A stretch of DNA of 64,000 nt, taken from contig JAHDHI010000015.1 in NCBI GenBank assembly GCA_020631395.1, positions 1 to 64,000 on the forward strand. Direction: 5' to 3'. Under the pieces are notes generated by a model that searched no databases, had not been told where the DNA came from, and worked only from the letters and a program-made list of their open reading frames with translations. The DNA comes from Bizionia sp. GTDB lineage: Bacteria; Bacteroidota; Bacteroidia; Flavobacteriales; Flavobacteriaceae. The translations under genes and the position numbers were made by a program. Of this stretch, positions 1 through 64,000 are shown in pieces; the first letter of the stretch is position 1; the number at the start of each line of letters is the position of its first letter.

Positions 1-462
1 TATTATTCACTCTTACGGCTACTCGTGGAAAACGAGCGATGTCTATTCCCATATAGCATCTTTGATCCTTCTAAAATACATCATAGAGAATTTAATTTAC
101 TGATTCCCAATAAAATGAATAATACACAAAAAAATGCAAAACTTACTAGCCATAATTGGTAAAATATTTGCTAGTTTTGCGCCCCTCGAAAGAGCTTCCT
201 TAACAAGGAAAATATAGTGCAAAGCCCTTATAATAATAAAGTTATGCACAATTTGAAAAGCAATCTGTAAATTAACATTAAAGCAAAAAAGAAACATTCA
301 TAACCAAGACTCTCGATACACAGTCCAATGATTATATGAATGATACAGACAACCAATAAAAGAACACCCCGAATCCACTCGAAATTGACAAATTCCTTAC
401 CAAAATTTAATATTAACGCATAAAACCCCTAAATGACGATTATGCCAGGTCATTTTAACATC
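1..462. other. Left-edge region without a convincing gene
   Basis: No reading frame here has convincing protein character. A frame on the + strand is open from base 1 to a TAA at 160-162 and could be the tail of a gene starting outside the window, but nothing in it is recognisable. An imperfect inverted repeat (GCAAAAC near 136, GTTTTGC near 176, each with a neighbouring TAGC/GCTA) may form a hairpin after that frame. No TAnnTTTG promoter motif is visible before the gene at 463. Confidence 0.4.
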
Positions 463-1026
463 ATGAAAAAAACCCTAATACTACTAATGATAGTTCTGAC
501 TTCAAATTTAGTCGAAGCTCAATTGATAAAAGACAAATCAATCAATGTCCAAATTGGATATGGAGTCAGCGTACCCTATTATAGCTTTGATGAAATTATT
601 AACACTGGATTTTTCACACAAGGAGAATTAGTGTTAAAAGTAGCGTCTTGGGTTGAATTCAGACCATATGTAGGTTTTATCATGACAAGTTCAAACGGGA
701 AAGACTTCTATGACAATCCTACCAATGAAAAAGCCACATCCAAAGCCTTTTTGCTTGGAGGAAAAGCAAGAGTCAGAGCACCAATTCCTTGGATAGCACC
801 TTATTTTGAAATTGGAATAGGGACTTCAATTGGAAAATTTGAAACATTGGCGGCATTTAACAATTTTGACAAAAGCGGAATTATTTATCACATCCCTTTT
901 TCGTTCGGACTGGAATTAGGGAAAAACAATAATGTCGATTTAGGATTTGCCTATTACTTTCAACCATCAGTTAAGCAATATGTTGGCGCTTTTGCGCTAG
1001 GAATAACATTTCCTATCAGTGAGTAA
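463..1026 (+). CDS. Small outer-membrane beta-barrel-like protein
   Basis: The product (187 residues) starts with a signal peptide: KK, a hydrophobic stretch and a likely cleavage after VEA/Q near residue 20. The rest alternates aromatic and polar residues and glycine in the way of an eight-strand outer-membrane barrel (the OprF/porin-like opacity fold). It ends in a strand with the aromatic FPI before the stop. ATG 463 is preferred because an upstream in-frame ATG at 433 would put ten non-signal residues before the lysines. No specific function can be given. The stop codon overlaps the left arm of a palindromic repeat. Confidence 0.6.
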   Translation: MKKTLILLMIVLTSNLVEAQLIKDKSINVQIGYGVSVPYYSFDEIINTGFFTQGELVLKVASWVEFRPYVGFIMTSSNGKDFYDNPTNEKATSKAFLLGGKARVRAPIPWIAPYFEIGIGTSIGKFETLAAFNNFDKSGIIYHIPFSFGLELGKNNNVDLGFAYYFQPSVKQYVGAFALGITFPISE

Positions 1027-1187
1027 TACCAATTCTAATTTGAAATTACTGTAAAAGAAAATGACTATTTTTTTCTTTGTATGAAGAAGAAAAATAAAGC
1101 ATGGCATTGGTTACGGTTTCTTTTTCATTCTGAAATAGAGAGGAAAAAGAACGTTTTATTCTAGTAATTTCAAATTAGAATTGGTAT
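1026..1187. repeat. 162-bp palindromic element with perfect 25-bp terminal arms
   Basis: Bases 1026-1050 are the exact reverse complement of 1163-1187; the arm begins ATACCAATTC. The arms enclose about 112 bases without an open frame, in which the inner few bases next to the arms pair partly. The left arm overlaps the stop codon of the barrel gene. The layout matches a short non-coding inverted-repeat element (MITE- or REP-like). It could also work as a large transcription-stopping hairpin. No target-site duplication is obvious. Confidence 0.7.
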
Positions 1188-1300
1188 AAATAACGTGTTG
1201 CACAAAACAACAATTAACTCATGGTTGTTGGCGGTTACCCAATAAAACCTTACAAGTAAAAGCCTCTGTCCTTGACGGAAATTTTTCAATCATAAATAAA

Positions 1301-1711
1301 ATGAACGAACAGAATAATTACCCACCCATCTTTTCAAGAGTAAAAGCCGCAGTAATCGATGCCATATTGATTATGATGTTGATGTATACGGCCACAATGG
1401 CATTTACAATGTTCGACACCATAAACGACATAGTGAAAATGATTGTCTTCGTTTTCATTTTTGTCCTATATGAGCCATTGCTTGTAAGTTTTTTAGGAGC
1501 TAGTTTAGGGCACTTGTTTTGTGACTTAAAAGTGGAGAGAAACGATGAAAACAATAAAAATTTAACACTCCCAGTTGCTATGCTCCGATTCCTTGTAAAA
1601 TCTCTTTTGGGTTGGTTTTCCTTGATATCAGTATCTAGAGACAACAAAAAGAGAGCCATTCACGATATGATAGCGAAATCCGTAGTACTCCATGTTGGTG
1701 ATAAAAAATAA
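1301..1711 (+). CDS. RDD family membrane protein
   Basis: This 136-residue protein has the RDD layout: an N-terminal FSRVKAAVIDAILI segment with the conserved Arg and Asp around the first membrane helix, a second hydrophobic segment (about residues 45-62), the G-x-x-x-G-H turn (GASLGHLF), a third helix near residues 95-110, and a final RAIHD motif. RDD proteins are integral membrane proteins. Some act as Na+/H+ antiporters, but most have no assigned role. The gene stands alone between the palindromic element and the oppositely oriented holA. Confidence 0.8.
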   Translation: MNEQNNYPPIFSRVKAAVIDAILIMMLMYTATMAFTMFDTINDIVKMIVFVFIFVLYEPLLVSFLGASLGHLFCDLKVERNDENNKNLTLPVAMLRFLVKSLLGWFSLISVSRDNKKRAIHDMIAKSVVLHVGDKK

Positions 1712-1830
1712 TTGTTGACCGAAGTTGTTTCACGGCTTCTTTAACTTAGCTAACAAAACATATTCTTTGAATCTCTCTGAAACATCTTGGCTAAAGGAAA
1801 ACTAATTATAAACGACATATGATATTTCAT

Positions 1831-1851
1831 AGTTAGTTAGTTAGTTAGTTT
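1831..1851. repeat. TTAG tetranucleotide tract
   Basis: About five tandem copies of TTAG lie in the 187-base space between the RDD gene and the end of holA. No coding frame crosses it, so copy-number change would not alter a protein. Confidence 0.8.
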
Positions 1852-1898
1852 AGAATTCTACAAATGTAGAATACCCCTTATAAACTCTATAAATCTTC

Positions 1899-2939
1899 TC
1901 AATTTAAAACCCTAACCAACAACTCCTTCAACAAATCTCCTTGAGGCACCGCATTGGAGCCTACACCTTTGCTTTTTACATCGAATTCCCGTAACGTCGC
2001 TACGATGCCACTCACCTTTCTCATCGGGAAATTACGAGCAGCCGTTAAATATTCATTCACAAAATATGGATTTACACGCAATGCAGATGCAACACTTCTA
2101 GGAGACTTGTCCGTCATACCATGCAATTGCAACAATTGAGAAAAGAAATTGAACAACAACGACACTGTTACGACCATTGGATTGTCCTTTGGGTTGTCGG
2201 CAAAGTAATCTACTATTTTAAATGCTTGAGCATCATTTCTTGCACCAATGGCCTTCCGTAGCTCAAAATTGTTGTAATCCTTGCTAATCCCAATGTTTTC
2301 CTCAATATGTTCAGGTGTGATCTGTGTATCTTTTGGTAAAACGATTTGTAGTTTTTCCAATTCATTGTTTATTTTGCTTAGATCGGTTCCCAAAAACTCC
2401 ACCAACATTTGCGAGGCTTTTGGAGCAATGCCATATCCCTTTGCAGACAGCACTCTACGAATCCAATCTGGCACTTGATTGTCGTACAATTTCTTACTCT
2501 CGAACACAATTCCCTTTTTCTTTATGATCTTGTAAACCGATTTCCTCTTGTCTACGCTCTTGTATTTATAACAAATCACCAAAACCGTAGTAGGTTGAGG
2601 GTTCTCGGCGTAAGCAGCCAGCTTGTCTATGGTACGAGCCAAATCTTGTGCCTCCTTTACAATTACGACTTGTCGTTCTGCCATCATGGGAAAACGCTTG
2701 GCATTTCCCACAATATCCTCTATGGTGACATCGCGTCCATATAGCACCATTTGGTTGAAGCCCTTTTCCTCCTCTGCCAATACTGTCTTTTCTATGAAAT
2801 CGGAAATCTTGTCTATATAGTATGCTTCCTCTCCCATCAATAGGTAGATTGGCTTCAGGTTTTTATTCTTTATGTCGGTTACCAATTGCTTAACTTCGTC
2901 CAAAATATATTCCTTAGTTAATTTTTCATTTAAAATCAC
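1899..2939 (-). CDS. holA: DNA polymerase III delta subunit
   Basis: The delta subunit opens the beta sliding clamp within the clamp-loader complex. The 346-residue length fits HolA. The sequence shows the family pattern: PIYLLMGEEAYYIDK near residue 30 (a Walker-A-like region that lacks the functional lysine loop), a middle domain with LGTDLSKINNELEKL near residue 190, and a C-terminal helical collar ending in LLKELLVRVLN. It runs divergently from the nuclease-fold gene at 2972, with only 32 bases between them. Confidence 0.9.
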   Translation of the reverse strand: MILNEKLTKEYILDEVKQLVTDIKNKNLKPIYLLMGEEAYYIDKISDFIEKTVLAEEEKGFNQMVLYGRDVTIEDIVGNAKRFPMMAERQVVIVKEAQDLARTIDKLAAYAENPQPTTVLVICYKYKSVDKRKSVYKIIKKKGIVFESKKLYDNQVPDWIRRVLSAKGYGIAPKASQMLVEFLGTDLSKINNELEKLQIVLPKDTQITPEHIEENIGISKDYNNFELRKAIGARNDAQAFKIVDYFADNPKDNPMVVTVSLLFNFFSQLLQLHGMTDKSPRSVASALRVNPYFVNEYLTAARNFPMRKVSGIVATLREFDVKSKGVGSNAVPQGDLLKELLVRVLN

Positions 2940-2959
2940 TTAAAGTGACTTTATAATTT

Positions 2960-2967
2960 TAAATTTG
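2960..2967 (+). promoter_or_regulatory. TAnnTTTG -7 element (TAAATTTG) before the HSDR_N gene
   Basis: TAAATTTG matches the Bacteroidota -7 consensus TAnnTTTG. It ends only five bases before the GTG start at 2972, so transcription would begin at or almost at the start codon, giving a leaderless or nearly leaderless message. Confidence 0.5.
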
Positions 2968-2971
2968 TGTA

Positions 2972-3421
2972 GTGCAAGAATTAAATTTTCCCACATATTC
3001 GTTTCGACTCAAAAATAGCGAAAATAAAGTATCTATTTTCGATGTCATTCGTAAAAGATTCATGGTCTTGCAGCCAGAAGAATGGGTAAGGCAACATTGC
3101 GTTCATTATTTGATGAACGAGAAGAAATACCCCATTACCCTCATAAATGTCGAAAAAGAATTAAAAATCAACGATTTAAAGAAACGTTATGACATTGTCG
3201 TTTTCAACCCCGATGGTAGCATCCATCTAATAGTGGAATGCAAAGCACCGAAAATCACCATCGATCAAACTACCTTTGACCAAATCGCTAGATACAATTT
3301 GGCCTTGAATGCCACTTATCTGATGGTGACCAATGGATTAAATCACTATTATTGCATGATGGATTTTGAAGCAGAGAAATATCGATTTTTGAAAGACATA
3401 CCGGAATATGATAGGAATTGA
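2972..3421 (+). CDS. Lone HsdR N-terminal-type (PD-(D/E)xK) nuclease-fold protein
   Basis: This 149-residue protein contains the nuclease-fold core of the type I restriction HsdR N-terminal family (HSDR_N). It has RYDIVVFNPDGS followed by LIVECKAP near residues 70-90, which supplies the D...ExK metal-binding signature. There is no helicase part and no methylase or specificity gene nearby, so it is not a complete restriction system. Stand-alone copies of this size next to holA are, to my knowledge, common in Flavobacteria and their substrate is unknown. The GTG start is chosen because the conserved N-terminus (MQELNFPTYSFR) begins there. Confidence 0.75.
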   Translation: MQELNFPTYSFRLKNSENKVSIFDVIRKRFMVLQPEEWVRQHCVHYLMNEKKYPITLINVEKELKINDLKKRYDIVVFNPDGSIHLIVECKAPKITIDQTTFDQIARYNLALNATYLMVTNGLNHYYCMMDFEAEKYRFLKDIPEYDRN

Positions 3422-3445
3422 CAATTAATTAGAAATTAAAAAACA

Positions 3446-4435
3446 TTGAAACTTGCGATCGTCATACTGAATTGGAATGGAAAGAGACTACTGGAAACCT
3501 TCTTGCCATCCGTTATAAGGCATTCCAAAGAGGCTACCATCTATGTTGCCGACAATGCCTCTACAGACGATTCCGTAGATTTTGTACGTTCGAGCTTTCC
3601 TTCAATAAAAATCATCCAAAATGTAGAAAACGGTGGTTACGCCAAGGGTTACAACGATGCTTTAAAACAAGTAGAAGCGGATGTGTTCTGCCTTGTCAAT
3701 AGTGATATCGAAGTAACAGAAAATTGGCTAGCTCCCATTGTTTCGACTTTTAATTCGGAAGAAAAGACAGCAATCATCCAACCAAAAATACTAGATTACA
3801 AGCAAAAGACACATTTTGAATATGCAGGTGCAGCTGGTGGGTTCATAGATCGATACGGCTATCCCTTTTGTCGCGGTCGCATTTTCGACACCATTGAAGA
3901 AGACAAGGGCCAATATGATGAGAATTCTGAAATATTCTGGGCTTCTGGCGCTTGTTTTTTTATCAGAAGTACAGTTTTCAATACCTTAAAGGGTTTTGAT
4001 GAATCTTTTTTTGCTCATATGGAAGAAATTGATTTATGCTGGAGGGCTCACAATTTAGGATACACGTCCAAATACAATTACAAGTCTACGGTATATCATG
4101 TAGGAGGAGCTACTTTAAATGCCACGAATCCCCAAAAAACATACCTTAACTTTAGAAACAGCTTATTTACGCTGACAAAGAATGCCGCTGGAGGAATCGT
4201 CCCTCTCTTGTTTGTTCGCTTGACATTGGATGGATTGGCTGGCATAAAATTCTTGACAGCTTTTAAGTTTAGTCACATCTTGGCCATTTTAAAGTCGCAT
4301 TTTAGTTTTTATGCGCACTTGCCTAGACTGTTAAAACAGCGAAAATTGTTAAACCAATCCAAAAACTACTTTATGAAGGAATCTATTGTTTGGTCTTACT
4401 ACGTAAATAACAAAAAACTATTTAACCGTTTATAG
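3446..4435 (+). CDS. GT2 family glycosyltransferase
   Basis: This is a 329-residue GT-A fold enzyme of the rhamnosyltransferase-like branch of family GT2. It has LAIVILNWNG at the N-terminus, VADNASTDDS (nucleotide-binding), a VNSDIEV metal-binding motif near residue 91 and GFDESFFAHMEEIDLCWR (acceptor/base region) near residue 190. The hydrophobic C-terminal segment may touch the membrane. It begins with TTG 24 bases after the nuclease-fold gene, so the two are probably co-transcribed. The acceptor is unknown; cell-surface polysaccharide or glycoprotein is likely. Confidence 0.85.
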   Translation: MKLAIVILNWNGKRLLETFLPSVIRHSKEATIYVADNASTDDSVDFVRSSFPSIKIIQNVENGGYAKGYNDALKQVEADVFCLVNSDIEVTENWLAPIVSTFNSEEKTAIIQPKILDYKQKTHFEYAGAAGGFIDRYGYPFCRGRIFDTIEEDKGQYDENSEIFWASGACFFIRSTVFNTLKGFDESFFAHMEEIDLCWRAHNLGYTSKYNYKSTVYHVGGATLNATNPQKTYLNFRNSLFTLTKNAAGGIVPLLFVRLTLDGLAGIKFLTAFKFSHILAILKSHFSFYAHLPRLLKQRKLLNQSKNYFMKESIVWSYYVNNKKLFNRL

Positions 4436-4484
4436 TGTTTAGCAAAAATTTTGTTAATCCCTGTTTTAACATTTTAATTTTCTA

Positions 4485-4492
4485 TACTTTTG
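4485..4492 (+). promoter_or_regulatory. TAnnTTTG -7 element (TACTTTTG) before the OmpA-like gene
   Basis: TACTTTTG fits the Bacteroidota -7 motif and lies 36 bases before the ATG at 4528. A TTTTAA stretch near 4463 sits where a -33 element would be expected. Confidence 0.5.
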
Positions 4493-4527
4493 ATGTGTTA
4501 AGATTTAATTTTATTCAATAACCAATT

Positions 4528-5382
4528 ATGAAGAAATTTGTATTATTAGGTGCAGTCGCACTATTAACTTTAGGTTCTTGTGTTTCCAAGAAGGACTATC
4601 TAGCTTTAGAAGAAAAACATAAAAACACTCAGGATTTATTAAATTCCGCTACAATAAAACTAAACAAGTGTTTGGCAGATGAAGCTGCTTCTGTTGCTAG
4701 AGGAAAAGAATTGGAAGCGCGCTTGGCCGATTTGAAGAAAACGAATCAAGATTTGATACAAACCTCAAAAGATATGACAGTCTTGACTACAAAAGGTGCA
4801 AGCAATCTTGAAAAATCCTTAGAAAGCCTAAAGGAAAAAGACTTGAAAATAACACGTTTGCAAGACGCCTTGACCAAAAAGGACAGTGTGACCTTGGCTT
4901 TGGTGACCAGCCTTAAGAAAGAAGTTGGCTTAAACGATCCAGACATAGAAATCAATGTAGAGAAGAGTGTAGTCTTCATCTCTCTTTCCGATAAATTGCT
5001 ATTCAAGAGTGGAAGTTACAACATTACCAAAAGAGCAACGGAAATCTTAGGAAAAGTGGCTACCGTAATTAACAGCAAGCCTAATTTTGAAGCAATGATA
5101 GAAGGACACACAGACAACGTTCCTTACTCAAAAGGCGTATTGATAGACAACTGGGATTTAAGTGTAAAGCGTAGTACAGCCATTGTTAGAGCTTTACAAG
5201 AACTAGGTGTGAATCCTGCCCAGTTAATAGCAGCTGGTCGTGCAGACCATATACCATTGGTTGATAACGACACACCTGAAAATCGTGCAACAAATCGTCG
5301 TACCAAAATTTTGATCTTACCAAAGATCGATCAATTCTACGATATGATAGAAAGCGAAATGAAATCGCTTTCCGAAGAATAG
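4528..5382 (+). CDS. OmpA-family peptidoglycan-binding lipoprotein
   Basis: The 284-residue precursor has a lipoprotein signal (hydrophobic stretch then LGSC, lipidated Cys at residue 18). Next come about 100 charged residues likely to form a coiled coil, then a C-terminal OmpA/MotB domain. The domain shows IEGHTDNVPY, the NWDLSVKRS helix, and the TPENRATNRRTKI segment that holds the Asp/Arg pair for diaminopimelate binding. It should anchor the outer membrane to peptidoglycan in the periplasm. A strong hairpin terminator follows directly. Confidence 0.88.
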   Translation: MKKFVLLGAVALLTLGSCVSKKDYLALEEKHKNTQDLLNSATIKLNKCLADEAASVARGKELEARLADLKKTNQDLIQTSKDMTVLTTKGASNLEKSLESLKEKDLKITRLQDALTKKDSVTLALVTSLKKEVGLNDPDIEINVEKSVVFISLSDKLLFKSGSYNITKRATEILGKVATVINSKPNFEAMIEGHTDNVPYSKGVLIDNWDLSVKRSTAIVRALQELGVNPAQLIAAGRADHIPLVDNDTPENRATNRRTKILILPKIDQFYDMIESEMKSLSEE

Positions 5383-5400
5383 AAGCTCTCATAAAAGCAA

Positions 5401-5450
5401 AAAAATGCGTCTCGTTGTCACAGTACAACGAGACGCATTTTTATTTTTTT
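5401..5450 (+). terminator. Rho-independent terminator
   Basis: An 18-base perfect stem (5401-5418 with 5425-5442) around a six-base loop is followed by a T-rich run. The outer A/T ends make it usable from both strands. It closes the OmpA-like gene. Confidence 0.9.
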
Positions 5451-5680
5451 GTTTGTTTATTTGCGAAACGACAAATGGAAGTGATTCAAAAAAGCAATCG
5501 ACCTATTCTTGGGTTAATTGACATCCAGTACCAGTTGTCTTCTAGTTTTTAGTTCTGCAATCAAGATAAGACATAGAAAAGGTGGTATCGATTTTGGCAT
5601 ACAAAGGAGAAGATCGACATATCAATAAAAACCGTAGGCTCCAATTGAGCAGTCTTGTCTATAACAATCTTCAGTGACTA

Positions 5681-6301
5681 CTAGAATATTTCCAAGCTTC
5701 CTTTTCCTTTTCTAATGACTACTGGTTCATTTTCAGACAAATCTATGATCGTAGAAGCTTCATTGTCTCCATAGCCTCCATCGATCACCAAGTCGACGAG
5801 ATTGTCCCATTTTTCCAAAATCAACTCAGGATCTGTGGTATATTCCAAAATAGTATCCTCATCTCGAATGGAAGTCGAAACAATGGGATTCCCCAACTCC
5901 TTCACAATTTCCAATGCAATGTTGTTGTCGGGTACACGTATCCCTACCTCTTTTTTCTTTTTGAAGACAGATGGCAACGATTTGGATCCAGGCAGAATAA
6001 AAGTATAAGGCCCTGGCAATGCTCGTTTTAGAATTTTAAAGGTGGATGTATTAATTTGTTTTACATAATCGCTTAAATGACTTAAGTCATGGCAAATAAA
6101 GGACAACTTTGCTTTCTCCACCTTTACTCCCTTTATCCTAGCTATACGTTCCAAAGCTTTATTGTTGGTAATATCACACCCTAATCCATATACGGTATCT
6201 GTTGGGTAAATTATCAACCCTCCCTTTTTAAGCACGTCCACTACACGCTTAATTTCTTTGGGGTTGGGATTGTCTTCGTATATTTTTATAAACTCTGCCA
6301 A
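5681..6301 (-). CDS. L-threonylcarbamoyladenylate synthase (Sua5/YrdC/YciO family)
   Basis: This enzyme makes threonylcarbamoyl-AMP from Thr, bicarbonate and ATP for t6A37 tRNA modification. The GGLIIYPTDTVYGLGCD motif (KxR/T...SxN family core) and the VGIRVPDN and STSIRDEDT segments are diagnostic. The frame stays open to an ATG at 6412, but those first 37 residues look unlike the family. The TTG at 6301 begins the usual start (x-AEFIKIYEDNPNPKEI) and follows a TAGCTTTG promoter motif by about 17 bases, so it is taken as the start (206 residues). It is the YciO/YrdC single-domain form without the Sua5 tail. Confidence 0.85.
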   Translation of the reverse strand: MAEFIKIYEDNPNPKEIKRVVDVLKKGGLIIYPTDTVYGLGCDITNNKALERIARIKGVKVEKAKLSFICHDLSHLSDYVKQINTSTFKILKRALPGPYTFILPGSKSLPSVFKKKKEVGIRVPDNNIALEIVKELGNPIVSTSIRDEDTILEYTTDPELILEKWDNLVDLVIDGGYGDNEASTIIDLSENEPVVIRKGKGSLEIF

Positions 6302-6318
6302 ACTAATTGCTTTGAATA

Positions 6319-6326
6319 CAAAGCTA
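6319..6326 (-). promoter_or_regulatory. TAnnTTTG -7 element (TAGCTTTG) for the threonylcarbamoyl-AMP synthase gene
   Basis: On the minus strand TAGCTTTG matches the -7 consensus and lies 17 bases before the TTG start at 6301. It falls inside the longer open frame, so a transcript from it could only use the downstream start. Confidence 0.5.
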
Positions 6327-6641
6327 TATATTTTAATCGAGAGCTTCTCTCTTATTTCATTATTCTTTTCTGAGGCTACCCCTCTATTGCAAACTTCCGA
6401 TGAAAACGACATTCATTTATATGCCCAAGCCATAAGTTCCGCTACATCCTCTTTAGTCTTTTCATTGTTGAATTTTCAGATGCCAAATCAATAGGACATC
6501 AAACCTTAAACAACTAATTTTCAATTATTTTCGTATATCAATTATAAATTAGTTAAATAACGAATTTTAATACTCGAACATATTAAACTTGATCATAATA
6601 ATTATCTTAAAGTTTCGTTTACATAGTAAATACACATCCAT

Positions 6642-7508
6642 ATGTTAAAGTCTACAAAACCTATCTTGATTGTCTTGTTTTTGTCTTTTGGCATTTTTAG
6701 TTGTAGCAATGAAGAGGTTTCCATTCCTGATGACATTGTAGAATCCACAGAATATTGGGAACAACTCAATGTCCCATATGGCAACGACCCAGAACAAGTT
6801 TATGACATTTACCTTCCACAAGACAGAACTTTGGATACCAAAGTGATTATTTTGGTTCATGGAGGTGGTTGGACATCTGGAGACAAAAATGACATGAATG
6901 GTTTCAAAGACATCATTCGGCAGGATTTGCCTGATTATGCCATTGTAAACATAAATTATAGGCTTGCAGATGAGGACAACCATGCATACCCGATGCAAAT
7001 CAATGACATTACAGCCGCAATAGATCATTTAAAGACCAATGGAAGTGACTACGTCATATCCGATGACTTTGGTTTTATAGGCATAAGTGCTGGAGCTCAT
7101 CTATCCATGCTATGGAGTTATGCTTTCGATACCAATGACAACATAGGTATGGTATGTAGCATCGTAGGGCCAACCAATTTTACGGATCCAGCTTATTTGA
7201 ACAATGTAGATTCCGAAGTCCAAGTGCTAATAGATGCATTTGGTCTTGATACAAGCTCTTCTTTCTTGGAGGAAATAAGCCCTTTGCATCAGGTTACAGC
7301 TTCAGCACCAGCTTCCATATTGTTTTACGGTGGAATGGATTCTTTGGTACCAACGACTCAAGGTACTGCTTTGGATGAAAAATTAACGACTCTAGGTGTT
7401 ACCCATGAATTTACCTTATACCCCAACGAAGGTCATGGTTGGGTAGGATTGAACTTGTTGGATACCTGGAACAAGTTGAAGGTGTTTACACAAACACATT
7501 TCAATTAA
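6642..7508 (+). CDS. Alpha/beta hydrolase (carboxylesterase-like) lipoprotein
   Basis: This 288-residue lipoprotein has the signal GIFSC (lipidated Cys at about residue 21). The fold is that of the BD-FAE/esterase-lipase group: HGGGW oxyanion-hole motif near residue 75, nucleophile elbow GISAG near residue 147, the acid Asp in GGMDSLVP near residue 231, and the catalytic His in EGHGW near residue 263. It probably hydrolyses acyl or acetyl esters in the periplasm or on the cell surface. It stands alone, divergent from the Sua5 gene. Confidence 0.85.
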   Translation: MLKSTKPILIVLFLSFGIFSCSNEEVSIPDDIVESTEYWEQLNVPYGNDPEQVYDIYLPQDRTLDTKVIILVHGGGWTSGDKNDMNGFKDIIRQDLPDYAIVNINYRLADEDNHAYPMQINDITAAIDHLKTNGSDYVISDDFGFIGISAGAHLSMLWSYAFDTNDNIGMVCSIVGPTNFTDPAYLNNVDSEVQVLIDAFGLDTSSSFLEEISPLHQVTASAPASILFYGGMDSLVPTTQGTALDEKLTTLGVTHEFTLYPNEGHGWVGLNLLDTWNKLKVFTQTHFN

Positions 7509-7585
7509 CCCTACCTTTGTTACTCTACGAAATTCTTGCTTTTATTTGTTGTAGTTTTCAACTGCGCTTTGAGATATGTATAAAA

Positions 7586-9922
7586 CTACCCAATTAATTC
7601 CAACTTGGCGAAACGCAACAATAGTTTCTTCACACCTCCAAACTCAAAGTCTATTTCTGCTTTTACATCGGTGCCTTTACCTTCTATCTTGAGTACTTCT
7701 CCTCTGCCAAATTTCAAATGTTTCACTCTATTGCCCACTGTTAATTCCCCATCAAACAAATTGGCATATACTGGAGCTTCTATCTCTGACGCCTTTTTCA
7801 TTTTTTTAGGTGAACTTATTTCAAAGTTTATAGGCTTGTTCTTATCGGTTTTCTTTTTTAGTTTTGGTTGCACGGCTTTTTTGAATCTAATTTTATTTGG
7901 TGGTGTATCTCCAAAGATATCGGCAGATAGCATCGGGTTGATACGGCGTTCTTCTATTGGTGTAAGTACTTCCAAGTACTCATCGTCTATTTCTTCTATG
8001 AATCGGCTTGGTTCGGAATCTACCAATTTTCCCCAACGATAGCGTGACAAGGCATATGTCAAATAAGCTTGCTTTTCTGCTCTGGTCAATGCTACGTAAA
8101 ACAAACGGCGCTCTTCTTCCAATTCACTACGTGTATTCATACTCATGGCACTTGGGAATAGGTCTTCCTCCAATCCAACGATGAATACGTGGTTGAATTC
8201 CAATCCCTTTGCCAAGTGAATGGTCATAAGGGCTACGTGATCGGCATCTCCTTTGTCTCCATCCAAATCCGTAGCCAAGGCAACGTCTTCCAAAAACTCA
8301 GCCAAAGAGTCCGAGGCATCAGCTAGTTCCATTTGGCCTTCAACGAAATCCTTGATACCATTCAAAAGCTCTTCTACGTTTTCCAAACGTGTGATTCCTT
8401 CTGGCGTACCATCCTTGTTGAACTCTCGCATCAAACCACTGGTCTTGGTCATATGCTCTGCCAAATCAAAGGCGTTGGCTGTCTCGTTCATTACTTGATA
8501 ACTCTTGATCAAGGTAACGAAATCACGTAATTTGTTTTTTGTTCCGTTATTTATGTTGATGTCTACAGCATCTATGTTTTCCAGCAATTCAAAAATAGTC
8601 TTACCATAACCATTGGCAGCTACAATCAACCTATCTATCGTCGTTTGTCCAATACCTCTGGCTGGATAGTTGATGATTCTTTTCAAAGCTTCTTCATCTG
8701 CCGGATTCAATATCAACCTCAAATAGGCTGTAACGTCCTTGATTTCCTTTCGCTGATAGAATGACAATCCTCCATAGATGCGATATGGTATTTCTCGCTT
8801 GCGCAAAGCATCCTCCATTGCACGAGATTGGGCATTGGTACGGTACAATATCGCAAAATCGCTATTCAATAGCTGGTTGTTCATTTTCGTTTCGAAAATG
8901 GTACTGGCCACATAGCGACCTTCATCTCCATCTGTCAACGAACGGTGCACGATCACTTTTTTCCCTTCATCGTTTGCTGTCCAAACGACTTTGTCCAACT
9001 TTGTCTGGTTATGGTCTATTACGGAATTGGCCGCATTGACAATGTTTTTCGTGGAACGATAATTTTGTTCCAGACGGTACATCTTCACGTCATCGTAATC
9101 TTTCTGGAAGTTTAATATGTTGTTGATGTTCGCTCCACGGAAAGCATAGATACTTTGAGCGTCGTCCCCTACCACGCAGATGTTTTGAAAACGATCTGCC
9201 AATGCTCTTACTATTAGGTATTGGGAATGATTGGTATCTTGATACTCATCCACCATTATGTATCGAAATCTGTTTTGGTATTGTGCCAAAACAGCTGGAA
9301 AACGTGTTAACAATTCATTCGTACGCAGCAATAGGTCATCAAAATCCATTGCCCCAGCCTTGAAGCAACGATCTACGTATTCCTTGTATATCTCCCCCAT
9401 TCTCGGTCTACGAGCCATAGCATCGGCTTCCTTTAACTCTGGGTTCTTGAAATACGCCTTCACCGTTATCAAACTGTTCTTGTAAGATGAAATTCTGCTA
9501 TAGACTTGCTTGGTCTTATAGACATCCTTGTCCAATCCCATTTCCTTTATGATGGATCCCATCAAACGTTGGGAATCTTGCGTATCGTAAATGGTAAAGT
9601 TACTTGGGAACCCCAAATGATGACCTTCGAAACGCAATATTTTTGCAAATACGGAGTGAAATGTTCCCATCCATAGGTTCTTTGCTTCCCCATCTCCAAC
9701 GATGTGAGCAATTCTTTCTTTCATTTCACGGGCTGCCTTGTTGGTAAAGGTCAAGGCCAATATATTGAAAGCATCTACACCTTGACTCATTAAATAGGCT
9801 ATACGATACGTTAATACCCTCGTTTTCCCAGACCCAGCTCCAGCAATAATAATCATTGGCCCCTCCTTCTGTACCGTAGGCTCATATTGCGCTTCATTCA
9901 ATTGACTTAAATACTTTTCCAA
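7586..9922 (-). CDS. UvrD/PcrA-type superfamily 1 DNA helicase
   Basis: This is a 3'-5' DNA helicase for repair and replication-fork maintenance. It has the SF1A motif set in order: LNEAQ (Q motif), IAGAGSGKTRVL (Walker A), FTNKAAREMKER (Ia), DEYQDTN (Walker B), VGDDAQSIYAFRGA (III), QNYRS (IV), TIHLAKGLEFNHVF (V) and ALTRAEKQ (VI). A C-terminal Tudor-like segment (VGNRVKHLKFGRGEV) is typical of PcrA. The frame is open to ATG 10006, but the conserved start (x-EKYLSQLNEAQ) is at TTG 9922, giving 778 residues. A TATTTTTA near-consensus promoter lies some 25 bases before it. Confidence 0.92.
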   Translation of the reverse strand: MEKYLSQLNEAQYEPTVQKEGPMIIIAGAGSGKTRVLTYRIAYLMSQGVDAFNILALTFTNKAAREMKERIAHIVGDGEAKNLWMGTFHSVFAKILRFEGHHLGFPSNFTIYDTQDSQRLMGSIIKEMGLDKDVYKTKQVYSRISSYKNSLITVKAYFKNPELKEADAMARRPRMGEIYKEYVDRCFKAGAMDFDDLLLRTNELLTRFPAVLAQYQNRFRYIMVDEYQDTNHSQYLIVRALADRFQNICVVGDDAQSIYAFRGANINNILNFQKDYDDVKMYRLEQNYRSTKNIVNAANSVIDHNQTKLDKVVWTANDEGKKVIVHRSLTDGDEGRYVASTIFETKMNNQLLNSDFAILYRTNAQSRAMEDALRKREIPYRIYGGLSFYQRKEIKDVTAYLRLILNPADEEALKRIINYPARGIGQTTIDRLIVAANGYGKTIFELLENIDAVDININNGTKNKLRDFVTLIKSYQVMNETANAFDLAEHMTKTSGLMREFNKDGTPEGITRLENVEELLNGIKDFVEGQMELADASDSLAEFLEDVALATDLDGDKGDADHVALMTIHLAKGLEFNHVFIVGLEEDLFPSAMSMNTRSELEEERRLFYVALTRAEKQAYLTYALSRYRWGKLVDSEPSRFIEEIDDEYLEVLTPIEERRINPMLSADIFGDTPPNKIRFKKAVQPKLKKKTDKNKPINFEISSPKKMKKASEIEAPVYANLFDGELTVGNRVKHLKFGRGEVLKIEGKGTDVKAEIDFEFGGVKKLLLRFAKLELIG

Positions 9923-10160
9923 ATTGACTTGATTTTTAAATGGTAAAAATAAGTATTGTCCTCGTTTTAATCTTTCGGATTTATCAATAATTATAAACAA
10001 ATTCAAACACGACGCAAAGTTTCATGTTTTTTCACTGTCTTGTCTATTAAAAATTTTCTCATTTTGTCTTTTCGTACTTGATTTTTGCTTTCCATTATGA
10101 CACGGAGATCAAAATGCCCGTTGTATTTGACAAAACAGTAACGATATAAAACATATTTCA

Positions 10161-10168
10161 TATTTTTG
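10161..10168 (+). promoter_or_regulatory. TAnnTTTG -7 element (TATTTTTG)
   Basis: TATTTTTG lies 20 bases before the ATG at 10188 of the glutamate-synthase-like gene and fits the Bacteroidota -7 consensus. No clear -33 TTTG is visible at the usual spacing. Confidence 0.5.
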
Positions 10169-10187
10169 AACAAACGATTTCAAAAAA

Positions 10188-11741
10188 ATGGACAACCTTC
10201 TTAATTTTCTATCGAACATCCCTTGGTGGCTTTGGATCATCATTGCTCTAGGACTTCTAGCTCTACGTGATGTCATTCAACGCAAACACACCATAAGCCA
10301 TAACTTTCCCGTCGTTGGACACATCCGATACATTCTAGAAAGCATCGGCCCGGAAATTCGTCAATACTTCGTAGCCAACAATAGGGAGGAATTGCCTTTT
10401 AACCGCATAGAGCGTGGTTGGATCTATGCTTCCGCAAAAAGGGAGAACAATTACGAAGGTTTTGGAACTGATCGAGACATCTATAAGCATCAACACATAT
10501 TTATCAACAACGCAATGATGCCCTATCAAGTTAAAGGCAGTCATCCAAATGTTGAAGACAAGAGTTTTTTGCCTTGTGCAAAGACTATGGGAGAATTCAA
10601 CAAGCGTAAACGCCCATATAGACCTGCCTCTATAATAAACGTCTCTGCCATGAGTTTCGGTTCGCTTTCTGCAAAAGCCGTAGAATCTTTGAACAAAGGG
10701 GTTCAAATGGCTGGAGCATACCATAACACGGGAGAAGGTGGGCTTTCTCCTTACCATAGCAATGGAGGTGATGTCGTATTTCATTTTGGAACAGGGTATT
10801 TTGGAGTGCGTGCAAAAGATGGTGGCTTTTCCATGGAAAAGATGATAAAATTGGTTGAGGACAATCCTTTTATTCGTGCCATCGAAGTTAAGTTGTCTCA
10901 AGGGGCCAAACCTGGAAAAGGAGGCGTATTGCCTGGCTCTAAAATAACACCTGAAATTGCAAAGATTCGAGGTGTCGAGGTAGGGAAAGACGTATTGTCC
11001 CCTCCAAATCACAAAGCATTTTCAAATGTACCAGAATTGATTGATTTTGTTGAAAGCATTGCTGAAGCCACTGGTTTGCCGGTAGGCATCAAAGCGGCCA
11101 TAGGAAAATTGGATGAATGGAAAGAATTGACGGATATTATGGCCAAAACCGGAAAAGGTCCGGATTTCATTACCGTAGATGGTGGTGAAGGAGGAACGGG
11201 TGCTGCCCCTCCAAGTTTTGCCGACCATGTGTCCTTGCCATGGGTCTATGGTTTCTCTGACCTATATAAACTATTTCAATCCAAAGGATTGACGGAACGC
11301 ATCGTATTCATTGGTAGTGGGAAACTAGGTTTTCCTGCCAAGGCTGCAATGGCATTTGCCATGGGTGTGGATTGCATCAATGTTGCTAGAGAAGCCATGA
11401 TGAGCATTGGTTGCATTCAGGCCAAAGTATGCCATACCAACAAATGCCCTAGTGGTGTGGCTACACAAAGCAAATGGTTGCAAAACGGCATTGATCCAAC
11501 CTTGAAATCCGTTCGGTTGGCACAATATTTCAAAACCTTCAAAAAGGAATTCATTGAAATTACCCACGCTGCCGGTTATGAACACCCTTGCCAGTTCAAA
11601 ATGAGCGACATAGAATTGAACGTAGATTCCAACAATCTATCCTCCGAATTGGACAAAACCTATAAATATGAAAAAACGCCAGTCCCTTTCAATGGTATGC
11701 AATCATTGAAGAATTGCTCCCATCTTGGAGGAAAAAGATAA
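10188..11741 (+). CDS. FMN-binding glutamate synthase-like protein (GltB central domain)
   Basis: This 517-residue protein has one N-terminal membrane helix (WWLWIIIALGLLALRD) followed by the FMN/iron-sulfur TIM barrel of the glutamate synthase large subunit. Visible landmarks are the GEGGLSPYH loop, KLSQGAKPGKGG, the VDGGEGGTGAAP phosphate-binding strand and CIQAKVCHTNKCPSG, whose three Cys match the 3Fe-4S ligands. The amidotransferase domain of true GltB is absent. The family is annotated as FMN-binding glutamate synthase, but whether it makes glutamate is not established; a membrane-anchored oxidoreductase is the safe reading. Confidence 0.85.
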   Translation: MDNLLNFLSNIPWWLWIIIALGLLALRDVIQRKHTISHNFPVVGHIRYILESIGPEIRQYFVANNREELPFNRIERGWIYASAKRENNYEGFGTDRDIYKHQHIFINNAMMPYQVKGSHPNVEDKSFLPCAKTMGEFNKRKRPYRPASIINVSAMSFGSLSAKAVESLNKGVQMAGAYHNTGEGGLSPYHSNGGDVVFHFGTGYFGVRAKDGGFSMEKMIKLVEDNPFIRAIEVKLSQGAKPGKGGVLPGSKITPEIAKIRGVEVGKDVLSPPNHKAFSNVPELIDFVESIAEATGLPVGIKAAIGKLDEWKELTDIMAKTGKGPDFITVDGGEGGTGAAPPSFADHVSLPWVYGFSDLYKLFQSKGLTERIVFIGSGKLGFPAKAAMAFAMGVDCINVAREAMMSIGCIQAKVCHTNKCPSGVATQSKWLQNGIDPTLKSVRLAQYFKTFKKEFIEITHAAGYEHPCQFKMSDIELNVDSNNLSSELDKTYKYEKTPVPFNGMQSLKNCSHLGGKR

Positions 11742-11787
11742 AAAAGACATGCGAATTAGCTCATTGACTCCAAACTTTCACGTTTTT

Positions 11788-11818
11788 TTGTACAATAAAA
11801 GAAAACAAGTTATGTTTG
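11788..11818 (+). promoter_or_regulatory. -33/-7 promoter (TTG, 20 bases, TATGTTTG)
   Basis: TTG at 11788-11790 and TATGTTTG at 11811-11818 have the spacing of the Bacteroidota sigma-A promoter. The ATG at 11839 follows 20 bases later. Confidence 0.6.
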
Positions 11819-11838
11819 CCTTATAAACCTATTTACCT

Positions 11839-12360
11839 ATGGATGCCGATAGAATCATAAATTTTTTCCTAAACGCCGTACCTGCCATAATAACAGGACT
11901 AGCTGCATACTTCTTCTTCAAGGAACACATTAACAACGAGGACAAAAGAAGAAGTTATCTATTGAAAAAAGACATGCAAGTTACCGCAATGCCGATACGT
12001 TTGCAAGCCTATGAACGCATGACCTTGTTCTTGGAGCGCATCACCCCTAGCAAGTTGTTGATTAGAGTTAAACCCGTGTCATCTGACAAAAACCAATACG
12101 AATCTTTGCTCATAAAAAGCATAGAACAAGAATTCGAGCACAACCTATCACAACAAATTTACATTACCGACGAATGTTGGACCATAATCAACGCATCCAA
12201 GAATGCTACGATCCAGCTCATCAGAAAAGCCTCCATGCTTGAAAAAACAGATACTGCCAACAAATTAAGAGAAGTCCTTTTGACGGAAATGATGGAGAAG
12301 CAAGCGCCTAGCGATCCTGCCTTGTCATACATAAAGAAAGAGGTTGGCGATATGTGGTAA
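11839..12360 (+). CDS. DUF7935-type membrane-anchored protein of unknown function
   Basis: This 173-residue protein has one N-terminal membrane helix (VPAIITGLAAYFFF, residues 15-28). A charged cytoplasmic domain begins with RLQAYERMTLFLERITPSKLLIR, which is the signature of a small Bacteroidota-wide uncharacterised family (DUF7935). No catalytic motif is visible. Its stop lies two bases from the convergent stop of the patatin gene, with no room for a separate terminator. Confidence 0.7.
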   Translation: MDADRIINFFLNAVPAIITGLAAYFFFKEHINNEDKRRSYLLKKDMQVTAMPIRLQAYERMTLFLERITPSKLLIRVKPVSSDKNQYESLLIKSIEQEFEHNLSQQIYITDECWTIINASKNATIQLIRKASMLEKTDTANKLREVLLTEMMEKQAPSDPALSYIKKEVGDMW

Positions 12361-12362
12361 GA

Positions 12363-13286
12363 CTAATGTCCCTTTACCTCTACTGTGGAGTTTAGGGGAA
12401 ATTCCTTGTTATGCTTCTTCTGTGCATACAAGAAACCTTCCAACCACCATTTCTCCATTAGCCTCCTATTGAATATCAATGAGTTCTCCGTTAGTTTTGT
12501 CGGTGTATAATAGATGTTGAGCTTTACTTTCCTGTGTTTGGCTGCCAATTTGCCTATGGCTATGTCTCCTTTTTCCACTTGATCGATAAGATGTCCGAAT
12601 AAGTTTATCAGCAATGAGAATGGGTTTTTTCCCAATACTTTGTTGTATTCCAAATTTTCACTTTCCAAAACAATGGCATCTACTTCCGTTGCACCTCGTT
12701 CTATGGCTTCTCTAATTGGGATTACACATCCCAATCCTCCATCGGCATATTCAAAACCATTCTTTTTCACCAAAGACATGAAAGGGATGTAATTGCAAGA
12801 AATCCAAATCCACTCACAAAACTCATCATAGTCGTAATCGTTTATGGACTTGTATTCCGTTCTGTTTTTGGACAAGTTGGTAACAGTGACAACCACATCT
12901 TCCTTTGTTTCCCTTATACGATCGTATTCCTCCTTGGTAAATTTTCGCTTTATGTGTCGTTTTAAGTTCTTACTCTCCCCAAACGTACGTTTCTTCCCAA
13001 CGAATTGCAATATCGTATTAAAGTAATTGATGGAGACATACTCCCTATTCCCTTTCTTTTTGACCACAAAGGGATTAATGCTGAAAATGGTCTTTTGATT
13101 TACACTGGTATAGATGTCATAGAGTTTGCCTATGTCATTTACTGCCAAATGCGGCACTAGCAAACTCCCTGTTGACGTGCCTAAATACATATCGTAATTT
13201 TTTCCTTCTTGTTCTATCAAATATTGCGCTACTCCACCTGCAAATGCGCCTTTGCTACCACCTCCGGAAATTACCAATGCTTTCAT
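12363..13286 (-). CDS. Patatin-like phospholipase
   Basis: This is a 307-residue lipid acyl hydrolase with the Ser/Asp dyad of the patatin fold. It has the glycine-rich oxyanion loop SGGGSKGAFAGG at residues 7-18, nucleophile elbow GTSTGS near residue 40 and the DGG motif (YADGGLGCVIP) near residue 188. There is no signal peptide, so it should act on membrane lipids from the cytoplasm. It follows the M1 aminopeptidase gene on the same strand by 101 bases; a shared transcript is possible but not evident. Confidence 0.88.
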   Translation of the reverse strand: MKALVISGGGSKGAFAGGVAQYLIEQEGKNYDMYLGTSTGSLLVPHLAVNDIGKLYDIYTSVNQKTIFSINPFVVKKKGNREYVSINYFNTILQFVGKKRTFGESKNLKRHIKRKFTKEEYDRIRETKEDVVVTVTNLSKNRTEYKSINDYDYDEFCEWIWISCNYIPFMSLVKKNGFEYADGGLGCVIPIREAIERGATEVDAIVLESENLEYNKVLGKNPFSLLINLFGHLIDQVEKGDIAIGKLAAKHRKVKLNIYYTPTKLTENSLIFNRRLMEKWWLEGFLYAQKKHNKEFPLNSTVEVKGH

Positions 13287-13387
13287 CTGTTTTTTTATTG
13301 TTTTTTAAATTACCTGCAACATACACACATTATCATTACGTTGCATAATCAATGTTTGGTTGTAAATGTTTCATGTATTATAAGTTC

Positions 13388-15340
13388 TTATTGTCTTTGT
13401 TCCAATAGCTCTTTTGCACTTTTCTTGAATCTCCAATTGTGATGCTTTGCCGCATCTTCAAGATTTTTTGTACACTCTTCGTTACAAGAGCGCATCCCCT
13501 TCAAGAATTGAAAGGCCAGTTCCCTGACTTCGAAATGATGTTTTGGACTCGTATAGCTCGTCAATTCTTTAAAAAACGATTCGCTTTGCTCTGGATAGAC
13601 ATCGGTGACCAATGCCAAAAACAACCATAATTGTCGGATGTTCCTATCATTGAACCCTACGATGCCTTTAGTCTTATCCATATATTTCCTAGTGTCACTC
13701 GGAAAATTGTTGATCAAGTTGTACAAGGCAGATTCCACAGTCAAATACGACTTGTCATTCAACAGGCTTTCATATTCCTTTTTGAGACCCAATGGTATCT
13801 TGGTAAGATTCTGAGCTATTGCTTGGCGCACTTTTATAGAATTCTTGAAATCTTCGGCTTTTATTCTATTTGGCATTTGCTCGATTACCTTTATTTTGGA
13901 TTCATCTGCAATCCAAGACGTCAAATACTCTTCGCATTTGGAAGTGTATGCTTCACAATCTATTTGCAAGTGCCCTTTGATGAGATTGGAACTAGCTCTG
14001 AGATGGTATTCTATTTCCTCATAATGAAAGTCTTTGTCTCTAAGCCACCTCTGCACAAATGTCGTTAATTTTTCGTCCGACGCCTCTTCTACTTCATTTA
14101 TGAAATGCTTTGTCTCCACATTTTTATATTTGTATTTTTCCAAGTAGTTCTTCACTGCTACGTTGAATGTCGTACGGCCTACTTTTTCCCTCAAGAGATG
14201 TAACACCAAGGCACCTTTCTTATAAAAGGTCGCGCTACTGGATTTTGGATCCAACAACGCTGTACTATGCCCTGCCTTATCCTGTGCCAACAATTCTTGG
14301 GCATATTCATACAGTCTCCAATAATAATAATCTTCACCAAACACATGTCTTTCTGCCAAAAGTGCGTAAAAGGTTGCAAATCCTTCTTGTAGCCAATGGT
14401 GTGTTCCAGATGTTTCCGTAACCAAATCCCCAAACCATTGGTGCGCCAGTTCATGTGCATTTACATTGACATAGTTCTTATCCACAAAAGCAATGCTATC
14501 CACGACAAAGGTATCCGAAAAAATGGTCGTGCTCGTGTTTTCCATTCCTGAGTATAAAAAATCCTTGACTGGGACTTGCTTGTAATTTTGCCAAGGGTAT
14601 GAAACTCCTATCTCCTTCTCCAAAAAATCGAACATGGTCTTGGTGTAACGGTATGTCGGTTCTACTTTTGTAGAATCTCCAGGATAATAATACATTTCCA
14701 AAGGAATTCCACTTTTTGAAGTTTCTATTTTTTTATCGTATTTACCAATGGCCAAGGCAACCAAATAGCTAGACATTGGTTGTTTCATGTCGTAACTCCA
14801 AGAGGTTTTCTCTTTCCCAATATGCTTATCCATGAGTTTTCCATTGGCAATCACTTCGTAATCATTATTGAAAATCACATTCAAGTCAAATTCGATTTTG
14901 TCGTTCATATCATCAATGCTTGGCAACCAATGACTGGTGTATTTTCCTTGACCTTGCGTCCATATTTGATTCTGTCCTTCATTGTCCCAACCAATAAAAT
15001 ACATCGTCTTCTTTGGCATGGCATCATATTCCAAAAACAGCTTGTTTTTATCCGTAGGTTTGAAATCTCCCTTAATCCAAAGTCTTTTGCCATCATTGTA
15101 CGTTTCAACCTCTTCTTCGTTCAACACTACGGAATTAAACGTCATGGCTCTAGCATCCAAATATATGGAATCTGTTTCCTTGAGTATGTCGAAGGTGCAA
15201 TTCACCTTACCGGAAATTCGTTTCAATTCCGATGCTATTTCCAATTTCAACTCAATAGATGTAAAATCTACGACATCTGTTTGCTGAGCCCTAGTGAAAA
15301 AGCTTGTTGAAAAAAAGAATGCTAAAAAAATATACTTCAT
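13388..15340 (-). CDS. Secreted M1 family zinc aminopeptidase
   Basis: This 650-residue protein has a signal peptide (FLAFFFSTSFFTRAQ). The gluzincin core is complete: the exopeptidase motif YSGMENTS and the zinc site HELAHQWFGD with the downstream Glu in WLQEGFATF, 18 residues after the second His. An N-terminal beta-sandwich (residues 20-200) and a helical C-terminal region complete the M1 layout. It should trim peptides outside the cytoplasm. No sorting domain is visible at the C-terminus. Confidence 0.9.
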   Translation of the reverse strand: MKYIFLAFFFSTSFFTRAQQTDVVDFTSIELKLEIASELKRISGKVNCTFDILKETDSIYLDARAMTFNSVVLNEEEVETYNDGKRLWIKGDFKPTDKNKLFLEYDAMPKKTMYFIGWDNEGQNQIWTQGQGKYTSHWLPSIDDMNDKIEFDLNVIFNNDYEVIANGKLMDKHIGKEKTSWSYDMKQPMSSYLVALAIGKYDKKIETSKSGIPLEMYYYPGDSTKVEPTYRYTKTMFDFLEKEIGVSYPWQNYKQVPVKDFLYSGMENTSTTIFSDTFVVDSIAFVDKNYVNVNAHELAHQWFGDLVTETSGTHHWLQEGFATFYALLAERHVFGEDYYYWRLYEYAQELLAQDKAGHSTALLDPKSSSATFYKKGALVLHLLREKVGRTTFNVAVKNYLEKYKYKNVETKHFINEVEEASDEKLTTFVQRWLRDKDFHYEEIEYHLRASSNLIKGHLQIDCEAYTSKCEEYLTSWIADESKIKVIEQMPNRIKAEDFKNSIKVRQAIAQNLTKIPLGLKKEYESLLNDKSYLTVESALYNLINNFPSDTRKYMDKTKGIVGFNDRNIRQLWLFLALVTDVYPEQSESFFKELTSYTSPKHHFEVRELAFQFLKGMRSCNEECTKNLEDAAKHHNWRFKKSAKELLEQRQ

Positions 15341-15515
15341 AAACCATAATAATCAAAGGCTAAGCCAAAGTAAAGAAAAGCTTGCTAATTTATTTAATTT
15401 CTTACCCCTTAAATTTAATTACCTCTTAAATATCTTTGATTATTTCACTTCCTCCTCACATAACAACCTTTAAACAAATTATTTACACCTTATACAGGGT
15501 ATCTTTTTAAAAAAC

Positions 15516-15523
15516 TACTTTTG
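15516..15523 (+). promoter_or_regulatory. TAnnTTTG -7 element (TACTTTTG) before the UspA gene
   Basis: TACTTTTG fits the consensus and lies 29 bases before ATG 15553. Confidence 0.5.
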
Positions 15524-15552
15524 CACAAAATTAACCTCAACAATAATTAAAA

Positions 15553-16317
15553 ATGAAAACATTTTTAGTGCCAATTAGTTCGCTTAAAGACAAAAAATCC
15601 ACCCTGCTCTATGCTATAGACTTTGCAAAACAAGTAGGAGTAAAAACCATTTACGGTGGTATTCTATTTGGTGACTCACAGAGTGAAGAACTTTTGAAAG
15701 AAGTAAACGATTATGCTAAAAAACAAGGTGTAGTTCTTAATTTCCGCTTCATGCAAGGGAATACTTTGGATTACATTAAAGAATTTTGTGTTGACTTCAA
15801 AATCGATCTCATCATAGCTCCAGCTAGGGCTCCAAAAACTCATGAAAAATTGTATTTGGACGATTTGTCTGGTGGCATTGTCCGTAAAACGGGCATGCCT
15901 GTTCTATTGATTCCTGAAGATTACGAGTACAAAGCAATAGATACCGTATTGACAGCCATCAAATCTGGAGTCGTTAAATTGGAAGATGCCTTGAAACCTT
16001 TGGAAAGCACTTTGGAAGGTTTAAATGCCCGTATGACTTTACTGCAAGTGAAGACACCATCATTTTTACCAGAAGACTTGATGTTCGACAAGGATTTGGC
16101 TGCCGTTACCTCCAAGTACTATTCTTCTGAAAATGCAACCTTGTTTCAAGGGGTTTTGGAATACATTCACTTCGTGGAACCGGATATGATCTGTGTTTTT
16201 AGACGTAAACGAGGGTCCTTCAAGAAACTATGGAGTGACACCATACATGACAACGGTGCAAGAAAGGCAGACTTTGAAAGTAGAGTTCCTTTGCTGGTTC
16301 TTAAAGGGGAGCAGTAA
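15553..16317 (+). CDS. Universal stress protein (UspA family)
   Basis: This 254-residue protein is built from two UspA-like halves. The first half (to about residue 120) has the beta-strand start KTFLVPISSLKD, DLIIAPAR and a GGIVRKTGMPVLLIP end, similar to the nucleotide-binding G-x2-G-x9-G(S/T) region but without a complete motif. The second half is more divergent and ends in RVPLLVLKG. The role is a cytoplasmic stress or nucleotide-sensing protein. It is monocistronic, with its own promoter motif and terminator. Confidence 0.8.
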   Translation: MKTFLVPISSLKDKKSTLLYAIDFAKQVGVKTIYGGILFGDSQSEELLKEVNDYAKKQGVVLNFRFMQGNTLDYIKEFCVDFKIDLIIAPARAPKTHEKLYLDDLSGGIVRKTGMPVLLIPEDYEYKAIDTVLTAIKSGVVKLEDALKPLESTLEGLNARMTLLQVKTPSFLPEDLMFDKDLAAVTSKYYSSENATLFQGVLEYIHFVEPDMICVFRRKRGSFKKLWSDTIHDNGARKADFESRVPLLVLKGEQ

Positions 16318-16347
16318 AATTTACCTTTACAACAAACAAGTTACATG

Positions 16348-16383
16348 AGACCGTCTAAAAGTATTTTAAACGGTCTGTTTTTT
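16348..16383 (+). terminator. Rho-independent terminator after the UspA gene
   Basis: AGACCGT (16348-16354) pairs with ACGGTCT (16370-16376). The stem continues inward through A/T pairs and is followed by GTTTTTT. Confidence 0.85.
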
Positions 16384-16751
16384 CATACCCTCTTATTTGA
16401 ATCATTACATTTTTAGAATTGAAATTAAGAACGTTTGCATAGTCACTTCTCAATCTTTCATTTTTTTGATGAAAAGGAGAATTTATTACTTATTCGCAAG
16501 ACTATGACTCATAACTCATTAACAACATCTCACTATAAGATAACCAACTACAAAACAGAACACAAACAACTTAAAATAAAATAGTTAACCGCAATAAAAA
16601 GCAACAAATCAATTTCAAAAACAATAAACTATCAGATTCCAATGTTAACATTCGCTTAACTTTCGAATACTATGGATTCACTTCTTTTACACTGCCAAAA
16701 AAGGCAATCAACATTAATCATTTCACATTAAAAACCAGTAACAGAAGAACC
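16384..16751. other. Long AT-rich leader region before the CARDB gene
   Basis: No reading frame or RNA structure is recognisable in these 368 bases. TAACTTTC at 16657-16664 is one base off the -7 consensus and could be the promoter of the gene at 16752; this is weak. Confidence 0.3.
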
Positions 16752-18221
16752 ATGAAAAATCAATTTACCTTATTATTGACATTACTATTGTCAACATCAT
16801 CCATATTTGCTCAAGACGTGGATGTTACAGTTTCCACTTCCAATGTAAATCCCATTATCAAAGCTGGGGAATACACTTTGTTAAGCTGGTCTGTAAAAAG
16901 CAGGAACAACACAGCTACAGAAGAAAACAAGATCAAGTTCTATTTATCTCAAGATAGCGTGTTAAACGATGAGGATTTGTTCTTAGGAGGCTCTGTAGCT
17001 CCAGAATTAATTGAAGGAAGCGAAAGTCAAATACATTATACTTGGATACAAATCCCTAGCAATGTAACTACTGGCAATTACAACGTTCTATTCTATGTCG
17101 ATGCAGACAATGAAATAGCAGAAGTTAGCGAATCTGACAACATAAAGGCAGAATTCGTGGAAGTGGCTCCAAGTTTGAAATCCGATTTGGTAGTGGCTTC
17201 GACGGATTTACCATTGGTAGGCACAGAAGGAAATCAAATAGAAATCGGATGGACCGTACGCAACCAAGGACTAGCTATTTCTTCTCCTACAAGTCTTTCC
17301 GTCTACCTTTCCGAGACACCAGAAATCACAGCTACATCCATAAAACTACTGGAAACCAACGTAATCACCATCAATTCAGGGGCTCACATTGCTGATGAAG
17401 CCATTGTAACCCTACCTAGCGATAGTAGCATAGATGGTGGAGTCGTTGGAAAACGCTATATCGTATTTGACGTAGATGAAAACGGAGATGTAAGGGAATC
17501 GAATGAAACCAACAATATGGATTTCAAGAGAGTTACCATCGAAAGGACGGCTGCAGATTTGGTTAGCACATCCCAAATAGCATATGGAAGCATTGATTAT
17601 TATGCACCACATGCCAAAGACGTATTCTATAATGTTCAGTTTACAGTAGAGAACCAAGGAACTGACAACTCAGGAACAGTCAGTGTCGCAAAATGCTATC
17701 TTTCCATTGACGATCAATTAGATGACAACGACCAATTGATTCGTACAATCAACATTCCAGATTTAAATGCAAACGGAGAAACTTACGAGGTTGACTTTTC
17801 GGATCGTTGGGATCACTATGTCCCAAGCGGACCAGGAGGGTCTTCATCATTGGAAGACAAACTTTATCTATTGTACAATTACAAGGTAATCATCGTATTG
17901 GACGTTCAGGATTCCATTACGGAATCCAATGAAGACAACAACACATCAAGTCATGCCATAACCACAGAACCTTCTCAACAAGGATTTAGAACTTCAGAAA
18001 GCAGGACTACTGCATTTCCTGTTCCAGCAGAAGACGTATTGAATGTATCGGTAGCAAACAACACTACAATAACCCTATACGACACATCCAACGGAGCTGT
18101 AGTGATAGATAAAGCTTTTACCAAAGCTGGACAATATCGAATTGACACTACTTCTTTAAAAAGAGGGATCTACATCTTAAAGGACAACAAAGGGAAAGAG
18201 ATAAGCATCGTCAAAGAATAG
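16752..18221 (+). CDS. Secreted CARDB-domain protein with T9SS sorting domain
   Basis: The 489-residue precursor has a signal peptide (cleavage after IFAQ near residue 21). Three CARDB-type Ig-like domains follow (about residues 22-130, 137-255 and 262-400), each ending in the D-x-x-x-x-(I/V)-x-E-S(D/N)E-x-(D/N)N pattern. The last 80 residues form a type A T9SS C-terminal domain: FPVPAEDVLNV, a strand pair and RGIYILKDNKGKEISIVKE. It should be exported by the type IX system to the surface or medium. CARDB modules are adhesion-type folds and no catalytic domain is present. Confidence 0.88.
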   Translation: MKNQFTLLLTLLLSTSSIFAQDVDVTVSTSNVNPIIKAGEYTLLSWSVKSRNNTATEENKIKFYLSQDSVLNDEDLFLGGSVAPELIEGSESQIHYTWIQIPSNVTTGNYNVLFYVDADNEIAEVSESDNIKAEFVEVAPSLKSDLVVASTDLPLVGTEGNQIEIGWTVRNQGLAISSPTSLSVYLSETPEITATSIKLLETNVITINSGAHIADEAIVTLPSDSSIDGGVVGKRYIVFDVDENGDVRESNETNNMDFKRVTIERTAADLVSTSQIAYGSIDYYAPHAKDVFYNVQFTVENQGTDNSGTVSVAKCYLSIDDQLDDNDQLIRTINIPDLNANGETYEVDFSDRWDHYVPSGPGGSSSLEDKLYLLYNYKVIIVLDVQDSITESNEDNNTSSHAITTEPSQQGFRTSESRTTAFPVPAEDVLNVSVANNTTITLYDTSNGAVVIDKAFTKAGQYRIDTTSLKRGIYILKDNKGKEISIVKE

Positions 18222-18247
18222 ATAAAATCATCTTGATGAAAAAAGAG

Positions 18248-18271
18248 ACTGCTGAAAAGGCAGTTTTTTTT
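18248..18271 (+). terminator. Rho-independent terminator after the CARDB gene
   Basis: ACTGC (18248-18252) and GCAGT (18260-18264) form a short stem followed by eight T residues. Confidence 0.75.
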
Positions 18272-18315
18272 GCGAAATCTTGACGTGACATTTTACTTTA
18301 AAATGGGAATACACT

Positions 18316-18472
18316 AAATTGACAAACAAGCAAATAGAAGATAAAACAGGCTTGAAAAACCACAAGAGCAGGCGGCATTCTCGAAGCACTTTTCGACAAA
18401 TTGAACGTAAAAAACAGAGTCGGCTTGGTCATTTACACAATAGAACGCGACATCTACAAGGTACATCATTGA
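18316..18472 (+). pseudogene. Frameshifted remnant of a LuxR/GerE-type helix-turn-helix
   Basis: In one frame 18316 onward reads KLTNKQIEDKTGL, like the first helix of a LuxR-type DNA-binding domain. In the next frame, 18368-18472 reads ILEALFDKLNVKNRVGLVIYTIE and ends in TGA, like the recognition helix and last helix of the same domain. The two parts are offset by one frame and nothing upstream encodes a sensor domain, so this is read as the decayed 3' end of a LuxR-family regulator gene. The call rests on pattern recognition only. Confidence 0.5.
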
Positions 18473-18480
18473 GTCTCCCC

Positions 18481-18511
18481 TTTGCAATTTCATAGCATAG
18501 TACTATCTTCG
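18481..18511 (+). promoter_or_regulatory. recG promoter (TTTG, 19 bases, TATCTTCG)
   Basis: TTTG at 18481-18484 and TATCTTCG at 18504-18511 have the right spacing. The -7 element has one mismatch to TAnnTTTG. The ATG follows six bases later, so the leader would be almost absent. Confidence 0.5.
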
Positions 18512-18517
18512 TAGGCT

Positions 18518-20620
18518 ATGGCTACAAACCTACAGACACCAATAGATTATTTGAAAGGTGTCGGACCAAATCGTGCCGATTTGCTCCGCAAGGAATTGGG
18601 CATACACACCTATCAGGATTTAATCAACCTGTTCCCAAATCGCTATTTGGATCGTACGAAGTATTTTAAGATCAATCAGCTGCAACGAAATGCTGCCGAG
18701 GTACAGATTGTTGGAAAAATCATAAAATTTCAGGAAATCTCCCAAAAAAGAGGCAAGCGATTGGTCGCAACCTTTCAAGACGAGACCGGCACGATGGAAT
18801 TGGTTTGGTTTCGAGGTCAGAAATGGATCAGGGAAAGTTTGAAGTTGAATACGCCTTATGTAATTTTTGGAAAGACGAATTGGTTCAATGGCAAATTCAA
18901 CATGCCACATCCAGAGACTGAATTGTTGAGTGAGCACAAACAAAACCTACGTTCTTCCATGCAGGCCATTTATCCCTCTACGGAAAAATTGTCCAACAAG
19001 GGAATCACCAATCGGGTGATGACGAAAATAATGCAAAACCTGTTTCTGGAAACAAACGGAAGATTTGTGGAAACTCTGTCCGAAAACCTGCTTTCGGAAT
19101 TGCAGTTGATTTCAAAATCCGATGCCCTTTTCAACGTTCATTTCCCGAAGACTTCAGAGCTGCTTTTCAAGGCTGAATTCAGACTGAAATTCGAAGAATT
19201 GTTTTACATCCAATTGCAATTGATTCTAAAGAATCTAATCCATAAAAGCAAAATAAAAGGCTTCCCATTTGAATCGATTGGAGCGCATTTCAATTCGTTT
19301 TTCAAAAACAACCTACCCTTCGAATTGACCAATGCCCAAAAGAGGGTACTCAAGGAAATCCGTCAAGATCTAGGTCAAAATGCGCAAATGAATCGTTTGT
19401 TGCAAGGAGATGTGGGTTCTGGAAAGACCATAGTCGCCCTAATGTCAATGTTAATGGCCATTGACAACGGTTTTCAGGCTTGTTTGATGGCTCCGACTGA
19501 AATTTTGTCAGTCCAACACTACAATGGATTAAAAGAATTATGTAACAATCTGAAAATCAGAATAAAACTATTAACAGGCTCAAGTAAAACTTCAGAAAGA
19601 AAAAAAATACATGAAATGTTGGAAAATGGCGATTTGGACATCTTGATCGGCACGCACGCATTGATTGAAGACAAGGTGAAATTTAAAAATTTAGGCCTCG
19701 CTGTCATTGACGAACAACATCGATTTGGGGTTGCACAACGTTCTAAGCTATGGAAAAAAAACACCCTCCCCCCTCACGTTTTGGTAATGACTGCGACTCC
19801 AATTCCAAGAACGTTGGCCATGTCCGTATATGGTGATTTGGACATCTCGATAATTGACGAATTGCCGCCAGGTAGAAAGACCATAAAAACAGTTCACAGA
19901 TATGACACGAACAGGTTGAAGGTATTCCGATTCATTCGTGATGAAATAGACAAGGGAAGACAGGTTTACATAGTCTATCCCTTGATACAGGAAAGTGCCC
20001 AAATGGACTATAAGGATTTAATGGATGGGTACGAAAGCATTGCTCGGGATTTCCCAATGCCCAAGTATCAAATCTCAATTGTTCATGGCAAGATGAAACC
20101 TGCAGACAAAGAGTACGAAATGCAACGTTTCGTAAAAGGAGAAACACAAATAATGGTTGCAACGACCGTAATCGAAGTTGGTGTAAACGTTCCCAATGCA
20201 TCGGTAATGATCATTGAAAGTGCCGAACGTTTTGGACTTTCCCAACTACATCAATTGAGAGGTCGAGTCGGTCGTGGAGCAGAACAAAGCTTCTGCATCT
20301 TGATGACTAGTTACAAACTCTCCGAAAACAGCAAGACTCGATTGGAAACGATGGTTCGTACCAATGATGGTTTCGAAATTGCCGAAGTCGATTTGCGCTT
20401 ACGTGGTCCAGGAGACATTATGGGTACACAACAGAGTGGCGTATTGAATCTTCGCATTGCCGACATCATAAAAGACAATGACATCTTACAACATGCTCGT
20501 TTTCACGCCAAACAACTTCTAAAGAAGGATCCATCACTTCGCCTTCCAGAAAATGCAGTTATCTTGGAAACTTACAGGCAAATGGGAAAATACAAGAACA
20601 TCTGGAATTACATAAGCTAA
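18518..20620 (+). CDS. recG: ATP-dependent DNA helicase RecG
   Basis: RecG remodels stalled forks and Holliday junctions. The 700-residue protein has the N-terminal wedge/OB domain (DYLKGVGPNRADLLRKELGI and an OB fold around residues 60-140). The SF2 helicase core follows: GDVGSGKTIVA, MAPTEILSVQH, IDEQHRFGVAQR, TATPIPRTLA, ATTVIEVGVNVPNA and QLRGRVGRG. The conserved end (motif TRG region, RLRGPGDIMGTQQSG) is present. Full length and no damage are seen. Confidence 0.95.
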   Translation: MATNLQTPIDYLKGVGPNRADLLRKELGIHTYQDLINLFPNRYLDRTKYFKINQLQRNAAEVQIVGKIIKFQEISQKRGKRLVATFQDETGTMELVWFRGQKWIRESLKLNTPYVIFGKTNWFNGKFNMPHPETELLSEHKQNLRSSMQAIYPSTEKLSNKGITNRVMTKIMQNLFLETNGRFVETLSENLLSELQLISKSDALFNVHFPKTSELLFKAEFRLKFEELFYIQLQLILKNLIHKSKIKGFPFESIGAHFNSFFKNNLPFELTNAQKRVLKEIRQDLGQNAQMNRLLQGDVGSGKTIVALMSMLMAIDNGFQACLMAPTEILSVQHYNGLKELCNNLKIRIKLLTGSSKTSERKKIHEMLENGDLDILIGTHALIEDKVKFKNLGLAVIDEQHRFGVAQRSKLWKKNTLPPHVLVMTATPIPRTLAMSVYGDLDISIIDELPPGRKTIKTVHRYDTNRLKVFRFIRDEIDKGRQVYIVYPLIQESAQMDYKDLMDGYESIARDFPMPKYQISIVHGKMKPADKEYEMQRFVKGETQIMVATTVIEVGVNVPNASVMIIESAERFGLSQLHQLRGRVGRGAEQSFCILMTSYKLSENSKTRLETMVRTNDGFEIAEVDLRLRGPGDIMGTQQSGVLNLRIADIIKDNDILQHARFHAKQLLKKDPSLRLPENAVILETYRQMGKYKNIWNYIS

Positions 20621-20680
20621 CCAAAAATCACTTATTTACAATTGATTTTCAATTGTTTTAAACCTTAGAAGCATTCAAAT

Positions 20681-20703
20681 CGTGCCATGATTGAAATGGC
20701 ACG
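20681..20703. other. Perfect 8-bp hairpin
   Basis: CGTGCCAT (20681-20688) pairs with ATGGCACG (20696-20703) around seven bases. It lacks a T tract on either strand. It lies just beyond the 3' end of the DUF2911-type remnant at 20763, the same relative place as the terminator hairpin behind the intact DUF2911 gene at 39891, so it may be that gene's old terminator. Confidence 0.5.
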
Positions 20704-20762
20704 CATATAAAGATCCAATAAAGGATGAGCTACTACTATCTCCTTTTCGCCTTTGTGATTAA

Positions 20763-20813
20763 TCACATGACATCCAACTTTTTAAAATACTCTTCTAGGT
20801 TTTCCTTATTACA
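20763..20813 (-). pseudogene. Remnant 3' end of a DUF2911/TPR-type gene
   Basis: On the minus strand these 17 codons read NKENLEEYFKKLDVM then TGA, like the end of the intact gene at 39891-40982 (NSEKLLKELDAI then TGA). At the DNA level the block 20744-20786 matches 39874-39916 closely. This includes the sequence TGATTAATCA just past the stop and ATCCAACT in the coding part. A stop directly upstream and the absence of the rest of the gene mark it as a fragment. It lies 280 bases before the large operon. Confidence 0.55.
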
Positions 20814-20956
20814 TTAACAAGCAAATTGTGAAAGCTCATTTACATTGACTTATTCAACATCCAGTCAAATACAAAAAACGCTTTCTTCAAAATATTAAAA
20901 TCGACATCTACGAAAAAACAGGTATAAATACCTGAAAAAAAACAAAGGGAAACCAA

Positions 20957-20964
20957 TAAATTTG
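20957..20964 (+). promoter_or_regulatory. Candidate operon promoter -7 element (TAAATTTG)
   Basis: TAAATTTG is the only full TAnnTTTG match found close upstream of the multicopper oxidase gene and lies 130 bases before its ATG. A small hairpin (CAGGTA 20919-20924 with TACCTG 20929-20934) sits just upstream of it and could be an operator. No -33 TTTG is visible, so this is tentative. Confidence 0.4.
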
Positions 20965-21093
20965 TGTTAAAGGCCTTTTTAAGAAAACATTAACACCGTT
21001 AAATCTTTTATGGCCAATAGATTAAAGCTCATCTTCCCTAAATAGCGCTTTTACAATCTCTAGATAGAAAACCTTTGCTTAATCTTTATAAAA

Positions 21094-24000
21094 ATGAAAA
21101 CTTATTCTACGATTACTTCAATTAAATCTTCCCTTGTCTTTCTAAAAACAGTTTCTCTAATGCTATTCCTAGGAACAACGACATCTAGTGAAGCTCAGAC
21201 GGCAACGAAAGACACTGTCTATGTTAATATGGCTGCCATCAACCAGCCTTTCATGTACAACCGTCTGGGTGCTGCACAACCTACAGGGATGATCTTTGCA
21301 CTTGTTCGCGACTTGGACACGGCTATTCCCGAAAGCATACCTAATGCTCTTTTAGGCAAAGTCCGTTTAAGAAAGAACAAACGTCCAAGACCAATAGTGT
21401 TGAGAGCCAACGTTGGGGATGTATTAAAGATAAAGTTTACAAATCTATTGGCTCCATACGATAGCCTTGCACCCGTAAATGCGTACAATACCAATAAGCC
21501 AGGTACGATTAGTCAAAGTGTTGCTGCCGCTAATAGCAATCCCAATCTCGGCCCCACAGCAAGTGTGTACCCAAAAACCAGACATGCCGGAGTTCACATT
21601 CTAGGAACAGAAATGGCAGAAAGCATAAATGACGATGGCAGTTATGCCGGATTTAATAGTTCTAGTCTAGTAGGGCCCGGAAAAACCATAACCTACACAT
21701 TGAATGTCCCTAAAGAAGGAGTCTACATGCTATACAGTACCGGGGCAACCGTTGCAAATGGTGGGCAAAAGGGAGGACAATTGAGCAATGGTCTATTTGG
21801 AACATTGAATGTTCAACCAAAAGGAGCTGAATGGTATCGAAGTCAGGTTTCAGAAGCCGATTTGGACCAAACTATTACGCACTATCAAAAAATGGGATCA
21901 ACAGCACCTTTGGCCAAGAGTGAAGTTCCCAATATTTACAATACCAATAATATATTTCCTGTTATCGATTATGATGCCGTTAAAGCAGATGGGACACCCA
22001 TACTAAAAATGTATCGGGAGTATCCAAGGAGACCAAATTACAAAGAACTGATATACACTGATCTTACAGCTATAATCACTGGCCCCAATAGAGGGAACTT
22101 TACAGGAGAAAGTCCTTCGTTTTTTAAGGTTCCTGCCTCTCCAGATAGAAGACGACCATACAGAGAGTTTGCAATAGACTACCATGAATCTCCATGGACG
22201 GTACAGGCATTTCCTGTTTCATATATCAGTGACATAAACAAGTCTCAAATTAATCTAACCGGTACATTGGCTACTGGTAATGACAACTTTTCCATCAATT
22301 ATGGATCTGGAGCCATTGGAGCAGAAATATATGCCAATAGAATAGGAGTTGGACCAATGGCTGATTGCGATGACTGTGCCTATGAAGAGTTCTTTTTAAG
22401 CTCATGGTCCGTAGGTGACCCAGCAATGGTGGTAGACGTCCCTGCAAATGCATCAAGTCCCAATACTGTGAACGAAACACTTCAAAATCAATTTTTAAGA
22501 CAACAAGGTTCCAGTGACGCTGCGAATTTGGCACCTCAACTAGGATTCAAAGCAAAAAAAGCCATATATCCCGATGATCCTTCCAATGTATACCATAGTT
22601 ACATGAACGACCATGTCAAATTCAGAATTACCCATACAGGTGCTGGTCTAACCCATGTACACCATCAACATGCACATCAATGGCTGCATTCTCCAAATAG
22701 CGATGAAGGGCATTACTTGGATAGTCAAACGATAAACCCAGGATCTTCCTATACATTGGAAATGGTGTACGACGGAAGTGGCAATTTAAACAAAACTGTT
22801 GGAGATCAAATCTTTCACTGTCATTTCTATCCTCACTTCGCAGCAGGTATGTGGGCATTGTGGAGAGTACACGACGTATTGGAATTGGGAACAAAGACAG
22901 ATTCTAGAACGGGTATCGCAGCAACAAACTCTAGAGCCCTACCAGATGGTGAAATTGCAAATGGTACTCCAATTCCAGGTTTGGTACCCATACCAAAACG
23001 AGCAATGGCTCCAGTACCTTCCAAAATACATATAGAAGAAGGTCAAATTGTAGTGGACGATGACTCTAGAAATCCTGGATTTCCATTCTTCATTCCGGGA
23101 TTATCTGGTAGTAGAGCACCACACCCTCCAATGGATTTTGCGGTCGGTGACATCTATGATGACAATGGCGAAATAATAAAAAGGAATCAACCTTTAGATG
23201 GCGGACTTCCTAGAAATGTAGTTTACAAAGCTAAAGTTCCTTTTGAAAATCATACGCAATACGATTGGACGAAAATAGTAGATAGCATACAAGTCATAGA
23301 ATTACCAAATGATGGAACAGCAATTGAAAAGGTTGCCATGGCAGCACATGCCATACGAAAACATAAGACCCTGACACCTGAAGGGTTAATCCCTAGAAAT
23401 TCAAAAGGTGTTAGAGAGTATTTTTTATTAAATGGATTACCTCCAGTACCTGGAGCCCCTTATGCAGATCCCGCTGTTAACCTTGAAGGCGATTCCGTAG
23501 GCACTAAAAGGACATACAAGGCTGCAAACATTCAATTGGATGTTGTATTGAATAAAAAAGGTTGGCACTACCCGCAGCAACGAATCATTTCCTTGTGGGG
23601 AGATGTAAATGCCAACATAGAAGGCATCAAACCTCCGGAACCATTTTATTTTAGAGCTCAGTCCAAAGAATACGTTGAATACTGGCATACCAACTTAGTG
23701 CCAGAATATTATGAATTAGATGACTTTCAAGTACGAACACCAACAGATATCATTGGACAACACATTCACTTGGTGAAATTTGATGTCACCTCTTCTGATG
23801 GGGCTGCAAATGGATTCAACTATGAAGATGGAACATTGGCTCCAGACCTTGTAAGAGAACGTATCAATGCGATCAACGATGGCGGAAAACGTTATACTTA
23901 CAAATACACAAACGGAAAATCCATAGCAGATGTAAGCAATTATGCTGTTAACAATAACTTATTAAAACCTCATGCTCCAAATCCTGTTTGGGGTGATGCG

Positions 24001-26754
24001 CCAGAAGGCCAAAATTGGACTGGAGCACAAACAACCATCCAAAGATGGTATTCAGATCCTTTATTGAATAACAGAGGTGAAGACAGAACATTGAGAACTG
24101 TATTTACACATGACCATTTTGGTCCATCTACACATCAACAAATTGGACTTTATGCAGGATTGTTGATAGAACCTGAAAACTCTACTTGGTATGACCCCGC
24201 TACTGGAGACCAACTAAGCAAAGCCAATAACGGAGCAACACGTTCTGTAACTGTTGATGGGGTATCCAGAACTGTAAGTGATGGAGGGCCTACAAGCTGG
24301 CAAGCCAATATTGTATTGAACGACAACATAGAAGAAAGCTATAGGGAATTCATGTTGGAATTTCAAGATACACAACAAGCCTATTTACCAGGCAGTAAAT
24401 CGAAACTAGATCCTTATCCAGAATTCCCAGAAAACTTTACTGGGATCGATTCTATAAATTTTGTTACGGCTGCGAATAACTATAGAGGATGGATGGATCC
24501 AGACAATGCCATACACAACAATGGATATCCAGAATTGATTTCATTTGGTTTCAGAGGCACGTATTCCATGAATTATAGAAATGAACCGCTTCCATTGAGA
24601 GCTTCGAAAGATAGTTCTAGTGTCTATACGCAAGCTTCTGGGGCTGCAGGCAACCTATCCAATGTCTTTAGTTCAAAAATAAATCGCGCAGACAATGTTT
24701 TTAATACGCAACCCGTTGGTGGATCCTACATCCCAGGAAACGACACCTTTACTTTCCCCATAAATCCCTTAGGGCCAGACATGCAACCAACTGACCCTTA
24801 TACACCATTGTTTAGAGCATACGAAAATGATAAGATACAAATTAGAACATTGGTTGGGGCTCATGTTACTTCTCATTTTTTCAACGTACATGGTGTGAAT
24901 TGGTTGTTTGAACCTTCTTTTGAAAATTCAGGATTGCGCTCTACACAAAATATGAGTCTTTCGGAACATTTTGAAATGAATTTCCGTTTTCCGGTAACCA
25001 AAAGCACAAGTCCCTCAACAGATTATTTATATCAGGCCAGTGCAGACGCAGCAGGATTACAAGCTGGTCTATGGGGAATGATGCGAGCCTACAATACCAA
25101 ACAACCAAATTTATTGCCATTGCCCAATAATGATGTTGACAAAAACCCAATAGCCAATCTACCTAAGAATTGTGGTTGCCCAACAGGTCCAGATGTACCT
25201 AAAAGAACATTCTATGTTACTGCATTTTCAATAGATCAATTGGGCGGGAATTTAATTTACAATGAAAAATATGGAAATAAGGAAGATGACGCGATAGTGT
25301 TTATAGGTAGTGAAAATAAGCTAAGTGAAACAGAAACGAAAAAACTCTGGAAAGGTGAACCATTGGTGTTAAGAGCCAATGCTGGAGATTGCATTACTGT
25401 TCATTTAACAAATGCCATTAATAAACATAAAACCAATCCTGGAGTTTACGACTATCGGAGTGCAGCAGCTACTGCTGCAAAAGACAGTATTAACATGGTA
25501 CAGTTAAAAGTATCATCAGATATTGGTTTGCATGCCGAATTACTATCTTATGACGTTAGCAAGTATGACGGTACAAATGTAGGTTTTAACACACCACAAA
25601 CCGTAAGTATTGGAGAAACAAAATCTTACGAATGGTATGCTGGCAAATGGGAAAACAACAGGCCTGTTCCCGTAGAGTTCGGTTCTGTCGTACTATCCTC
25701 CTCCGATCGTTTGGAACAGTATGTAAAAGGTCTTTTTGGAGCCCTTATCATAGAGCCTCGAGGAGCAACTTGGAAAGTAGATGAAAATCTCAATCAATCT
25801 GCAAACATTTACGATGAAAACAAAAATCTGTTGTTTCGTGAATTTGTATTCCAATTTCAAGATAACATAACGGCAGCCTCCACAAACTCAGCCAATGCGA
25901 CTGTTAATTATGCGATTAACTATAAATCGGAACCTTTGGCAAACCTAAGAAAAGATGTTTCTCTAAATTTCAACCAAAACGACATATCGAACATCAATTC
26001 GGTGACCGCCAATGGAGGAACTTATCCAGAAACACCACATTTCATAGCAAAAGCTGGAATGCCTTTACGTTTACGACTATTGCATCCAGGTGGTCTAGGA
26101 GGTGGTGAAACCTTCACACTACATGGACATTCATGGCAAGAAGAGCCCTATAAATACGATTCTACCGTATTGGGGCATAATGAAAAATCACAACAATTTG
26201 GATTTAGAGATCAACTAGGGCCACTTAATAGTTTCGACTTGTTAATTGATAGTGCAGGTGGTAGAAACAACGTTACTGGAGATTATTTGTATAACGACAT
26301 GGTAAACCTAGGATTCCAAGGTGGTGTTTGGGGAATAATGACCGTAAACAATGGGACTTCACAAATTACGGTAAGTGACATCAAGATAAATCCCATTTCT
26401 CAAAGAGAATGGATAATTACGGTTCAAGGCAAAGCTAGCGTGAATCCTGTAACAGGTAAATTACCCAAGGCCATTGTCATAGAAGGAGACAATGGAAGAG
26501 TTGTCGTAAACAAAGATGGTACATGGACAATTTTTGAACTTGCAATGATAATCGACAAGCAAACTGAAGGGCTTACGCTTACTACTGCCGATGGAGGCAA
26601 TTTAAGCCTTAGCCTAGAACAAATCAAACAAATTTCAGAAGCATCTTCTTCAAAACTTCCAACGAAAACTGTAAAAAGCATGCAGAAGGAACAACCAATT
26701 ACCCAAGAAACCAAACCACAACGTGTGGAAGGTCAAAAAGTCAATATGAATTAA
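21094..26754 (+). CDS. Giant multi-cupredoxin multicopper oxidase (MnxG/McoA-like)
   Basis: This exported protein has 1886 residues, about three to four times a laccase, with a signal peptide ending near SSEAQ (residue 35). The copper motifs are intact but in an unusual order. HxxHxH lies in HVHHQHAHQW (521-530), then HCHFYPHFAAGM (575-586) with type 1 and type 3 ligands; further on come HIHL (890-893) and HDHFGPSTHQQ (1006-1016). A second block from about residue 1359 repeats the N-terminal start (LRANAGDCITVHLTN versus LRANVGDVLKIKFTN) and holds FTLHGHSW near 1674. Giant oxidases of this kind include Mn(II) oxidases; the substrate here is unknown. It is the first gene of the operon, 13 bases before the next start. 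Confidence 0.85.
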   Translation: MKTYSTITSIKSSLVFLKTVSLMLFLGTTTSSEAQTATKDTVYVNMAAINQPFMYNRLGAAQPTGMIFALVRDLDTAIPESIPNALLGKVRLRKNKRPRPIVLRANVGDVLKIKFTNLLAPYDSLAPVNAYNTNKPGTISQSVAAANSNPNLGPTASVYPKTRHAGVHILGTEMAESINDDGSYAGFNSSSLVGPGKTITYTLNVPKEGVYMLYSTGATVANGGQKGGQLSNGLFGTLNVQPKGAEWYRSQVSEADLDQTITHYQKMGSTAPLAKSEVPNIYNTNNIFPVIDYDAVKADGTPILKMYREYPRRPNYKELIYTDLTAIITGPNRGNFTGESPSFFKVPASPDRRRPYREFAIDYHESPWTVQAFPVSYISDINKSQINLTGTLATGNDNFSINYGSGAIGAEIYANRIGVGPMADCDDCAYEEFFLSSWSVGDPAMVVDVPANASSPNTVNETLQNQFLRQQGSSDAANLAPQLGFKAKKAIYPDDPSNVYHSYMNDHVKFRITHTGAGLTHVHHQHAHQWLHSPNSDEGHYLDSQTINPGSSYTLEMVYDGSGNLNKTVGDQIFHCHFYPHFAAGMWALWRVHDVLELGTKTDSRTGIAATNSRALPDGEIANGTPIPGLVPIPKRAMAPVPSKIHIEEGQIVVDDDSRNPGFPFFIPGLSGSRAPHPPMDFAVGDIYDDNGEIIKRNQPLDGGLPRNVVYKAKVPFENHTQYDWTKIVDSIQVIELPNDGTAIEKVAMAAHAIRKHKTLTPEGLIPRNSKGVREYFLLNGLPPVPGAPYADPAVNLEGDSVGTKRTYKAANIQLDVVLNKKGWHYPQQRIISLWGDVNANIEGIKPPEPFYFRAQSKEYVEYWHTNLVPEYYELDDFQVRTPTDIIGQHIHLVKFDVTSSDGAANGFNYEDGTLAPDLVRERINAINDGGKRYTYKYTNGKSIADVSNYAVNNNLLKPHAPNPVWGDAPEGQNWTGAQTTIQRWYSDPLLNNRGEDRTLRTVFTHDHFGPSTHQQIGLYAGLLIEPENSTWYDPATGDQLSKANNGATRSVTVDGVSRTVSDGGPTSWQANIVLNDNIEESYREFMLEFQDTQQAYLPGSKSKLDPYPEFPENFTGIDSINFVTAANNYRGWMDPDNAIHNNGYPELISFGFRGTYSMNYRNEPLPLRASKDSSSVYTQASGAAGNLSNVFSSKINRADNVFNTQPVGGSYIPGNDTFTFPINPLGPDMQPTDPYTPLFRAYENDKIQIRTLVGAHVTSHFFNVHGVNWLFEPSFENSGLRSTQNMSLSEHFEMNFRFPVTKSTSPSTDYLYQASADAAGLQAGLWGMMRAYNTKQPNLLPLPNNDVDKNPIANLPKNCGCPTGPDVPKRTFYVTAFSIDQLGGNLIYNEKYGNKEDDAIVFIGSENKLSETETKKLWKGEPLVLRANAGDCITVHLTNAINKHKTNPGVYDYRSAAATAAKDSINMVQLKVSSDIGLHAELLSYDVSKYDGTNVGFNTPQTVSIGETKSYEWYAGKWENNRPVPVEFGSVVLSSSDRLEQYVKGLFGALIIEPRGATWKVDENLNQSANIYDENKNLLFREFVFQFQDNITAASTNSANATVNYAINYKSEPLANLRKDVSLNFNQNDISNINSVTANGGTYPETPHFIAKAGMPLRLRLLHPGGLGGGETFTLHGHSWQEEPYKYDSTVLGHNEKSQQFGFRDQLGPLNSFDLLIDSAGGRNNVTGDYLYNDMVNLGFQGGVWGIMTVNNGTSQITVSDIKINPISQREWIITVQGKASVNPVTGKLPKAIVIEGDNGRVVVNKDGTWTIFELAMIIDKQTEGLTLTTADGGNLSLSLEQIKQISEASSSKLPTKTVKSMQKEQPITQETKPQRVEGQKVNMN

Positions 26755-26767
26755 CCCCTATCTTATT

Positions 26768-28687
26768 TTGAATTCATTTAAATACATAATCCTTTGTTGT
26801 TGTTTTTCCTTGCTAATGTTCACGCAAGGAAAAGCGCAACAGGGCTATCACAAATCCGTCATAAAAGAAGGCATCAAAATCGATTTTACCATTTCTCACA
26901 TAGACACCAACAAGTCAGAGCGCGCATTCAAAGAAGGTGACGATGTCCTATTTCGTTTCAAAATAAAGGATACTTTATCCAACAAACCATTAACTGGGGC
27001 ATTTCCAGCAGCGTGGATGGATAAAATCAACCCCAACTTAAACGTTTCATGTGGAAAAAAAATAGTCTCTTACATTGAAGGTGGGTTTCAATCCCGTCCA
27101 GAATTGGACCTCAACAAGTACTATGTATTAACATTAAACCATGACAACACCATCAATGTCGTAGATCCATTGTTTGGTTATGGTGGTTCTCAATTGCTTG
27201 CCCAAATACAATTAAAAGGCTCTGGTTATGATTGGGCCATCAAAGAAGATCAATCATTAGTTTGTGTATCAATTCCAGAGGCCGGCGAATTGGCCTTCAT
27301 TGACACATCCGACATGACTATTGAAAGTACTGTGGCCGTTCCTGGGAAACCCAAGGAACTGATCTTTCAAAATGACGAACACTACTTGTGGGTTACCTAT
27401 GAGCCATTAGGACGTTTTGAGGCTACATCTGGTGTATCAATAATAAATACAAACACAAAAACGCTGGTAAAAAACATTGAAACAGGCAAAGGCGCTCATG
27501 ACATTGTGATGGATCAACAAAACAATGTAGTATTTGTATCCAATAAAAATGATGGTACCGTTACTGTTGTTGATTTAAAGACGCTTGAGAAAAAGAAAGA
27601 CATTGGCATTGACGGAACCCCCATTGCGATGGGATTTTCTAAAAAAGCAAATGCCCTATATGTCATTAACAAAGAAGAGTCGACCATATATGTTATTAAT
27701 GGTAATACAGCCAGCATCATTGATAAGATTCCTTGTGTCAATGGTATCAATAAAATTGAATTTACCCCAAATGGCAGGTTGGCATTCATAGCCAACCCAA
27801 AGGACAATACAATATTAATTCTTGATAGCTCGTCAAATACCATCATACAACAAGCCGATGTGGAGAATCACCCGGATGAAATAAGTTTTTCAGATGAATT
27901 GGTCTACATAAGACACCTGAAAAGTGATACCGTTTGGATGATCCCATTGGATATCATTGGAACAAAAGATGGAGCGGTTTCACTCATAGATTTCAGTGGA
28001 GGCCAAAACCCTCCTGCATTAGGTAGTGAAACATGTGGTGCCAAAGGCATTGTTCAAGCTCCAGGAGCCAACGCCGTTTTGGTTTCCAACTATTTGGACA
28101 ATTCCATTTATTATTATACAGAAGGCATGGCTGCTCCTAGTGGTCATTTTAGTACATATGGTAAGAAACCCAAGGCTGTATTGGCTGTAGACAAGAGTAT
28201 AGAAGAAGTTGCTTTGGGTACTTACGAAACCACTGCAAAATTGCGTACACCTGGAGACTATGACATTAGTCTGTTTTTAGACACACCTTCTTTCATGGAA
28301 TGTTTTCCCATTACCATTTTACCCGATGAAGACAAAGAAAAAGAGCGATTGAACAAACTCATTGGCCCTTTGTCCATAAAATACCTAACACAAAAATCAT
28401 TGGCTTCGGTAGGAGAAGAAGTAACCGTAACATTTGAACTCATGGATTCCAAAACCAAGGAAACCGTTACCAATTTAAAAGATGTTCGGTTAATGACCAT
28501 GGATAGCTTTGGGAAGGGAAATAGCAATGTCGTTGCCAAGGAGACCGAAACGAAGGGAGTCTACTCCACCAAATTGACACTTGAAGACGAAGGCGTTCAT
28601 TATGTCTACATAGAGTGCAACTCAAGGGGCTTGAGTTTTAACAATCCTCAATTCTTAGTGCTACACGCATCAAAAAAAATAAAATAA
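26768..28687 (+). CDS. Secreted YVTN/YncE-type beta-propeller protein
   Basis: This 639-residue exported protein has a signal peptide ending GKAQ. From about residue 110 to 480 it has repeats of the YVTN type (VDPLFG, VSNKNDGTVTVVDLKTLE, LYVINKEESTIYVING, AFIANPKDNTILILD), a seven-bladed propeller pattern. The last 115 residues resemble a YtkA/FixH-like Ig domain (VGEEVTVTFELMDSKTKE). The start is TTG, needed to include the signal peptide. Proteins of this type sit beside copper oxidases and cytochromes and may serve as a periplasmic docking or electron-transfer partner; that role is inferred from position only. Confidence 0.8.
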   Translation: MNSFKYIILCCCFSLLMFTQGKAQQGYHKSVIKEGIKIDFTISHIDTNKSERAFKEGDDVLFRFKIKDTLSNKPLTGAFPAAWMDKINPNLNVSCGKKIVSYIEGGFQSRPELDLNKYYVLTLNHDNTINVVDPLFGYGGSQLLAQIQLKGSGYDWAIKEDQSLVCVSIPEAGELAFIDTSDMTIESTVAVPGKPKELIFQNDEHYLWVTYEPLGRFEATSGVSIINTNTKTLVKNIETGKGAHDIVMDQQNNVVFVSNKNDGTVTVVDLKTLEKKKDIGIDGTPIAMGFSKKANALYVINKEESTIYVINGNTASIIDKIPCVNGINKIEFTPNGRLAFIANPKDNTILILDSSSNTIIQQADVENHPDEISFSDELVYIRHLKSDTVWMIPLDIIGTKDGAVSLIDFSGGQNPPALGSETCGAKGIVQAPGANAVLVSNYLDNSIYYYTEGMAAPSGHFSTYGKKPKAVLAVDKSIEEVALGTYETTAKLRTPGDYDISLFLDTPSFMECFPITILPDEDKEKERLNKLIGPLSIKYLTQKSLASVGEEVTVTFELMDSKTKETVTNLKDVRLMTMDSFGKGNSNVVAKETETKGVYSTKLTLEDEGVHYVYIECNSRGLSFNNPQFLVLHASKKIK

Positions 28688-28693
28688 TCAACT

Positions 28694-29824
28694 ATGAAAA
28701 CTACCAAAGATTCAATTCTCATTTTAACATTGTTACTATTGTTTCAAGTTACTTTCTCTCAAACAAAAAAAGCGGCATGTTGTGCCACCAAAGCAGAAAC
28801 GTGTGAAAGCGCAGAAAGTTTTTCTTTAGGGGAAATGAAAGACATTCCCAATGTATCTCTCATAAATCAACATGGAGAAGATGTTAAGTTTTATGATCTC
28901 ATAAAAGGTAAAGTAGTAGCACTAAACTTCATATTTACAAGTTGCAAAACGATTTGTCCTCCAATGGGTGCCAACTTTGCCAATCTTAAAAAAAGGATGG
29001 AAAAAAGAGTAAAGAGCTCTGAATTGGTCATGTTAACCATTAGCATAGACCCTGTAACAGATACTCCTGAGCGTTTAAAGGCTTGGAGCAAAAAATTTGA
29101 AGCAGGAGAAGGTTGGACATTGCTCACTGGAAAAAGCAAAGACATTAATACCCTACTTAAAAAATTGGAAGTGTACACAGCATTGAAAGAAGAGCATGCA
29201 CCAATAATATTGTTAGGAAAAGAAGGCTCCAACGAATGGGTTAGGACAAATGGCCTTGCAGATGTAAAAGAGCTCTCCAATACCCTAGAAACATTCTTTG
29301 ACAAGAAAGTGAGCAACGTTGCGCCAAAAATCAATAGAGATGAACAGTATTTTACAAATGTCGTATTGACCAATCAGTTGGGGGAAGACAAACGTTTGTA
29401 CAAGGATTTGATGGAAGGCAAAATTGTCATTATAAACCCTTTCTTTTCTGAATGCACGGGGGTGTGTCCAGTCATGAGTTCCAACTTGAAAAAAATTCAA
29501 GAACATCTGGGTGACAAATTGGGAAAAGAAGTCAACATATTGTCCTTGACAGTCGATCATGAAACGGACAACAAAAAGATATTGAGCGAATATGCCAAAA
29601 AATACGATGCAAGAAATGGATGGCATTTTCTCACTGGAGAAAAAGAAAACATTGAGCTTGCCTTGAAAAAACTAGGAAAGCACGTTGACAATAGAGAAGC
29701 TCATGACGCCATATTCCTAATAGGGAATCTAAATACCAAACTATGGAAAAAAGTAAATGGTTTGGCCAATGTAAATGACATTATCAGCCAAATTGATAGC
29801 GTCATCAACGATTCAGTTAATTAA
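28694..29824 (+). CDS. Tandem SCO1/SenC-family copper chaperone or thiol-redox protein
   Basis: This 376-residue exported protein contains two SCO thioredoxin-like domains in one chain. The first has CKTIC (Cys84, Cys88) and a later His in EEHAPI; the second has CTGVC (Cys254, Cys258) and His in EAHDAIF. The CxxxC plus distal His set is the copper site of SCO proteins, which load copper into cytochrome oxidase CuA or reduce its thiols. The mature N-terminus has an extra CC-x5-C cluster (residues 27-35). Six bases separate it from the propeller gene. Its likely client is the multicopper oxidase. Confidence 0.85.
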   Translation: MKTTKDSILILTLLLLFQVTFSQTKKAACCATKAETCESAESFSLGEMKDIPNVSLINQHGEDVKFYDLIKGKVVALNFIFTSCKTICPPMGANFANLKKRMEKRVKSSELVMLTISIDPVTDTPERLKAWSKKFEAGEGWTLLTGKSKDINTLLKKLEVYTALKEEHAPIILLGKEGSNEWVRTNGLADVKELSNTLETFFDKKVSNVAPKINRDEQYFTNVVLTNQLGEDKRLYKDLMEGKIVIINPFFSECTGVCPVMSSNLKKIQEHLGDKLGKEVNILSLTVDHETDNKKILSEYAKKYDARNGWHFLTGEKENIELALKKLGKHVDNREAHDAIFLIGNLNTKLWKKVNGLANVNDIISQIDSVINDSVN

Positions 29825-29833
29825 CACCCATTC

Positions 29834-31363
29834 ATGAAGAAGGCATATCGTACATATTTACCACTTATACTCTTGCTATTCATTGCAGCCACAAAACCCT
29901 CGTCATACATAAACGAGCTGACAGCCAAACAGAAAGCAGGAAAAGACATATATACAAAAGGTATTGGGTCCTCCAATGTAAAGATCACAGCCAACATGTC
30001 CGGGGTCAATGTTCCAGCAACGATCATGCCTTGCATGAATTGTCACAATGCCAAAGGTACCGGAAACCCCGAAGGTGGCATCACACCTCCAAACATTACC
30101 TGGCAAGCATTGACAAAAAACTATGACGTTAAACGACAAGACGGGGAAACACGTCCTCCATACACAGAAAAATCATTGCGAAAAGTAATAACAACGGGTA
30201 TTGACCCAGCTGGAAATGCACTACACTCTGCAATGCCCAAATACAATATGACCAGACAAGACATTGACAACCTCATTGCCTATCTAAAAGTAATTGATAC
30301 GGATCAGGGTGTTGGGATTTCCCAAGGTCGCATCAAAATGGGATTTGCCCTACCCGATGCGGAAAGCACAAAAAAAAACGCAACAATAAAAAAATTGGTT
30401 CAAGCTTACACCAATGAAGTAAACCAATCAGGAGGTATCTACAATCGAAAAATAGAAATTGAATTCTATTCAAAAAACACATTGGAAAAAGAAGATGACA
30501 TTTTCATGTTAACAGGTTTCAATGACACTTACAATGCAACCAACCGAACAACTCCCACATTGTTATCGCACTCAAAAAAACTAGTATCATCCAGCTTGGA
30601 TACAAAGAATACGTTTTACATATACCCAAGTCTAATGTCTCAAAGCTTGGCATTGGTCACATACTCCAACAAACGACTAAAACAAAAAGGCAGTTCTCCT
30701 ACTATTTTATATTATGGCAACACGTTTCAAAAACAGGTCGCTCAAAATATGGAAGCCAAGCTTGTCAACGAATTCAATCTATCCCCTTTCACTTCTGAAA
30801 TAAACGAATCCAATCTTGAGGACATCGTTCAAAACAATGCCATAAGAGATGATCAAGCATTGTATTTCATTGGGCCATACCATATAGGCAACAAACTCCT
30901 AACAGCATTGGACAACATAAAAAAAAGACCTTATATCTACCTACCTGGTAGCATTGCTAGTTTGGACGTTTTAAATGCACCTCAGCCATTCAAAGACAAC
31001 ATCTTCATTGGTTATCCCACTTGGATTTCTAAAAGGGCAGCCTCAGGAGAAAAGCTATACAAGACGCTAAAAGAGAAGTATGCACTGGATGCCAAATGGA
31101 AAAATAGTCAATTGGATGCCCTCATCATGCTACTCACCATTGAAGAAAGCTTGAAACGCTCAGGTCAAAATCTAAACCAAGAACTATTCCATGGTGAATT
31201 GGAAGGCCTTTATGAGTTTTCGACTGGTTTCATTCAACCTATAACATTTGCTCCGAACAAACACATTGGAAGTACTACGATGTACATCACGAATTTCGAT
31301 TCCAACAAAAATCGAATGAAATTAATTGCCACAGTTAACAGCAGTGAAAGACGCCATGAATAG
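29834..31363 (+). CDS. Cytochrome c fused to a periplasmic binding protein domain
   Basis: The product has 509 residues with an N-terminal hydrophobic export segment. Residues 30-155 are a class I cytochrome c: haem motif CMNCH (Cys67, Cys70, His71) and a Met ligand in SAMPKYNM near residue 131. From about residue 165 to the end it resembles a type 1 periplasmic binding protein of the branched-chain amino acid receptor (LivJ) type, with RIKMGFALPDAES, VNQSGGIYNRKIEIEFY, an ALYFIGPY strand and a DALIMLLTIEESLKRSG helix. No ABC transporter genes are nearby, so the binding domain probably senses or presents a ligand. Its stop overlaps the next start by eight bases. Confidence 0.75.
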   Translation: MKKAYRTYLPLILLLFIAATKPSSYINELTAKQKAGKDIYTKGIGSSNVKITANMSGVNVPATIMPCMNCHNAKGTGNPEGGITPPNITWQALTKNYDVKRQDGETRPPYTEKSLRKVITTGIDPAGNALHSAMPKYNMTRQDIDNLIAYLKVIDTDQGVGISQGRIKMGFALPDAESTKKNATIKKLVQAYTNEVNQSGGIYNRKIEIEFYSKNTLEKEDDIFMLTGFNDTYNATNRTTPTLLSHSKKLVSSSLDTKNTFYIYPSLMSQSLALVTYSNKRLKQKGSSPTILYYGNTFQKQVAQNMEAKLVNEFNLSPFTSEINESNLEDIVQNNAIRDDQALYFIGPYHIGNKLLTALDNIKKRPYIYLPGSIASLDVLNAPQPFKDNIFIGYPTWISKRAASGEKLYKTLKEKYALDAKWKNSQLDALIMLLTIEESLKRSGQNLNQELFHGELEGLYEFSTGFIQPITFAPNKHIGSTTMYITNFDSNKNRMKLIATVNSSERRHE

Positions 31364-32810
31364 AAAAGTCAAAATAGTAACCTCAATTTCCAATCAGAAG
31401 GCATTGACACGACTTCCGGACATTGTTGACCTAGTTGAAGTAAGAGGAGATCTAATGGAACTTTCAACATTAAAGAGAGAACTTACAGACAAACCATTGA
31501 TTTATGTCCTAAGAAGCAAAGAAGAAGGCGGAACTTTTGCCGGCTCTCCAAATGACAGAACAAAAAAACTCCTAAACGCTGTCAAGGCATTCGATTTTAT
31601 TGAATTGGAGGGTGAGCGCGATCTAATTCCTGAAATACTTGATCATGTTCCTGTTGAAAAACGCAGAATTGCTTGGTATGGCTACTATGAGGATTACCAG
31701 ACATTGAAGCTACGATTGGAAAAGTACATACAAGTTAAAGCCAGTCTCTATAAACTGGTCGTACACGCTAAAAGTCACAAGGAAACAATAGCAGCAACTC
31801 GCTTGATCCAATCTTTTGAAGATAGTCCAGTCCTTTCGTATGCCATTGGTCCATTTTCAAAATGGTCGCAGGTCATTGCTCCATTCTTAGGTGCCCCGGA
31901 AGTACCATCGACCATAAACAACGAAACGACCGATACTCTTTTATATACACCCAGTCAATTAAACGAAACATTTGGCCTTCCCCATGTCTACGATCTGCAA
32001 AACGTATTTGGAATAGTCGGCAACCCGGTAGCCAATTCAATATCACCAAATCTTCACAACGAAGCATATCGTAAATTAAACCTGCCGTACCTCTATTTAC
32101 CCTTTCATGCAGAGCATTTCAGGGATTTTATGGAAGAAAGCATTGGAAACACGTCCTTTCCCATCTCGATATCCGGGCTAACAGTTGTTTCTCCGTTTAA
32201 ACGAGATGGCTATGCTTTTTCAGATCAAATCAATGCCAAAGGCTGTTTAATTGCCAAAGTTTGCAATGGCCTTGTTAAAATCGAAAACAATTGGAAAAGT
32301 TTTAGCACGGATGCATCTGGCGCCTTGGAAGCTTTGAGCAATGTTGAAAACTGGGACAGAAAAAGAATTGCCATTGTAGGTATTGGCGGTACGGGACAAA
32401 CCATAGCCACAGCATTGGAAAAACTCAACGTATCTGTTACCCTCGTTAATAGAACCATAGAGAATGCCAAGAGAACAGCCAATGTCTTAGGCTTGCCATT
32501 TCTTCCTTTACATGAGTTCAAACCCCGTTTTTTCGACATCATAATACACACCACTCCTCTTGGCAAAAATAGAGGGGAAATACCCTTTGACCTGACACAA
32601 CTAACCCATACGAATCTTGTTATAGACCATGTCTACCCCAAACAAGACAAAACGGAACTCGTTAAACACTGTGAGCTATTCAACATAAAGGTCATAGATG
32701 GTAAAGACATTGCCAGAATGCAAATCAAGAAACAATTTAAAGCCATGACTGGAATTAAATATCCAGAAAACTTGGCGATCGAAGAACTATACAAATTAAA
32801 AGTGAACTAG
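31356..32810 (+). CDS. AroD-AroE-like fusion (type I dehydroquinase + shikimate dehydrogenase), divergent
   Basis: This 484-residue protein has two domains. Residues 1-210 match type I 3-dehydroquinate dehydratase: EVRGD (Glu28, Arg30), LRSKEEGGTF and the Schiff-base Lys in LYKLVV (Lys133). The catalytic His expected in the (N/Y)HD(F) strand is Gly109 (AWYGYYED). Residues 225-484 match shikimate dehydrogenase: GNPVANSISP, the catalytic Lys in VVSPFKRD, the Asp in FSTDASG, dinucleotide loop GIGGTGQT and HTTPLG. The plant-like fusion order and altered active site suggest a dedicated pathway rather than chorismate supply. ATG 31356 overlaps the previous stop, a sign of translational coupling. 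Confidence 0.78.
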   Translation: MNRKVKIVTSISNQKALTRLPDIVDLVEVRGDLMELSTLKRELTDKPLIYVLRSKEEGGTFAGSPNDRTKKLLNAVKAFDFIELEGERDLIPEILDHVPVEKRRIAWYGYYEDYQTLKLRLEKYIQVKASLYKLVVHAKSHKETIAATRLIQSFEDSPVLSYAIGPFSKWSQVIAPFLGAPEVPSTINNETTDTLLYTPSQLNETFGLPHVYDLQNVFGIVGNPVANSISPNLHNEAYRKLNLPYLYLPFHAEHFRDFMEESIGNTSFPISISGLTVVSPFKRDGYAFSDQINAKGCLIAKVCNGLVKIENNWKSFSTDASGALEALSNVENWDRKRIAIVGIGGTGQTIATALEKLNVSVTLVNRTIENAKRTANVLGLPFLPLHEFKPRFFDIIIHTTPLGKNRGEIPFDLTQLTHTNLVIDHVYPKQDKTELVKHCELFNIKVIDGKDIARMQIKKQFKAMTGIKYPENLAIEELYKLKVN

Positions 32811-33227
32811 ATGCAAACAACAAACTTAGCCTATTCAAAGAAAGATGACATCATTTCCGAATTTTATCATGAATGGGGTACAAACATGGAAACGCTCTTG
32901 GGTGAGTGGAAGAACGTAAATCCCAAGACAGGTCAGATTTCCCGTGTGGAAATCTTATCAAAAGAAGGTGATACATTCCTGCATTGTCATGGAAAGGTAG
33001 ACGATGGAGAGCAAGATTGGGGTGAGACACCATGTGAATTATTTAGTGACAATGTGGGATCTCCCACCATTGAAGGGTTTATGGCCTCTTACAATTTAGG
33101 CTTTGTACAAATTGAAATCGTCGGCAACATCAAATATGGAGTCATGGTCGTTCAGTCTTACAATACTTTTAAGGACGGGAGCAACCGTAACAACTACATT
33201 GCTCGCGAATTCTTTTGTAAAAAATAA
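32811..33227 (+). CDS. Small DWG-motif lipocalin-like protein, copy 1
   Basis: This 138-residue cytoplasmic protein has LLGEWKNVNPKTGQISRVEI, an HGK...QDWGE segment, a GFMASYNLGF middle and the end F-x-DGSNRNNYIAREFF. The run from GxW through DWGE to FxDGSxRxxY is that of a small, uncharacterised beta-rich family with a lipocalin-like outline. The ATG directly abuts the AroDE stop; an internal Met at 32886 would trim 25 residues. The following gene is a distant copy. A ligand-carrier or small enzyme role is possible but unproven. Confidence 0.6.
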   Translation: MQTTNLAYSKKDDIISEFYHEWGTNMETLLGEWKNVNPKTGQISRVEILSKEGDTFLHCHGKVDDGEQDWGETPCELFSDNVGSPTIEGFMASYNLGFVQIEIVGNIKYGVMVVQSYNTFKDGSNRNNYIAREFFCKK

Positions 33228-33245
33228 CAATTAACCAGAACCAAC

Positions 33246-33623
33246 ATGAAAATAGCTGAACAAAAAAGCATTGCAGATCTTTCATACTACACCGGAACAT
33301 GGATAAACTCATACGATAAGGCGAGGGTCATTGCGTCGCTTACCATTACCGAAAAGGATGAAAAAATAGAAATCACCCTCAAAAACTCTGAAACTGGATT
33401 CTATAGCGGAGAATGGGGATCCAGTGAATTGAAGCCACACGCCTACGCTCCCGACATAAATGACATTGTTGCGTTTCAAGCCCGTTTCGACTTAGACGAC
33501 ATGGATGCCTTTTTGGCAATAAATGAAAACAAAGGGTTATTGATTATTGCCGGGTACTTTAGTTTCAAGCCATCAGATAACAGATCGGATTGTTTCGTTC
33601 GTGAATTCTTTTATAAAATATGA
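33246..33623 (+). CDS. Small DWG-motif lipocalin-like protein, copy 2 (diverged)
   Basis: This 125-residue protein resembles the preceding gene in outline: YTGTWINSYDKARVIASLTI at the start, GEWGSSELKPHAYAP in place of the DWGE segment, and CFVREFFYKI matching IAREFFCKK at the end. The central loop is more diverged. The pair probably arose by tandem duplication. Its TGA overlaps the ATG of the flavoenzyme gene by four bases, pointing to coupled translation. Confidence 0.6.
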   Translation: MKIAEQKSIADLSYYTGTWINSYDKARVIASLTITEKDEKIEITLKNSETGFYSGEWGSSELKPHAYAPDINDIVAFQARFDLDDMDAFLAINENKGLLIIAGYFSFKPSDNRSDCFVREFFYKI

Positions 33624-34819
33624 TAGCACAAGAATTAAAAATAAATCTAAACGATAGCTTGGCAAGGTTAAAGACATTAACCAAAGAACACTTTGTGTCC
33701 AGAGCCAAGCATTATGATGCCACGTATGGTTTTCCCAAGGAAAATTTTGAGGACTTGTTTTCCGAAGGACTTCTGGCTCCAACCGTTTCTGAAGAATATG
33801 GAGGTCTTGGTTTGGGAAACAACAAAAAGAACATACGTTACCTATGGGCAATGACAACAGAGATCGCCAAAGCCGACATGGCTACCGCACGTTGTTGGGA
33901 AGGACATAACAACGCTTTAATGCTAATAGACAATCTTGGGAATTCAAGTCAGAAAGAACGATGGTTTTCTGGGGTAATGAACAAAGGGGACATTTGGTCC
34001 GTTTGGAGTGGAGAGCCCTTGTTGAAAACTCCAAATCAAAAAGTAACATTAGGCACAAACGTGACCAAGACAGACAAAGGCTATATTTTAAATGGTTCCA
34101 AAGTGTTTTGCTCAAGTGCACCAGGAGCATCTTGGGCCAATCTATTGGTTAACACTGCTGGTATTGGTGGAGCACGCCATGCCAATGGCTCTCCCGAATC
34201 GCTTATCATGTTGGCTTGTGAGCTTTCAGACCCATCCGTCTCGTTCGACGACTCTTGGTGGAAACCCATTGGCATGCGCGGCTCGGTAAGCTATTTGGTA
34301 CGTTTTGACAATACCTTCATTCCGTTTGAAAACCAGATAGGAAGTCCAGGGGAGTTTTTATCGAACGATTGGCAGACCAGATGGATCCCACAATACGCTG
34401 CAACATTTTTGGGAGGTGCCGAGGCTGCCTACGAATACACCTTGTCACACATCAAAAGCCAGAAAAGGGAAAATGATCCTTTCATTCAACATAGAATCGC
34501 TAAAATGGTCATTAACATCAAATCTGCCCATATGTGGTTGGACCACGTAGCCAAGCTCTGGGACAAAGGAAACGTAAACGAGGCAAAATCTTCTGGAAAC
34601 ATAGTACGCTATCAGGTCGAACAATTGGCCACAGACACGATAAACCATGCTGTACATGCCTGCGGAGCAAGAGGGTTGATACAACCCAGTAGCCTAGAAC
34701 GCATTGTAAGAGACCTTACACTTTATACACGACACGACAATGATGACCAATTATTGGCCACCATAGGGAAATCCATTTTAGGAGAAAAACACGATTGTTC
34801 ATTTTTTAATCCACAATAG
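33620..34819 (+). CDS. Acyl-CoA dehydrogenase-fold flavoenzyme (possibly a group D monooxygenase)
   Basis: This 399-residue protein has the three-part acyl-CoA dehydrogenase fold: an N-terminal helical domain with SEEYGGLGLG, a beta domain with GYILNGSKVFCSSAPGA, DDSWWKPIGMRGS and FDNTFIP, and a C-terminal helical bundle. The usual Glu base of the dehydrogenases is not evident. The C-terminal helix reads RDLTLYTRHDNDDQ (His372), closer to the DszC/FMNH2-dependent monooxygenase arrangement. Such monooxygenases need a separate flavin reductase, and one is encoded at the end of this operon. A plain acyl-CoA dehydrogenase remains possible. Confidence 0.72.
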   Translation: MIAQELKINLNDSLARLKTLTKEHFVSRAKHYDATYGFPKENFEDLFSEGLLAPTVSEEYGGLGLGNNKKNIRYLWAMTTEIAKADMATARCWEGHNNALMLIDNLGNSSQKERWFSGVMNKGDIWSVWSGEPLLKTPNQKVTLGTNVTKTDKGYILNGSKVFCSSAPGASWANLLVNTAGIGGARHANGSPESLIMLACELSDPSVSFDDSWWKPIGMRGSVSYLVRFDNTFIPFENQIGSPGEFLSNDWQTRWIPQYAATFLGGAEAAYEYTLSHIKSQKRENDPFIQHRIAKMVINIKSAHMWLDHVAKLWDKGNVNEAKSSGNIVRYQVEQLATDTINHAVHACGARGLIQPSSLERIVRDLTLYTRHDNDDQLLATIGKSILGEKHDCSFFNPQ

Positions 34820-34823
34820 AATC

Positions 34824-36326
34824 ATGAAGATACTCGGCAAAACAAAACGACTTGGCATTTGGGTCTTGGCTTTAGGCTACTTTGCCTTCTATGTGCCATA
34901 CAGCGGCATGACCAAAAGCCTTTCAAAAGGACTATTCTCAGAGAAGGGAACCATAATCTCGGGGTTTGAAATGCTCCCTATCGTACTCTTGGGAACCGTT
35001 ATGGGCTTTTTTGCCATATTGCTAATTACCGGATGGTGGAAGCTAGCAGGAACCATTTCCTTTTTTGGCCTAAAAATTCCGTTTGCTTCAAACAAGCATA
35101 CCTTCTTTTCTGGTGTCGCCACCGCCATCATCATTGCAACCACTACTCTAGCCTATAGTTTTACAGGTATTTCAATTGTTTTTGCTGCACTATTAATGAG
35201 AGGAGGTGTTTTGATTATGGCTCCCTTCATAGACACTTTGTATCGTAGAAGAATCCAATGGTATTCTTGGTTGGCCTTTGGTCTGACGCTATTCTCCCTA
35301 TTAATCGTTTTTTCCGAAAAAATCGGGTTTACGTTGAATTCGGCAGCCATCATAAACATAACGGCCTATCTTACCGGATATTTTTTCCGACTACAGTTCA
35401 TTACCTACAAGGCAAAAACAAATGACAATTCTAGCAATAAAACCTATTTCATCGAAGAAATGATCTCTGCCATGACCATAATACTGGTAGTTCCTCCCCT
35501 ACTGGCATTGATTGGTCAAGGAGAACTCATGTTGTCTCTAAGAAATGGCTATACCAGTTTTCTATCATCAGGACTGATCATACCGACATTATCCATAGGA
35601 CTATTGTATTCCTGCCTCTACATATTTGGTTCTAGGATATATCTCAATCATAGAGAAAATACGTTTTGCATTCCCATAAACAGATGTGCCAGTCTATTGG
35701 CTGGAGTAACAAGTGCCATACTGTTGTCTTTTATTTTTGAAAGGCAATTCTTTACCAATACGCAACTCATAGGAGCAGTTATGCTGGTATTGGCAATATT
35801 CTCATTGAATACTCCAAAGATCATTGAAGCCATCAAACAAAGCATCATCGAAGAACAGCGTACCTACATTTTTGTCTGTCCGGGCAATACGGGAAGATCT
35901 CCAATGGCACAAGCCATATGCATGGATAAGATGATGGTTCATTACAATGCAAATAGAAGAAGGAAAAGAAAACTGAACATTGAAATATTGAGTGCTGCCA
36001 TATCCGGAGAAGAAGGAATCCCCATACAAACCAATGCTTTATATGCCTTGAAAGAACTGAAATACAATTCCATTAGTCATAGTTCGAACCCCATGTCCAA
36101 CATAGATATAGAAAGCGCCAATAAAATATTGTGCATGTCTTCGGAACACAAGCAAGAAATCATTCGAAAATTCCCAGAAGCAAAAGACAAGGTCTATGCA
36201 CTGGATACCGAAAGCATTATTCCCATTCCGCATGGAAAAGGAAAAAAAGCATATATAGAATGTGCCAAGAAACTAGAATTAGTCATAGATCAATTAATCA
36301 ACAAGAATGAAATAGCATTTTCATAA
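34824..36326 (+). CDS. Multi-span transporter (EamA/DMT-like) fused to a low-molecular-weight phosphatase domain
   Basis: Residues 1-335 hold about ten hydrophobic segments in two halves, like drug/metabolite (EamA) transporters. Residues 345-490 are a low-molecular-weight protein tyrosine phosphatase fold: the P-loop VCPGNTGRSPMAQA has the nucleophile Cys352 and Arg358 (CX5R-S). The general-acid loop, normally (I/V)PDP, reads IIPIPHGKG, so the catalytic Asp seems to be missing. This fusion is unusual. It could export a phosphorylated or dephosphorylated product, or the domain may sense arsenate or phosphate-like ligands. It starts four bases after the flavoenzyme gene. Confidence 0.7.
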   Translation: MKILGKTKRLGIWVLALGYFAFYVPYSGMTKSLSKGLFSEKGTIISGFEMLPIVLLGTVMGFFAILLITGWWKLAGTISFFGLKIPFASNKHTFFSGVATAIIIATTTLAYSFTGISIVFAALLMRGGVLIMAPFIDTLYRRRIQWYSWLAFGLTLFSLLIVFSEKIGFTLNSAAIINITAYLTGYFFRLQFITYKAKTNDNSSNKTYFIEEMISAMTIILVVPPLLALIGQGELMLSLRNGYTSFLSSGLIIPTLSIGLLYSCLYIFGSRIYLNHRENTFCIPINRCASLLAGVTSAILLSFIFERQFFTNTQLIGAVMLVLAIFSLNTPKIIEAIKQSIIEEQRTYIFVCPGNTGRSPMAQAICMDKMMVHYNANRRRKRKLNIEILSAAISGEEGIPIQTNALYALKELKYNSISHSSNPMSNIDIESANKILCMSSEHKQEIIRKFPEAKDKVYALDTESIIPIPHGKGKKAYIECAKKLELVIDQLINKNEIAFS

Positions 36327-36371
36327 CAAACGACACCAAAAGCCATAGCATTAATGCCATTACATAACACC

Positions 36372-37154
36372 ATGAATCAAACTACCGTCAATTGCAATAC
36401 ATTCAGAACCGAAGGTGTGATGTTTCCCATTCCCATTTTTTCGAAAAAAGAAGTCCTCAGTCACAAGGCTGAATTTGAACTTATGGAAAAGGCATTCAAT
36501 GGTAAGCTGCCCTATGCTGGAAACTTGCATTTTTCATTGTTGTGGGCCTATGAGCTATCCACACATCCCAAAATACTGGACTTCATAACACCTATTCTTG
36601 GTGATGACATTAGCGTTGTAGGCACATTGATGCTAACCAAATACCCTAAAACCGACAACTACGTATCATGGCATCAGGATGGTATGAATTCCAAATGGGA
36701 TCAAAACAATTCGTTAACGGCTTGGTTGGCTTTGACCAATAGCAATGCTGGAAACGGATGCATGCAGGTGATTCCCAAAAGCCATGAAAACCTATTGCAA
36801 GAACACGTATACTTTACAGATCAAAAAAATATGATTAGAAAGGGGCATAGGATAGCCACAAATGTCAATGAGGAGGAAGCGCTCGATTTAGAGTTACGAT
36901 CTGGCGAAATGTCCATTCATCACAATAGCATCATACATGGATCCAAACCCAATGCATCGTTGCAAAAAAGAATTGGCTTCATCATAAGGTACATCAATAC
37001 GAAATACGTAAACCCGGGAACTTCCGTCATTTATGCCAAAGGGAATACGAAATACGACCACCTTAACAAGATAGACAAACCTGATGCCTTTGGATTGAAA
37101 CACAGTCCTGAAGCGTACAAGGATTTCTTAACTCAAAACATTGTCATAAAATGA
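36372..37154 (+). CDS. PhyH-family Fe(II)/2-oxoglutarate dioxygenase
   Basis: This 260-residue enzyme has the complete facial triad of the phytanoyl-CoA dioxygenase family: WHQDG (His101, Asp103) and the distal His189 in IIHGSKPN, followed by KRIGFIIRY, whose Arg would hold 2-oxoglutarate. Because the carboxylate Asp is kept it should hydroxylate rather than halogenate. The segment SLTAWLALTNSNAGNGCMQVIPKSH is typical of natural-product family members. An upstream ATG at 36354 would add six residues. The 3' end overlaps the GT4 gene by four bases. The substrate is unknown. Confidence 0.82.
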   Translation: MNQTTVNCNTFRTEGVMFPIPIFSKKEVLSHKAEFELMEKAFNGKLPYAGNLHFSLLWAYELSTHPKILDFITPILGDDISVVGTLMLTKYPKTDNYVSWHQDGMNSKWDQNNSLTAWLALTNSNAGNGCMQVIPKSHENLLQEHVYFTDQKNMIRKGHRIATNVNEEEALDLELRSGEMSIHHNSIIHGSKPNASLQKRIGFIIRYINTKYVNPGTSVIYAKGNTKYDHLNKIDKPDAFGLKHSPEAYKDFLTQNIVIK

Positions 37155-38122
37155 AAATTCTATTGTCATGCAATCACGAATACCCTTCATATAGATTTCA
37201 CGGATCTGGAACGAAAACAACGACCTATCCTTCGGGATCCAGTCATCATCAACATGATTTGCTAGCTAGGGGCCTGGCCGAAAAAGGACATGAAGTCCAT
37301 TATCATGTAAATCATTCTAGCCATACCATTTCAGACAAAGGTGTCCATCTCGTAAAAGAACTTGTAGACGATGTTGACATCGTACACTTGAATGCTAGAG
37401 TTAATGAAGAATTCCATACCCATTACAAAGCAAGGAACATTCCCGTCATTGCCACCAATCATTTGTACGTAGCCAATGAGCAGCCACCCTTCAAATGGGT
37501 TCATGTATCGAAAACCATGGCAGACCTGTATGATGAAAAGCATTTTGTATGGTGTGGGTTGGATCCCAATCATTACATATATTCAGAGAAAAAAGACGAT
37601 TATTATTTGTTCATCGCCAATATTGGCAAACACTTGGAAAAAGGATTGGATATAGCACTCAAAACTACCAAAGCGCTAAACAAGAAACTAGTTGTAGCAG
37701 GGTCCAGTCAAAATCCTTCAGACATAGCCATGGTTCAAAACCTATGCAATGAATTCAATGCAATCTACGTTGGTGACACACGTGGAATTGAAAAAGCAAA
37801 GATACTAACCAACGCCAAAGCCCTTATTTCCCCTTCCAAATTACCCGAAACCTTTGGCATTACCCTAATTGAAGCCTTGTTTTCAGGAACTCCAGTAATT
37901 TGTAGCAACAATGGCGCCTATGGTGAAATCATGACAAAGGATGTTGGCTTTGTCTGTAAGACGGAATCCGACTATGCAAATGCCTTCAAAAACATAGACG
38001 GCATAAGACCACGCACGTGCAGATCGTATGCCCTAAACAATTTTCATTATTTGAAAACGACTGAAAAATACATTGAAATCTATAATGAAATTTTAATGCC
38101 AAAAGCACTAATAAACCTTTGA
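37151..38122 (+). CDS. GT4 family glycosyltransferase
   Basis: This 323-residue GT-B enzyme has an N-terminal acceptor domain starting MKILLSCNHEYPSYRF, with an SGSSHHQHDLLARGLAEKGHEV helix after it. The C-terminal nucleotide-sugar domain has FIANIGKHLEKGLD, ALISPSKLPETFGITLIEAL (the E-x7-E pattern) and GTPVICSNNGAYGEI. It should transfer a sugar to an acceptor made by the preceding enzymes. It overlaps the dioxygenase gene by four bases and abuts the next gene directly, so co-expression is very likely. Confidence 0.82.
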   Translation: MKILLSCNHEYPSYRFHGSGTKTTTYPSGSSHHQHDLLARGLAEKGHEVHYHVNHSSHTISDKGVHLVKELVDDVDIVHLNARVNEEFHTHYKARNIPVIATNHLYVANEQPPFKWVHVSKTMADLYDEKHFVWCGLDPNHYIYSEKKDDYYLFIANIGKHLEKGLDIALKTTKALNKKLVVAGSSQNPSDIAMVQNLCNEFNAIYVGDTRGIEKAKILTNAKALISPSKLPETFGITLIEALFSGTPVICSNNGAYGEIMTKDVGFVCKTESDYANAFKNIDGIRPRTCRSYALNNFHYLKTTEKYIEIYNEILMPKALINL

Positions 38123-39019
38123 ATGAGAACAAAACCCACAGTATTGGAAGGTACCATGGAAGACATTTGGTCCATAAGAATATATCGTGGCGAATCTCCA
38201 TTGAAAATAGACACTTCAAAAAATGCATTCGTGGCTTCCATAACCAAAGACGACGTCACAGACATTCCAGCATCATTCGTAGCAGATCCATTCATGATCC
38301 ACTTTGAAGAAAAGTGGTATCTATTCATGGAAATCATGAATGCTGAAACCGAAATCGGTGAAATAGGTTTGGTAACAAGTGTCGATGGAACAAAATGGGA
38401 ATATCAACAAGTAGTTCTCAAAGAGGATTATCATTTGTCCTACCCTTTCATATTCAGACACAATGAAGTGTTCTATATGATTCAAGAAACTCTAAATGCA
38501 AATGCCATTCGTTTATATAAAGCTCGAAATTTCCCATATGACTGGGAATACCAAACAGATCTCATAAAAGGCAAATATGCAGATCCAACACTTTTTCAAC
38601 ATGACGACAAATGGTGGATGTTCACCTATAGCTTTGAATTGGGCAATCTAAACTTGTTTTCTTCAAATGATTTAATTGGTCCATATACAGAGCATCATAA
38701 AAGTCCATTGATAATAAAAAACAAAAGAACAACTAGGCCTGCGGGCAAGGTAATCAATGACAACGATAGACTCATCCGTTTATGTCAAGATGGCTATCCC
38801 AAGTATGGTTCTAGTGTAAGGGCATTTGAGATTACCAAGTTAACACAATCCGATTATAGAGAGGTAGAATTATCTGAAAGTCCTGTTTTACAAAAATCCG
38901 AAGAAAAAAATCAATGGAACAGCAATGGGATGCATCATTTGGATTCCCATAAGATCACGTCTAACAAATGGCTTGTATGTGTAGACGGATGCTATTCCGA
39001 TATTTTAAATAGAATATGA
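38123..39019 (+). CDS. GINT1-N/GH43-like five-blade propeller protein
   Basis: This 298-residue protein matches the N-terminal domain of glucosamine inositolphosphorylceramide transferase (GINT1). It has ADPFMIHFEEKWYLFME, GLVTSVDGTKWE, HLSYPFIFRHNEVFYMIQE, FPYDWEYQTDLIKGKYADPTLF, KWWMFTYS, TRPAGKVI and LCQDGYPKYGSSV. This is a five-bladed propeller like the GH43 glycosidases. Bacterial copies sit in polysaccharide and natural-product gene groups and their activity is not settled. It begins one base after the GT4 stop, so a joint role in sugar transfer is plausible. Confidence 0.72.
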   Translation: MRTKPTVLEGTMEDIWSIRIYRGESPLKIDTSKNAFVASITKDDVTDIPASFVADPFMIHFEEKWYLFMEIMNAETEIGEIGLVTSVDGTKWEYQQVVLKEDYHLSYPFIFRHNEVFYMIQETLNANAIRLYKARNFPYDWEYQTDLIKGKYADPTLFQHDDKWWMFTYSFELGNLNLFSSNDLIGPYTEHHKSPLIIKNKRTTRPAGKVINDNDRLIRLCQDGYPKYGSSVRAFEITKLTQSDYREVELSESPVLQKSEEKNQWNSNGMHHLDSHKITSNKWLVCVDGCYSDILNRI

Positions 39020-39570
39020 AAAACAAAAAAATAGTCATACTATCCGGATCCATAAGAAATGGAAGAAAGACGCATGCCATTGCTGAATGTGTAACGCGCC
39101 AATTAAAATCAATGGAGAACGTTGCTGCCAATCTCATTGATTTGAAAACCGTACGATTGCCTTTGTTTGAACAGATCATTGACAATGAAGCACTCTACCC
39201 GGACAATTTGAAGGCATTTAGCGCTGAAATTGTAAATGCAGACGGCATTATCATAGTTTGCCCTGAATACAAAAATAGCATTCCAGGGGTTTTAAAAAAT
39301 GCATTGGATTACCTTAAACCGCAAATATTCAAACACAAACCCATAGGCAACATTACTGTAGCCTCCAATGATTTTGGAGGTTTGAATTGCTTGGCACATT
39401 TAAGGTTGGTTGGCTTGGCCATGGGCGGTTTACCCATTCCTGAAAAATGTTGCATCTCGAACGTCAATGGGCTCTTTACCCCAGAAAACATTTTGGATGA
39501 GCATTTAATTGCAGAAAAGATCGCTACTTTTTTAGACGCTTTTTTGTGGTATGTCAATCGCGTGTCTTGA
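39016..39570 (+). CDS. NAD(P)H-dependent FMN reductase
   Basis: This 184-residue flavodoxin-fold protein begins IVILSGSIRNGRKTHAIAE (FMN phosphate loop GSxR) and has CPEYKNSIPGVLKNALDYL, the usual flavin/dimer contact of the NADPH-dependent FMN reductase family. It is the last gene of the operon and overlaps the propeller gene by four bases. It could supply FMNH2 to the acyl-CoA-dehydrogenase-fold enzyme at 33620. Confidence 0.85.
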   Translation: MKNKKIVILSGSIRNGRKTHAIAECVTRQLKSMENVAANLIDLKTVRLPLFEQIIDNEALYPDNLKAFSAEIVNADGIIIVCPEYKNSIPGVLKNALDYLKPQIFKHKPIGNITVASNDFGGLNCLAHLRLVGLAMGGLPIPEKCCISNVNGLFTPENILDEHLIAEKIATFLDAFLWYVNRVS

Positions 39571-39587
39571 CAACAAAAACATATAAA

Positions 39588-39720
39588 TGAAAATAATAGC
39601 TTTCTTCGTCAAAAAGAATTAAACCCATGTTTCATTCAAAAATTAAAAACAGATCAACATTAGGTAAACATTGAGGAATCAAATATTGAATGAACCCTTA
39701 CAGACATTGGCATAGCATTT
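39588..39720 (+). pseudogene. Decayed promoter and 5' end of a second miaE
   Basis: This stretch aligns with 41098-41240, the promoter and start of intact miaE. Shared blocks include ATAATA, CTT-GTC, AATTAAA, CCATG-TTCATT and GGTAAACAT, in the same order with only one- or two-base gaps. The matching ATG is at 39627, but the frame stops after 15 codons and the similarity fades past about 39730. It begins 18 bases after the operon's last stop. It is read as a broken duplicate and marks the right border of the operon insertion. Confidence 0.65.
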
Positions 39721-39828
39721 CAAAAGTCGTGAAATTGAATGGTTTTTCGTAGTAAAGCAAAAAACGCATTGAAATTTGGGTTTTGATTGAAAATTCAAGC
39801 TATTGCATATAGCCATTTCATACCACAA

Positions 39829-39858
39829 AAAAGCTCAACCATGATCAAGGTCGAGCTT
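39829..39858 (-). terminator. Terminator behind the DUF2911 gene
   Basis: On the minus strand AAGCTC-x-ACC pairs with GGT-x-GAGCTT and a run of six T follows. It lies 33 bases past the stop at 39891. Confidence 0.75.
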
Positions 39859-39890
39859 CAGTCTTTTCAGCTATTCGTTTTTTTGATTAA

Positions 39891-40982
39891 TCATATGGCA
39901 TCCAACTCCTTTAAAAGTTTTTCTGAATTTGCCTTTACATTTGCTGGAGGATTGAGAGACAATGACTTTTTAAGGTGTTTTATGGCATTCCTTTTGTCTC
40001 CCATGGTTTTATAGGCCTCTCCCAAGCTGTCATGAACATTGGCATTTTTTGGATTGTTGTCTACATTCATCTTAAAGTATTTCAAAGCTCTTTCATAATC
40101 TTTTGCATTGAGCATTTGGTAGCCAATGGTGTTTAATTGATTCATATTTGCCATACTAGCAGCTTCGTCCATCAATGCAGCATATTCACTGGTTTTTCCC
40201 AACTTGTTCAAAATCTGCCCTTTGATCGATAGGTTGTTAAATGTCTTCTGACTAAAAAACTGTCCAGAAATTGCCTTGTCGATCCATCCCAATGCTTCAT
40301 TCAAATCTCCCCCATTGTTAAGAGAGAAGTTTGCCATATTTTCCCAGTTTTGCCTTTGAAAACCAGTTTGTCCATTGGACTTGTCCCTAAACTCGTCCAA
40401 AACGACTGTAGTAACATCAACTTCAACTTTGAAAGGGAAGGCTTTTTTACCCCATGTCAAAGAGGCTATTGCATAATTGGTAGCAACCGTATCAAAATCA
40501 AAGGTCAACAATTCCTTATGTGCCACCGTCTTGGTCTTTATGTCTGCTCTAAGCGCATCGTTTTTCTCATCGTAAAAGTAACTTCCCCAAGCATTGGCAT
40601 CTTTGGATAAAATGAGTGTTGCTGCATCGTTTTCCTTTACTATGAAATGCAACCCATAGGTTCCTGCTTTGATGTCCTTTCCTTCCACCTTGGCATCGTG
40701 GGTGAATGTAATGGTCGTATTTTCATTGGCTCCTGCACGCCATGGTGCTGCTTTGGAGGTTCCAAACCCTAGGTTGTTCAAACCGTAAGGCACCAATTTA
40801 CCCCATATATCCCTTTCTTTGACACTAGGTCGAGAATAGGTTATGCTTATATCCGATATGCCCACACGTTGCGATACGGTAGCCTGCTGGCTTCCTCTCG
40901 GAGTATTCAATTGTGCGAAAGCGCTAAAACCAATGCATAGCATCAAGCTCAACAATGTTTTTGTAATGGTAGAGTTTTTCAT
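39891..40982 (-). CDS. Secreted DUF2911 protein with C-terminal TPR repeats
   Basis: This 363-residue protein has a signal peptide (cleavage after AFAQ near residue 24). Residues 25-190 are a DUF2911 domain: ISDISITYSRPSVKERDIWG, LVPYGLNNLGFGTSKAAPWRAGANENTT (spread over the conserved strand and loop) and the AGTYGLHFI strand. Residues 210-360 hold TPR-like helices (NAKDYERALKYFKMNVDNNPKNA and the following HDSLGEAYKTMG). The function of DUF2911 is unknown. It runs divergently from miaE, and a remnant of a similar gene end lies at 20763. Confidence 0.85.
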   Translation of the reverse strand: MKNSTITKTLLSLMLCIGFSAFAQLNTPRGSQQATVSQRVGISDISITYSRPSVKERDIWGKLVPYGLNNLGFGTSKAAPWRAGANENTTITFTHDAKVEGKDIKAGTYGLHFIVKENDAATLILSKDANAWGSYFYDEKNDALRADIKTKTVAHKELLTFDFDTVATNYAIASLTWGKKAFPFKVEVDVTTVVLDEFRDKSNGQTGFQRQNWENMANFSLNNGGDLNEALGWIDKAISGQFFSQKTFNNLSIKGQILNKLGKTSEYAALMDEAASMANMNQLNTIGYQMLNAKDYERALKYFKMNVDNNPKNANVHDSLGEAYKTMGDKRNAIKHLKKSLSLNPPANVKANSEKLLKELDAI

Positions 40983-41107
40983 AATTTCATATCTTTAATT
41001 AGTTCACTTTCAAGGTATGTACAATTTGGAAACGCTTTTGTTATTGCCATGTTAAAGTCTATTAATCAAATGTTAATTAACATTCTCCATCTAGAACGAA
41101 TAATAAT

Positions 41108-41115
41108 TATCTTTG
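41108..41115 (+). promoter_or_regulatory. miaE -7 element (TATCTTTG)
   Basis: TATCTTTG fits the Bacteroidota -7 consensus and ends 17 bases before ATG 41133. The frame is open further upstream to ATG 41049, but a transcript from this promoter cannot contain that start. Confidence 0.6.
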
Positions 41116-41132
41116 TCCAAAAATTAAAAACC

Positions 41133-41714
41133 ATGCTTCATTTAAAGCTAGAAACCGATCCGCGTTGGGTAAACATCGTAGAGTCCAACATTGAAGAAAT
41201 TCTGACTGACCACGCTTGGTGTGAGCAAAAAGCCGCTACCAATGCAATTACCATAATCACATTGAATTCCGAACACGAAGAACTAGTTACCGAATTGTTG
41301 TTGTTGGCGCAGGAAGAGCTTGAGCATTTTCAAATGGTACACGACATCATCAAAAAACGTGGTTACAAACTGGGTAGAGAGCGCAAGGACAGCTATGTCA
41401 ACGAATTGTACAAGTTCATGAACAAAGGAGGTAGTAGAACCCAAAGCCTTGTAGATAGACTGTTGTTTTCTGCAATGATAGAAGCAAGAAGCTGTGAGCG
41501 CTTCAAAGTATTGTCTGAAAACATAGAAGACGAAGAACTAGCTACCTTCTATAGGGAATTAATGATAAGTGAAGCTGGCCACTATACCACCTTCATCACT
41601 TTTGCCAGAAAATATGGAAAAGACATCGATGTGGAAAAACGTTGGAAAGAGCTGGTGGATTTTGAAAGCGAAGTCATTAAAAGATATGGCAAATCCGAAA
41701 CCATACACGGATAA
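41133..41714 (+). CDS. miaE: tRNA 2-methylthio-N6-isopentenyladenosine-37 hydroxylase
   Basis: MiaE hydroxylates the isopentenyl group of ms2i6A37 in tRNA with a carboxylate-bridged di-iron centre. The 193-residue protein starts MLHLKLETDPRWV and shows the ligand set: EELEHF (ExxH), EARSCERF and SEAGHY (ExxH), with family landmarks HAWCEQKAA and SRTQSLVDRLLFSAMIEARS. ATG 41133 is chosen from the promoter position and because the family begins here. It needs MiaA/MiaB products, which are encoded elsewhere. Confidence 0.9.
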   Translation: MLHLKLETDPRWVNIVESNIEEILTDHAWCEQKAATNAITIITLNSEHEELVTELLLLAQEELEHFQMVHDIIKKRGYKLGRERKDSYVNELYKFMNKGGSRTQSLVDRLLFSAMIEARSCERFKVLSENIEDEELATFYRELMISEAGHYTTFITFARKYGKDIDVEKRWKELVDFESEVIKRYGKSETIHG

Positions 41715-41765
41715 ATTGAATACTGTGTTCTATTAGATTTACCCGAAACGAGAACTAAGAGAATA

Positions 41766-41795
41766 CTTTGGCAAAAATCTACCGGATTGCCAAAG
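41766..41795. other. Perfect 9-bp hairpin between miaE and bcp
   Basis: CTTTGGCAA (41766-41774) pairs with TTGCCAAAG (41787-41795). It lies between two convergent genes and may stop transcription, although no T run follows. Confidence 0.5.
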
Positions 41796-41861
41796 TCGCC
41801 AAGCTTATCGGCCAAAATGTGACTTTAGCCTTGTCATTTCAAAAATGTATAGTAAAAAATG

Positions 41862-42320
41862 TTACGACAATTCCAAAATCTGAGCTGTATGATCTTTGGT
41901 TTTCACCTTGTCTATAACGTGTGCCACTAGACCATTCTCATCGATTAAAAAGGTTTTACGGTGAATGCCATCGAACTCTCTTCCCATGAATTTTTTTAGT
42001 CCCCATACCCCAAAGGCATTGATCACATCCTTGTCCACATCTGCCAAAAGCGGAAACGGAAAACCAAACTTGTTCTTGAAGTTGGATTGCTTCTTTTCCG
42101 TATCTGCACTAACTCCCAACAACTCATATCCCAAATCCTGCAATGTCTTGTAATTGTCACTAAGGTTGCAAGCTTCGGCCGTACAACCTGGTGTATTTGC
42201 TCTTGGATAAAAGAAGACTATTAGCTTCTTTCCTTTATAATCGCTCAAAGAAATTGCATTTCCATCTTGATCGTTTACCGTGAAATTTGGAACTGCATCA
42301 CCTTGTTTTAATGTATTCAT
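41862..42320 (-). CDS. bcp: Thioredoxin-dependent peroxiredoxin (Bcp/PrxQ)
   Basis: This 152-residue PrxQ-type thiol peroxidase reduces H2O2 and organic hydroperoxides in the cytoplasm. The active site PRANTPGCTAEACNLSDNY holds the peroxidatic Cys and, five residues on, the resolving Cys typical of atypical two-Cys PrxQ. The N-terminus LKQGDAVPNFTVNDQDG and the DKVKTKDH end fit the family. It shares a 44-base divergent promoter region with nth. Confidence 0.93.
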   Translation of the reverse strand: MNTLKQGDAVPNFTVNDQDGNAISLSDYKGKKLIVFFYPRANTPGCTAEACNLSDNYKTLQDLGYELLGVSADTEKKQSNFKNKFGFPFPLLADVDKDVINAFGVWGLKKFMGREFDGIHRKTFLIDENGLVAHVIDKVKTKDHTAQILELS

Positions 42321-42325
42321 AATTG

Positions 42326-42358
42326 TAAATTTGGTTTAAAATAGATTTTTCAAAAATA
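42326..42358. promoter_or_regulatory. Divergent promoters of nth and bcp
   Basis: TAAATTTG at 42326-42333 (+) lies 31 bases before the nth ATG. TATTTTTG at 42351-42358 (-) lies 30 bases before the bcp ATG. Each -7 element would thus be within the first transcribed bases of the opposite gene, so the two promoters probably interfere. Confidence 0.6.
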
Positions 42359-42364
42359 CAACTA

Positions 42365-43024
42365 ATGACGAAGCAAGAAAAGGTAAACTTTGTAATAAAA
42401 ACGTTAAATGAACTATATCCAGAAATCCCCACCCCTTTAGACCACAAAGACCCTTATACCTTGTTAGTTGCCGTATTGTTGTCGGCACAATGCACGGATG
42501 TCAGAGTAAACCAGATCACTCCTTTGTTGTTTGCAAAAGCAGACAATCCCTACGACATGATAAAAATGTCCGTCGAGGAAATCAAAGAAATCATAAGACC
42601 TTGTGGATTGTCTCCCATGAAAAGCAAAGGCATTCATGGATTGTCGCACATATTGATAGACAAGCATAACGGAGAAGTCCCACAAAGTTTTGAGGCACTT
42701 GAGGCCTTGCCGGCCGTTGGACATAAAACAGCAAGTGTAGTGATGTCTCAAGCCTTTGGCATTCCTGCTTTTCCAGTAGACACACACATACATAGACTGA
42801 TGTACCGTTGGAATTTAACCAATGGAAAGAATGTGTCACAAACTGAAAAAGATGCCAAACGACTATTTCCAAAGGAACTGTGGAACGATTTACATTTGCA
42901 AATCATTTGGTATGGCAGAGAATACTCTCAAGCCAGAGGTTGGGATTTGGAGAAAGACATCATTACCAAAACCATAGGCAGACAAACGGTTCTGGACAAT
43001 TACAGAAAATCGAAATCCCAATAG
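42365..43024 (+). CDS. nth: Endonuclease III-like DNA glycosylase without the iron-sulfur cluster
   Basis: Nth removes oxidised pyrimidines and cleaves the abasic strand. The helix-hairpin-helix EALPAVGHKTASVV holds the catalytic Lys, and VDTHIHR holds the catalytic Asp. The usual C-terminal CX6CX2CX5C cluster is absent: after WYGREYSQARG the chain ends in DLEKDIITKTIGRQTV with no Cys. The 219-residue length is otherwise normal, so this is a cluster-free variant rather than a truncation. Confidence 0.88.
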   Translation: MTKQEKVNFVIKTLNELYPEIPTPLDHKDPYTLLVAVLLSAQCTDVRVNQITPLLFAKADNPYDMIKMSVEEIKEIIRPCGLSPMKSKGIHGLSHILIDKHNGEVPQSFEALEALPAVGHKTASVVMSQAFGIPAFPVDTHIHRLMYRWNLTNGKNVSQTEKDAKRLFPKELWNDLHLQIIWYGREYSQARGWDLEKDIITKTIGRQTVLDNYRKSKSQ

Positions 43025-43066
43025 GGATTGCACTTCAATCAATCTTGTAAATGACTCTAAAACGCA

Positions 43067-43097
43067 AAAAAGCCCTGATGTATAATCAGGGCTTTTT
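43067..43097 (+). terminator. Bidirectional terminator
   Basis: GCCCTGAT (43072-43079) pairs with ATCAGGGC (43085-43092), flanked by A5 and T5. It serves nth on + and the small gene at 43103 on -. Confidence 0.92.
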
Positions 43098-43102
43098 CGA
43101 AT

Positions 43103-43246
43103 TTAATTTTGAAGCGCTTCAAACTTCATTTCTTTATAATTTATAACACTTAAAGCCTTGGAATAATTAAGAATAAAACTTATCGTTTCATCTTTTGGGT
43201 TCAAATTAATGTTTTTTTTAGGTTGTTTTGAGTAAAGTTTAGCCAT
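43103..43246 (-). CDS. 47-residue conserved-looking small protein behind the sigma factor gene
   Basis: A 47-codon frame starts MAKLYSKQPKKNINLNPKDE and ends MKFEALQN. It lies 54 bases behind the ECF sigma gene on the same strand and ends six bases before a strong terminator, so it is likely the last gene of that transcript. The basic first third and the mixed helical remainder are protein-like, and I believe similar short proteins occur in Flavobacteria at this place. The function is unknown; regulation of the sigma factor is only a guess. Confidence 0.6.
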   Translation of the reverse strand: MAKLYSKQPKKNINLNPKDETISFILNYSKALSVINYKEMKFEALQN

Positions 43247-43300
43247 ATTGATTATTAAAAGGTTATGACTAGATAACGCATCAAAACATACTATATTGCA

Positions 43301-43885
43301 TTAGTTCGTTAAAATAATGTTATGCTTGTCAATTATCTTACGCATATTGATAAGCGCATAACGCATTCTACCCAGTGCCGTATTGATGCTAACCCCCGTT
43401 CGCTCTGAGATTTCCTTGAAACTCATATCATTGTACATACGCATCAAGATAACTTCTTTTTGATCTTCTGGAAGCTCATCTATCAAGCGTCTAACATCGG
43501 TTTCCACTTGATCTTTTATCAAAGCTTTTTCAGCATTGAGGCTATTGTCGCTCAATACGGAAAATATACTGAACTCTCCTCCATTGTCGAACTTTGGCAT
43601 TCTGTTGCTTTTTCTAAAGTAATCGATGATTAGGTTATGAGATATACGCATCACCCAAGGTAAAAACTTACCTTCTTCGTTGTAAGTTCCTTTTTTCAAA
43701 GTCTTTATAACCTTAATGAAGGCATCCTGAAAAATGTCTTCTGCTACATCTCTATCATAAACTTTCGAGTATATAAAACTATATATCCGCTGTTTGTGTC
43801 TCTTGATTAATATTTCCAATGAAGATTCGTCGCCTTTTATATAGCTACTAACCAATGTAGCATCCGAGATAAGTTCCTTTCTCAT
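43301..43885 (-). CDS. ECF-type RNA polymerase sigma factor
   Basis: This 194-residue sigma-70 family member has region 2 (AEDIFQDAFIKVIKTL, LPWVMRISHNLIIDYFRK) at residues 45-95 and region 4 (LPEDQKEVILMRMYNDMSFKEISERTGVSINTALGRMRYA) at residues 140-185. No anti-sigma gene follows, only a 47-codon gene. This group of stand-alone ECF factors is widespread in Flavobacteria. It is transcribed away from uvrA, with 237 bases between. Confidence 0.9.
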   Translation of the reverse strand: MRKELISDATLVSSYIKGDESSLEILIKRHKQRIYSFIYSKVYDRDVAEDIFQDAFIKVIKTLKKGTYNEEGKFLPWVMRISHNLIIDYFRKSNRMPKFDNGGEFSIFSVLSDNSLNAEKALIKDQVETDVRRLIDELPEDQKEVILMRMYNDMSFKEISERTGVSINTALGRMRYALINMRKIIDKHNIILTN

Positions 43886-44090
43886 AATTTCACTTTTTTG
43901 TTGCAGAAGTAGACTTCGTGCTTAGGGGTTTATAAATTAAAAAAGTAAAATTATGTTATAGGCAAATGATAGTTAATTGTTTATAGTATGTCTCAAATAT
44001 AACAACAATAAATAGTAAAATACAAAAAAAAAATGAATTTTTAACATTTTATTGCACAATAATCTTATTTAGAAGCTAAAATACTTGTGC

Positions 44091-44098
44091 TATCTTTG
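44091..44098 (+). promoter_or_regulatory. uvrA -7 element (TATCTTTG)
   Basis: TATCTTTG fits the Bacteroidota -7 motif and lies 24 bases before ATG 44123. Confidence 0.6.
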
Positions 44099-44122
44099 CT
44101 TAATTATTTTTAACAAACACTT

Positions 44123-46909
44123 ATGAGTACTAGTCTTTCGAAAGTAAATCCTAAAAAAAACATCATCATCAAAGGCGCAAAATTGCATAACCTTAAAAAT
44201 ATTGATGTAGTAATACCAAGAAACAAACTTGTTGTCATTACTGGTTTATCGGGTTCTGGGAAGTCTAGCCTTGCATTCGATACGCTTTATGCCGAGGGAC
44301 AAAGACGATATGTCGAAAGCCTATCAAGTTATGCCAGACAGTTCCTAGGGCGTTTAAACAAACCCAAGGTAGATTACATAAAAGGCATTGCTCCAGCCAT
44401 AGCCATAGAGCAAAAGGTAAATTCGACAAACCCAAGATCCACTGTAGGTACCACTACAGAAATCTACGATTATCTAAAATTGCTGTTCGCAAGAATCGGC
44501 AAGACCTACTCACCTAAATCTGGCCTTGAAGTGAAAAAAGACACTGTCTCCGATGTTTTGAGTGCTATCAAAACAATTGACGAGGGTGAAAAACTCCTCC
44601 TTCTCTCACCTATTCACCTCGAAGATGGAAGAACAATGGTAGATAAGCTAAAAGCTTTGAACCAACAAGGCTATGCACGTATAAAAGCAGAAGGAAAAGT
44701 ATTTCGCATAGATGAAGCCAGTCACATTACAGAAAAGACAAAAGACCTCTTTTTGGTAGTGGATAGGATTATCGTCAAGAACGATGAAGACTTCTACAAC
44801 CGTTTGGGAGACGCCGTGCAAACTGCTTTTTTCGAAGGTAAAGGCGAGTGCTATATCGAAGCATTGAAAGACAATGCCACTTCTCATTTCAGCAACAGAT
44901 TCGAATTGGATGGCATCACATTTTTGGAACCCAACGTACATTTGTTTAGTTTCAACAATCCATATGGAGCTTGCCCGAAGTGTGAAGGCTACGGAGATGT
45001 CATTGGCATAGATGACGATTTGGTAATCCCAAATACAGCGCTTTCCGTTTTTGAAAATGCCATTTTCCCATGGAGAGGAGAAAGCATGAGCTGGTATAGA
45101 GATCAATTGGTAAACAATTCTCATCATTTCGATTTCCCAATACACAAACCTTATTTTGAATTAAGCGAAAAACATAAACAACTTATCTGGAAAGGAAATG
45201 AGCATTTCGAAGGGTTGTCTTCTTTTTTCGCTGAATTAGAATCCAAAGCATATAAAATTCAAAACCGAGTAATGTTATCACGTTACCGTGGGAAGACAAA
45301 ATGCAAGATCTGCAATGGGAAACGATTGCGTCCAGAAGCAAACCATGTCAAGATTGCTGGAGCTACCCTTACGGATTTGGTAGAAATGCCTTTGGACAAA
45401 TTGGCTTTGTTCTTCAAGCAATTGGAACTAGACGATCACGATACAACCATTGCCAAACGGCTTTTGAAAGAAATAAACAACCGCTTGACTTTTCTATCCA
45501 ACGTAGGGTTGGATTATTTGACCTTGAATAGGAAATCCAACACGCTGTCTGGAGGAGAAAGTCAACGCATAAACCTAGCCACCTCTTTGGGGAGCAGCTT
45601 GGTAGGCTCCATGTATATTTTAGATGAGCCTAGCATTGGCCTACACCCTAAAGACACAGAACGTTTAATCGTCGTGCTGAAAGCATTGCGAGATTTGGGA
45701 AACACCGTTATTGTCGTAGAGCATGATGACGACATCATGAAGGCTTCCGACGAAATCATAGACATTGGACCAGAAGCAGGAACCTTTGGAGGACACGTAG
45801 TAGCCACTGGAAGCTATGCAGATATCTTGGCTTCGGACTCATTGACTGCTCGCTACCTAAATGAGACATTGAAAATTGAAGTTCCCAAAAAGAGACGCAA
45901 ATCGAAATACCACATAGATGTCGTCGGTGCCCGAGAACATAATCTAAAAAACATAGACGTTACATTCCCCTTAGGAATGCTAACGGTTGTCACTGGTGTT
46001 TCTGGAAGTGGGAAAAGCACGTTGGTGAAAAAGATATTGTATCCGGCAATGCAAAAGAAATTGACTGGTTTTGGTGACAAACCGGGGCAGTTTTCAGAAC
46101 TCAAAGGGAATTACAGCAATGTAAAGCACATAGAGTTCGTCGATCAGAATCCAATTGGTCGCTCATCACGCTCAAACCCTGTCACATACATAAAGGCCTA
46201 CGATGACATTCGTGCATTGTTTTCCAAACAAAAACTAAGTACCATCAGGAATTATCAAGCAAAGCATTTTTCTTTCAATGTAGATGGTGGTCGTTGTGAA
46301 ACTTGCAAAGGCGAAGGTGTAGTTACCATAGAAATGCAATTTATGGCAGATGTGCATCTCGAATGTGAGACTTGCAAAGGCAAACGTTTCAAGAAGGAAG
46401 TTTTGGAAGTTACGTTCGCAAATAAAAACATTGATGACATTTTAAGCATGACCATTGATGATGCCATTGCCTTTTTTGATGAAAGCGGTGTAAGCAAGAT
46501 AAAAAACAAACTCCAACCGCTTCAAGATGTCGGCTTGGGCTATGTTGCCTTGGGACAGAGTTCTTCCACCCTTTCCGGGGGAGAAGCACAACGTATAAAG
46601 TTAGCATCCTTCCTAGGTAAAGGGAACACAAAGGAAACTGCTCTTTTCATATTCGATGAACCTACTACAGGTTTACACTTTCACGATATACAGAAGCTGC
46701 TAAAATCGTTTGATGCCTTGATTGACAAAGGACATTCCATCATAGTCGTAGAGCATAATTTGGAATTGATCAAATGTGCCGATCATATTATTGATCTTGG
46801 CCCTACCGGAGGAGAAAATGGAGGGAACCTCGTTGCATTTGGTACGCCAGAATCCATTGTTGAAAACAAAGCTTCTGAAACTGGAAAGTACTTAAAGGAA
46901 AAATTATAG
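44123..46909 (+). CDS. uvrA: Excinuclease ABC subunit A
   Basis: UvrA is the damage-sensing ABC ATPase dimer of nucleotide excision repair. The 928-residue protein has both ATPase halves: Walker [15 protein letters not shown] near residue 45 and [13 protein letters not shown] near residue 630, and signature motifs [11 protein letters not shown] and [11 protein letters not shown]. It also has zinc sites [17 protein letters not shown] and CETCKGEG...CETCKGKR. Full length with no damage. A second copy elsewhere cannot be ruled out. Confidence 0.95.
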
Positions 46910-47164
46910 TTTCGACTCAATCGTTAAAGACCCAGTACTCGACATCTGGTTGAAACCTGTAATTGATGAAGCCATTTTCACTTGGTGCCATTTGGTTTTC
47001 AATACTAAAAAGTAAAAGAAATTCAAAAAACAAAACACTCAAAAACAACATCTTACACCATTAAGTAAAATTACCTCAATTCCCAAAACATGTATTTTTA
47101 CTAAAAAAAAGACTTTCTACATCTCTTAATTTTACCTCATTATTAATCTTTAAAAAATAAAAAA

Positions 47165-47518
47165 ATGGGAGTAAAATCACACAAAACAGACATTCTTGCA
47201 CACATTGATGGTCCAGAAACATTGGCAGGACAAGTAGTAGCAAACGCAGCTTGCATTACCTTATTGGGCGTACTTAAAGTATGTGCAGATGTACAGGGTA
47301 GCAAAGTAAAAATAACCGTATATCTGGCTGGGATTGAAATCGGTAGTGGGGTCGTAGATTTAAAAAACCCATCCATAACCATTGGAGGTGGAGCAGCTGG
47401 GTTTAAAGCTGAAGTAAAAATAACATTGAAAACGAATCCGTTGGCATTGGAAATTTGCGGGAAAGTTTGTGCTCCTTTTGTTGGATGCAAATCTGGTTGT
47501 ACTACATTGCATTTGTAG
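47165..47518 (+). CDS. Small protein with a CX3CX5CX3C tail, unknown function
   Basis: This 117-residue protein has no signal peptide, a glycine- and valine-rich middle (GSGVVDLKNPSITIGGGAAG) suggesting beta strands, and four Cys near the C-terminus (98, 102, 108, 112) plus two more Cys near residues 29-40. I do not recognise a family. It has a long AT-rich upstream region and its own terminator, so it is likely a real single gene. The Cys pattern could bind a metal or form cross-links. Confidence 0.55.
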   Translation: MGVKSHKTDILAHIDGPETLAGQVVANAACITLLGVLKVCADVQGSKVKITVYLAGIEIGSGVVDLKNPSITIGGGAAGFKAEVKITLKTNPLALEICGKVCAPFVGCKSGCTTLHL

Positions 47519-47540
47519 TATATTCTTAGAATTACCGAAG

Positions 47541-47570
47541 AAAAGCTCATCTCTAACAAGATGGGCTTTT
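47541..47570. terminator. Terminator between convergent genes
   Basis: AAAAGCTCATCT (47541-47552) pairs with AGATGGGCTTTT (47559-47570) with one G-T pair. It lies 22 bases past the small protein stop and directly beside the stop of the DUF3667 gene, so it can serve both strands. Confidence 0.8.
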
Positions 47571-47575
47571 ATCAT

Positions 47576-48658
47576 TTAATAAAACAAAAATGCAAAAACA
47601 CTGATAAAAACTATTGCTATGGGAATCACAAACAACATGAAAGATAGTGTGGCCATCCCACTTTTAAACAAACTCATAAACCAACCTTGTCCATAAAAAC
47701 GCCTGATGGCAAGGAACAAGTAGAAAAAGGTAGATAGTATTACTAGAAGATGTACTAGAATTGGAATTTCATCCCAAATATAATCTACAAACAACAAAAT
47801 GCTAAATACGGTAAACAGATAGGCAAAAAAGTAAAATGTAAATACCAAGTGATGGGCAAAACGTCCCCTTCTAAAGAACAATAATTTCAGAATAAATGCA
47901 AAGATGGGCAATAGTACGAACATTGCTATTGGCACAGCGTCATAAAACGTTCTCACTACATTTGCAACTCCTCCCTTGTTTTGGTATAGTTTCAACATTT
48001 GGGCATAGAACTTCCTTGCGATTCTCCCATCCCCTTCCTTCATCCCCATTGCTTTGTATATTTCGGCATTTGAAGCTTTGATGGCCAAGAGGGAGTCTAC
48101 TTTACCTTCATCGAAATCAAAAGAAAAATTATTCTTTTTCTGATAGCCTTCCTTCTTCACGATGGAATCCAAGGCTTCTATCTCTTCATCCTTCATTCCA
48201 GTCAATGCTTGGTTTTCCTTCATTTTCTGAAGAAAGACTGCTGCTGCTATAGAATCTCTTTCCTTTTTTGATGCAACGAATTGAGTTGCTTTTTGTACTT
48301 CGTTATCTACATTGGCAACTTCTCCAACAGCTCCTATCGTATTTATTTGTTCCTTCTGTTTAAAAGAATACAAAAAGAAAAACACAACAGAAATGAACAA
48401 ATACAATTGTGCGGGATGTAAATACAATAACCTTTTTCCTTCGATGAATTTTGCTGCCAAGTAACCTGGCTTGAACATCAATGGAAAAAAGCTCTTGAAA
48501 AATCGAGCGTCAAAAGTGAAATAGTTACTGATCGTATTGTAAAACAATACACCAATAGTTAATTCTTCTTTTGCTTTTTGTCCGCAATATGGACAAAACT
48601 GGAACGTTTCATCAAACGATTCTTCGCAGTTTTTACAATCTACAATCTCTTTGAACAT
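47576..48658 (-). CDS. DUF3667 membrane protein with N-terminal zinc ribbon
   Basis: This 360-residue protein has a CxxC...CxxC zinc ribbon (Cys8, 11, 22, 25). The DUF3667 core follows (FDARFFKSFFPLMFKPGYLAAKFIEGKRLLYLHPAQLYLF) with a membrane helix near residue 95. A charged loop of about 130 residues separates this from four more C-terminal membrane helices. The family is common in Bacteroidota and its role is unknown. Confidence 0.85.
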   Translation of the reverse strand: MFKEIVDCKNCEESFDETFQFCPYCGQKAKEELTIGVLFYNTISNYFTFDARFFKSFFPLMFKPGYLAAKFIEGKRLLYLHPAQLYLFISVVFFFLYSFKQKEQINTIGAVGEVANVDNEVQKATQFVASKKERDSIAAAVFLQKMKENQALTGMKDEEIEALDSIVKKEGYQKKNNFSFDFDEGKVDSLLAIKASNAEIYKAMGMKEGDGRIARKFYAQMLKLYQNKGGVANVVRTFYDAVPIAMFVLLPIFAFILKLLFFRRGRFAHHLVFTFYFFAYLFTVFSILLFVDYIWDEIPILVHLLVILSTFFYLFLAIRRFYGQGWFMSLFKSGMATLSFMLFVIPIAIVFISVFAFLFY

Positions 48659-48817
48659 CAGGTTGATTTAGTTAGCCATAAAAATAGAAAAATTAAATTA
48701 GTTTATATTGAAAACTGGTCATCCCAACCTTCCTTCTAATGAACAATCATCAAATGAAAGTGTAAAAAACCAATCTCAAATCCATATAAAATACTAACAT
48801 TTAATAAGTTACAGTTT

Positions 48818-48832
48818 TGGCACGTTAATTGA
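48818..48832 (+). promoter_or_regulatory. Sigma-54 (-24/-12) promoter TGGCACG-n4-TTGA
   Basis: TGGCACG (48818-48824) and TTGA (48829-48832) fit TGGCACGnnnnTTGC with one mismatch, the GG and G(C) being the required 12 bases apart. The gene start at 48901 is 68 bases downstream. A second copy of this promoter type sits before the paralog at 50396. Confidence 0.7.
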
Positions 48833-48900
48833 AAACTCTAATAACAAATAGCGTAAGCCGAAAAGCTAAATGAGTAGGCATAATCTAAAACCCTAATACT

Positions 48901-49590
48901 ATGAAAACATTAGTACAATTGTTTACAGTATTGTTAGTAGGACTAACGACTGTATCGGCAGCAGAAAAAATCGACACTGCAAAACAAGGTGAAGATATCA
49001 TTACAAAACGCTATCGTTATGCACAACCAATTCAGTTTGTAGAGCGTGGTGTAGAGTTTTTGGTATTCCCTGATGGAAGCTTCGATTTCAATACAAATGT
49101 AGAAGACAATCACTACAATGATTACGATGTCTACTACAGAAAAACAAGACGTGGCTCCATAAATGGTACGTTTGGGGCTCCAGGAACTCGTGTCAAATAT
49201 TCAAGACCAAGAAATAGAGGTGTAATCATCACTCATGACCATGACGGAAAGGTAAGACGTGTAGGCAATGTATTCATCAACTACAACCGTACTGGACAAG
49301 TTAAACGAATAGGTTCCGTATACATCAGTTACAATAGAGCTTGTTTGATCAGACAAATTGGAGGGCTACACATTAGATACAACCATAGGGGAAGAATAAT
49401 TGGCATGTCTGGATATGTAAACTTCAACAACCAAGGTTGTGGGTTCTGTGGCATAACAGGATGTAGTGTAAATCATTTTGACAATCATTCTGACGATAGT
49501 GGTCATTATGATGATTGGGACGACGACTATGGCAACGATGATGTCTACTACTACAAAAAAGGTAAAAAACACAAAAAGAAAAAACGATAA
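48901..49590 (+). CDS. Secreted protein of a sigma-54-driven paralog pair (member 1)
   Basis: This 229-residue precursor has a signal peptide (cleavage near VSAAE, residue 21). The mature part starts with FVERGVEFLVFPDGSFDFNTN, has repeated strands of the type GRVRRVGNVFINYNRTGQVKRIGSVYI, and ends in Asp/His-rich then Lys-rich tails (HYDDWDDDYG, KKGKKHKKKKR). The second member is at 50396. The acidic and His-rich tail could bind cations. The function is unknown. It stands alone, between DUF3667 and the convergent DEAD-box-like gene. Confidence 0.65.
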   Translation: MKTLVQLFTVLLVGLTTVSAAEKIDTAKQGEDIITKRYRYAQPIQFVERGVEFLVFPDGSFDFNTNVEDNHYNDYDVYYRKTRRGSINGTFGAPGTRVKYSRPRNRGVIITHDHDGKVRRVGNVFINYNRTGQVKRIGSVYISYNRACLIRQIGGLHIRYNHRGRIIGMSGYVNFNNQGCGFCGITGCSVNHFDNHSDDSGHYDDWDDDYGNDDVYYYKKGKKHKKKKR

Positions 49591-49612
49591 GCCATATCGA
49601 TTTTTAAAGTAG

Positions 49613-49647
49613 AAAACCTCATGACTTTGAACAGTTCATGGGGTTTT
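49613..49647. terminator. Terminator between convergent genes
   Basis: AAAACCTCATGA (49613-49624) pairs with TCATGGGGTTTT (49636-49647) with one T-G pair; a T run follows. Confidence 0.8.
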
Positions 49648-49652
49648 TGCAT

Positions 49653-50267
49653 TTATTGAATTTCCACAATTTGAGAATTATACATAAATGTCTCTTGGAA
49701 ACGCAATAACCTATCGCTTAACTTTTCTGCAAAAATCAGATATTGACATTTACCTATGCTTTCGGGAATTCTGTTGACGTCGGCAAAATATAGTCCTTTA
49801 TCAGCAAACTCGGCATCTTCGATAACAAACAGTTTTAATTGTGTTACGTTTATGGCATTGATGTGAAAAAGTTTGTTCAATCGTTTGGGAGTAGCTATGA
49901 TTATGTCTTGTCCATAATAGATCTCATCTTTCTCTGCATCTATGCTATGCTCTTCATAGGAAGCATATACTCGTAAGTCTGTACGCCTCGTATACTCTAA
50001 AAAAGATTCTTTCAATTTCAATGCCTCCACTTTGTTTTGTACCAAAATCAATGCTCTTGGTGCATCTTCAAATGCCTTGCTACCTAGTTTCTGCATTGTA
50101 CTGATGATTATGGCTGTCGTTTTTCCACTATTCTTTTTTCCTATGGCATACAAATCCACTCCTCCCTTTATTTTTGGCAATACTGCCTTTTGAAAATCGG
50201 TTGGAGCTTTAAACCCTTTGTTCTCTATGGCTTCTTTGATTTCTGGGTTTAATTTTTTAAATGACAT
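49653..50267 (-). CDS. Single-domain, degenerate DEAD-box helicase-like protein
   Basis: At 204 residues it holds only the first RecA-like domain of a DEAD-box helicase. The Q-motif region (GFKAPTDFQKAVLPKI), a Walker A variant (AIGKKNSGKTT), motif Ia (ALILVQNKVEAL) and IIATPKRL are present. Motif II reads VIEDAE instead of DEAD, motif III is lost and there is no C-terminal helicase domain. RNA unwinding is therefore doubtful. It may be an RNA-binding or regulatory derivative. No frameshifted second domain is seen downstream. Confidence 0.75.
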   Translation of the reverse strand: MSFKKLNPEIKEAIENKGFKAPTDFQKAVLPKIKGGVDLYAIGKKNSGKTTAIIISTMQKLGSKAFEDAPRALILVQNKVEALKLKESFLEYTRRTDLRVYASYEEHSIDAEKDEIYYGQDIIIATPKRLNKLFHINAINVTQLKLFVIEDAEFADKGLYFADVNRIPESIGKCQYLIFAEKLSDRLLRFQETFMYNSQIVEIQ

Positions 50268-50293
50268 AATTTGGCTTTCTATATAATAGACAA

Positions 50294-50324
50294 CGAAACT
50301 AAAGGTAATTCATGAGTTAGCAAA
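50294..50324 (-). promoter_or_regulatory. Promoter of the DEAD-box-like gene (TTTG, 19 bases, TAGTTTCG)
   Basis: On the minus strand TTTG (50324-50321) is 19 bases from TAGTTTCG (50301-50294), which is one base off the -7 consensus. The start at 50267 is 26 bases on. Confidence 0.45.
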
Positions 50325-50345
50325 ACTATACTGTTGTAGTTTTTT

Positions 50346-50360
50346 TGGCACGATGCTTGT
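50346..50360 (+). promoter_or_regulatory. Sigma-54 (-24/-12) promoter TGGCACG-n4-TTGT
   Basis: TGGCACG (50346-50352) and TTGT (50357-50360) fit the sigma-54 consensus with one mismatch at the C of TTGC. The start of the secreted paralog at 50396 is 35 bases downstream. Confidence 0.7.
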
Positions 50361-50395
50361 ATGCTAATAATTATTCAATCTTAAAACGAATCATT

Positions 50396-51484
50396 ATGAA
50401 AAAAGTTCTTTATTTATTTTCAGCTTTATTCCTTACCGGGTTAGTTGTCAATGCAGATACCAACGAATCTTTGGACGAAGATCTCTCCTATTCAAAAACC
50501 TACAGAGGTTATGGAAAATCTTTCATATTCAGCGAACAAGGCATTGAATTTTCTGTTTTCGCTGATGGGCAATTCGATTTTTACATCCCCAATTATGGTC
50601 CTAAAGTAAATGTTTCGATTGGATCTCCAAACGTAAACATAAGTTTCAATACTGGATACGACTATAACGCCTATGTTCAATATGATGAATACGGAGCCAT
50701 CATTCAAATAGAAAACATCCCCATCTATTATGATTTTTATGGGAGAATACGTCAAGCTGGTGATGTTTGCATCACCTACAACCATAGAGGTTACATATCT
50801 AGAGTTGGCGGACTGTATGTGCACTACGACAGATACAATAGGTATTCCAACTGTACAGGCTTCATCAACGTGTACAATAGAGTCTATGTCCATAGACCTT
50901 GGCATTCATATTATATAATTCCTTCTTATGACTATTGCGTAGTTTACAATAGACCATACAGACAGTACTATGCTCCTGTTCGTTACCATTATGACAGACC
51001 GTATAGAAACAACTATCGCCGTACAACGGCAGTTGCCAGTAGAAGAGGCAATAGAGTTACTAGAAATAGAAGTTATGCTTCTCGCACAGAGGGGAGATCT
51101 GTAAGAAAAAGGGAGGCGTCCACTCCAAGAACAAGGGCTAATGCAACTACTCCCAGAACCAGGGCACTAGCAAATTCGGAAAGTACCCCAAGAACCAGAG
51201 GCAATGCGACCACACCTAGAACTAGGACTAGAAACAATTCACTGAATACTCCAAGAACTAGAACAAGGACCAATACTGCAACTACGACGCGTAAACCCAA
51301 AAGAACGCTTTCTAGACCTACAAGCTCCAGTACGCGTCCTCAAGCTAGTTCATCTAGAGTGAGAAAAAACGCTGCTTCTAGAAACAATTCGAGAGCAAGA
51401 TCCAATACCAGGACTGCTCCAAAAAGAAACAACACACAAGCAAGATCATCATCGCGATCGCGATCTGGTCAAAGAAGAATCTAA
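50396..51484 (+). CDS. Secreted paralog (member 2) with Arg/Thr/Ser repeat tail
   Basis: The 362-residue precursor has a signal peptide (MKKVLYLFSALFLTG, cleavage near VNADT). Residues 40-170 match the protein at 48901 (FSEQGIEFSVFADGQFDFYIP; YDEYGAIIQIENIPIYYDFYGRIRQAGDVCITYNHRG). After a Tyr/Arg-rich stretch (VVYNRPYRQYYAPVRY) the last 140 residues are very basic, with at least five copies of TPRTR spaced by Asn/Ala/Thr and then RS/RN runs. ATG 50396 is preferred, because the earlier in-frame ATG (50345) lies within the sigma-54 promoter. The basic tail may bind polyanions such as DNA or acidic polysaccharide. Confidence 0.65.
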   Translation: MKKVLYLFSALFLTGLVVNADTNESLDEDLSYSKTYRGYGKSFIFSEQGIEFSVFADGQFDFYIPNYGPKVNVSIGSPNVNISFNTGYDYNAYVQYDEYGAIIQIENIPIYYDFYGRIRQAGDVCITYNHRGYISRVGGLYVHYDRYNRYSNCTGFINVYNRVYVHRPWHSYYIIPSYDYCVVYNRPYRQYYAPVRYHYDRPYRNNYRRTTAVASRRGNRVTRNRSYASRTEGRSVRKREASTPRTRANATTPRTRALANSESTPRTRGNATTPRTRTRNNSLNTPRTRTRTNTATTTRKPKRTLSRPTSSSTRPQASSSRVRKNAASRNNSRARSNTRTAPKRNNTQARSSSRSRSGQRRI

Positions 51485-51513
51485 ACTTATAATTATTTTG
51501 GTTGGTTAAAACT

Positions 51514-51559
51514 GCCTGTTACCAAGCTATGGACATAGTGGCGTAGCAGGCTTTTTTTT
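51514..51559. terminator. Terminator between convergent genes
   Basis: GCCTGTTAC (51514-51522) pairs with GTAGCAGGC (51543-51551); an inner CTATG/CATAG pair tightens the loop, and eight T residues follow. Confidence 0.8.
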
Positions 51560-53012
51560 ATCGCTTCATCATTTTACTCATCAAAGTAGAAATGTCTTCT
51601 GAAAAATCATACTTGTAAACGACAAAGCCATACACTAGGCTTATTAACAAAGATTTCAACGCTATGTTGGCAATGGGATGAAATTGAAAATCCCAAAAAT
51701 AAAACGCAAGCCCACAAATGCAAATAAGAGCAATCGTCTTCAACGTACTCAAAGTAAACGGCAACATTTTAAATTTGGCATATACAAACAACATCTTAAT
51801 GGTGTTGTATATGAAAATTGCCAAGCAAGTAGCATAAGCCGCTCCATTAATTCCAAACTCAGGGATTAGCAATGCATTCAAAACTATTGTTGAAATTGCT
51901 AAAATCACACCTAAAAAAAGCACCACCCTATAGTAATCGCTATTAAACAAGATAGAATTGTTGTTGCCTAAGGCGTTGTCGAAAAGTTTCACCAAGCCTA
52001 TAATGAATACGACCACTACGCCTCCCGTATATTCATCGGGAATCAAATAGTACAATTGATTTATATTCAATATGATGATCAAGAAAATAAATCCGCTGAC
52101 AATGAGTAGGCTCAATGAGCTTTTCTGATACAAACTCCTCAACTCCAACATGTTTTTTTCATTTAAAAACTTTGCTGTCAATGGATTTGTTATTTGATTC
52201 ATAGACCGGGAAGGCACACCTACTACAGTAGCTATGTATATGGCTACTCCATAATAAGCCACATTTTCTATGGCAACATATTGTCCAATCATAAACTTAT
52301 CGATCTCCAAGATGATGTTTGCAACCGATCCCGCAATCACAATAAGTGCCGTATACTTTAAAATGGACCTAACATTGTTAATCTTAACCCATTTAAAAAC
52401 GGGTACACGCAAACTAAACGCGTACAGCATCATTATACCCATTCGTGCTATATAGACCACAATGATTCCCACAATCAATTGCTCTACATTCAATATCTTA
52501 AAATACAAACACAAGAGGAGACCAGTAATGCAAATTCTATGAAACACCTCCTTCATGAAGTTGCCAAACACACTTTGCAATTGTACCTTGCTCCAAGCAT
52601 AGAAGATCTCAAAATAGGCGAAAGCAATCGCAGCAATAAAAACATATCCTATGTAGTTTCTTATAATTGTATTTTCCTTGGTTAAAAAATCGCTAATGAA
52701 TTCAAAGCCAAAATACCCCAATGTGGTCGCTGGTACAATGACAACAAAAGGCAAAAACAACATTAAGCTCAAAAAAGCATTTTGTGATTGCCTTGTTTTA
52801 AATGAAGTATAGAATTTAACAATGGTATTGTGTGTTCCAAAGGCCATCAAAGGCATCAAAATATTGGCAGTGGACAATATGTAGGCTATTACCCCATAAT
52901 ACTCCGAAGACATGAACTTGGTAAACAAAAACAACACGTTAATAGCTCCAATGGCAAATCCCAAATAAGTTATTAGTGTATTTTTTATGGATTGCTTTAC
53001 TACTATTCCCAT
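51558..53012 (-). CDS. Wzx-type polysaccharide flippase
   Basis: This 484-residue protein has 12-14 hydrophobic segments of the MATE/MVF polysaccharide-transporter fold (KNTLITYLGFAIGAINVLFLFTKFMS at the N-terminus; KLFDNALGNNNSILFNSDYYRVVLFLG in the second half). It should flip lipid-linked glycans across the inner membrane. The preceding GT4 gene ends one base before its start, so the two form a transcription unit for a surface glycan. Confidence 0.88.
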   Translation of the reverse strand: MGIVVKQSIKNTLITYLGFAIGAINVLFLFTKFMSSEYYGVIAYILSTANILMPLMAFGTHNTIVKFYTSFKTRQSQNAFLSLMLFLPFVVIVPATTLGYFGFEFISDFLTKENTIIRNYIGYVFIAAIAFAYFEIFYAWSKVQLQSVFGNFMKEVFHRICITGLLLCLYFKILNVEQLIVGIIVVYIARMGIMMLYAFSLRVPVFKWVKINNVRSILKYTALIVIAGSVANIILEIDKFMIGQYVAIENVAYYGVAIYIATVVGVPSRSMNQITNPLTAKFLNEKNMLELRSLYQKSSLSLLIVSGFIFLIIILNINQLYYLIPDEYTGGVVVVFIIGLVKLFDNALGNNNSILFNSDYYRVVLFLGVILAISTIVLNALLIPEFGINGAAYATCLAIFIYNTIKMLFVYAKFKMLPFTLSTLKTIALICICGLAFYFWDFQFHPIANIALKSLLISLVYGFVVYKYDFSEDISTLMSKMMKR

Positions 53013-54305
53013 CTATATGAGTTTAGACAAAGTTCCAGTTAAATGCTTTCGACCATACTTTTCCAAGTTGGTAGGTTCTGCCCTTAAATCTTTAAGCTTA
53101 AAAGCTTCAAAATATTCTTTTATGGTCATTCTCAACTCATCGTAGTTATCGTGACCAAAATAACGTCCAGTATTGGTATCATCCAAAATGGTTTCCACAT
53201 CCGAGCTCTCTGGCCCCAAAGCAATTACGGGTCTACCAGATATCATATATTCGAATAGTTTCCCCGGTATGATTGCCTTGGTGTCTTCTGAATCTATCTC
53301 GACCAATAGCAATATTTGCGACTTCTTTTGGTACTTTATGGCTTCTTTGTGAGAGACATACCCCCTATTTCTAATGTAACCATTCAATCCATAGGACGCT
53401 ATGGTCTTTAAAACAGAATCGCTGACGGCTCCGACGAAATTAATTTCTAGAACTTCCTTGAAGCCATTTTCTTTCAATGTTAAATCCCTTAAGACTTTCC
53501 ATAACACTTCTGGATCTCGCTTGGACAACAATGACCCTATATGTGAAATTGAAAACTTTTCATCCAAAACCGAAGCCTGTACCCCTTCTACATCATAACC
53601 ATTGGTTATTACCGTTATTGGTTTATTGGTTATCCGCTGAAATTCCAATTTCGTATTGTTGCTAGTGACTATGATGCCATCTGCCAATGTCATGACTTTC
53701 TTTTCTAGCGCTTTGTGTTTTGCCTTGGATGCTTCCGTCAACCTCAACTGCTTGTGATAGCCTATTGTGGTCCAAGGATCCCTAAAATCGGCTAACCATT
53801 TCACTCCTAGCTTCTCTTTTAATTCCACTCCTATCAAATGCAAGCTATGAGGTGGGCCTGTTGTTATGATGGTTTCAATCCCTTGTTTGGAAATATATTC
53901 TGAAAGATAGGATACCGAAGGTTTTACCCAGCTTTTTCGTGCATCTGGAATAAAGAAATTACCTCTTACATAAAGCATCAATTTTTCAATCGGGCTTTGT
54001 TTTTTCTCCGAAGGAATAATGCCTTTGCTAATGGTTTTGGAGTTCTTCGAGAACAACTTGGCAAGTTTATATGGTTCCCTTATTGGCTGCTTTATAATTG
54101 TAGTCTCTTTTGAAACCTCATCTAACAATGTATCATCCAAAAAAGGGTAATTGGGATTCTCTGGACAATAGACTATGGGTTCTACATTGAAATCTGGAAG
54201 GTACTTGACAAATTTCAACCAACGCTGTACACCCGGCCCTCCTGCTGGAGGCCAATAATAAGTAATAATGAGCACTTTTTTTCTATTCATTCTCATCACT
54301 CCCAC
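53013..54305 (-). CDS. GT4 family glycosyltransferase (surface glycan)
   Basis: This 430-residue GT-B enzyme has VLIITYYWPPAGGPGVQRWLKFVKYL at the N-terminus (WcaI/Fuc4NAc-type start). The C-terminal half has ISHIGSLLSKRDPEVLWKVL, IPGKLFEYMISGRPVIALGPESSDV and a Glu pair for the nucleotide sugar. An in-frame ATG at 54290 (MNRKKVL) may be the true start. It abuts the flippase gene, supporting a role in building the exported glycan. Confidence 0.85.
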   Translation of the reverse strand: MGVMRMNRKKVLIITYYWPPAGGPGVQRWLKFVKYLPDFNVEPIVYCPENPNYPFLDDTLLDEVSKETTIIKQPIREPYKLAKLFSKNSKTISKGIIPSEKKQSPIEKLMLYVRGNFFIPDARKSWVKPSVSYLSEYISKQGIETIITTGPPHSLHLIGVELKEKLGVKWLADFRDPWTTIGYHKQLRLTEASKAKHKALEKKVMTLADGIIVTSNNTKLEFQRITNKPITVITNGYDVEGVQASVLDEKFSISHIGSLLSKRDPEVLWKVLRDLTLKENGFKEVLEINFVGAVSDSVLKTIASYGLNGYIRNRGYVSHKEAIKYQKKSQILLLVEIDSEDTKAIIPGKLFEYMISGRPVIALGPESSDVETILDDTNTGRYFGHDNYDELRMTIKEYFEAFKLKDLRAEPTNLEKYGRKHLTGTLSKLI

Positions 54306-54348
54306 AAAAGCGAGTACCTTTTAAATTGAAACTAAATTATTACCCTAT

Positions 54349-56817
54349 CTATCTAGAAATGGTTTTTCTCCCTTTAAACTCATAAAACAAGCCACCAATT
54401 AGCAACAACGCAAATAAAATTGAACTCGACAAGGCTACTTTGCTTCCTGTTTTTACGACTTGCGGTTCGAACTTGAATTCAACGATGTGCTTTCCCTTGG
54501 GAATGCTTAATCCCCTTAACACGTAATTCACCTTACAATGTGCAACTGGCTCTCCATCCACGTAGGCTTGCCAACCTTTTCCATAATAGACTTCTGAAAA
54601 TACGGCAAATCCATCTTTTAAGTTCTTGGAGTCGTATTTGATGTGATTGGGCTTGTATTCCATTATTTTTATGGATGCCAAGGAATCTAACTTATAGCTC
54701 GTTTGCAATGATTTGTACTCAACATCTTCAGATTTGAGATAAACAGCTTTGTTTTTATTCTCCAAACTCTCCAATGCCTTGATTTCCTCATTTGCAGACG
54801 CTACTTGTTTCAACTCTTCAACAAACCAAGCATTTCCATTGGCATCTTCATTGACATAGGCATAAGGCTGTCTTTTTTCGTCATCAGCGATAATATACTT
54901 GGTATTCAGCATATTCAAAACATTGATGTTATTTCTCAATACATAGAAGTTATATACTTCGTCAAAGCGTTTCAACTTGGCAGCATGATAGCCCCCAAGC
55001 GAATTATGGAAATATGATGCCTTTGCTCCTGCCGATGTCAAATCGAACACACGAAAATGAGATTTGTCCTTGAGAATGTCCAAATCTGCCTGTGTTGGTT
55101 GATATGGTTCGTCCACTTGTCTGGCTGAAACAAAATTCTCGGTGTTTACATAGCGTCTGTCCACTCCAATAAGATCAAAGAGTATCAATACTGCAAAAAC
55201 GACAATTACTTTGGTTTCATTCAATTTCTTCTTTAAAAACAAGAAGATGGTTCCAGCTGAAAGAAGCACCAACACCAAAGTTCTCAAAGTATCTTTTGTA
55301 AAAATGGTTTTACGATCTTCACGAATGGCATTTACAAAATCCAACCCGGCATTTTCTCTATAGTAACCATCGTTGCCTCCTACAAAATCCAACCATCCAA
55401 AAGATTTAAGAAGCAAAAAGATTATTGACAGTCCTGCTGTGATTATAACGGTATATTTCAAAGCCTTGACTTTTTCTGTTTCTTTTTCGTAGGCATTGAA
55501 CAACTTAACCAATCCAAATATGCCTAAAACTGGAATGCACAACTCCAATATGACTTGTATGGAGCTTACCGCCCTGAACTTATCGTACAAAGGCATGTAA
55601 TTAATCATGAAATTGGTTATTGGATTGTTTTCAGGGTCACCATTATCTCCCCAAAACCAATTCTTACCCCACGACAACACCAATGACATCAACACACCTC
55701 CCAATAGCCACCATTTCAAACGTCCCTTTACCAAAAACAAGGCAAAGACAAACAAGAACAAAATGACAGCTCCTACATAGGCTGGCGCTTCAACGATGGG
55801 TTGGCTTCCCCAGTATGTAGGTGCATTTTTAGCAGCATCTTTGGCTTGTAAAGGAGTAGCTCCTTGCTTCAAGTAAAATTGATAGAGCTCAGAGTCTTTA
55901 CCTACATTTTCCCTATTCCCACCTCCTAGTAGTCTTGGAATGTACAAGTTGAAGCTTTCCAAAAACCCATAGCTATATTCCGTAATATAATCCTTACTCA
56001 ATCCAGATGTAGCTTCTTTGGGAGATCCATCTGGGTTTATTGTCAATTCACTTTTACCACGTGTACTTTCTTTCACATATTCCTGTGTTGCCATAATGTT
56101 CGTCGCATTCAACCCTATGGCCAAAACTACGGCAGCAACCATAATTCCAACCGACTTGAAGTAATGTGGCAACAGTTTCTTGCGGTAAGCGTCAATTAAA
56201 TACACTATACCTATGACCAGAACCAAAAGCATTAGATAATATGTCATTTGAAAATGGTTTGCCACCAATTCCAAAGCCATGCCAACAACGGTCAATAGAA
56301 ACCCTAGGATGTATTTCCTTCTAAACGTGAGCATAATGCCACTTAAGACCAAAGGCATATAGGCTATTGCATGTGCCTTGCTATTATGTCCCACTCCAAG
56401 AATTATGATAAGATACGTGGAAAAACCAAAGGTCAAGGCTCCAAGTGCGGATAATTTGTAATCCACCTTCAAACTCAACAATAAAATGTAAAAACCTATG
56501 AAATATAGAAAAAGGTAATCTGCTGGACGTGGTAAAAACCGCAATGTCAGATCAAGTTTCTTTATGTAGTTATGAGGGTATTTTGCTCCCGATTGGTATG
56601 TTGGCATTCCTCCAAATGCACTGTTGGTCCAATAGGTTTCTTCTCCTGTCTCAACTTTAAAGTCTGTTTGTTGTTTTGCCATTCCTACATAATGAACAAT
56701 GTCACTTTGTAAAATTTGCTCTCCTTTTAAAACTGGACTAAAATAAACCAATGCCAATATTACGAAACCAACGATAACTAGTATGTGAGGTAAGATTTTC
56801 TTATATGAGAATTGCAT
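54349..56817 (-). CDS. YfhO family membrane protein (GT-C-like)
   Basis: This 822-residue protein has many membrane helices in the first 560 residues, with FGGMPTYQSG and the periplasmic loop with SNFxNP-like elements of YfhO. A soluble C-terminal domain (residues 600-790; FRVFDLTSAGAKASYFHNSLGGYHAAK, then VFSEVYYGKGWQAYVDG) and a final helix follow. YfhO proteins are GT-C-like transferases that add sugars to envelope polymers at the outer face of the membrane. It precedes the GT4 gene by 43 bases on the same strand. Confidence 0.85.
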   Translation of the reverse strand: MQFSYKKILPHILVIVGFVILALVYFSPVLKGEQILQSDIVHYVGMAKQQTDFKVETGEETYWTNSAFGGMPTYQSGAKYPHNYIKKLDLTLRFLPRPADYLFLYFIGFYILLLSLKVDYKLSALGALTFGFSTYLIIILGVGHNSKAHAIAYMPLVLSGIMLTFRRKYILGFLLTVVGMALELVANHFQMTYYLMLLVLVIGIVYLIDAYRKKLLPHYFKSVGIMVAAVVLAIGLNATNIMATQEYVKESTRGKSELTINPDGSPKEATSGLSKDYITEYSYGFLESFNLYIPRLLGGGNRENVGKDSELYQFYLKQGATPLQAKDAAKNAPTYWGSQPIVEAPAYVGAVILFLFVFALFLVKGRLKWWLLGGVLMSLVLSWGKNWFWGDNGDPENNPITNFMINYMPLYDKFRAVSSIQVILELCIPVLGIFGLVKLFNAYEKETEKVKALKYTVIITAGLSIIFLLLKSFGWLDFVGGNDGYYRENAGLDFVNAIREDRKTIFTKDTLRTLVLVLLSAGTIFLFLKKKLNETKVIVVFAVLILFDLIGVDRRYVNTENFVSARQVDEPYQPTQADLDILKDKSHFRVFDLTSAGAKASYFHNSLGGYHAAKLKRFDEVYNFYVLRNNINVLNMLNTKYIIADDEKRQPYAYVNEDANGNAWFVEELKQVASANEEIKALESLENKNKAVYLKSEDVEYKSLQTSYKLDSLASIKIMEYKPNHIKYDSKNLKDGFAVFSEVYYGKGWQAYVDGEPVAHCKVNYVLRGLSIPKGKHIVEFKFEPQVVKTGSKVALSSSILFALLLIGGLFYEFKGRKTISR

Positions 56818-56952
56818 AAAATGTATTAAATACTATGAAGTTGAAAAATAATCATATTTTTCGAGATTAAGCGGAAATGAAATTGAAATTTTGATTTTAC
56901 CATTCTGTACTCGGGTGGTACCATGGTACGAATTGACAACACTTACTTCTTG

Positions 56953-57237
56953 CTAGTCTATTTCTTCGTAATCGACATATTCTCCGACACTGTTATTTGA
57001 AGATTTATGTTGCGGCATCTTGTCTATGGATATCTCTCCTTCTTTTTTCTGTTTCTGACCGTGTTGTTGATTTTGAAATCCTCCAAATTGTTCTCCAAAA
57101 CGTTGTTGTACCTTCTTCGCTGCATATTTCATTAAAAATGGCGCAAATAGTCTTGATAAGACTTTAACGAGGTAGTAAAAAAGCAATATGCCTATTAAAA
57201 TCTTGAAAAGACCAGTAAGAGACGCTTCTTGTAGCAT
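56953..57237 (-). CDS. DUF4834 small membrane protein
   Basis: This 94-residue protein has one N-terminal membrane helix (LFKILIGILLFYYLVKVLSRLF), then YAAKKVQQRFGEQFGGF, and a polar Gln/Lys-rich tail ending VGEYVDYEEID. This is the DUF4834 pattern of Bacteroidota; the function is unknown. Between it and the YfhO gene lies a 12-base perfect palindrome (GTACCATGGTAC, 56918-56929). Confidence 0.8.
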   Translation of the reverse strand: MLQEASLTGLFKILIGILLFYYLVKVLSRLFAPFLMKYAAKKVQQRFGEQFGGFQNQQHGQKQKKEGEISIDKMPQHKSSNNSVGEYVDYEEID

Positions 57238-57253
57238 ATAAAATAATTTTTAA

Positions 57254-57261
57254 CAAAAATA
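57254..57261 (-). promoter_or_regulatory. -7 element of the DUF4834 gene (TATTTTTG)
   Basis: On the minus strand TATTTTTG lies 16 bases before the ATG at 57237. Confidence 0.5.
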
Positions 57262-57315
57262 CAATACTCTGTGGGTAATTTCGGTTTTATATACTTAAAA
57301 AATATATAAAATCTC

Positions 57316-57323
57316 TATATTTG
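57316..57323 (+). promoter_or_regulatory. -7 element of the transporter-like gene (TATATTTG)
   Basis: TATATTTG overlaps an upstream TTG (57321) that is in frame with the next gene, which rules that codon out as the start and points to ATG 57336 or 57342. Confidence 0.55.
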
Positions 57324-57335
57324 GAGCAAAACCCA

Positions 57336-58373
57336 ATGCCTATGTCTTTAAAAAAAATCTTTTTGCCTGTTCTCTTTTTTATTGCTTGTCATACTGCATA
57401 TGCGCAGTATACCGAAGTCATAAATTCCAATAGACCTGGTGTATCTCGTTCTGCCTTCTCCGTAGGTACTGGCGTCGCACAATTTGAAGTTGGCCCATAT
57501 ATAGTGAAAGAGAAGCATACTCCTTTGAAATATGAAGTTTCTGGCTTTGGAATTGATTTTGCAGCGCGTTACGGTTTGTTGTTACCTCAATTGGAACTAA
57601 ACATAGAAGGAACTTATCAAAATGATACATTCACGGACAATCGTTCATTGATTTCTTCAGAAGACAAACGTTCTAATTTTAAAAACCTCACTTTGGGAGC
57701 AAAATATTTGGTATATGATCCATACAAGAATGCAGGAGAGGAAAAACCAAACATCTACAGCTACTTTGCCAATAAGAAGTTTAGCTGGAAATCATTGATT
57801 CCTGCCGTTGCTGTTTATGTTGGAGCAAATTATGACACAAAAGACAATCCCTATACTGCTCCAGACGTCGAAGGATTTAGCCCAAAGGTAATGGTAGCCA
57901 CGCAAAACAACTTTGCCAGTGGTTGGGTAATGGTTTTAAATTTATCAAAAGATAAAATAGGTTCTGACTTTTCGGAATTTCAATACATCCTTACATTGAC
58001 AAAGGCCATAAATGAGAAATGGGTCTTATTTGGAGAAACACAAGGCATACAAAGTGATTTTTATGCAGACAATCTATTTCGTTTTGGAGGAGCCTACCTA
58101 TGGGGCACAGACTTACAACTGGATACAGCCTTGACCTTCAACACAAAAGACACGCCTTCCGTTTTCAGCATAAACTTCGGAGTATCATACAGATTGGATT
58201 TCCACAAGGATCCAAAACCAGACAATGGTGTCTCCGCAGAGGAAGAAGCTGAACGAAAAGCCAACAAGAAAAGGAAGAAGAAAAAGAAAAAAAGAGGAGG
58301 TGATGATGATTCAGGAGGCAGTAAAAAACAAAAAAAAGAAGTACAAGAAATTGATTTTGATGACGAAGACTAA
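57336..58373 (+). CDS. Outer-membrane transporter-like protein (phenol-degradation MetA family) with charged tail
   Basis: This 345-residue precursor has a signal peptide ending AYAQ. The barrel-like body begins with NRPGVSRSAFSVGTGVAQFEVGP and has LGAKYLVYDP, FGGAYLWGTDLQLD and INFGVSYRLDF, the pattern of the outer-membrane transporter family named after a phenol meta-degradation protein. The last 45 residues are unusual: a long Lys/Arg run (KRKKKKKKR) then an acidic DDDSGG and a DFDDED end. Two ATGs (57336, 57342) are possible starts. It precedes the GNAT gene by 12 bases. Confidence 0.78.
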   Translation: MPMSLKKIFLPVLFFIACHTAYAQYTEVINSNRPGVSRSAFSVGTGVAQFEVGPYIVKEKHTPLKYEVSGFGIDFAARYGLLLPQLELNIEGTYQNDTFTDNRSLISSEDKRSNFKNLTLGAKYLVYDPYKNAGEEKPNIYSYFANKKFSWKSLIPAVAVYVGANYDTKDNPYTAPDVEGFSPKVMVATQNNFASGWVMVLNLSKDKIGSDFSEFQYILTLTKAINEKWVLFGETQGIQSDFYADNLFRFGGAYLWGTDLQLDTALTFNTKDTPSVFSINFGVSYRLDFHKDPKPDNGVSAEEEAERKANKKRKKKKKKRGGDDDSGGSKKQKKEVQEIDFDDED

Positions 58374-58385
58374 CTTCTGGACAGT

Positions 58386-59507
58386 ATGATTACAGTAAAA
58401 CAAATTACTACAAAAAAGGAACTTAAAGCATTTGTGAAGTTTCCTTTTTTGCTTTACAAAGATTCCAAATATTGGGTACCCCCAATAATAAGCCAAGAGC
58501 TTGCAACTTTCGACAAGAAAAAAAACCCAATTTTCAAAGACGCAGATGCCACTTTTTTCCTAGCTTATAAAAATGAAAAAGTCGTTGGCCGCGTAGCAGC
58601 CATCATAAATTGGCTGGAAGTCAAGAATCAAAACCTTAAGAAAATGCGTTTTGGCTGGTTCGATTTCATAGACGACTTGGAAGTATCCAAAGCCCTTTTG
58701 GATGAAGTCGCAAGAATTGGCAAATCCAACAATTTGGAGTATACCGAAGGCCCAGTTGGCTTTTCCAACATGGACAAGGTTGGAGTAATGACTGAAGGCT
58801 TTGACCAAATAAGCAATATGATTACTTGGTACAATCATCCATACTATGTAAAACATTATGAAGCTCTAGGCTATGACATTGAAAAGGCGTATTCTGAAAG
58901 CAAATTCCCTTTCAGCAATGTAAAACCTGAGTTTTTCAAAAAGGCACAAGAACTAATCAAAAGGCGTTACAAGCTAACAGCTTTGCAATTGACAAAGACG
59001 GAAGAGGTAATGCCTTATGCAGACAAGATGTTCGATTTATTCAACGCCTCCTATTCTTCCTTGTCATCGTTTGTTGAAATAACGGACATTCAAAAAGAGT
59101 ACTTCAAAAAGAAGTTCATAAGTTTTGTAAACCCAGAATACATCAAGTTCGTGGTAGACGAAAATGACAATATGGTAGCCTTTGCCATAGTGATGCCTAG
59201 ATTCGCATATGCTCTTCAAGAAATGAAAGGAAAGTTGTTTCCCTTTGGCTTTGCCAAATTGTTAAAAGCAAAGAAGACGAGCAAGGATGTCGTATTCTAT
59301 TTGATTGGAGTACATCCAGATTACCAAAACAAAGGTGTACACGCTGTAATATTCAACGAATACTATGAGGTTTTCACTGAAAAGGGCATTGTGGATTGCT
59401 ATAGAACTCCTGAATTGGAAGACAATGAGGCCATACATAAAATATGGAAGCACTTCGATCCCGTAGTGGTCAAACGACGAAAGACTTACCGAAAAAAGAT
59501 CATGTAA
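58386..59507 (+). CDS. GNAT-fold acyltransferase-like protein
   Basis: This 373-residue protein has YWVPPIISQELATFDKKKNPIF, FFLAYKNEKVVGRVAAIIN (GNAT strand pair) and the C-terminal GNAT acetyl-CoA site VVFYLIGVHPDYQNKGVHAVIF. It belongs to a two-GNAT-domain group found widely in bacteria whose substrates are unknown. It is probably co-transcribed with the transporter-like gene 12 bases upstream and ends in a strong terminator. Confidence 0.78.
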   Translation: MITVKQITTKKELKAFVKFPFLLYKDSKYWVPPIISQELATFDKKKNPIFKDADATFFLAYKNEKVVGRVAAIINWLEVKNQNLKKMRFGWFDFIDDLEVSKALLDEVARIGKSNNLEYTEGPVGFSNMDKVGVMTEGFDQISNMITWYNHPYYVKHYEALGYDIEKAYSESKFPFSNVKPEFFKKAQELIKRRYKLTALQLTKTEEVMPYADKMFDLFNASYSSLSSFVEITDIQKEYFKKKFISFVNPEYIKFVVDENDNMVAFAIVMPRFAYALQEMKGKLFPFGFAKLLKAKKTSKDVVFYLIGVHPDYQNKGVHAVIFNEYYEVFTEKGIVDCYRTPELEDNEAIHKIWKHFDPVVVKRRKTYRKKIM

Positions 59508-59514
59508 AACAAAA

Positions 59515-59544
59515 AATCCAATTCTTTCGAATTGGATTTTTTTT
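59515..59544 (+). terminator. Rho-independent terminator after the GNAT gene
   Basis: AATCCAATTC (59515-59524) pairs perfectly with GAATTGGATT (59529-59538) over a TTTC loop, followed by T8. Confidence 0.93.
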
Positions 59545-59604
59545 AATCTATCTATAACACCTGCTACTGCTGGTGGTCTTTTCTAACATTATTCACATAA
59601 CTAA

Positions 59605-60864
59605 CTACTCTCCCATCGTTTTAATAAGAGCTGCAGACATACGCTTGTATGTTCCATTTTGCAAACGATCCCTAATCGCATCAAAAGCATCCAAAGTTTG
59701 TTCCACGTCTTGCAGAGTATGTGTAGCCGTTGGAATCATTCTCAACAGGATTAATCCTTTTGGGATTACAGGATATACCACTATGGAACAAAATATACCA
59801 TAGTTTTCACGTAAGTCCCTCACCAAAGCCATAGCTTCTGGAATGCTTCCTTTCAGGTATACAGGCGTAACGCAACTTTGTGTTGTTCCTATGTCGAAAC
59901 CTCTCTCTTTCAATCCTGATTGCAATGCATCCACGATGGTCCAAAGGTTTTGTTTTAGCTCTGGCATCGTCCTAAGCATGTCCAAACGCTTCAATGCTCC
60001 TACCACTAATTGCATTTGCAACGACTTGGCAAACATTTGAGAACGCAAATTGTATTTCAAGTAATCTATGATTTCCTTATCTGCGGCAATGAAAGCTCCT
60101 GTGCTAGCCATGGATTTTGCGAAAGTAGCAAAGTAAACGTCTATTTCATCTTGTACACCTTGTTCTTCTCCTGCTCCTGCTCCTGTCTTTCCTAAAGTTC
60201 CAAAACCATGAGCATCGTCTACGAACAATCTAAAATTGAATTTCTTTTTTAGGGCTACTATTTCCTTTAAGCGCCCTTGTTCTCCTCGCATTCCAAACAC
60301 TCCTTCTGAAATTACTAGAATCCCTCCTCCTGTTTGTTCTGCCATCTTCGTAGCACGCTCCAAGTTTTTCTCCAAACTTTCTACATCATTATGCTTGTAG
60401 GTAAAACGCTTCCCCATATGCAAACGTACTCCATCTATGATACACGCATGAGAATCCACATCATAGACGATGATGTCGTCTTTGGACACCAACGCATCTA
60501 CCGTAGACACCATTCCTTGATAACCAAAATTCAACAAATAGGAAGCTTCTTTCTTAACGAAGGCAGCCAATTCATTTTGCAATTGCTCGTGCAACTCCGT
60601 ATGACCAGACATCATTCTTGCCCCCATTGGATAGGCAGATCCATATTCTGCAGCAGCTTCAGCATCTACCTTACGAACTTCCGGATGATTCGCCAAGCCT
60701 AAATAATCGTTTATACTCCAAGTAATCACTTCTTTTCCTTGAAACTTCATTCTATTGGAAATCTGTCCTTCCAACTTGGGAAACACAAAGTAACCTTCTG
60801 CTGTTGAAGCCCATTTTCCTAACGGTCCTTTATCCTTGTATATTTTTGCAAATAAATCTTTCAT
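59605..60864 (-). CDS. AONS-family PLP acyltransferase, possible cysteate fatty-acyltransferase (capnine synthesis)
   Basis: This 419-residue enzyme belongs to the alpha-oxoamine synthase group (8-amino-7-oxononanoate synthase, serine palmitoyltransferase, KBL). It has TWSINDYLGLANHPEV, SGHTELHEQLQNELAAF, VDDAHGFGTLGKTG and the PLP lysine in FATFAKSMASTGAF near residue 250. It joins an acyl thioester to an amino acid with loss of CO2. In Flavobacteria one such enzyme makes capnine, the sulfonolipid base used in gliding. The cysteine-synthase-family gene next to it could make cysteate. That link is inference; serine palmitoyltransferase is the main alternative. Confidence 0.75.
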   Translation of the reverse strand: MKDLFAKIYKDKGPLGKWASTAEGYFVFPKLEGQISNRMKFQGKEVITWSINDYLGLANHPEVRKVDAEAAAEYGSAYPMGARMMSGHTELHEQLQNELAAFVKKEASYLLNFGYQGMVSTVDALVSKDDIIVYDVDSHACIIDGVRLHMGKRFTYKHNDVESLEKNLERATKMAEQTGGGILVISEGVFGMRGEQGRLKEIVALKKKFNFRLFVDDAHGFGTLGKTGAGAGEEQGVQDEIDVYFATFAKSMASTGAFIAADKEIIDYLKYNLRSQMFAKSLQMQLVVGALKRLDMLRTMPELKQNLWTIVDALQSGLKERGFDIGTTQSCVTPVYLKGSIPEAMALVRDLRENYGIFCSIVVYPVIPKGLILLRMIPTATHTLQDVEQTLDAFDAIRDRLQNGTYKRMSAALIKTMGE

Positions 60865-60982
60865 CGGTTCGTTTTCATTGTTTACTTAATTTTAGGCAAG
60901 ACAACAGACTCAAACAAACCACAATGTGATTAAAATTTATTTTGAATAATTTATTGTAAGCCATCAAATTAGTTAGTTGGTG

Positions 60983-60990
60983 CAAAATTA
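60983..60990 (-). promoter_or_regulatory. -7 element before the AONS-family gene (TAATTTTG)
   Basis: On the minus strand TAATTTTG fits the consensus and lies 118 bases before the start at 60864, downstream of the terminator of the neighbouring gene. It gives the AONS gene its own promoter. Confidence 0.45.
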
Positions 60991-61044
60991 GGTAATTCTA
61001 CCTTTTTTGCATAATCTTTTTACAGTCTATTTTTCATAAAAAAA

Positions 61045-61075
61045 TTAGCTGACTTAAAAACTTAAAATCAGCTAA
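61045..61075 (-). terminator. Terminator after the cysteine-synthase-family gene
   Basis: TTAGCTGA (61045-61052) and TCAGCTAA (61068-61075) form the stem; on the minus strand a T7 run follows. Confidence 0.8.
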
Positions 61076-61099
61076 CTTCAGTATGTTTTTTATTGCATT

Positions 61100-62140
61100 T
61101 TACTTTACGTATTGTATGCTTTGCGTTGCTTCTTCGTTAACACTGTCGAAGAAACCTTGATCTCTCATCCATTTATCGCTATACACTTTGCTCATATATC
61201 GTGATCCGTGATCTGGGAAAATCGTAACCACGATGTCATCTTCTTTGAATTCTCCTTCGGCATCCAATTGTTTTATGGCTTGCATTGCTGCTCCAGAGGT
61301 ATACCCGACAAACAACCCTTCAGTTTTTGCTATTTCACGAGCTGTATGGGCACTTTCTTCATCTGTAACCTTCACAAAGGCATCAATGGTGTCAAAATCC
61401 GTTGCCGTAGGTATTAGGTTCTTACCCAGTCCTTCTATTCTGTATGGATAAATCTCCTTGTCGTCAAATTCTCTTGTTTCGTGATATTTCTTCAATACGG
61501 ACCCATAGGCATCCACTCCAATGATCTTGATGTCTGGATTTTGCTCTTTCAAATATTTGGCCGTTCCTGATATTGTACCACCTGTTCCACTACATGCCAC
61601 CAAATGGGTGATCTTACCTTCTGTTTGATTCCAAATCTCTGGACCTGTTGAATGATAGTGAGCATCTAGGTTCAATTGATTGAAATACTGATTGATGTAT
61701 ACAGAACCTTTTATCTCATCATGTAGACGCTTTGCCACTTGATAATACGATCTTGAATCATCTGCACTTACATTTGCTGGACAAACATAAACTCTAGCTC
61801 CCATATTTTTCAACATGTCTATCTTATCTGCAGAAGATTTGGAACTTACAGCCAAGATACAGTCATACCCCTTTATTACGCTAACCATTGCAAGGCTAAA
61901 CCCTGTATTGCCCGAAGTAGTTTCTATAATCGTATCGCCTGGTTTCAAAATACCTTGTCGTTCCGCTTCTTCTATAATGTATAATGCAATTCTATCTTTA
62001 GAGGAATGCCCTGGATTGAAAGCTTCAACTTTCGCTAAAAAGTTCCCTTTGAATTCAGAGGTTATTTTTTTCAGTTTTATCATTGGTGTATTACCAATAA
62101 GGTCTAATACATTGTCAAAAACTTGTTTATTGTTTTCCAT
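61100..62140 (-). CDS. PLP-dependent cysteine synthase family enzyme (possible cysteate synthase)
   Basis: This 346-residue fold-type II PLP enzyme has [10 protein letters not shown], the PLP lysine in [13 protein letters not shown] (Lys48), [11 protein letters not shown] (substrate loop), [11 protein letters not shown] (phosphate cradle) and VGYTSGAAM. It catalyses beta-replacement on serine derivatives. Because it sits beside the AONS-family gene, with separate promoter and terminator, sulfite may be its nucleophile (giving cysteate) rather than sulfide. Ordinary cysteine synthase or cystathionine beta-synthase remain possible. The last 30 residues ([11 protein letters not shown]) are longer than in CysK. 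Confidence 0.78.
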
Positions 62141-62190
62141 AAACGCTACTCGTAAGCTAATTTAATTGGTTGATGTGTTCTAAAACCTCG

Positions 62191-62198
62191 CAAAAATA
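62191..62198 (-). promoter_or_regulatory. -7 element of the cysteine-synthase-family gene (TATTTTTG)
   Basis: On the minus strand TATTTTTG lies 50 bases before the ATG at 62140, right behind the stop of the peptidase gene. Confidence 0.5.
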
Positions 62199-62210
62199 CG
62201 CATTTTTTTT

Positions 62211-64000
62211 TTAATGACTTATTCCTTCCAAATCCAACAGGAAAGCATACTCCAAAGCAACTTCCTTCAAACTCTCAAATCTACCTGATGCTCCTCCGTG
62301 TCCAGAATCCATGTCTATGTAAAATAACAATCTATTGTCATCAGTCTTGACGTCTCTTATTTTCGCCACCCATTTAGCTGGTTCCCAATATTGTACTTGA
62401 GAGTCGTGCAATCCCGTTGTAACCAACATATGGGGATAGTCCTTCTTCGTAACATTGTCGTAGGGCGAATAGGATTTCATATAGTCATAGTACTCCTTCT
62501 CATTTGGATTTCCCCATTCGTCATATTCTCCCGTAGTCAAAGGAATGCTATCATCTAACATCGTCGTAACCACATCTACGAATGGAACTGCTGCAATAAT
62601 CCCATTGTATAGTTCTGGGTTTAAATTGACAATCGTCCCCATCAACAATCCTCCTGCACTACCTCCCATGGCATATAAATGCTTGGAGGAAGTATAGCTC
62701 TCATTGATTAAATGCTTGGAACAGTCTATAAAATCTGTAAATGTGTTCATTTTCTTCAACAACTTTCCTTCTTCATACCATTCCCTTCCCAAGTACTCCC
62801 CTCCTCTTATATGGGCTATGGCATATATGAAACCTCTATCCAACAGACTTAGTCGTATTGATGAGAAATAAGGATCTATCGTGGATCCATAGGATCCGTA
62901 GGCATATTGTAACAGTGGATTGCTTCCATCCAGCTTCAAGCCTTTTTTATAGATCAATGAGACAGGGATTTTCACACCATCTCTGGCTGTTGCCCATATG
63001 CGATTCGACTCATAATTGTCTTTGTCGAACGTACCTCCCAATACTGCTTGTTCCTTCAAGATCGTTTTTTCCTTGGTGTCAAAATTATAGTCGATTACCG
63101 AATTTGGAGTTGTCAACCCATTGTAGCTATACCTTAAATCCGTACTGTCAAAATCTGGATTGTTTCCTATGTTTGCCGTATAGGTCTCATTGCTGAATGG
63201 CAAATAATAATCTTCTTCTCCATTCCATCCAATTATCCTAATCTTATTTAATCCGTTTTCCCTTTCATTTACGACCAGATACCTACTGAATATTTCTATG
63301 TCCTCCAAAAGCACACTATCTCTGTGTGGCAACACATCCTCCCAGTTTTCCTTTTCTGTTTTATGTTCTGATGTCTTTTGAAGCTTGAAATTGGTAGCAT
63401 CGTCTTTGTTGGTTATGATGTAAAAACTGTCATCATAATGGGATATGGAATACTCCAACTCTCGTTCACGTTCCTGAAACACCCTAAATTCAGCGTCTGG
63501 CGTATCGGCATTCAATATCCTATATTCTGAAGTCAGTGTGCTGGAAGAACCTATTACAAGGTATTTCTTCGATTTTGTCTTATATACAAAGGTATTGAAC
63601 GTTTCGTCCGTTTCGTTGAACACAAGAACATCTTCCGATTTGCTCGTATGTAACTTATGCTTGTATATTTTGTCGGATCGTAAGGTTACCTCATCTTTTT
63701 TGGAGTAGAATAGTGTCTTGTTGTCGTTTGCCCAAGTGGAGCTTCCCGTCGTATTCTCTATTTTATCGGAAAAAACTTCCCCCGTGATCAAGCTTTTTAT
63801 TTGAAGTATGTATTGTCTTCTACTCACCGTATCCACCGAGAAGCTTGCCATTGTATTGTCTGGACTTATGGAAATGCCTCCCAATTTGAAGTAAGCATGC
63901 CCCGCTGCCATCTCGTTGCAATCAAACAACAATTCCTCCTCTGCATCCAAACTTCCTTTTTTTCGGGTGTAAATGGGGTATCCTTTACCTTTTTCGAACT
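62211..64000 (-). CDS. Oligopeptidase B-like serine peptidase (S9), 5' end beyond the window
   Basis: This is the prolyl oligopeptidase family member oligopeptidase B (PtrB), which cleaves short peptides after basic residues. The C-terminal hydrolase domain is complete: MGGSAGGLLMG (nucleophile Ser), the ATSGLHDSQV-like acid loop (VTTGLHDSQVQYWEP) and DSGHGGASGR (catalytic His). The N-terminal part is a beta-propeller. The frame continues without stop to the right edge (GKGYPIYTRKKGSLDAEEE), so the start lies outside the window. The codon at 63950 is only an internal TTG. Confidence 0.9.
   Translation of the reverse strand, partial: FEKGKGYPIYTRKKGSLDAEEELLFDCNEMAAGHAYFKLGGISISPDNTMASFSVDTVSRRQYILQIKSLITGEVFSDKIENTTGSSTWANDNKTLFYSKKDEVTLRSDKIYKHKLHTSKSEDVLVFNETDETFNTFVYKTKSKKYLVIGSSSTLTSEYRILNADTPDAEFRVFQERERELEYSISHYDDSFYIITNKDDATNFKLQKTSEHKTEKENWEDVLPHRDSVLLEDIEIFSRYLVVNERENGLNKIRIIGWNGEEDYYLPFSNETYTANIGNNPDFDSTDLRYSYNGLTTPNSVIDYNFDTKEKTILKEQAVLGGTFDKDNYESNRIWATARDGVKIPVSLIYKKGLKLDGSNPLLQYAYGSYGSTIDPYFSSIRLSLLDRGFIYAIAHIRGGEYLGREWYEEGKLLKKMNTFTDFIDCSKHLINESYTSSKHLYAMGGSAGGLLMGTIVNLNPELYNGIIAAVPFVDVVTTMLDDSIPLTTGEYDEWGNPNEKEYYDYMKSYSPYDNVTKKDYPHMLVTTGLHDSQVQYWEPAKWVAKIRDVKTDDNRLLFYIDMDSGHGGASGRFESLKEVALEYAFLLDLEGISH

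Follow-up and report, generated by a model that had tools for sequence, protein, structure and literature searches.

Does the giant multicopper oxidase module that shares an operon with a putative glycosylation-bearing pathway in Bizionia sp. also share a function with it? The locus lies within 64,000 nucleotides (positions 1 to 64,000) of the forward strand of contig JAHDHI010000015.1 (assembly GCA_020631395.1), here called the window, and its features are collected in Table 1. Thirteen ORFs occupy 18,477 bp (~18.5 kb) of the + strand at 21094-39570, in agreement with the 13-gene, one-strand operon of the initial annotation. With ATG 31356 taken as the AroDE start, the 12 junctions measure, in gene order, +13, +6, +9, -8, 0, +18, -4, +4, +27, -4, 0 and -4 bases. 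The tight packing proposed earlier was confirmed for the two junctions without a gap, for the lack of any gap above about 45 bases (the largest is 27) and for the 8-base overlap of the cytochrome and AroDE genes; the five overlaps proposed were reduced to four (8, 4, 4 and 4 bases). The + strand shows no terminator-like site near 31300-31400, and a promoter of the Bacteroidota type (TTG-N17-23-TAnnTTTG) was not found on it anywhere between 20500 and 39700. The intergenic region that precedes gene 1 holds a single -7-like element, TAAATTTG. The operon lies between housekeeping genes: recG precedes it, and DUF2911, miaE and further genes come after it. The family assigned to each gene held; the two DWG proteins matched no Pfam family. 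Since the gene order is conserved in nine other genomes, chance is excluded as the source of the operon.

Table 1. Features of the operon and its surroundings (positions in the window)
Feature	Coordinates	Strand	Basis
-7-like element of Bacteroidota promoters, TAAATTTG	20957..20964	+	weak; matching -33 TTG absent
19.2-kb block missing as one unit in same-genus genome G747	20622..39829	.	alignment of L100
Gene 1, MnxG-family giant multicopper oxidase, 1886 aa, exported	21094..26754	+	NF041487, PDB 9bxa matches
Gene 2, exported YVTN/YncE-type beta-propeller, C-terminal YtkA-like domain, TTG start	26768..28687	+	family match
Gene 3, double SCO1/SenC, two CxxxC copper sites (CKTIC 84, CTGVC 254)	28694..29824	+	family match, motifs
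Gene 4, exported cytochrome c (CMNCH) fused to Peripla_BP_6 binding domain	29834..31363	+	family match, motif
Gene 5, AroD-AroE-like fusion, overlaps gene 4 by 8 bases	31356..32810	+	family match, alignment to 2gpt
Gene 6, DWG1, predicted 8-stranded avidin-like barrel, cytoplasmic	32811..33227	+	AlphaFold2 model, structural alignment
Gene 7, DWG2, paralogue of gene 6	33246..33623	+	sequence comparison
Gene 8, acyl-CoA-dehydrogenase-fold flavoenzyme (ACAD), RHDN where DszC has LHDP	33620..34819	+	family match, alignment
Gene 9, multi-spanning transporter (DMT) fused to LMW phosphatase domain (LMWP)	34824..36326	+	family match, motifs
Gene 10, PhyH Fe(II)/2-oxoglutarate dioxygenase, cassette	36354..37154	+	family match
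Gene 11, GT4 glycosyltransferase, cassette	37151..38122	+	family match
Gene 12, GINT1_N / GH43-like protein, cassette	38123..39019	+	family match
Gene 13, NADPH-dependent FMN reductase	39016..39570	+	family match

The first half of the operon proved to be familiar. Gene 1 matched the MnxG equivalog model NF041487 with 1076 bits, under its curated cut-off of 3100, and the MnxG structure PDB 9bxa with 2.7e-91. The MnxG homology spans the whole length of the protein, in which copper motifs of the HCHxxxHxxxxM and HxH types are present, including HVHHQH (521), HCHFYPHFAAGM (575), HIH (890) and HDH (1006); HCHFYPHF and HIH motifs are common to the non-FCB MnxG loci checked. Judged by these matches, gene 1 is a full-length MnxG relative of the manganese-oxidising type. 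In Pseudomonas putida GB-1, the mnxG operon consists of mnxG, a YVTN propeller, two SCO genes, a cytochrome c/ABC substrate-binding protein and SurA (PMC11409713, Table 4). Genes 1-4 match this set in identity and order, with the two separate SCO genes of Pseudomonas fused into one (PMC11409713), while SurA is missing and a nine-gene pathway is added at the 3' side. The same four-gene order is shown by most MnxG relatives with enough flanking sequence, in Pseudomonadota, Nitrospirota and Thermodesulfobacteriota. The proposal that this half is a new oxidase module was therefore rejected, as it corresponds to a known operon whose order recurs across phyla. By contrast, the second half, the pathway, is undescribed in the literature searchable here; searches on MnxG with Bacteroidota genera and on the gene set returned nothing relevant.

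When one genome per species was scanned, 50 MnxG relatives were recovered. In Bacteroidota and Chlorobiota, all eight scanned MnxG loci (a Kordia MAG, three Aquimarina, a Flavobacteriaceae MAG, Aureisphaera galaxeae, a Saprospiraceae MAG and a Chlorobiota MAG) run directly into AroDE-DWG1-DWG2-ACAD-DMT/LMWP. The pathway was found beside MnxG at 0 of 42 loci in other phyla, and DWG was found in none of the 41 genomes of non-FCB MnxG bearers searched throughout; the DWG query used for those genomes later matched the positives G586, G832 and G587. A blind search of Saprospirales with a DWG alignment recovered the known genome and G832, whose contig holds the joined operon. Taking together the window, the eight scanned loci and G832, the two halves are joined in 10/10 Bacteroidota/Chlorobiota examples, in the order MnxG-propeller-SCO-cyt/PBP-AroDE-DWG1-DWG2-ACAD-DMT/LMWP, and the joins persist down to 32-35% AroDE identity. 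Of 199 Flavobacteriaceae genomes sampled, two have MnxG, and these same two have AroDE. The gene 8 flavoenzyme is present in 3 of 397, where the third bearer is a Kordia-type MAG.

All pathway bearers fall into a single clade of the MnxG tree (SH-aLRT 100), with 1 change against 8.4 in shuffles. Pairwise identities of MnxG correlate with those of AroDE (Mantel r 0.96, 0/20,000 permutations) and of ACAD (r 0.96, 11/20,000). In the same-genus genome G747, the flanks of L100 align to window positions 18297-20621 (91%) and 39830-48667 (88%), with 303 bases between them, so that in place of the whole block recG and the DUF2911 gene are separated by ~300 bp. The absence of the block as one piece, the co-divergence and the ten joins together indicate that the unit is inherited, gained and lost as one. 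As part of our best explanation as a whole, to which we give an even chance, a single acquisition would have brought the pathway to the ancestors of the Bacteroidota/Chlorobiota MnxG branch. The expectation that the two halves always occur together was thus borne out within this clade; halves found mostly apart, or a promoter or terminator at their junction, had been named as grounds against it, and neither was found there.

Joint inheritance does not in itself require a joint function. The link between oxidase and pathway is weakened by other phyla, where MnxG functions in the absence of the pathway, and by the possibility that a common operon reflects no more than common regulation. The halves might accordingly be functionally independent, tied together only by their regulation or by being carried on one mobile island, and the behaviour of the block as one island in G747 fits this explanation. 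We nevertheless consider it unlikely in view of the unbroken series of joins, their constant order down to the lowest AroDE identities and the parallel divergence of MnxG and pathway; further observations on both sides come from genomes that carry DWG away from MnxG and are given below.

A shikimate-derived product had been suggested by the initial annotation. Gene 5 and nine homologues were aligned to the Arabidopsis dehydroquinate dehydratase-shikimate dehydrogenase (2gpt). The two-domain layout of the plant and bacterial bifunctional enzymes is retained, and the dehydrogenase residues Ser, Lys, Asn, Asp and Gln are kept in 10/10. The gene 5 family differs in its dehydratase half, where the catalytic His is lost in all ten proteins (replaced by Gly or Leu, with WYG in gene 5) and the Schiff-base Lys, kept in gene 5 and in 8/10 overall, is Gln in L016 and Arg in L053. 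Only the shikimate-dehydrogenase-like half looks active from these residues, and gene 5 is best read as a reductase or dehydrogenase with a first domain that is repurposed or dead. With the catalytic histidine of the AroD half missing throughout, the idea of a product derived from shikimate is weak and unproven. Gene 5 was also considered as the housekeeping AroE, which was ruled out by a separate AroE-like gene in the genome (24% identity) and by the degenerate dehydratase half.

The AlphaFold2 model of DWG1 is an eight-stranded up-down barrel (pLDDT 85), and it aligned to avidin with Z 10.3 and an rmsd of 3.2 over 106 residues, at 12% identity. A Foldseek search with the model gave nothing below 1e-3 (best 4e-3), and a PDB sequence search with DWG1 returned matches at chance level only, avidin not among them. 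The predicted eight-stranded barrel is shared with avidin and calycin barrels, from which the DWG proteins differ in being always encoded in pairs, in being cytoplasmic and in their low sequence identity. A second DWG pair was observed elsewhere in the Saprospiraceae genome G586, which bears a joined operon (L093, contig C25, 8000-25642). This pair adjoins GT4, two PhyH-like, GT2-like and YdjC-like proteins, and no multicopper oxidase; it is possibly a spin-off pathway.

Gene 8 resembles the structures of DszC and MsuC, and its Z scores are tied between monooxygenases and dehydrogenases (ColB1 35.2, 5gj7 34.8, MCAD 34.5, DszC 34.1). This tie, by which structure does not separate an oxygenase from a dehydrogenase, counts against the explanation favoured below. 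Its RHDN motif near the C terminus, kept in 8/8, aligned to LHDP of the FMN-dependent monooxygenase TdsC; acyl-CoA dehydrogenases have YEG at the position of HD in DszC. The acyl-CoA-dehydrogenase fold occurs in group D flavin monooxygenases, which are reductase-dependent (PMC10696468). From its motif, gene 8 is a probable two-component monooxygenase, for which gene 13 would supply the reductase. The FMN reductase closes the operon in 7/7 flavobacterial examples read to the end, despite their differing cassettes. An ACAD-fold enzyme, a luciferase-like enzyme and an FMN reductase are also found together in the two-component sulfonate/sulfinate sets (MsuC/MsuD/MsuE, DszC, SfnB). The present operons add AroDE-like and DWG proteins, glycosyltransferases and an exporter, a company that points to synthesis rather than sulfur scavenging. 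Gene 9 keeps the P-loop as CPGNTGRS, and a P-loop is present in 10/10 of the proteins compared (CNGNTARS in the Chlorobiota protein); its DP acid motif is replaced by IPIPH, and DP is gone in most homologues. The phosphatase domain may therefore serve phosphate binding or transfer rather than hydrolysis.

When the other genomes were read to the operon end, a constant core and a variable cassette were distinguished. The core comprises AroDE, DWG1, DWG2, ACAD and the transporter-phosphatase, joined in the seven flavobacteria by the terminal FMN reductase, and the cassette draws on an MptE-like protein, two luciferase-like monooxygenases, PhyH (0-2 copies), GT4, GT2, GINT1, Capsule_synth, a methyltransferase and further glycosyltransferase-like proteins. 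The fullest flavobacterial cassette is that of the Kordia MAG, whereas the MptE-like gene and the luciferase-like pair have been lost from the window operon. Such a composition would fit a common scaffold with strain-specific hydroxylation and glycosylation. A frame break, which may be an assembly error, divides the GINT1-like gene of the Kordia MAG (L068 7587-8457). Proteins of 457-466 aa without a Pfam match end the cassette in the Saprospiraceae (L073 11486-12859) and Chlorobiota (L074 12993-14393) operons. In the Saprospiraceae MAG, only the cytochrome half of the gene 4 counterpart, 163 aa in length, precedes AroDE (L016 18984-19472), and a full cytochrome/binding-protein fusion sits after the cassette (L073 15406-16977).

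The variable cassette also allows a reading in which metal oxide is templated or anchored by a glycan that the pathway synthesises or alters, be it on the surface, exported, part of a glycolipid or attached to the oxidase, with the oxygenases as glycan-tailoring enzymes. Its GT2/GT4, glycosyltransferase-like, Capsule_synth and GINT1 genes vary between genomes as surface-glycan loci do, and DMT-type carriers and LMW phosphatases occur in polysaccharide systems. However, the core holds no polymerase, Wzx-type flippase or initiating phosphoglycosyl transferase, and the invariant dehydrogenase, flavoenzyme, FMN reductase and barrel proteins suit small-molecule chemistry better, so that we regard a glycan product as rather doubtful. 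The product is probably an oxygenated, glycosylated and exported molecule.

Among 72,556 plasmids, DWG or a close gene 8 relative was found only in those of Gloeothece verrucosa PCC 7822 and Nostoc sp. UHCC 0926; the search for AroDE among the plasmids gave ordinary aroE genes only. The Gloeothece cluster (NC_014533.1, about 200-223 kb) shares with the present operons ACAD (56% identity), FMN reductase (44%), the luciferase-like enzyme (44%), GT4 (39%), DWG, of which it has four, and a multicopper oxidase. It differs in lacking AroDE and MnxG, in having genes on both strands and an ABC exporter, and in the addition of a methyltransferase and an SDR. The Gloeothece multicopper oxidase is different from MnxG and carries an RR-type export signal. 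This is apparently an independent association of the pathway chemistry with a multicopper oxidase, seen in one genome. It is mainly this case, in which pathway genes surround another oxidase, that favours a functional link over mere co-regulation and argues further against independent halves. In Nostoc, the flavoenzyme and the DWG pair lie far apart, and no such oxidase was seen nearby. Like the second Saprospiraceae cluster, Nostoc holds DWG without MnxG, which agrees with independence; the restriction of the Gloeothece arrangement to one genome and the separation of ACAD and DWG in Nostoc both weaken the link between oxidase and pathway. The Nostoc DWG pair is located on plasmid NZ_CP117772.1 (L081 16898-17704) among nitrogenase-like genes, and the flavoenzyme (L080) adjoins Fe-siderophore-type ABC genes and a condensation-domain protein.

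The occurrence of laccase-type as well as MnxG-type multicopper oxidases with the pathway could also mean that a phenolic or other organic product is polymerised by the oxidase into a pigment or sheath, metal oxidation being secondary. The oxygenases could add the hydroxyls, but there is no evident aromatic-ring-forming enzyme and the dehydratase half of AroDE is degenerate, and we judge this outcome improbable.

The reading we favour, at roughly even chances, is that the operon combines an mnxG-type metal-oxidase operon with a dedicated pathway whose product is a ligand or co-substrate of the oxidase; the evidence suggests that the module serves the oxidase, and the product is best read as an exported glycoconjugate oxidised or used by it. 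In the cytoplasm, the dehydrogenase half of AroDE, the DWG1/DWG2 pair and an FMNH2-fed ACAD-fold oxygenase would build an oxygenated scaffold, an intermediate of which the avidin-fold pair may bind or cyclise. PhyH and/or the luciferase-like enzymes would hydroxylate the scaffold, glycosyltransferases would decorate it strain-specifically, and the transporter-phosphatase fusion would export the molecule. Beyond the inner membrane, the MnxG complex, which would receive copper from SCO and be wired through cytochrome c, might oxidise the molecule itself or the Mn(II) or Cu(I) bound to it. We put forward more tentatively, as a possibility, that a glycosylated ligand or mediator is made for the MnxG-class metal oxidase, and that the avidin-fold pair and the FMNH2-dependent oxygenases form a new core common to Bacteroidota, with MnxG, and cyanobacteria, with another oxidase.

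The reason for the giant size of manganese-oxidising enzymes, and their handling of Mn(III) and of their copper centres, are still debated. The core of paired avidin-fold proteins and a flavoenzyme is undescribed, and family-based annotation misses it because the DWG proteins have no Pfam match. A pathway inherited with the oxidase through the whole depth of this rare branch provides a genetic handle on manganese oxidation.
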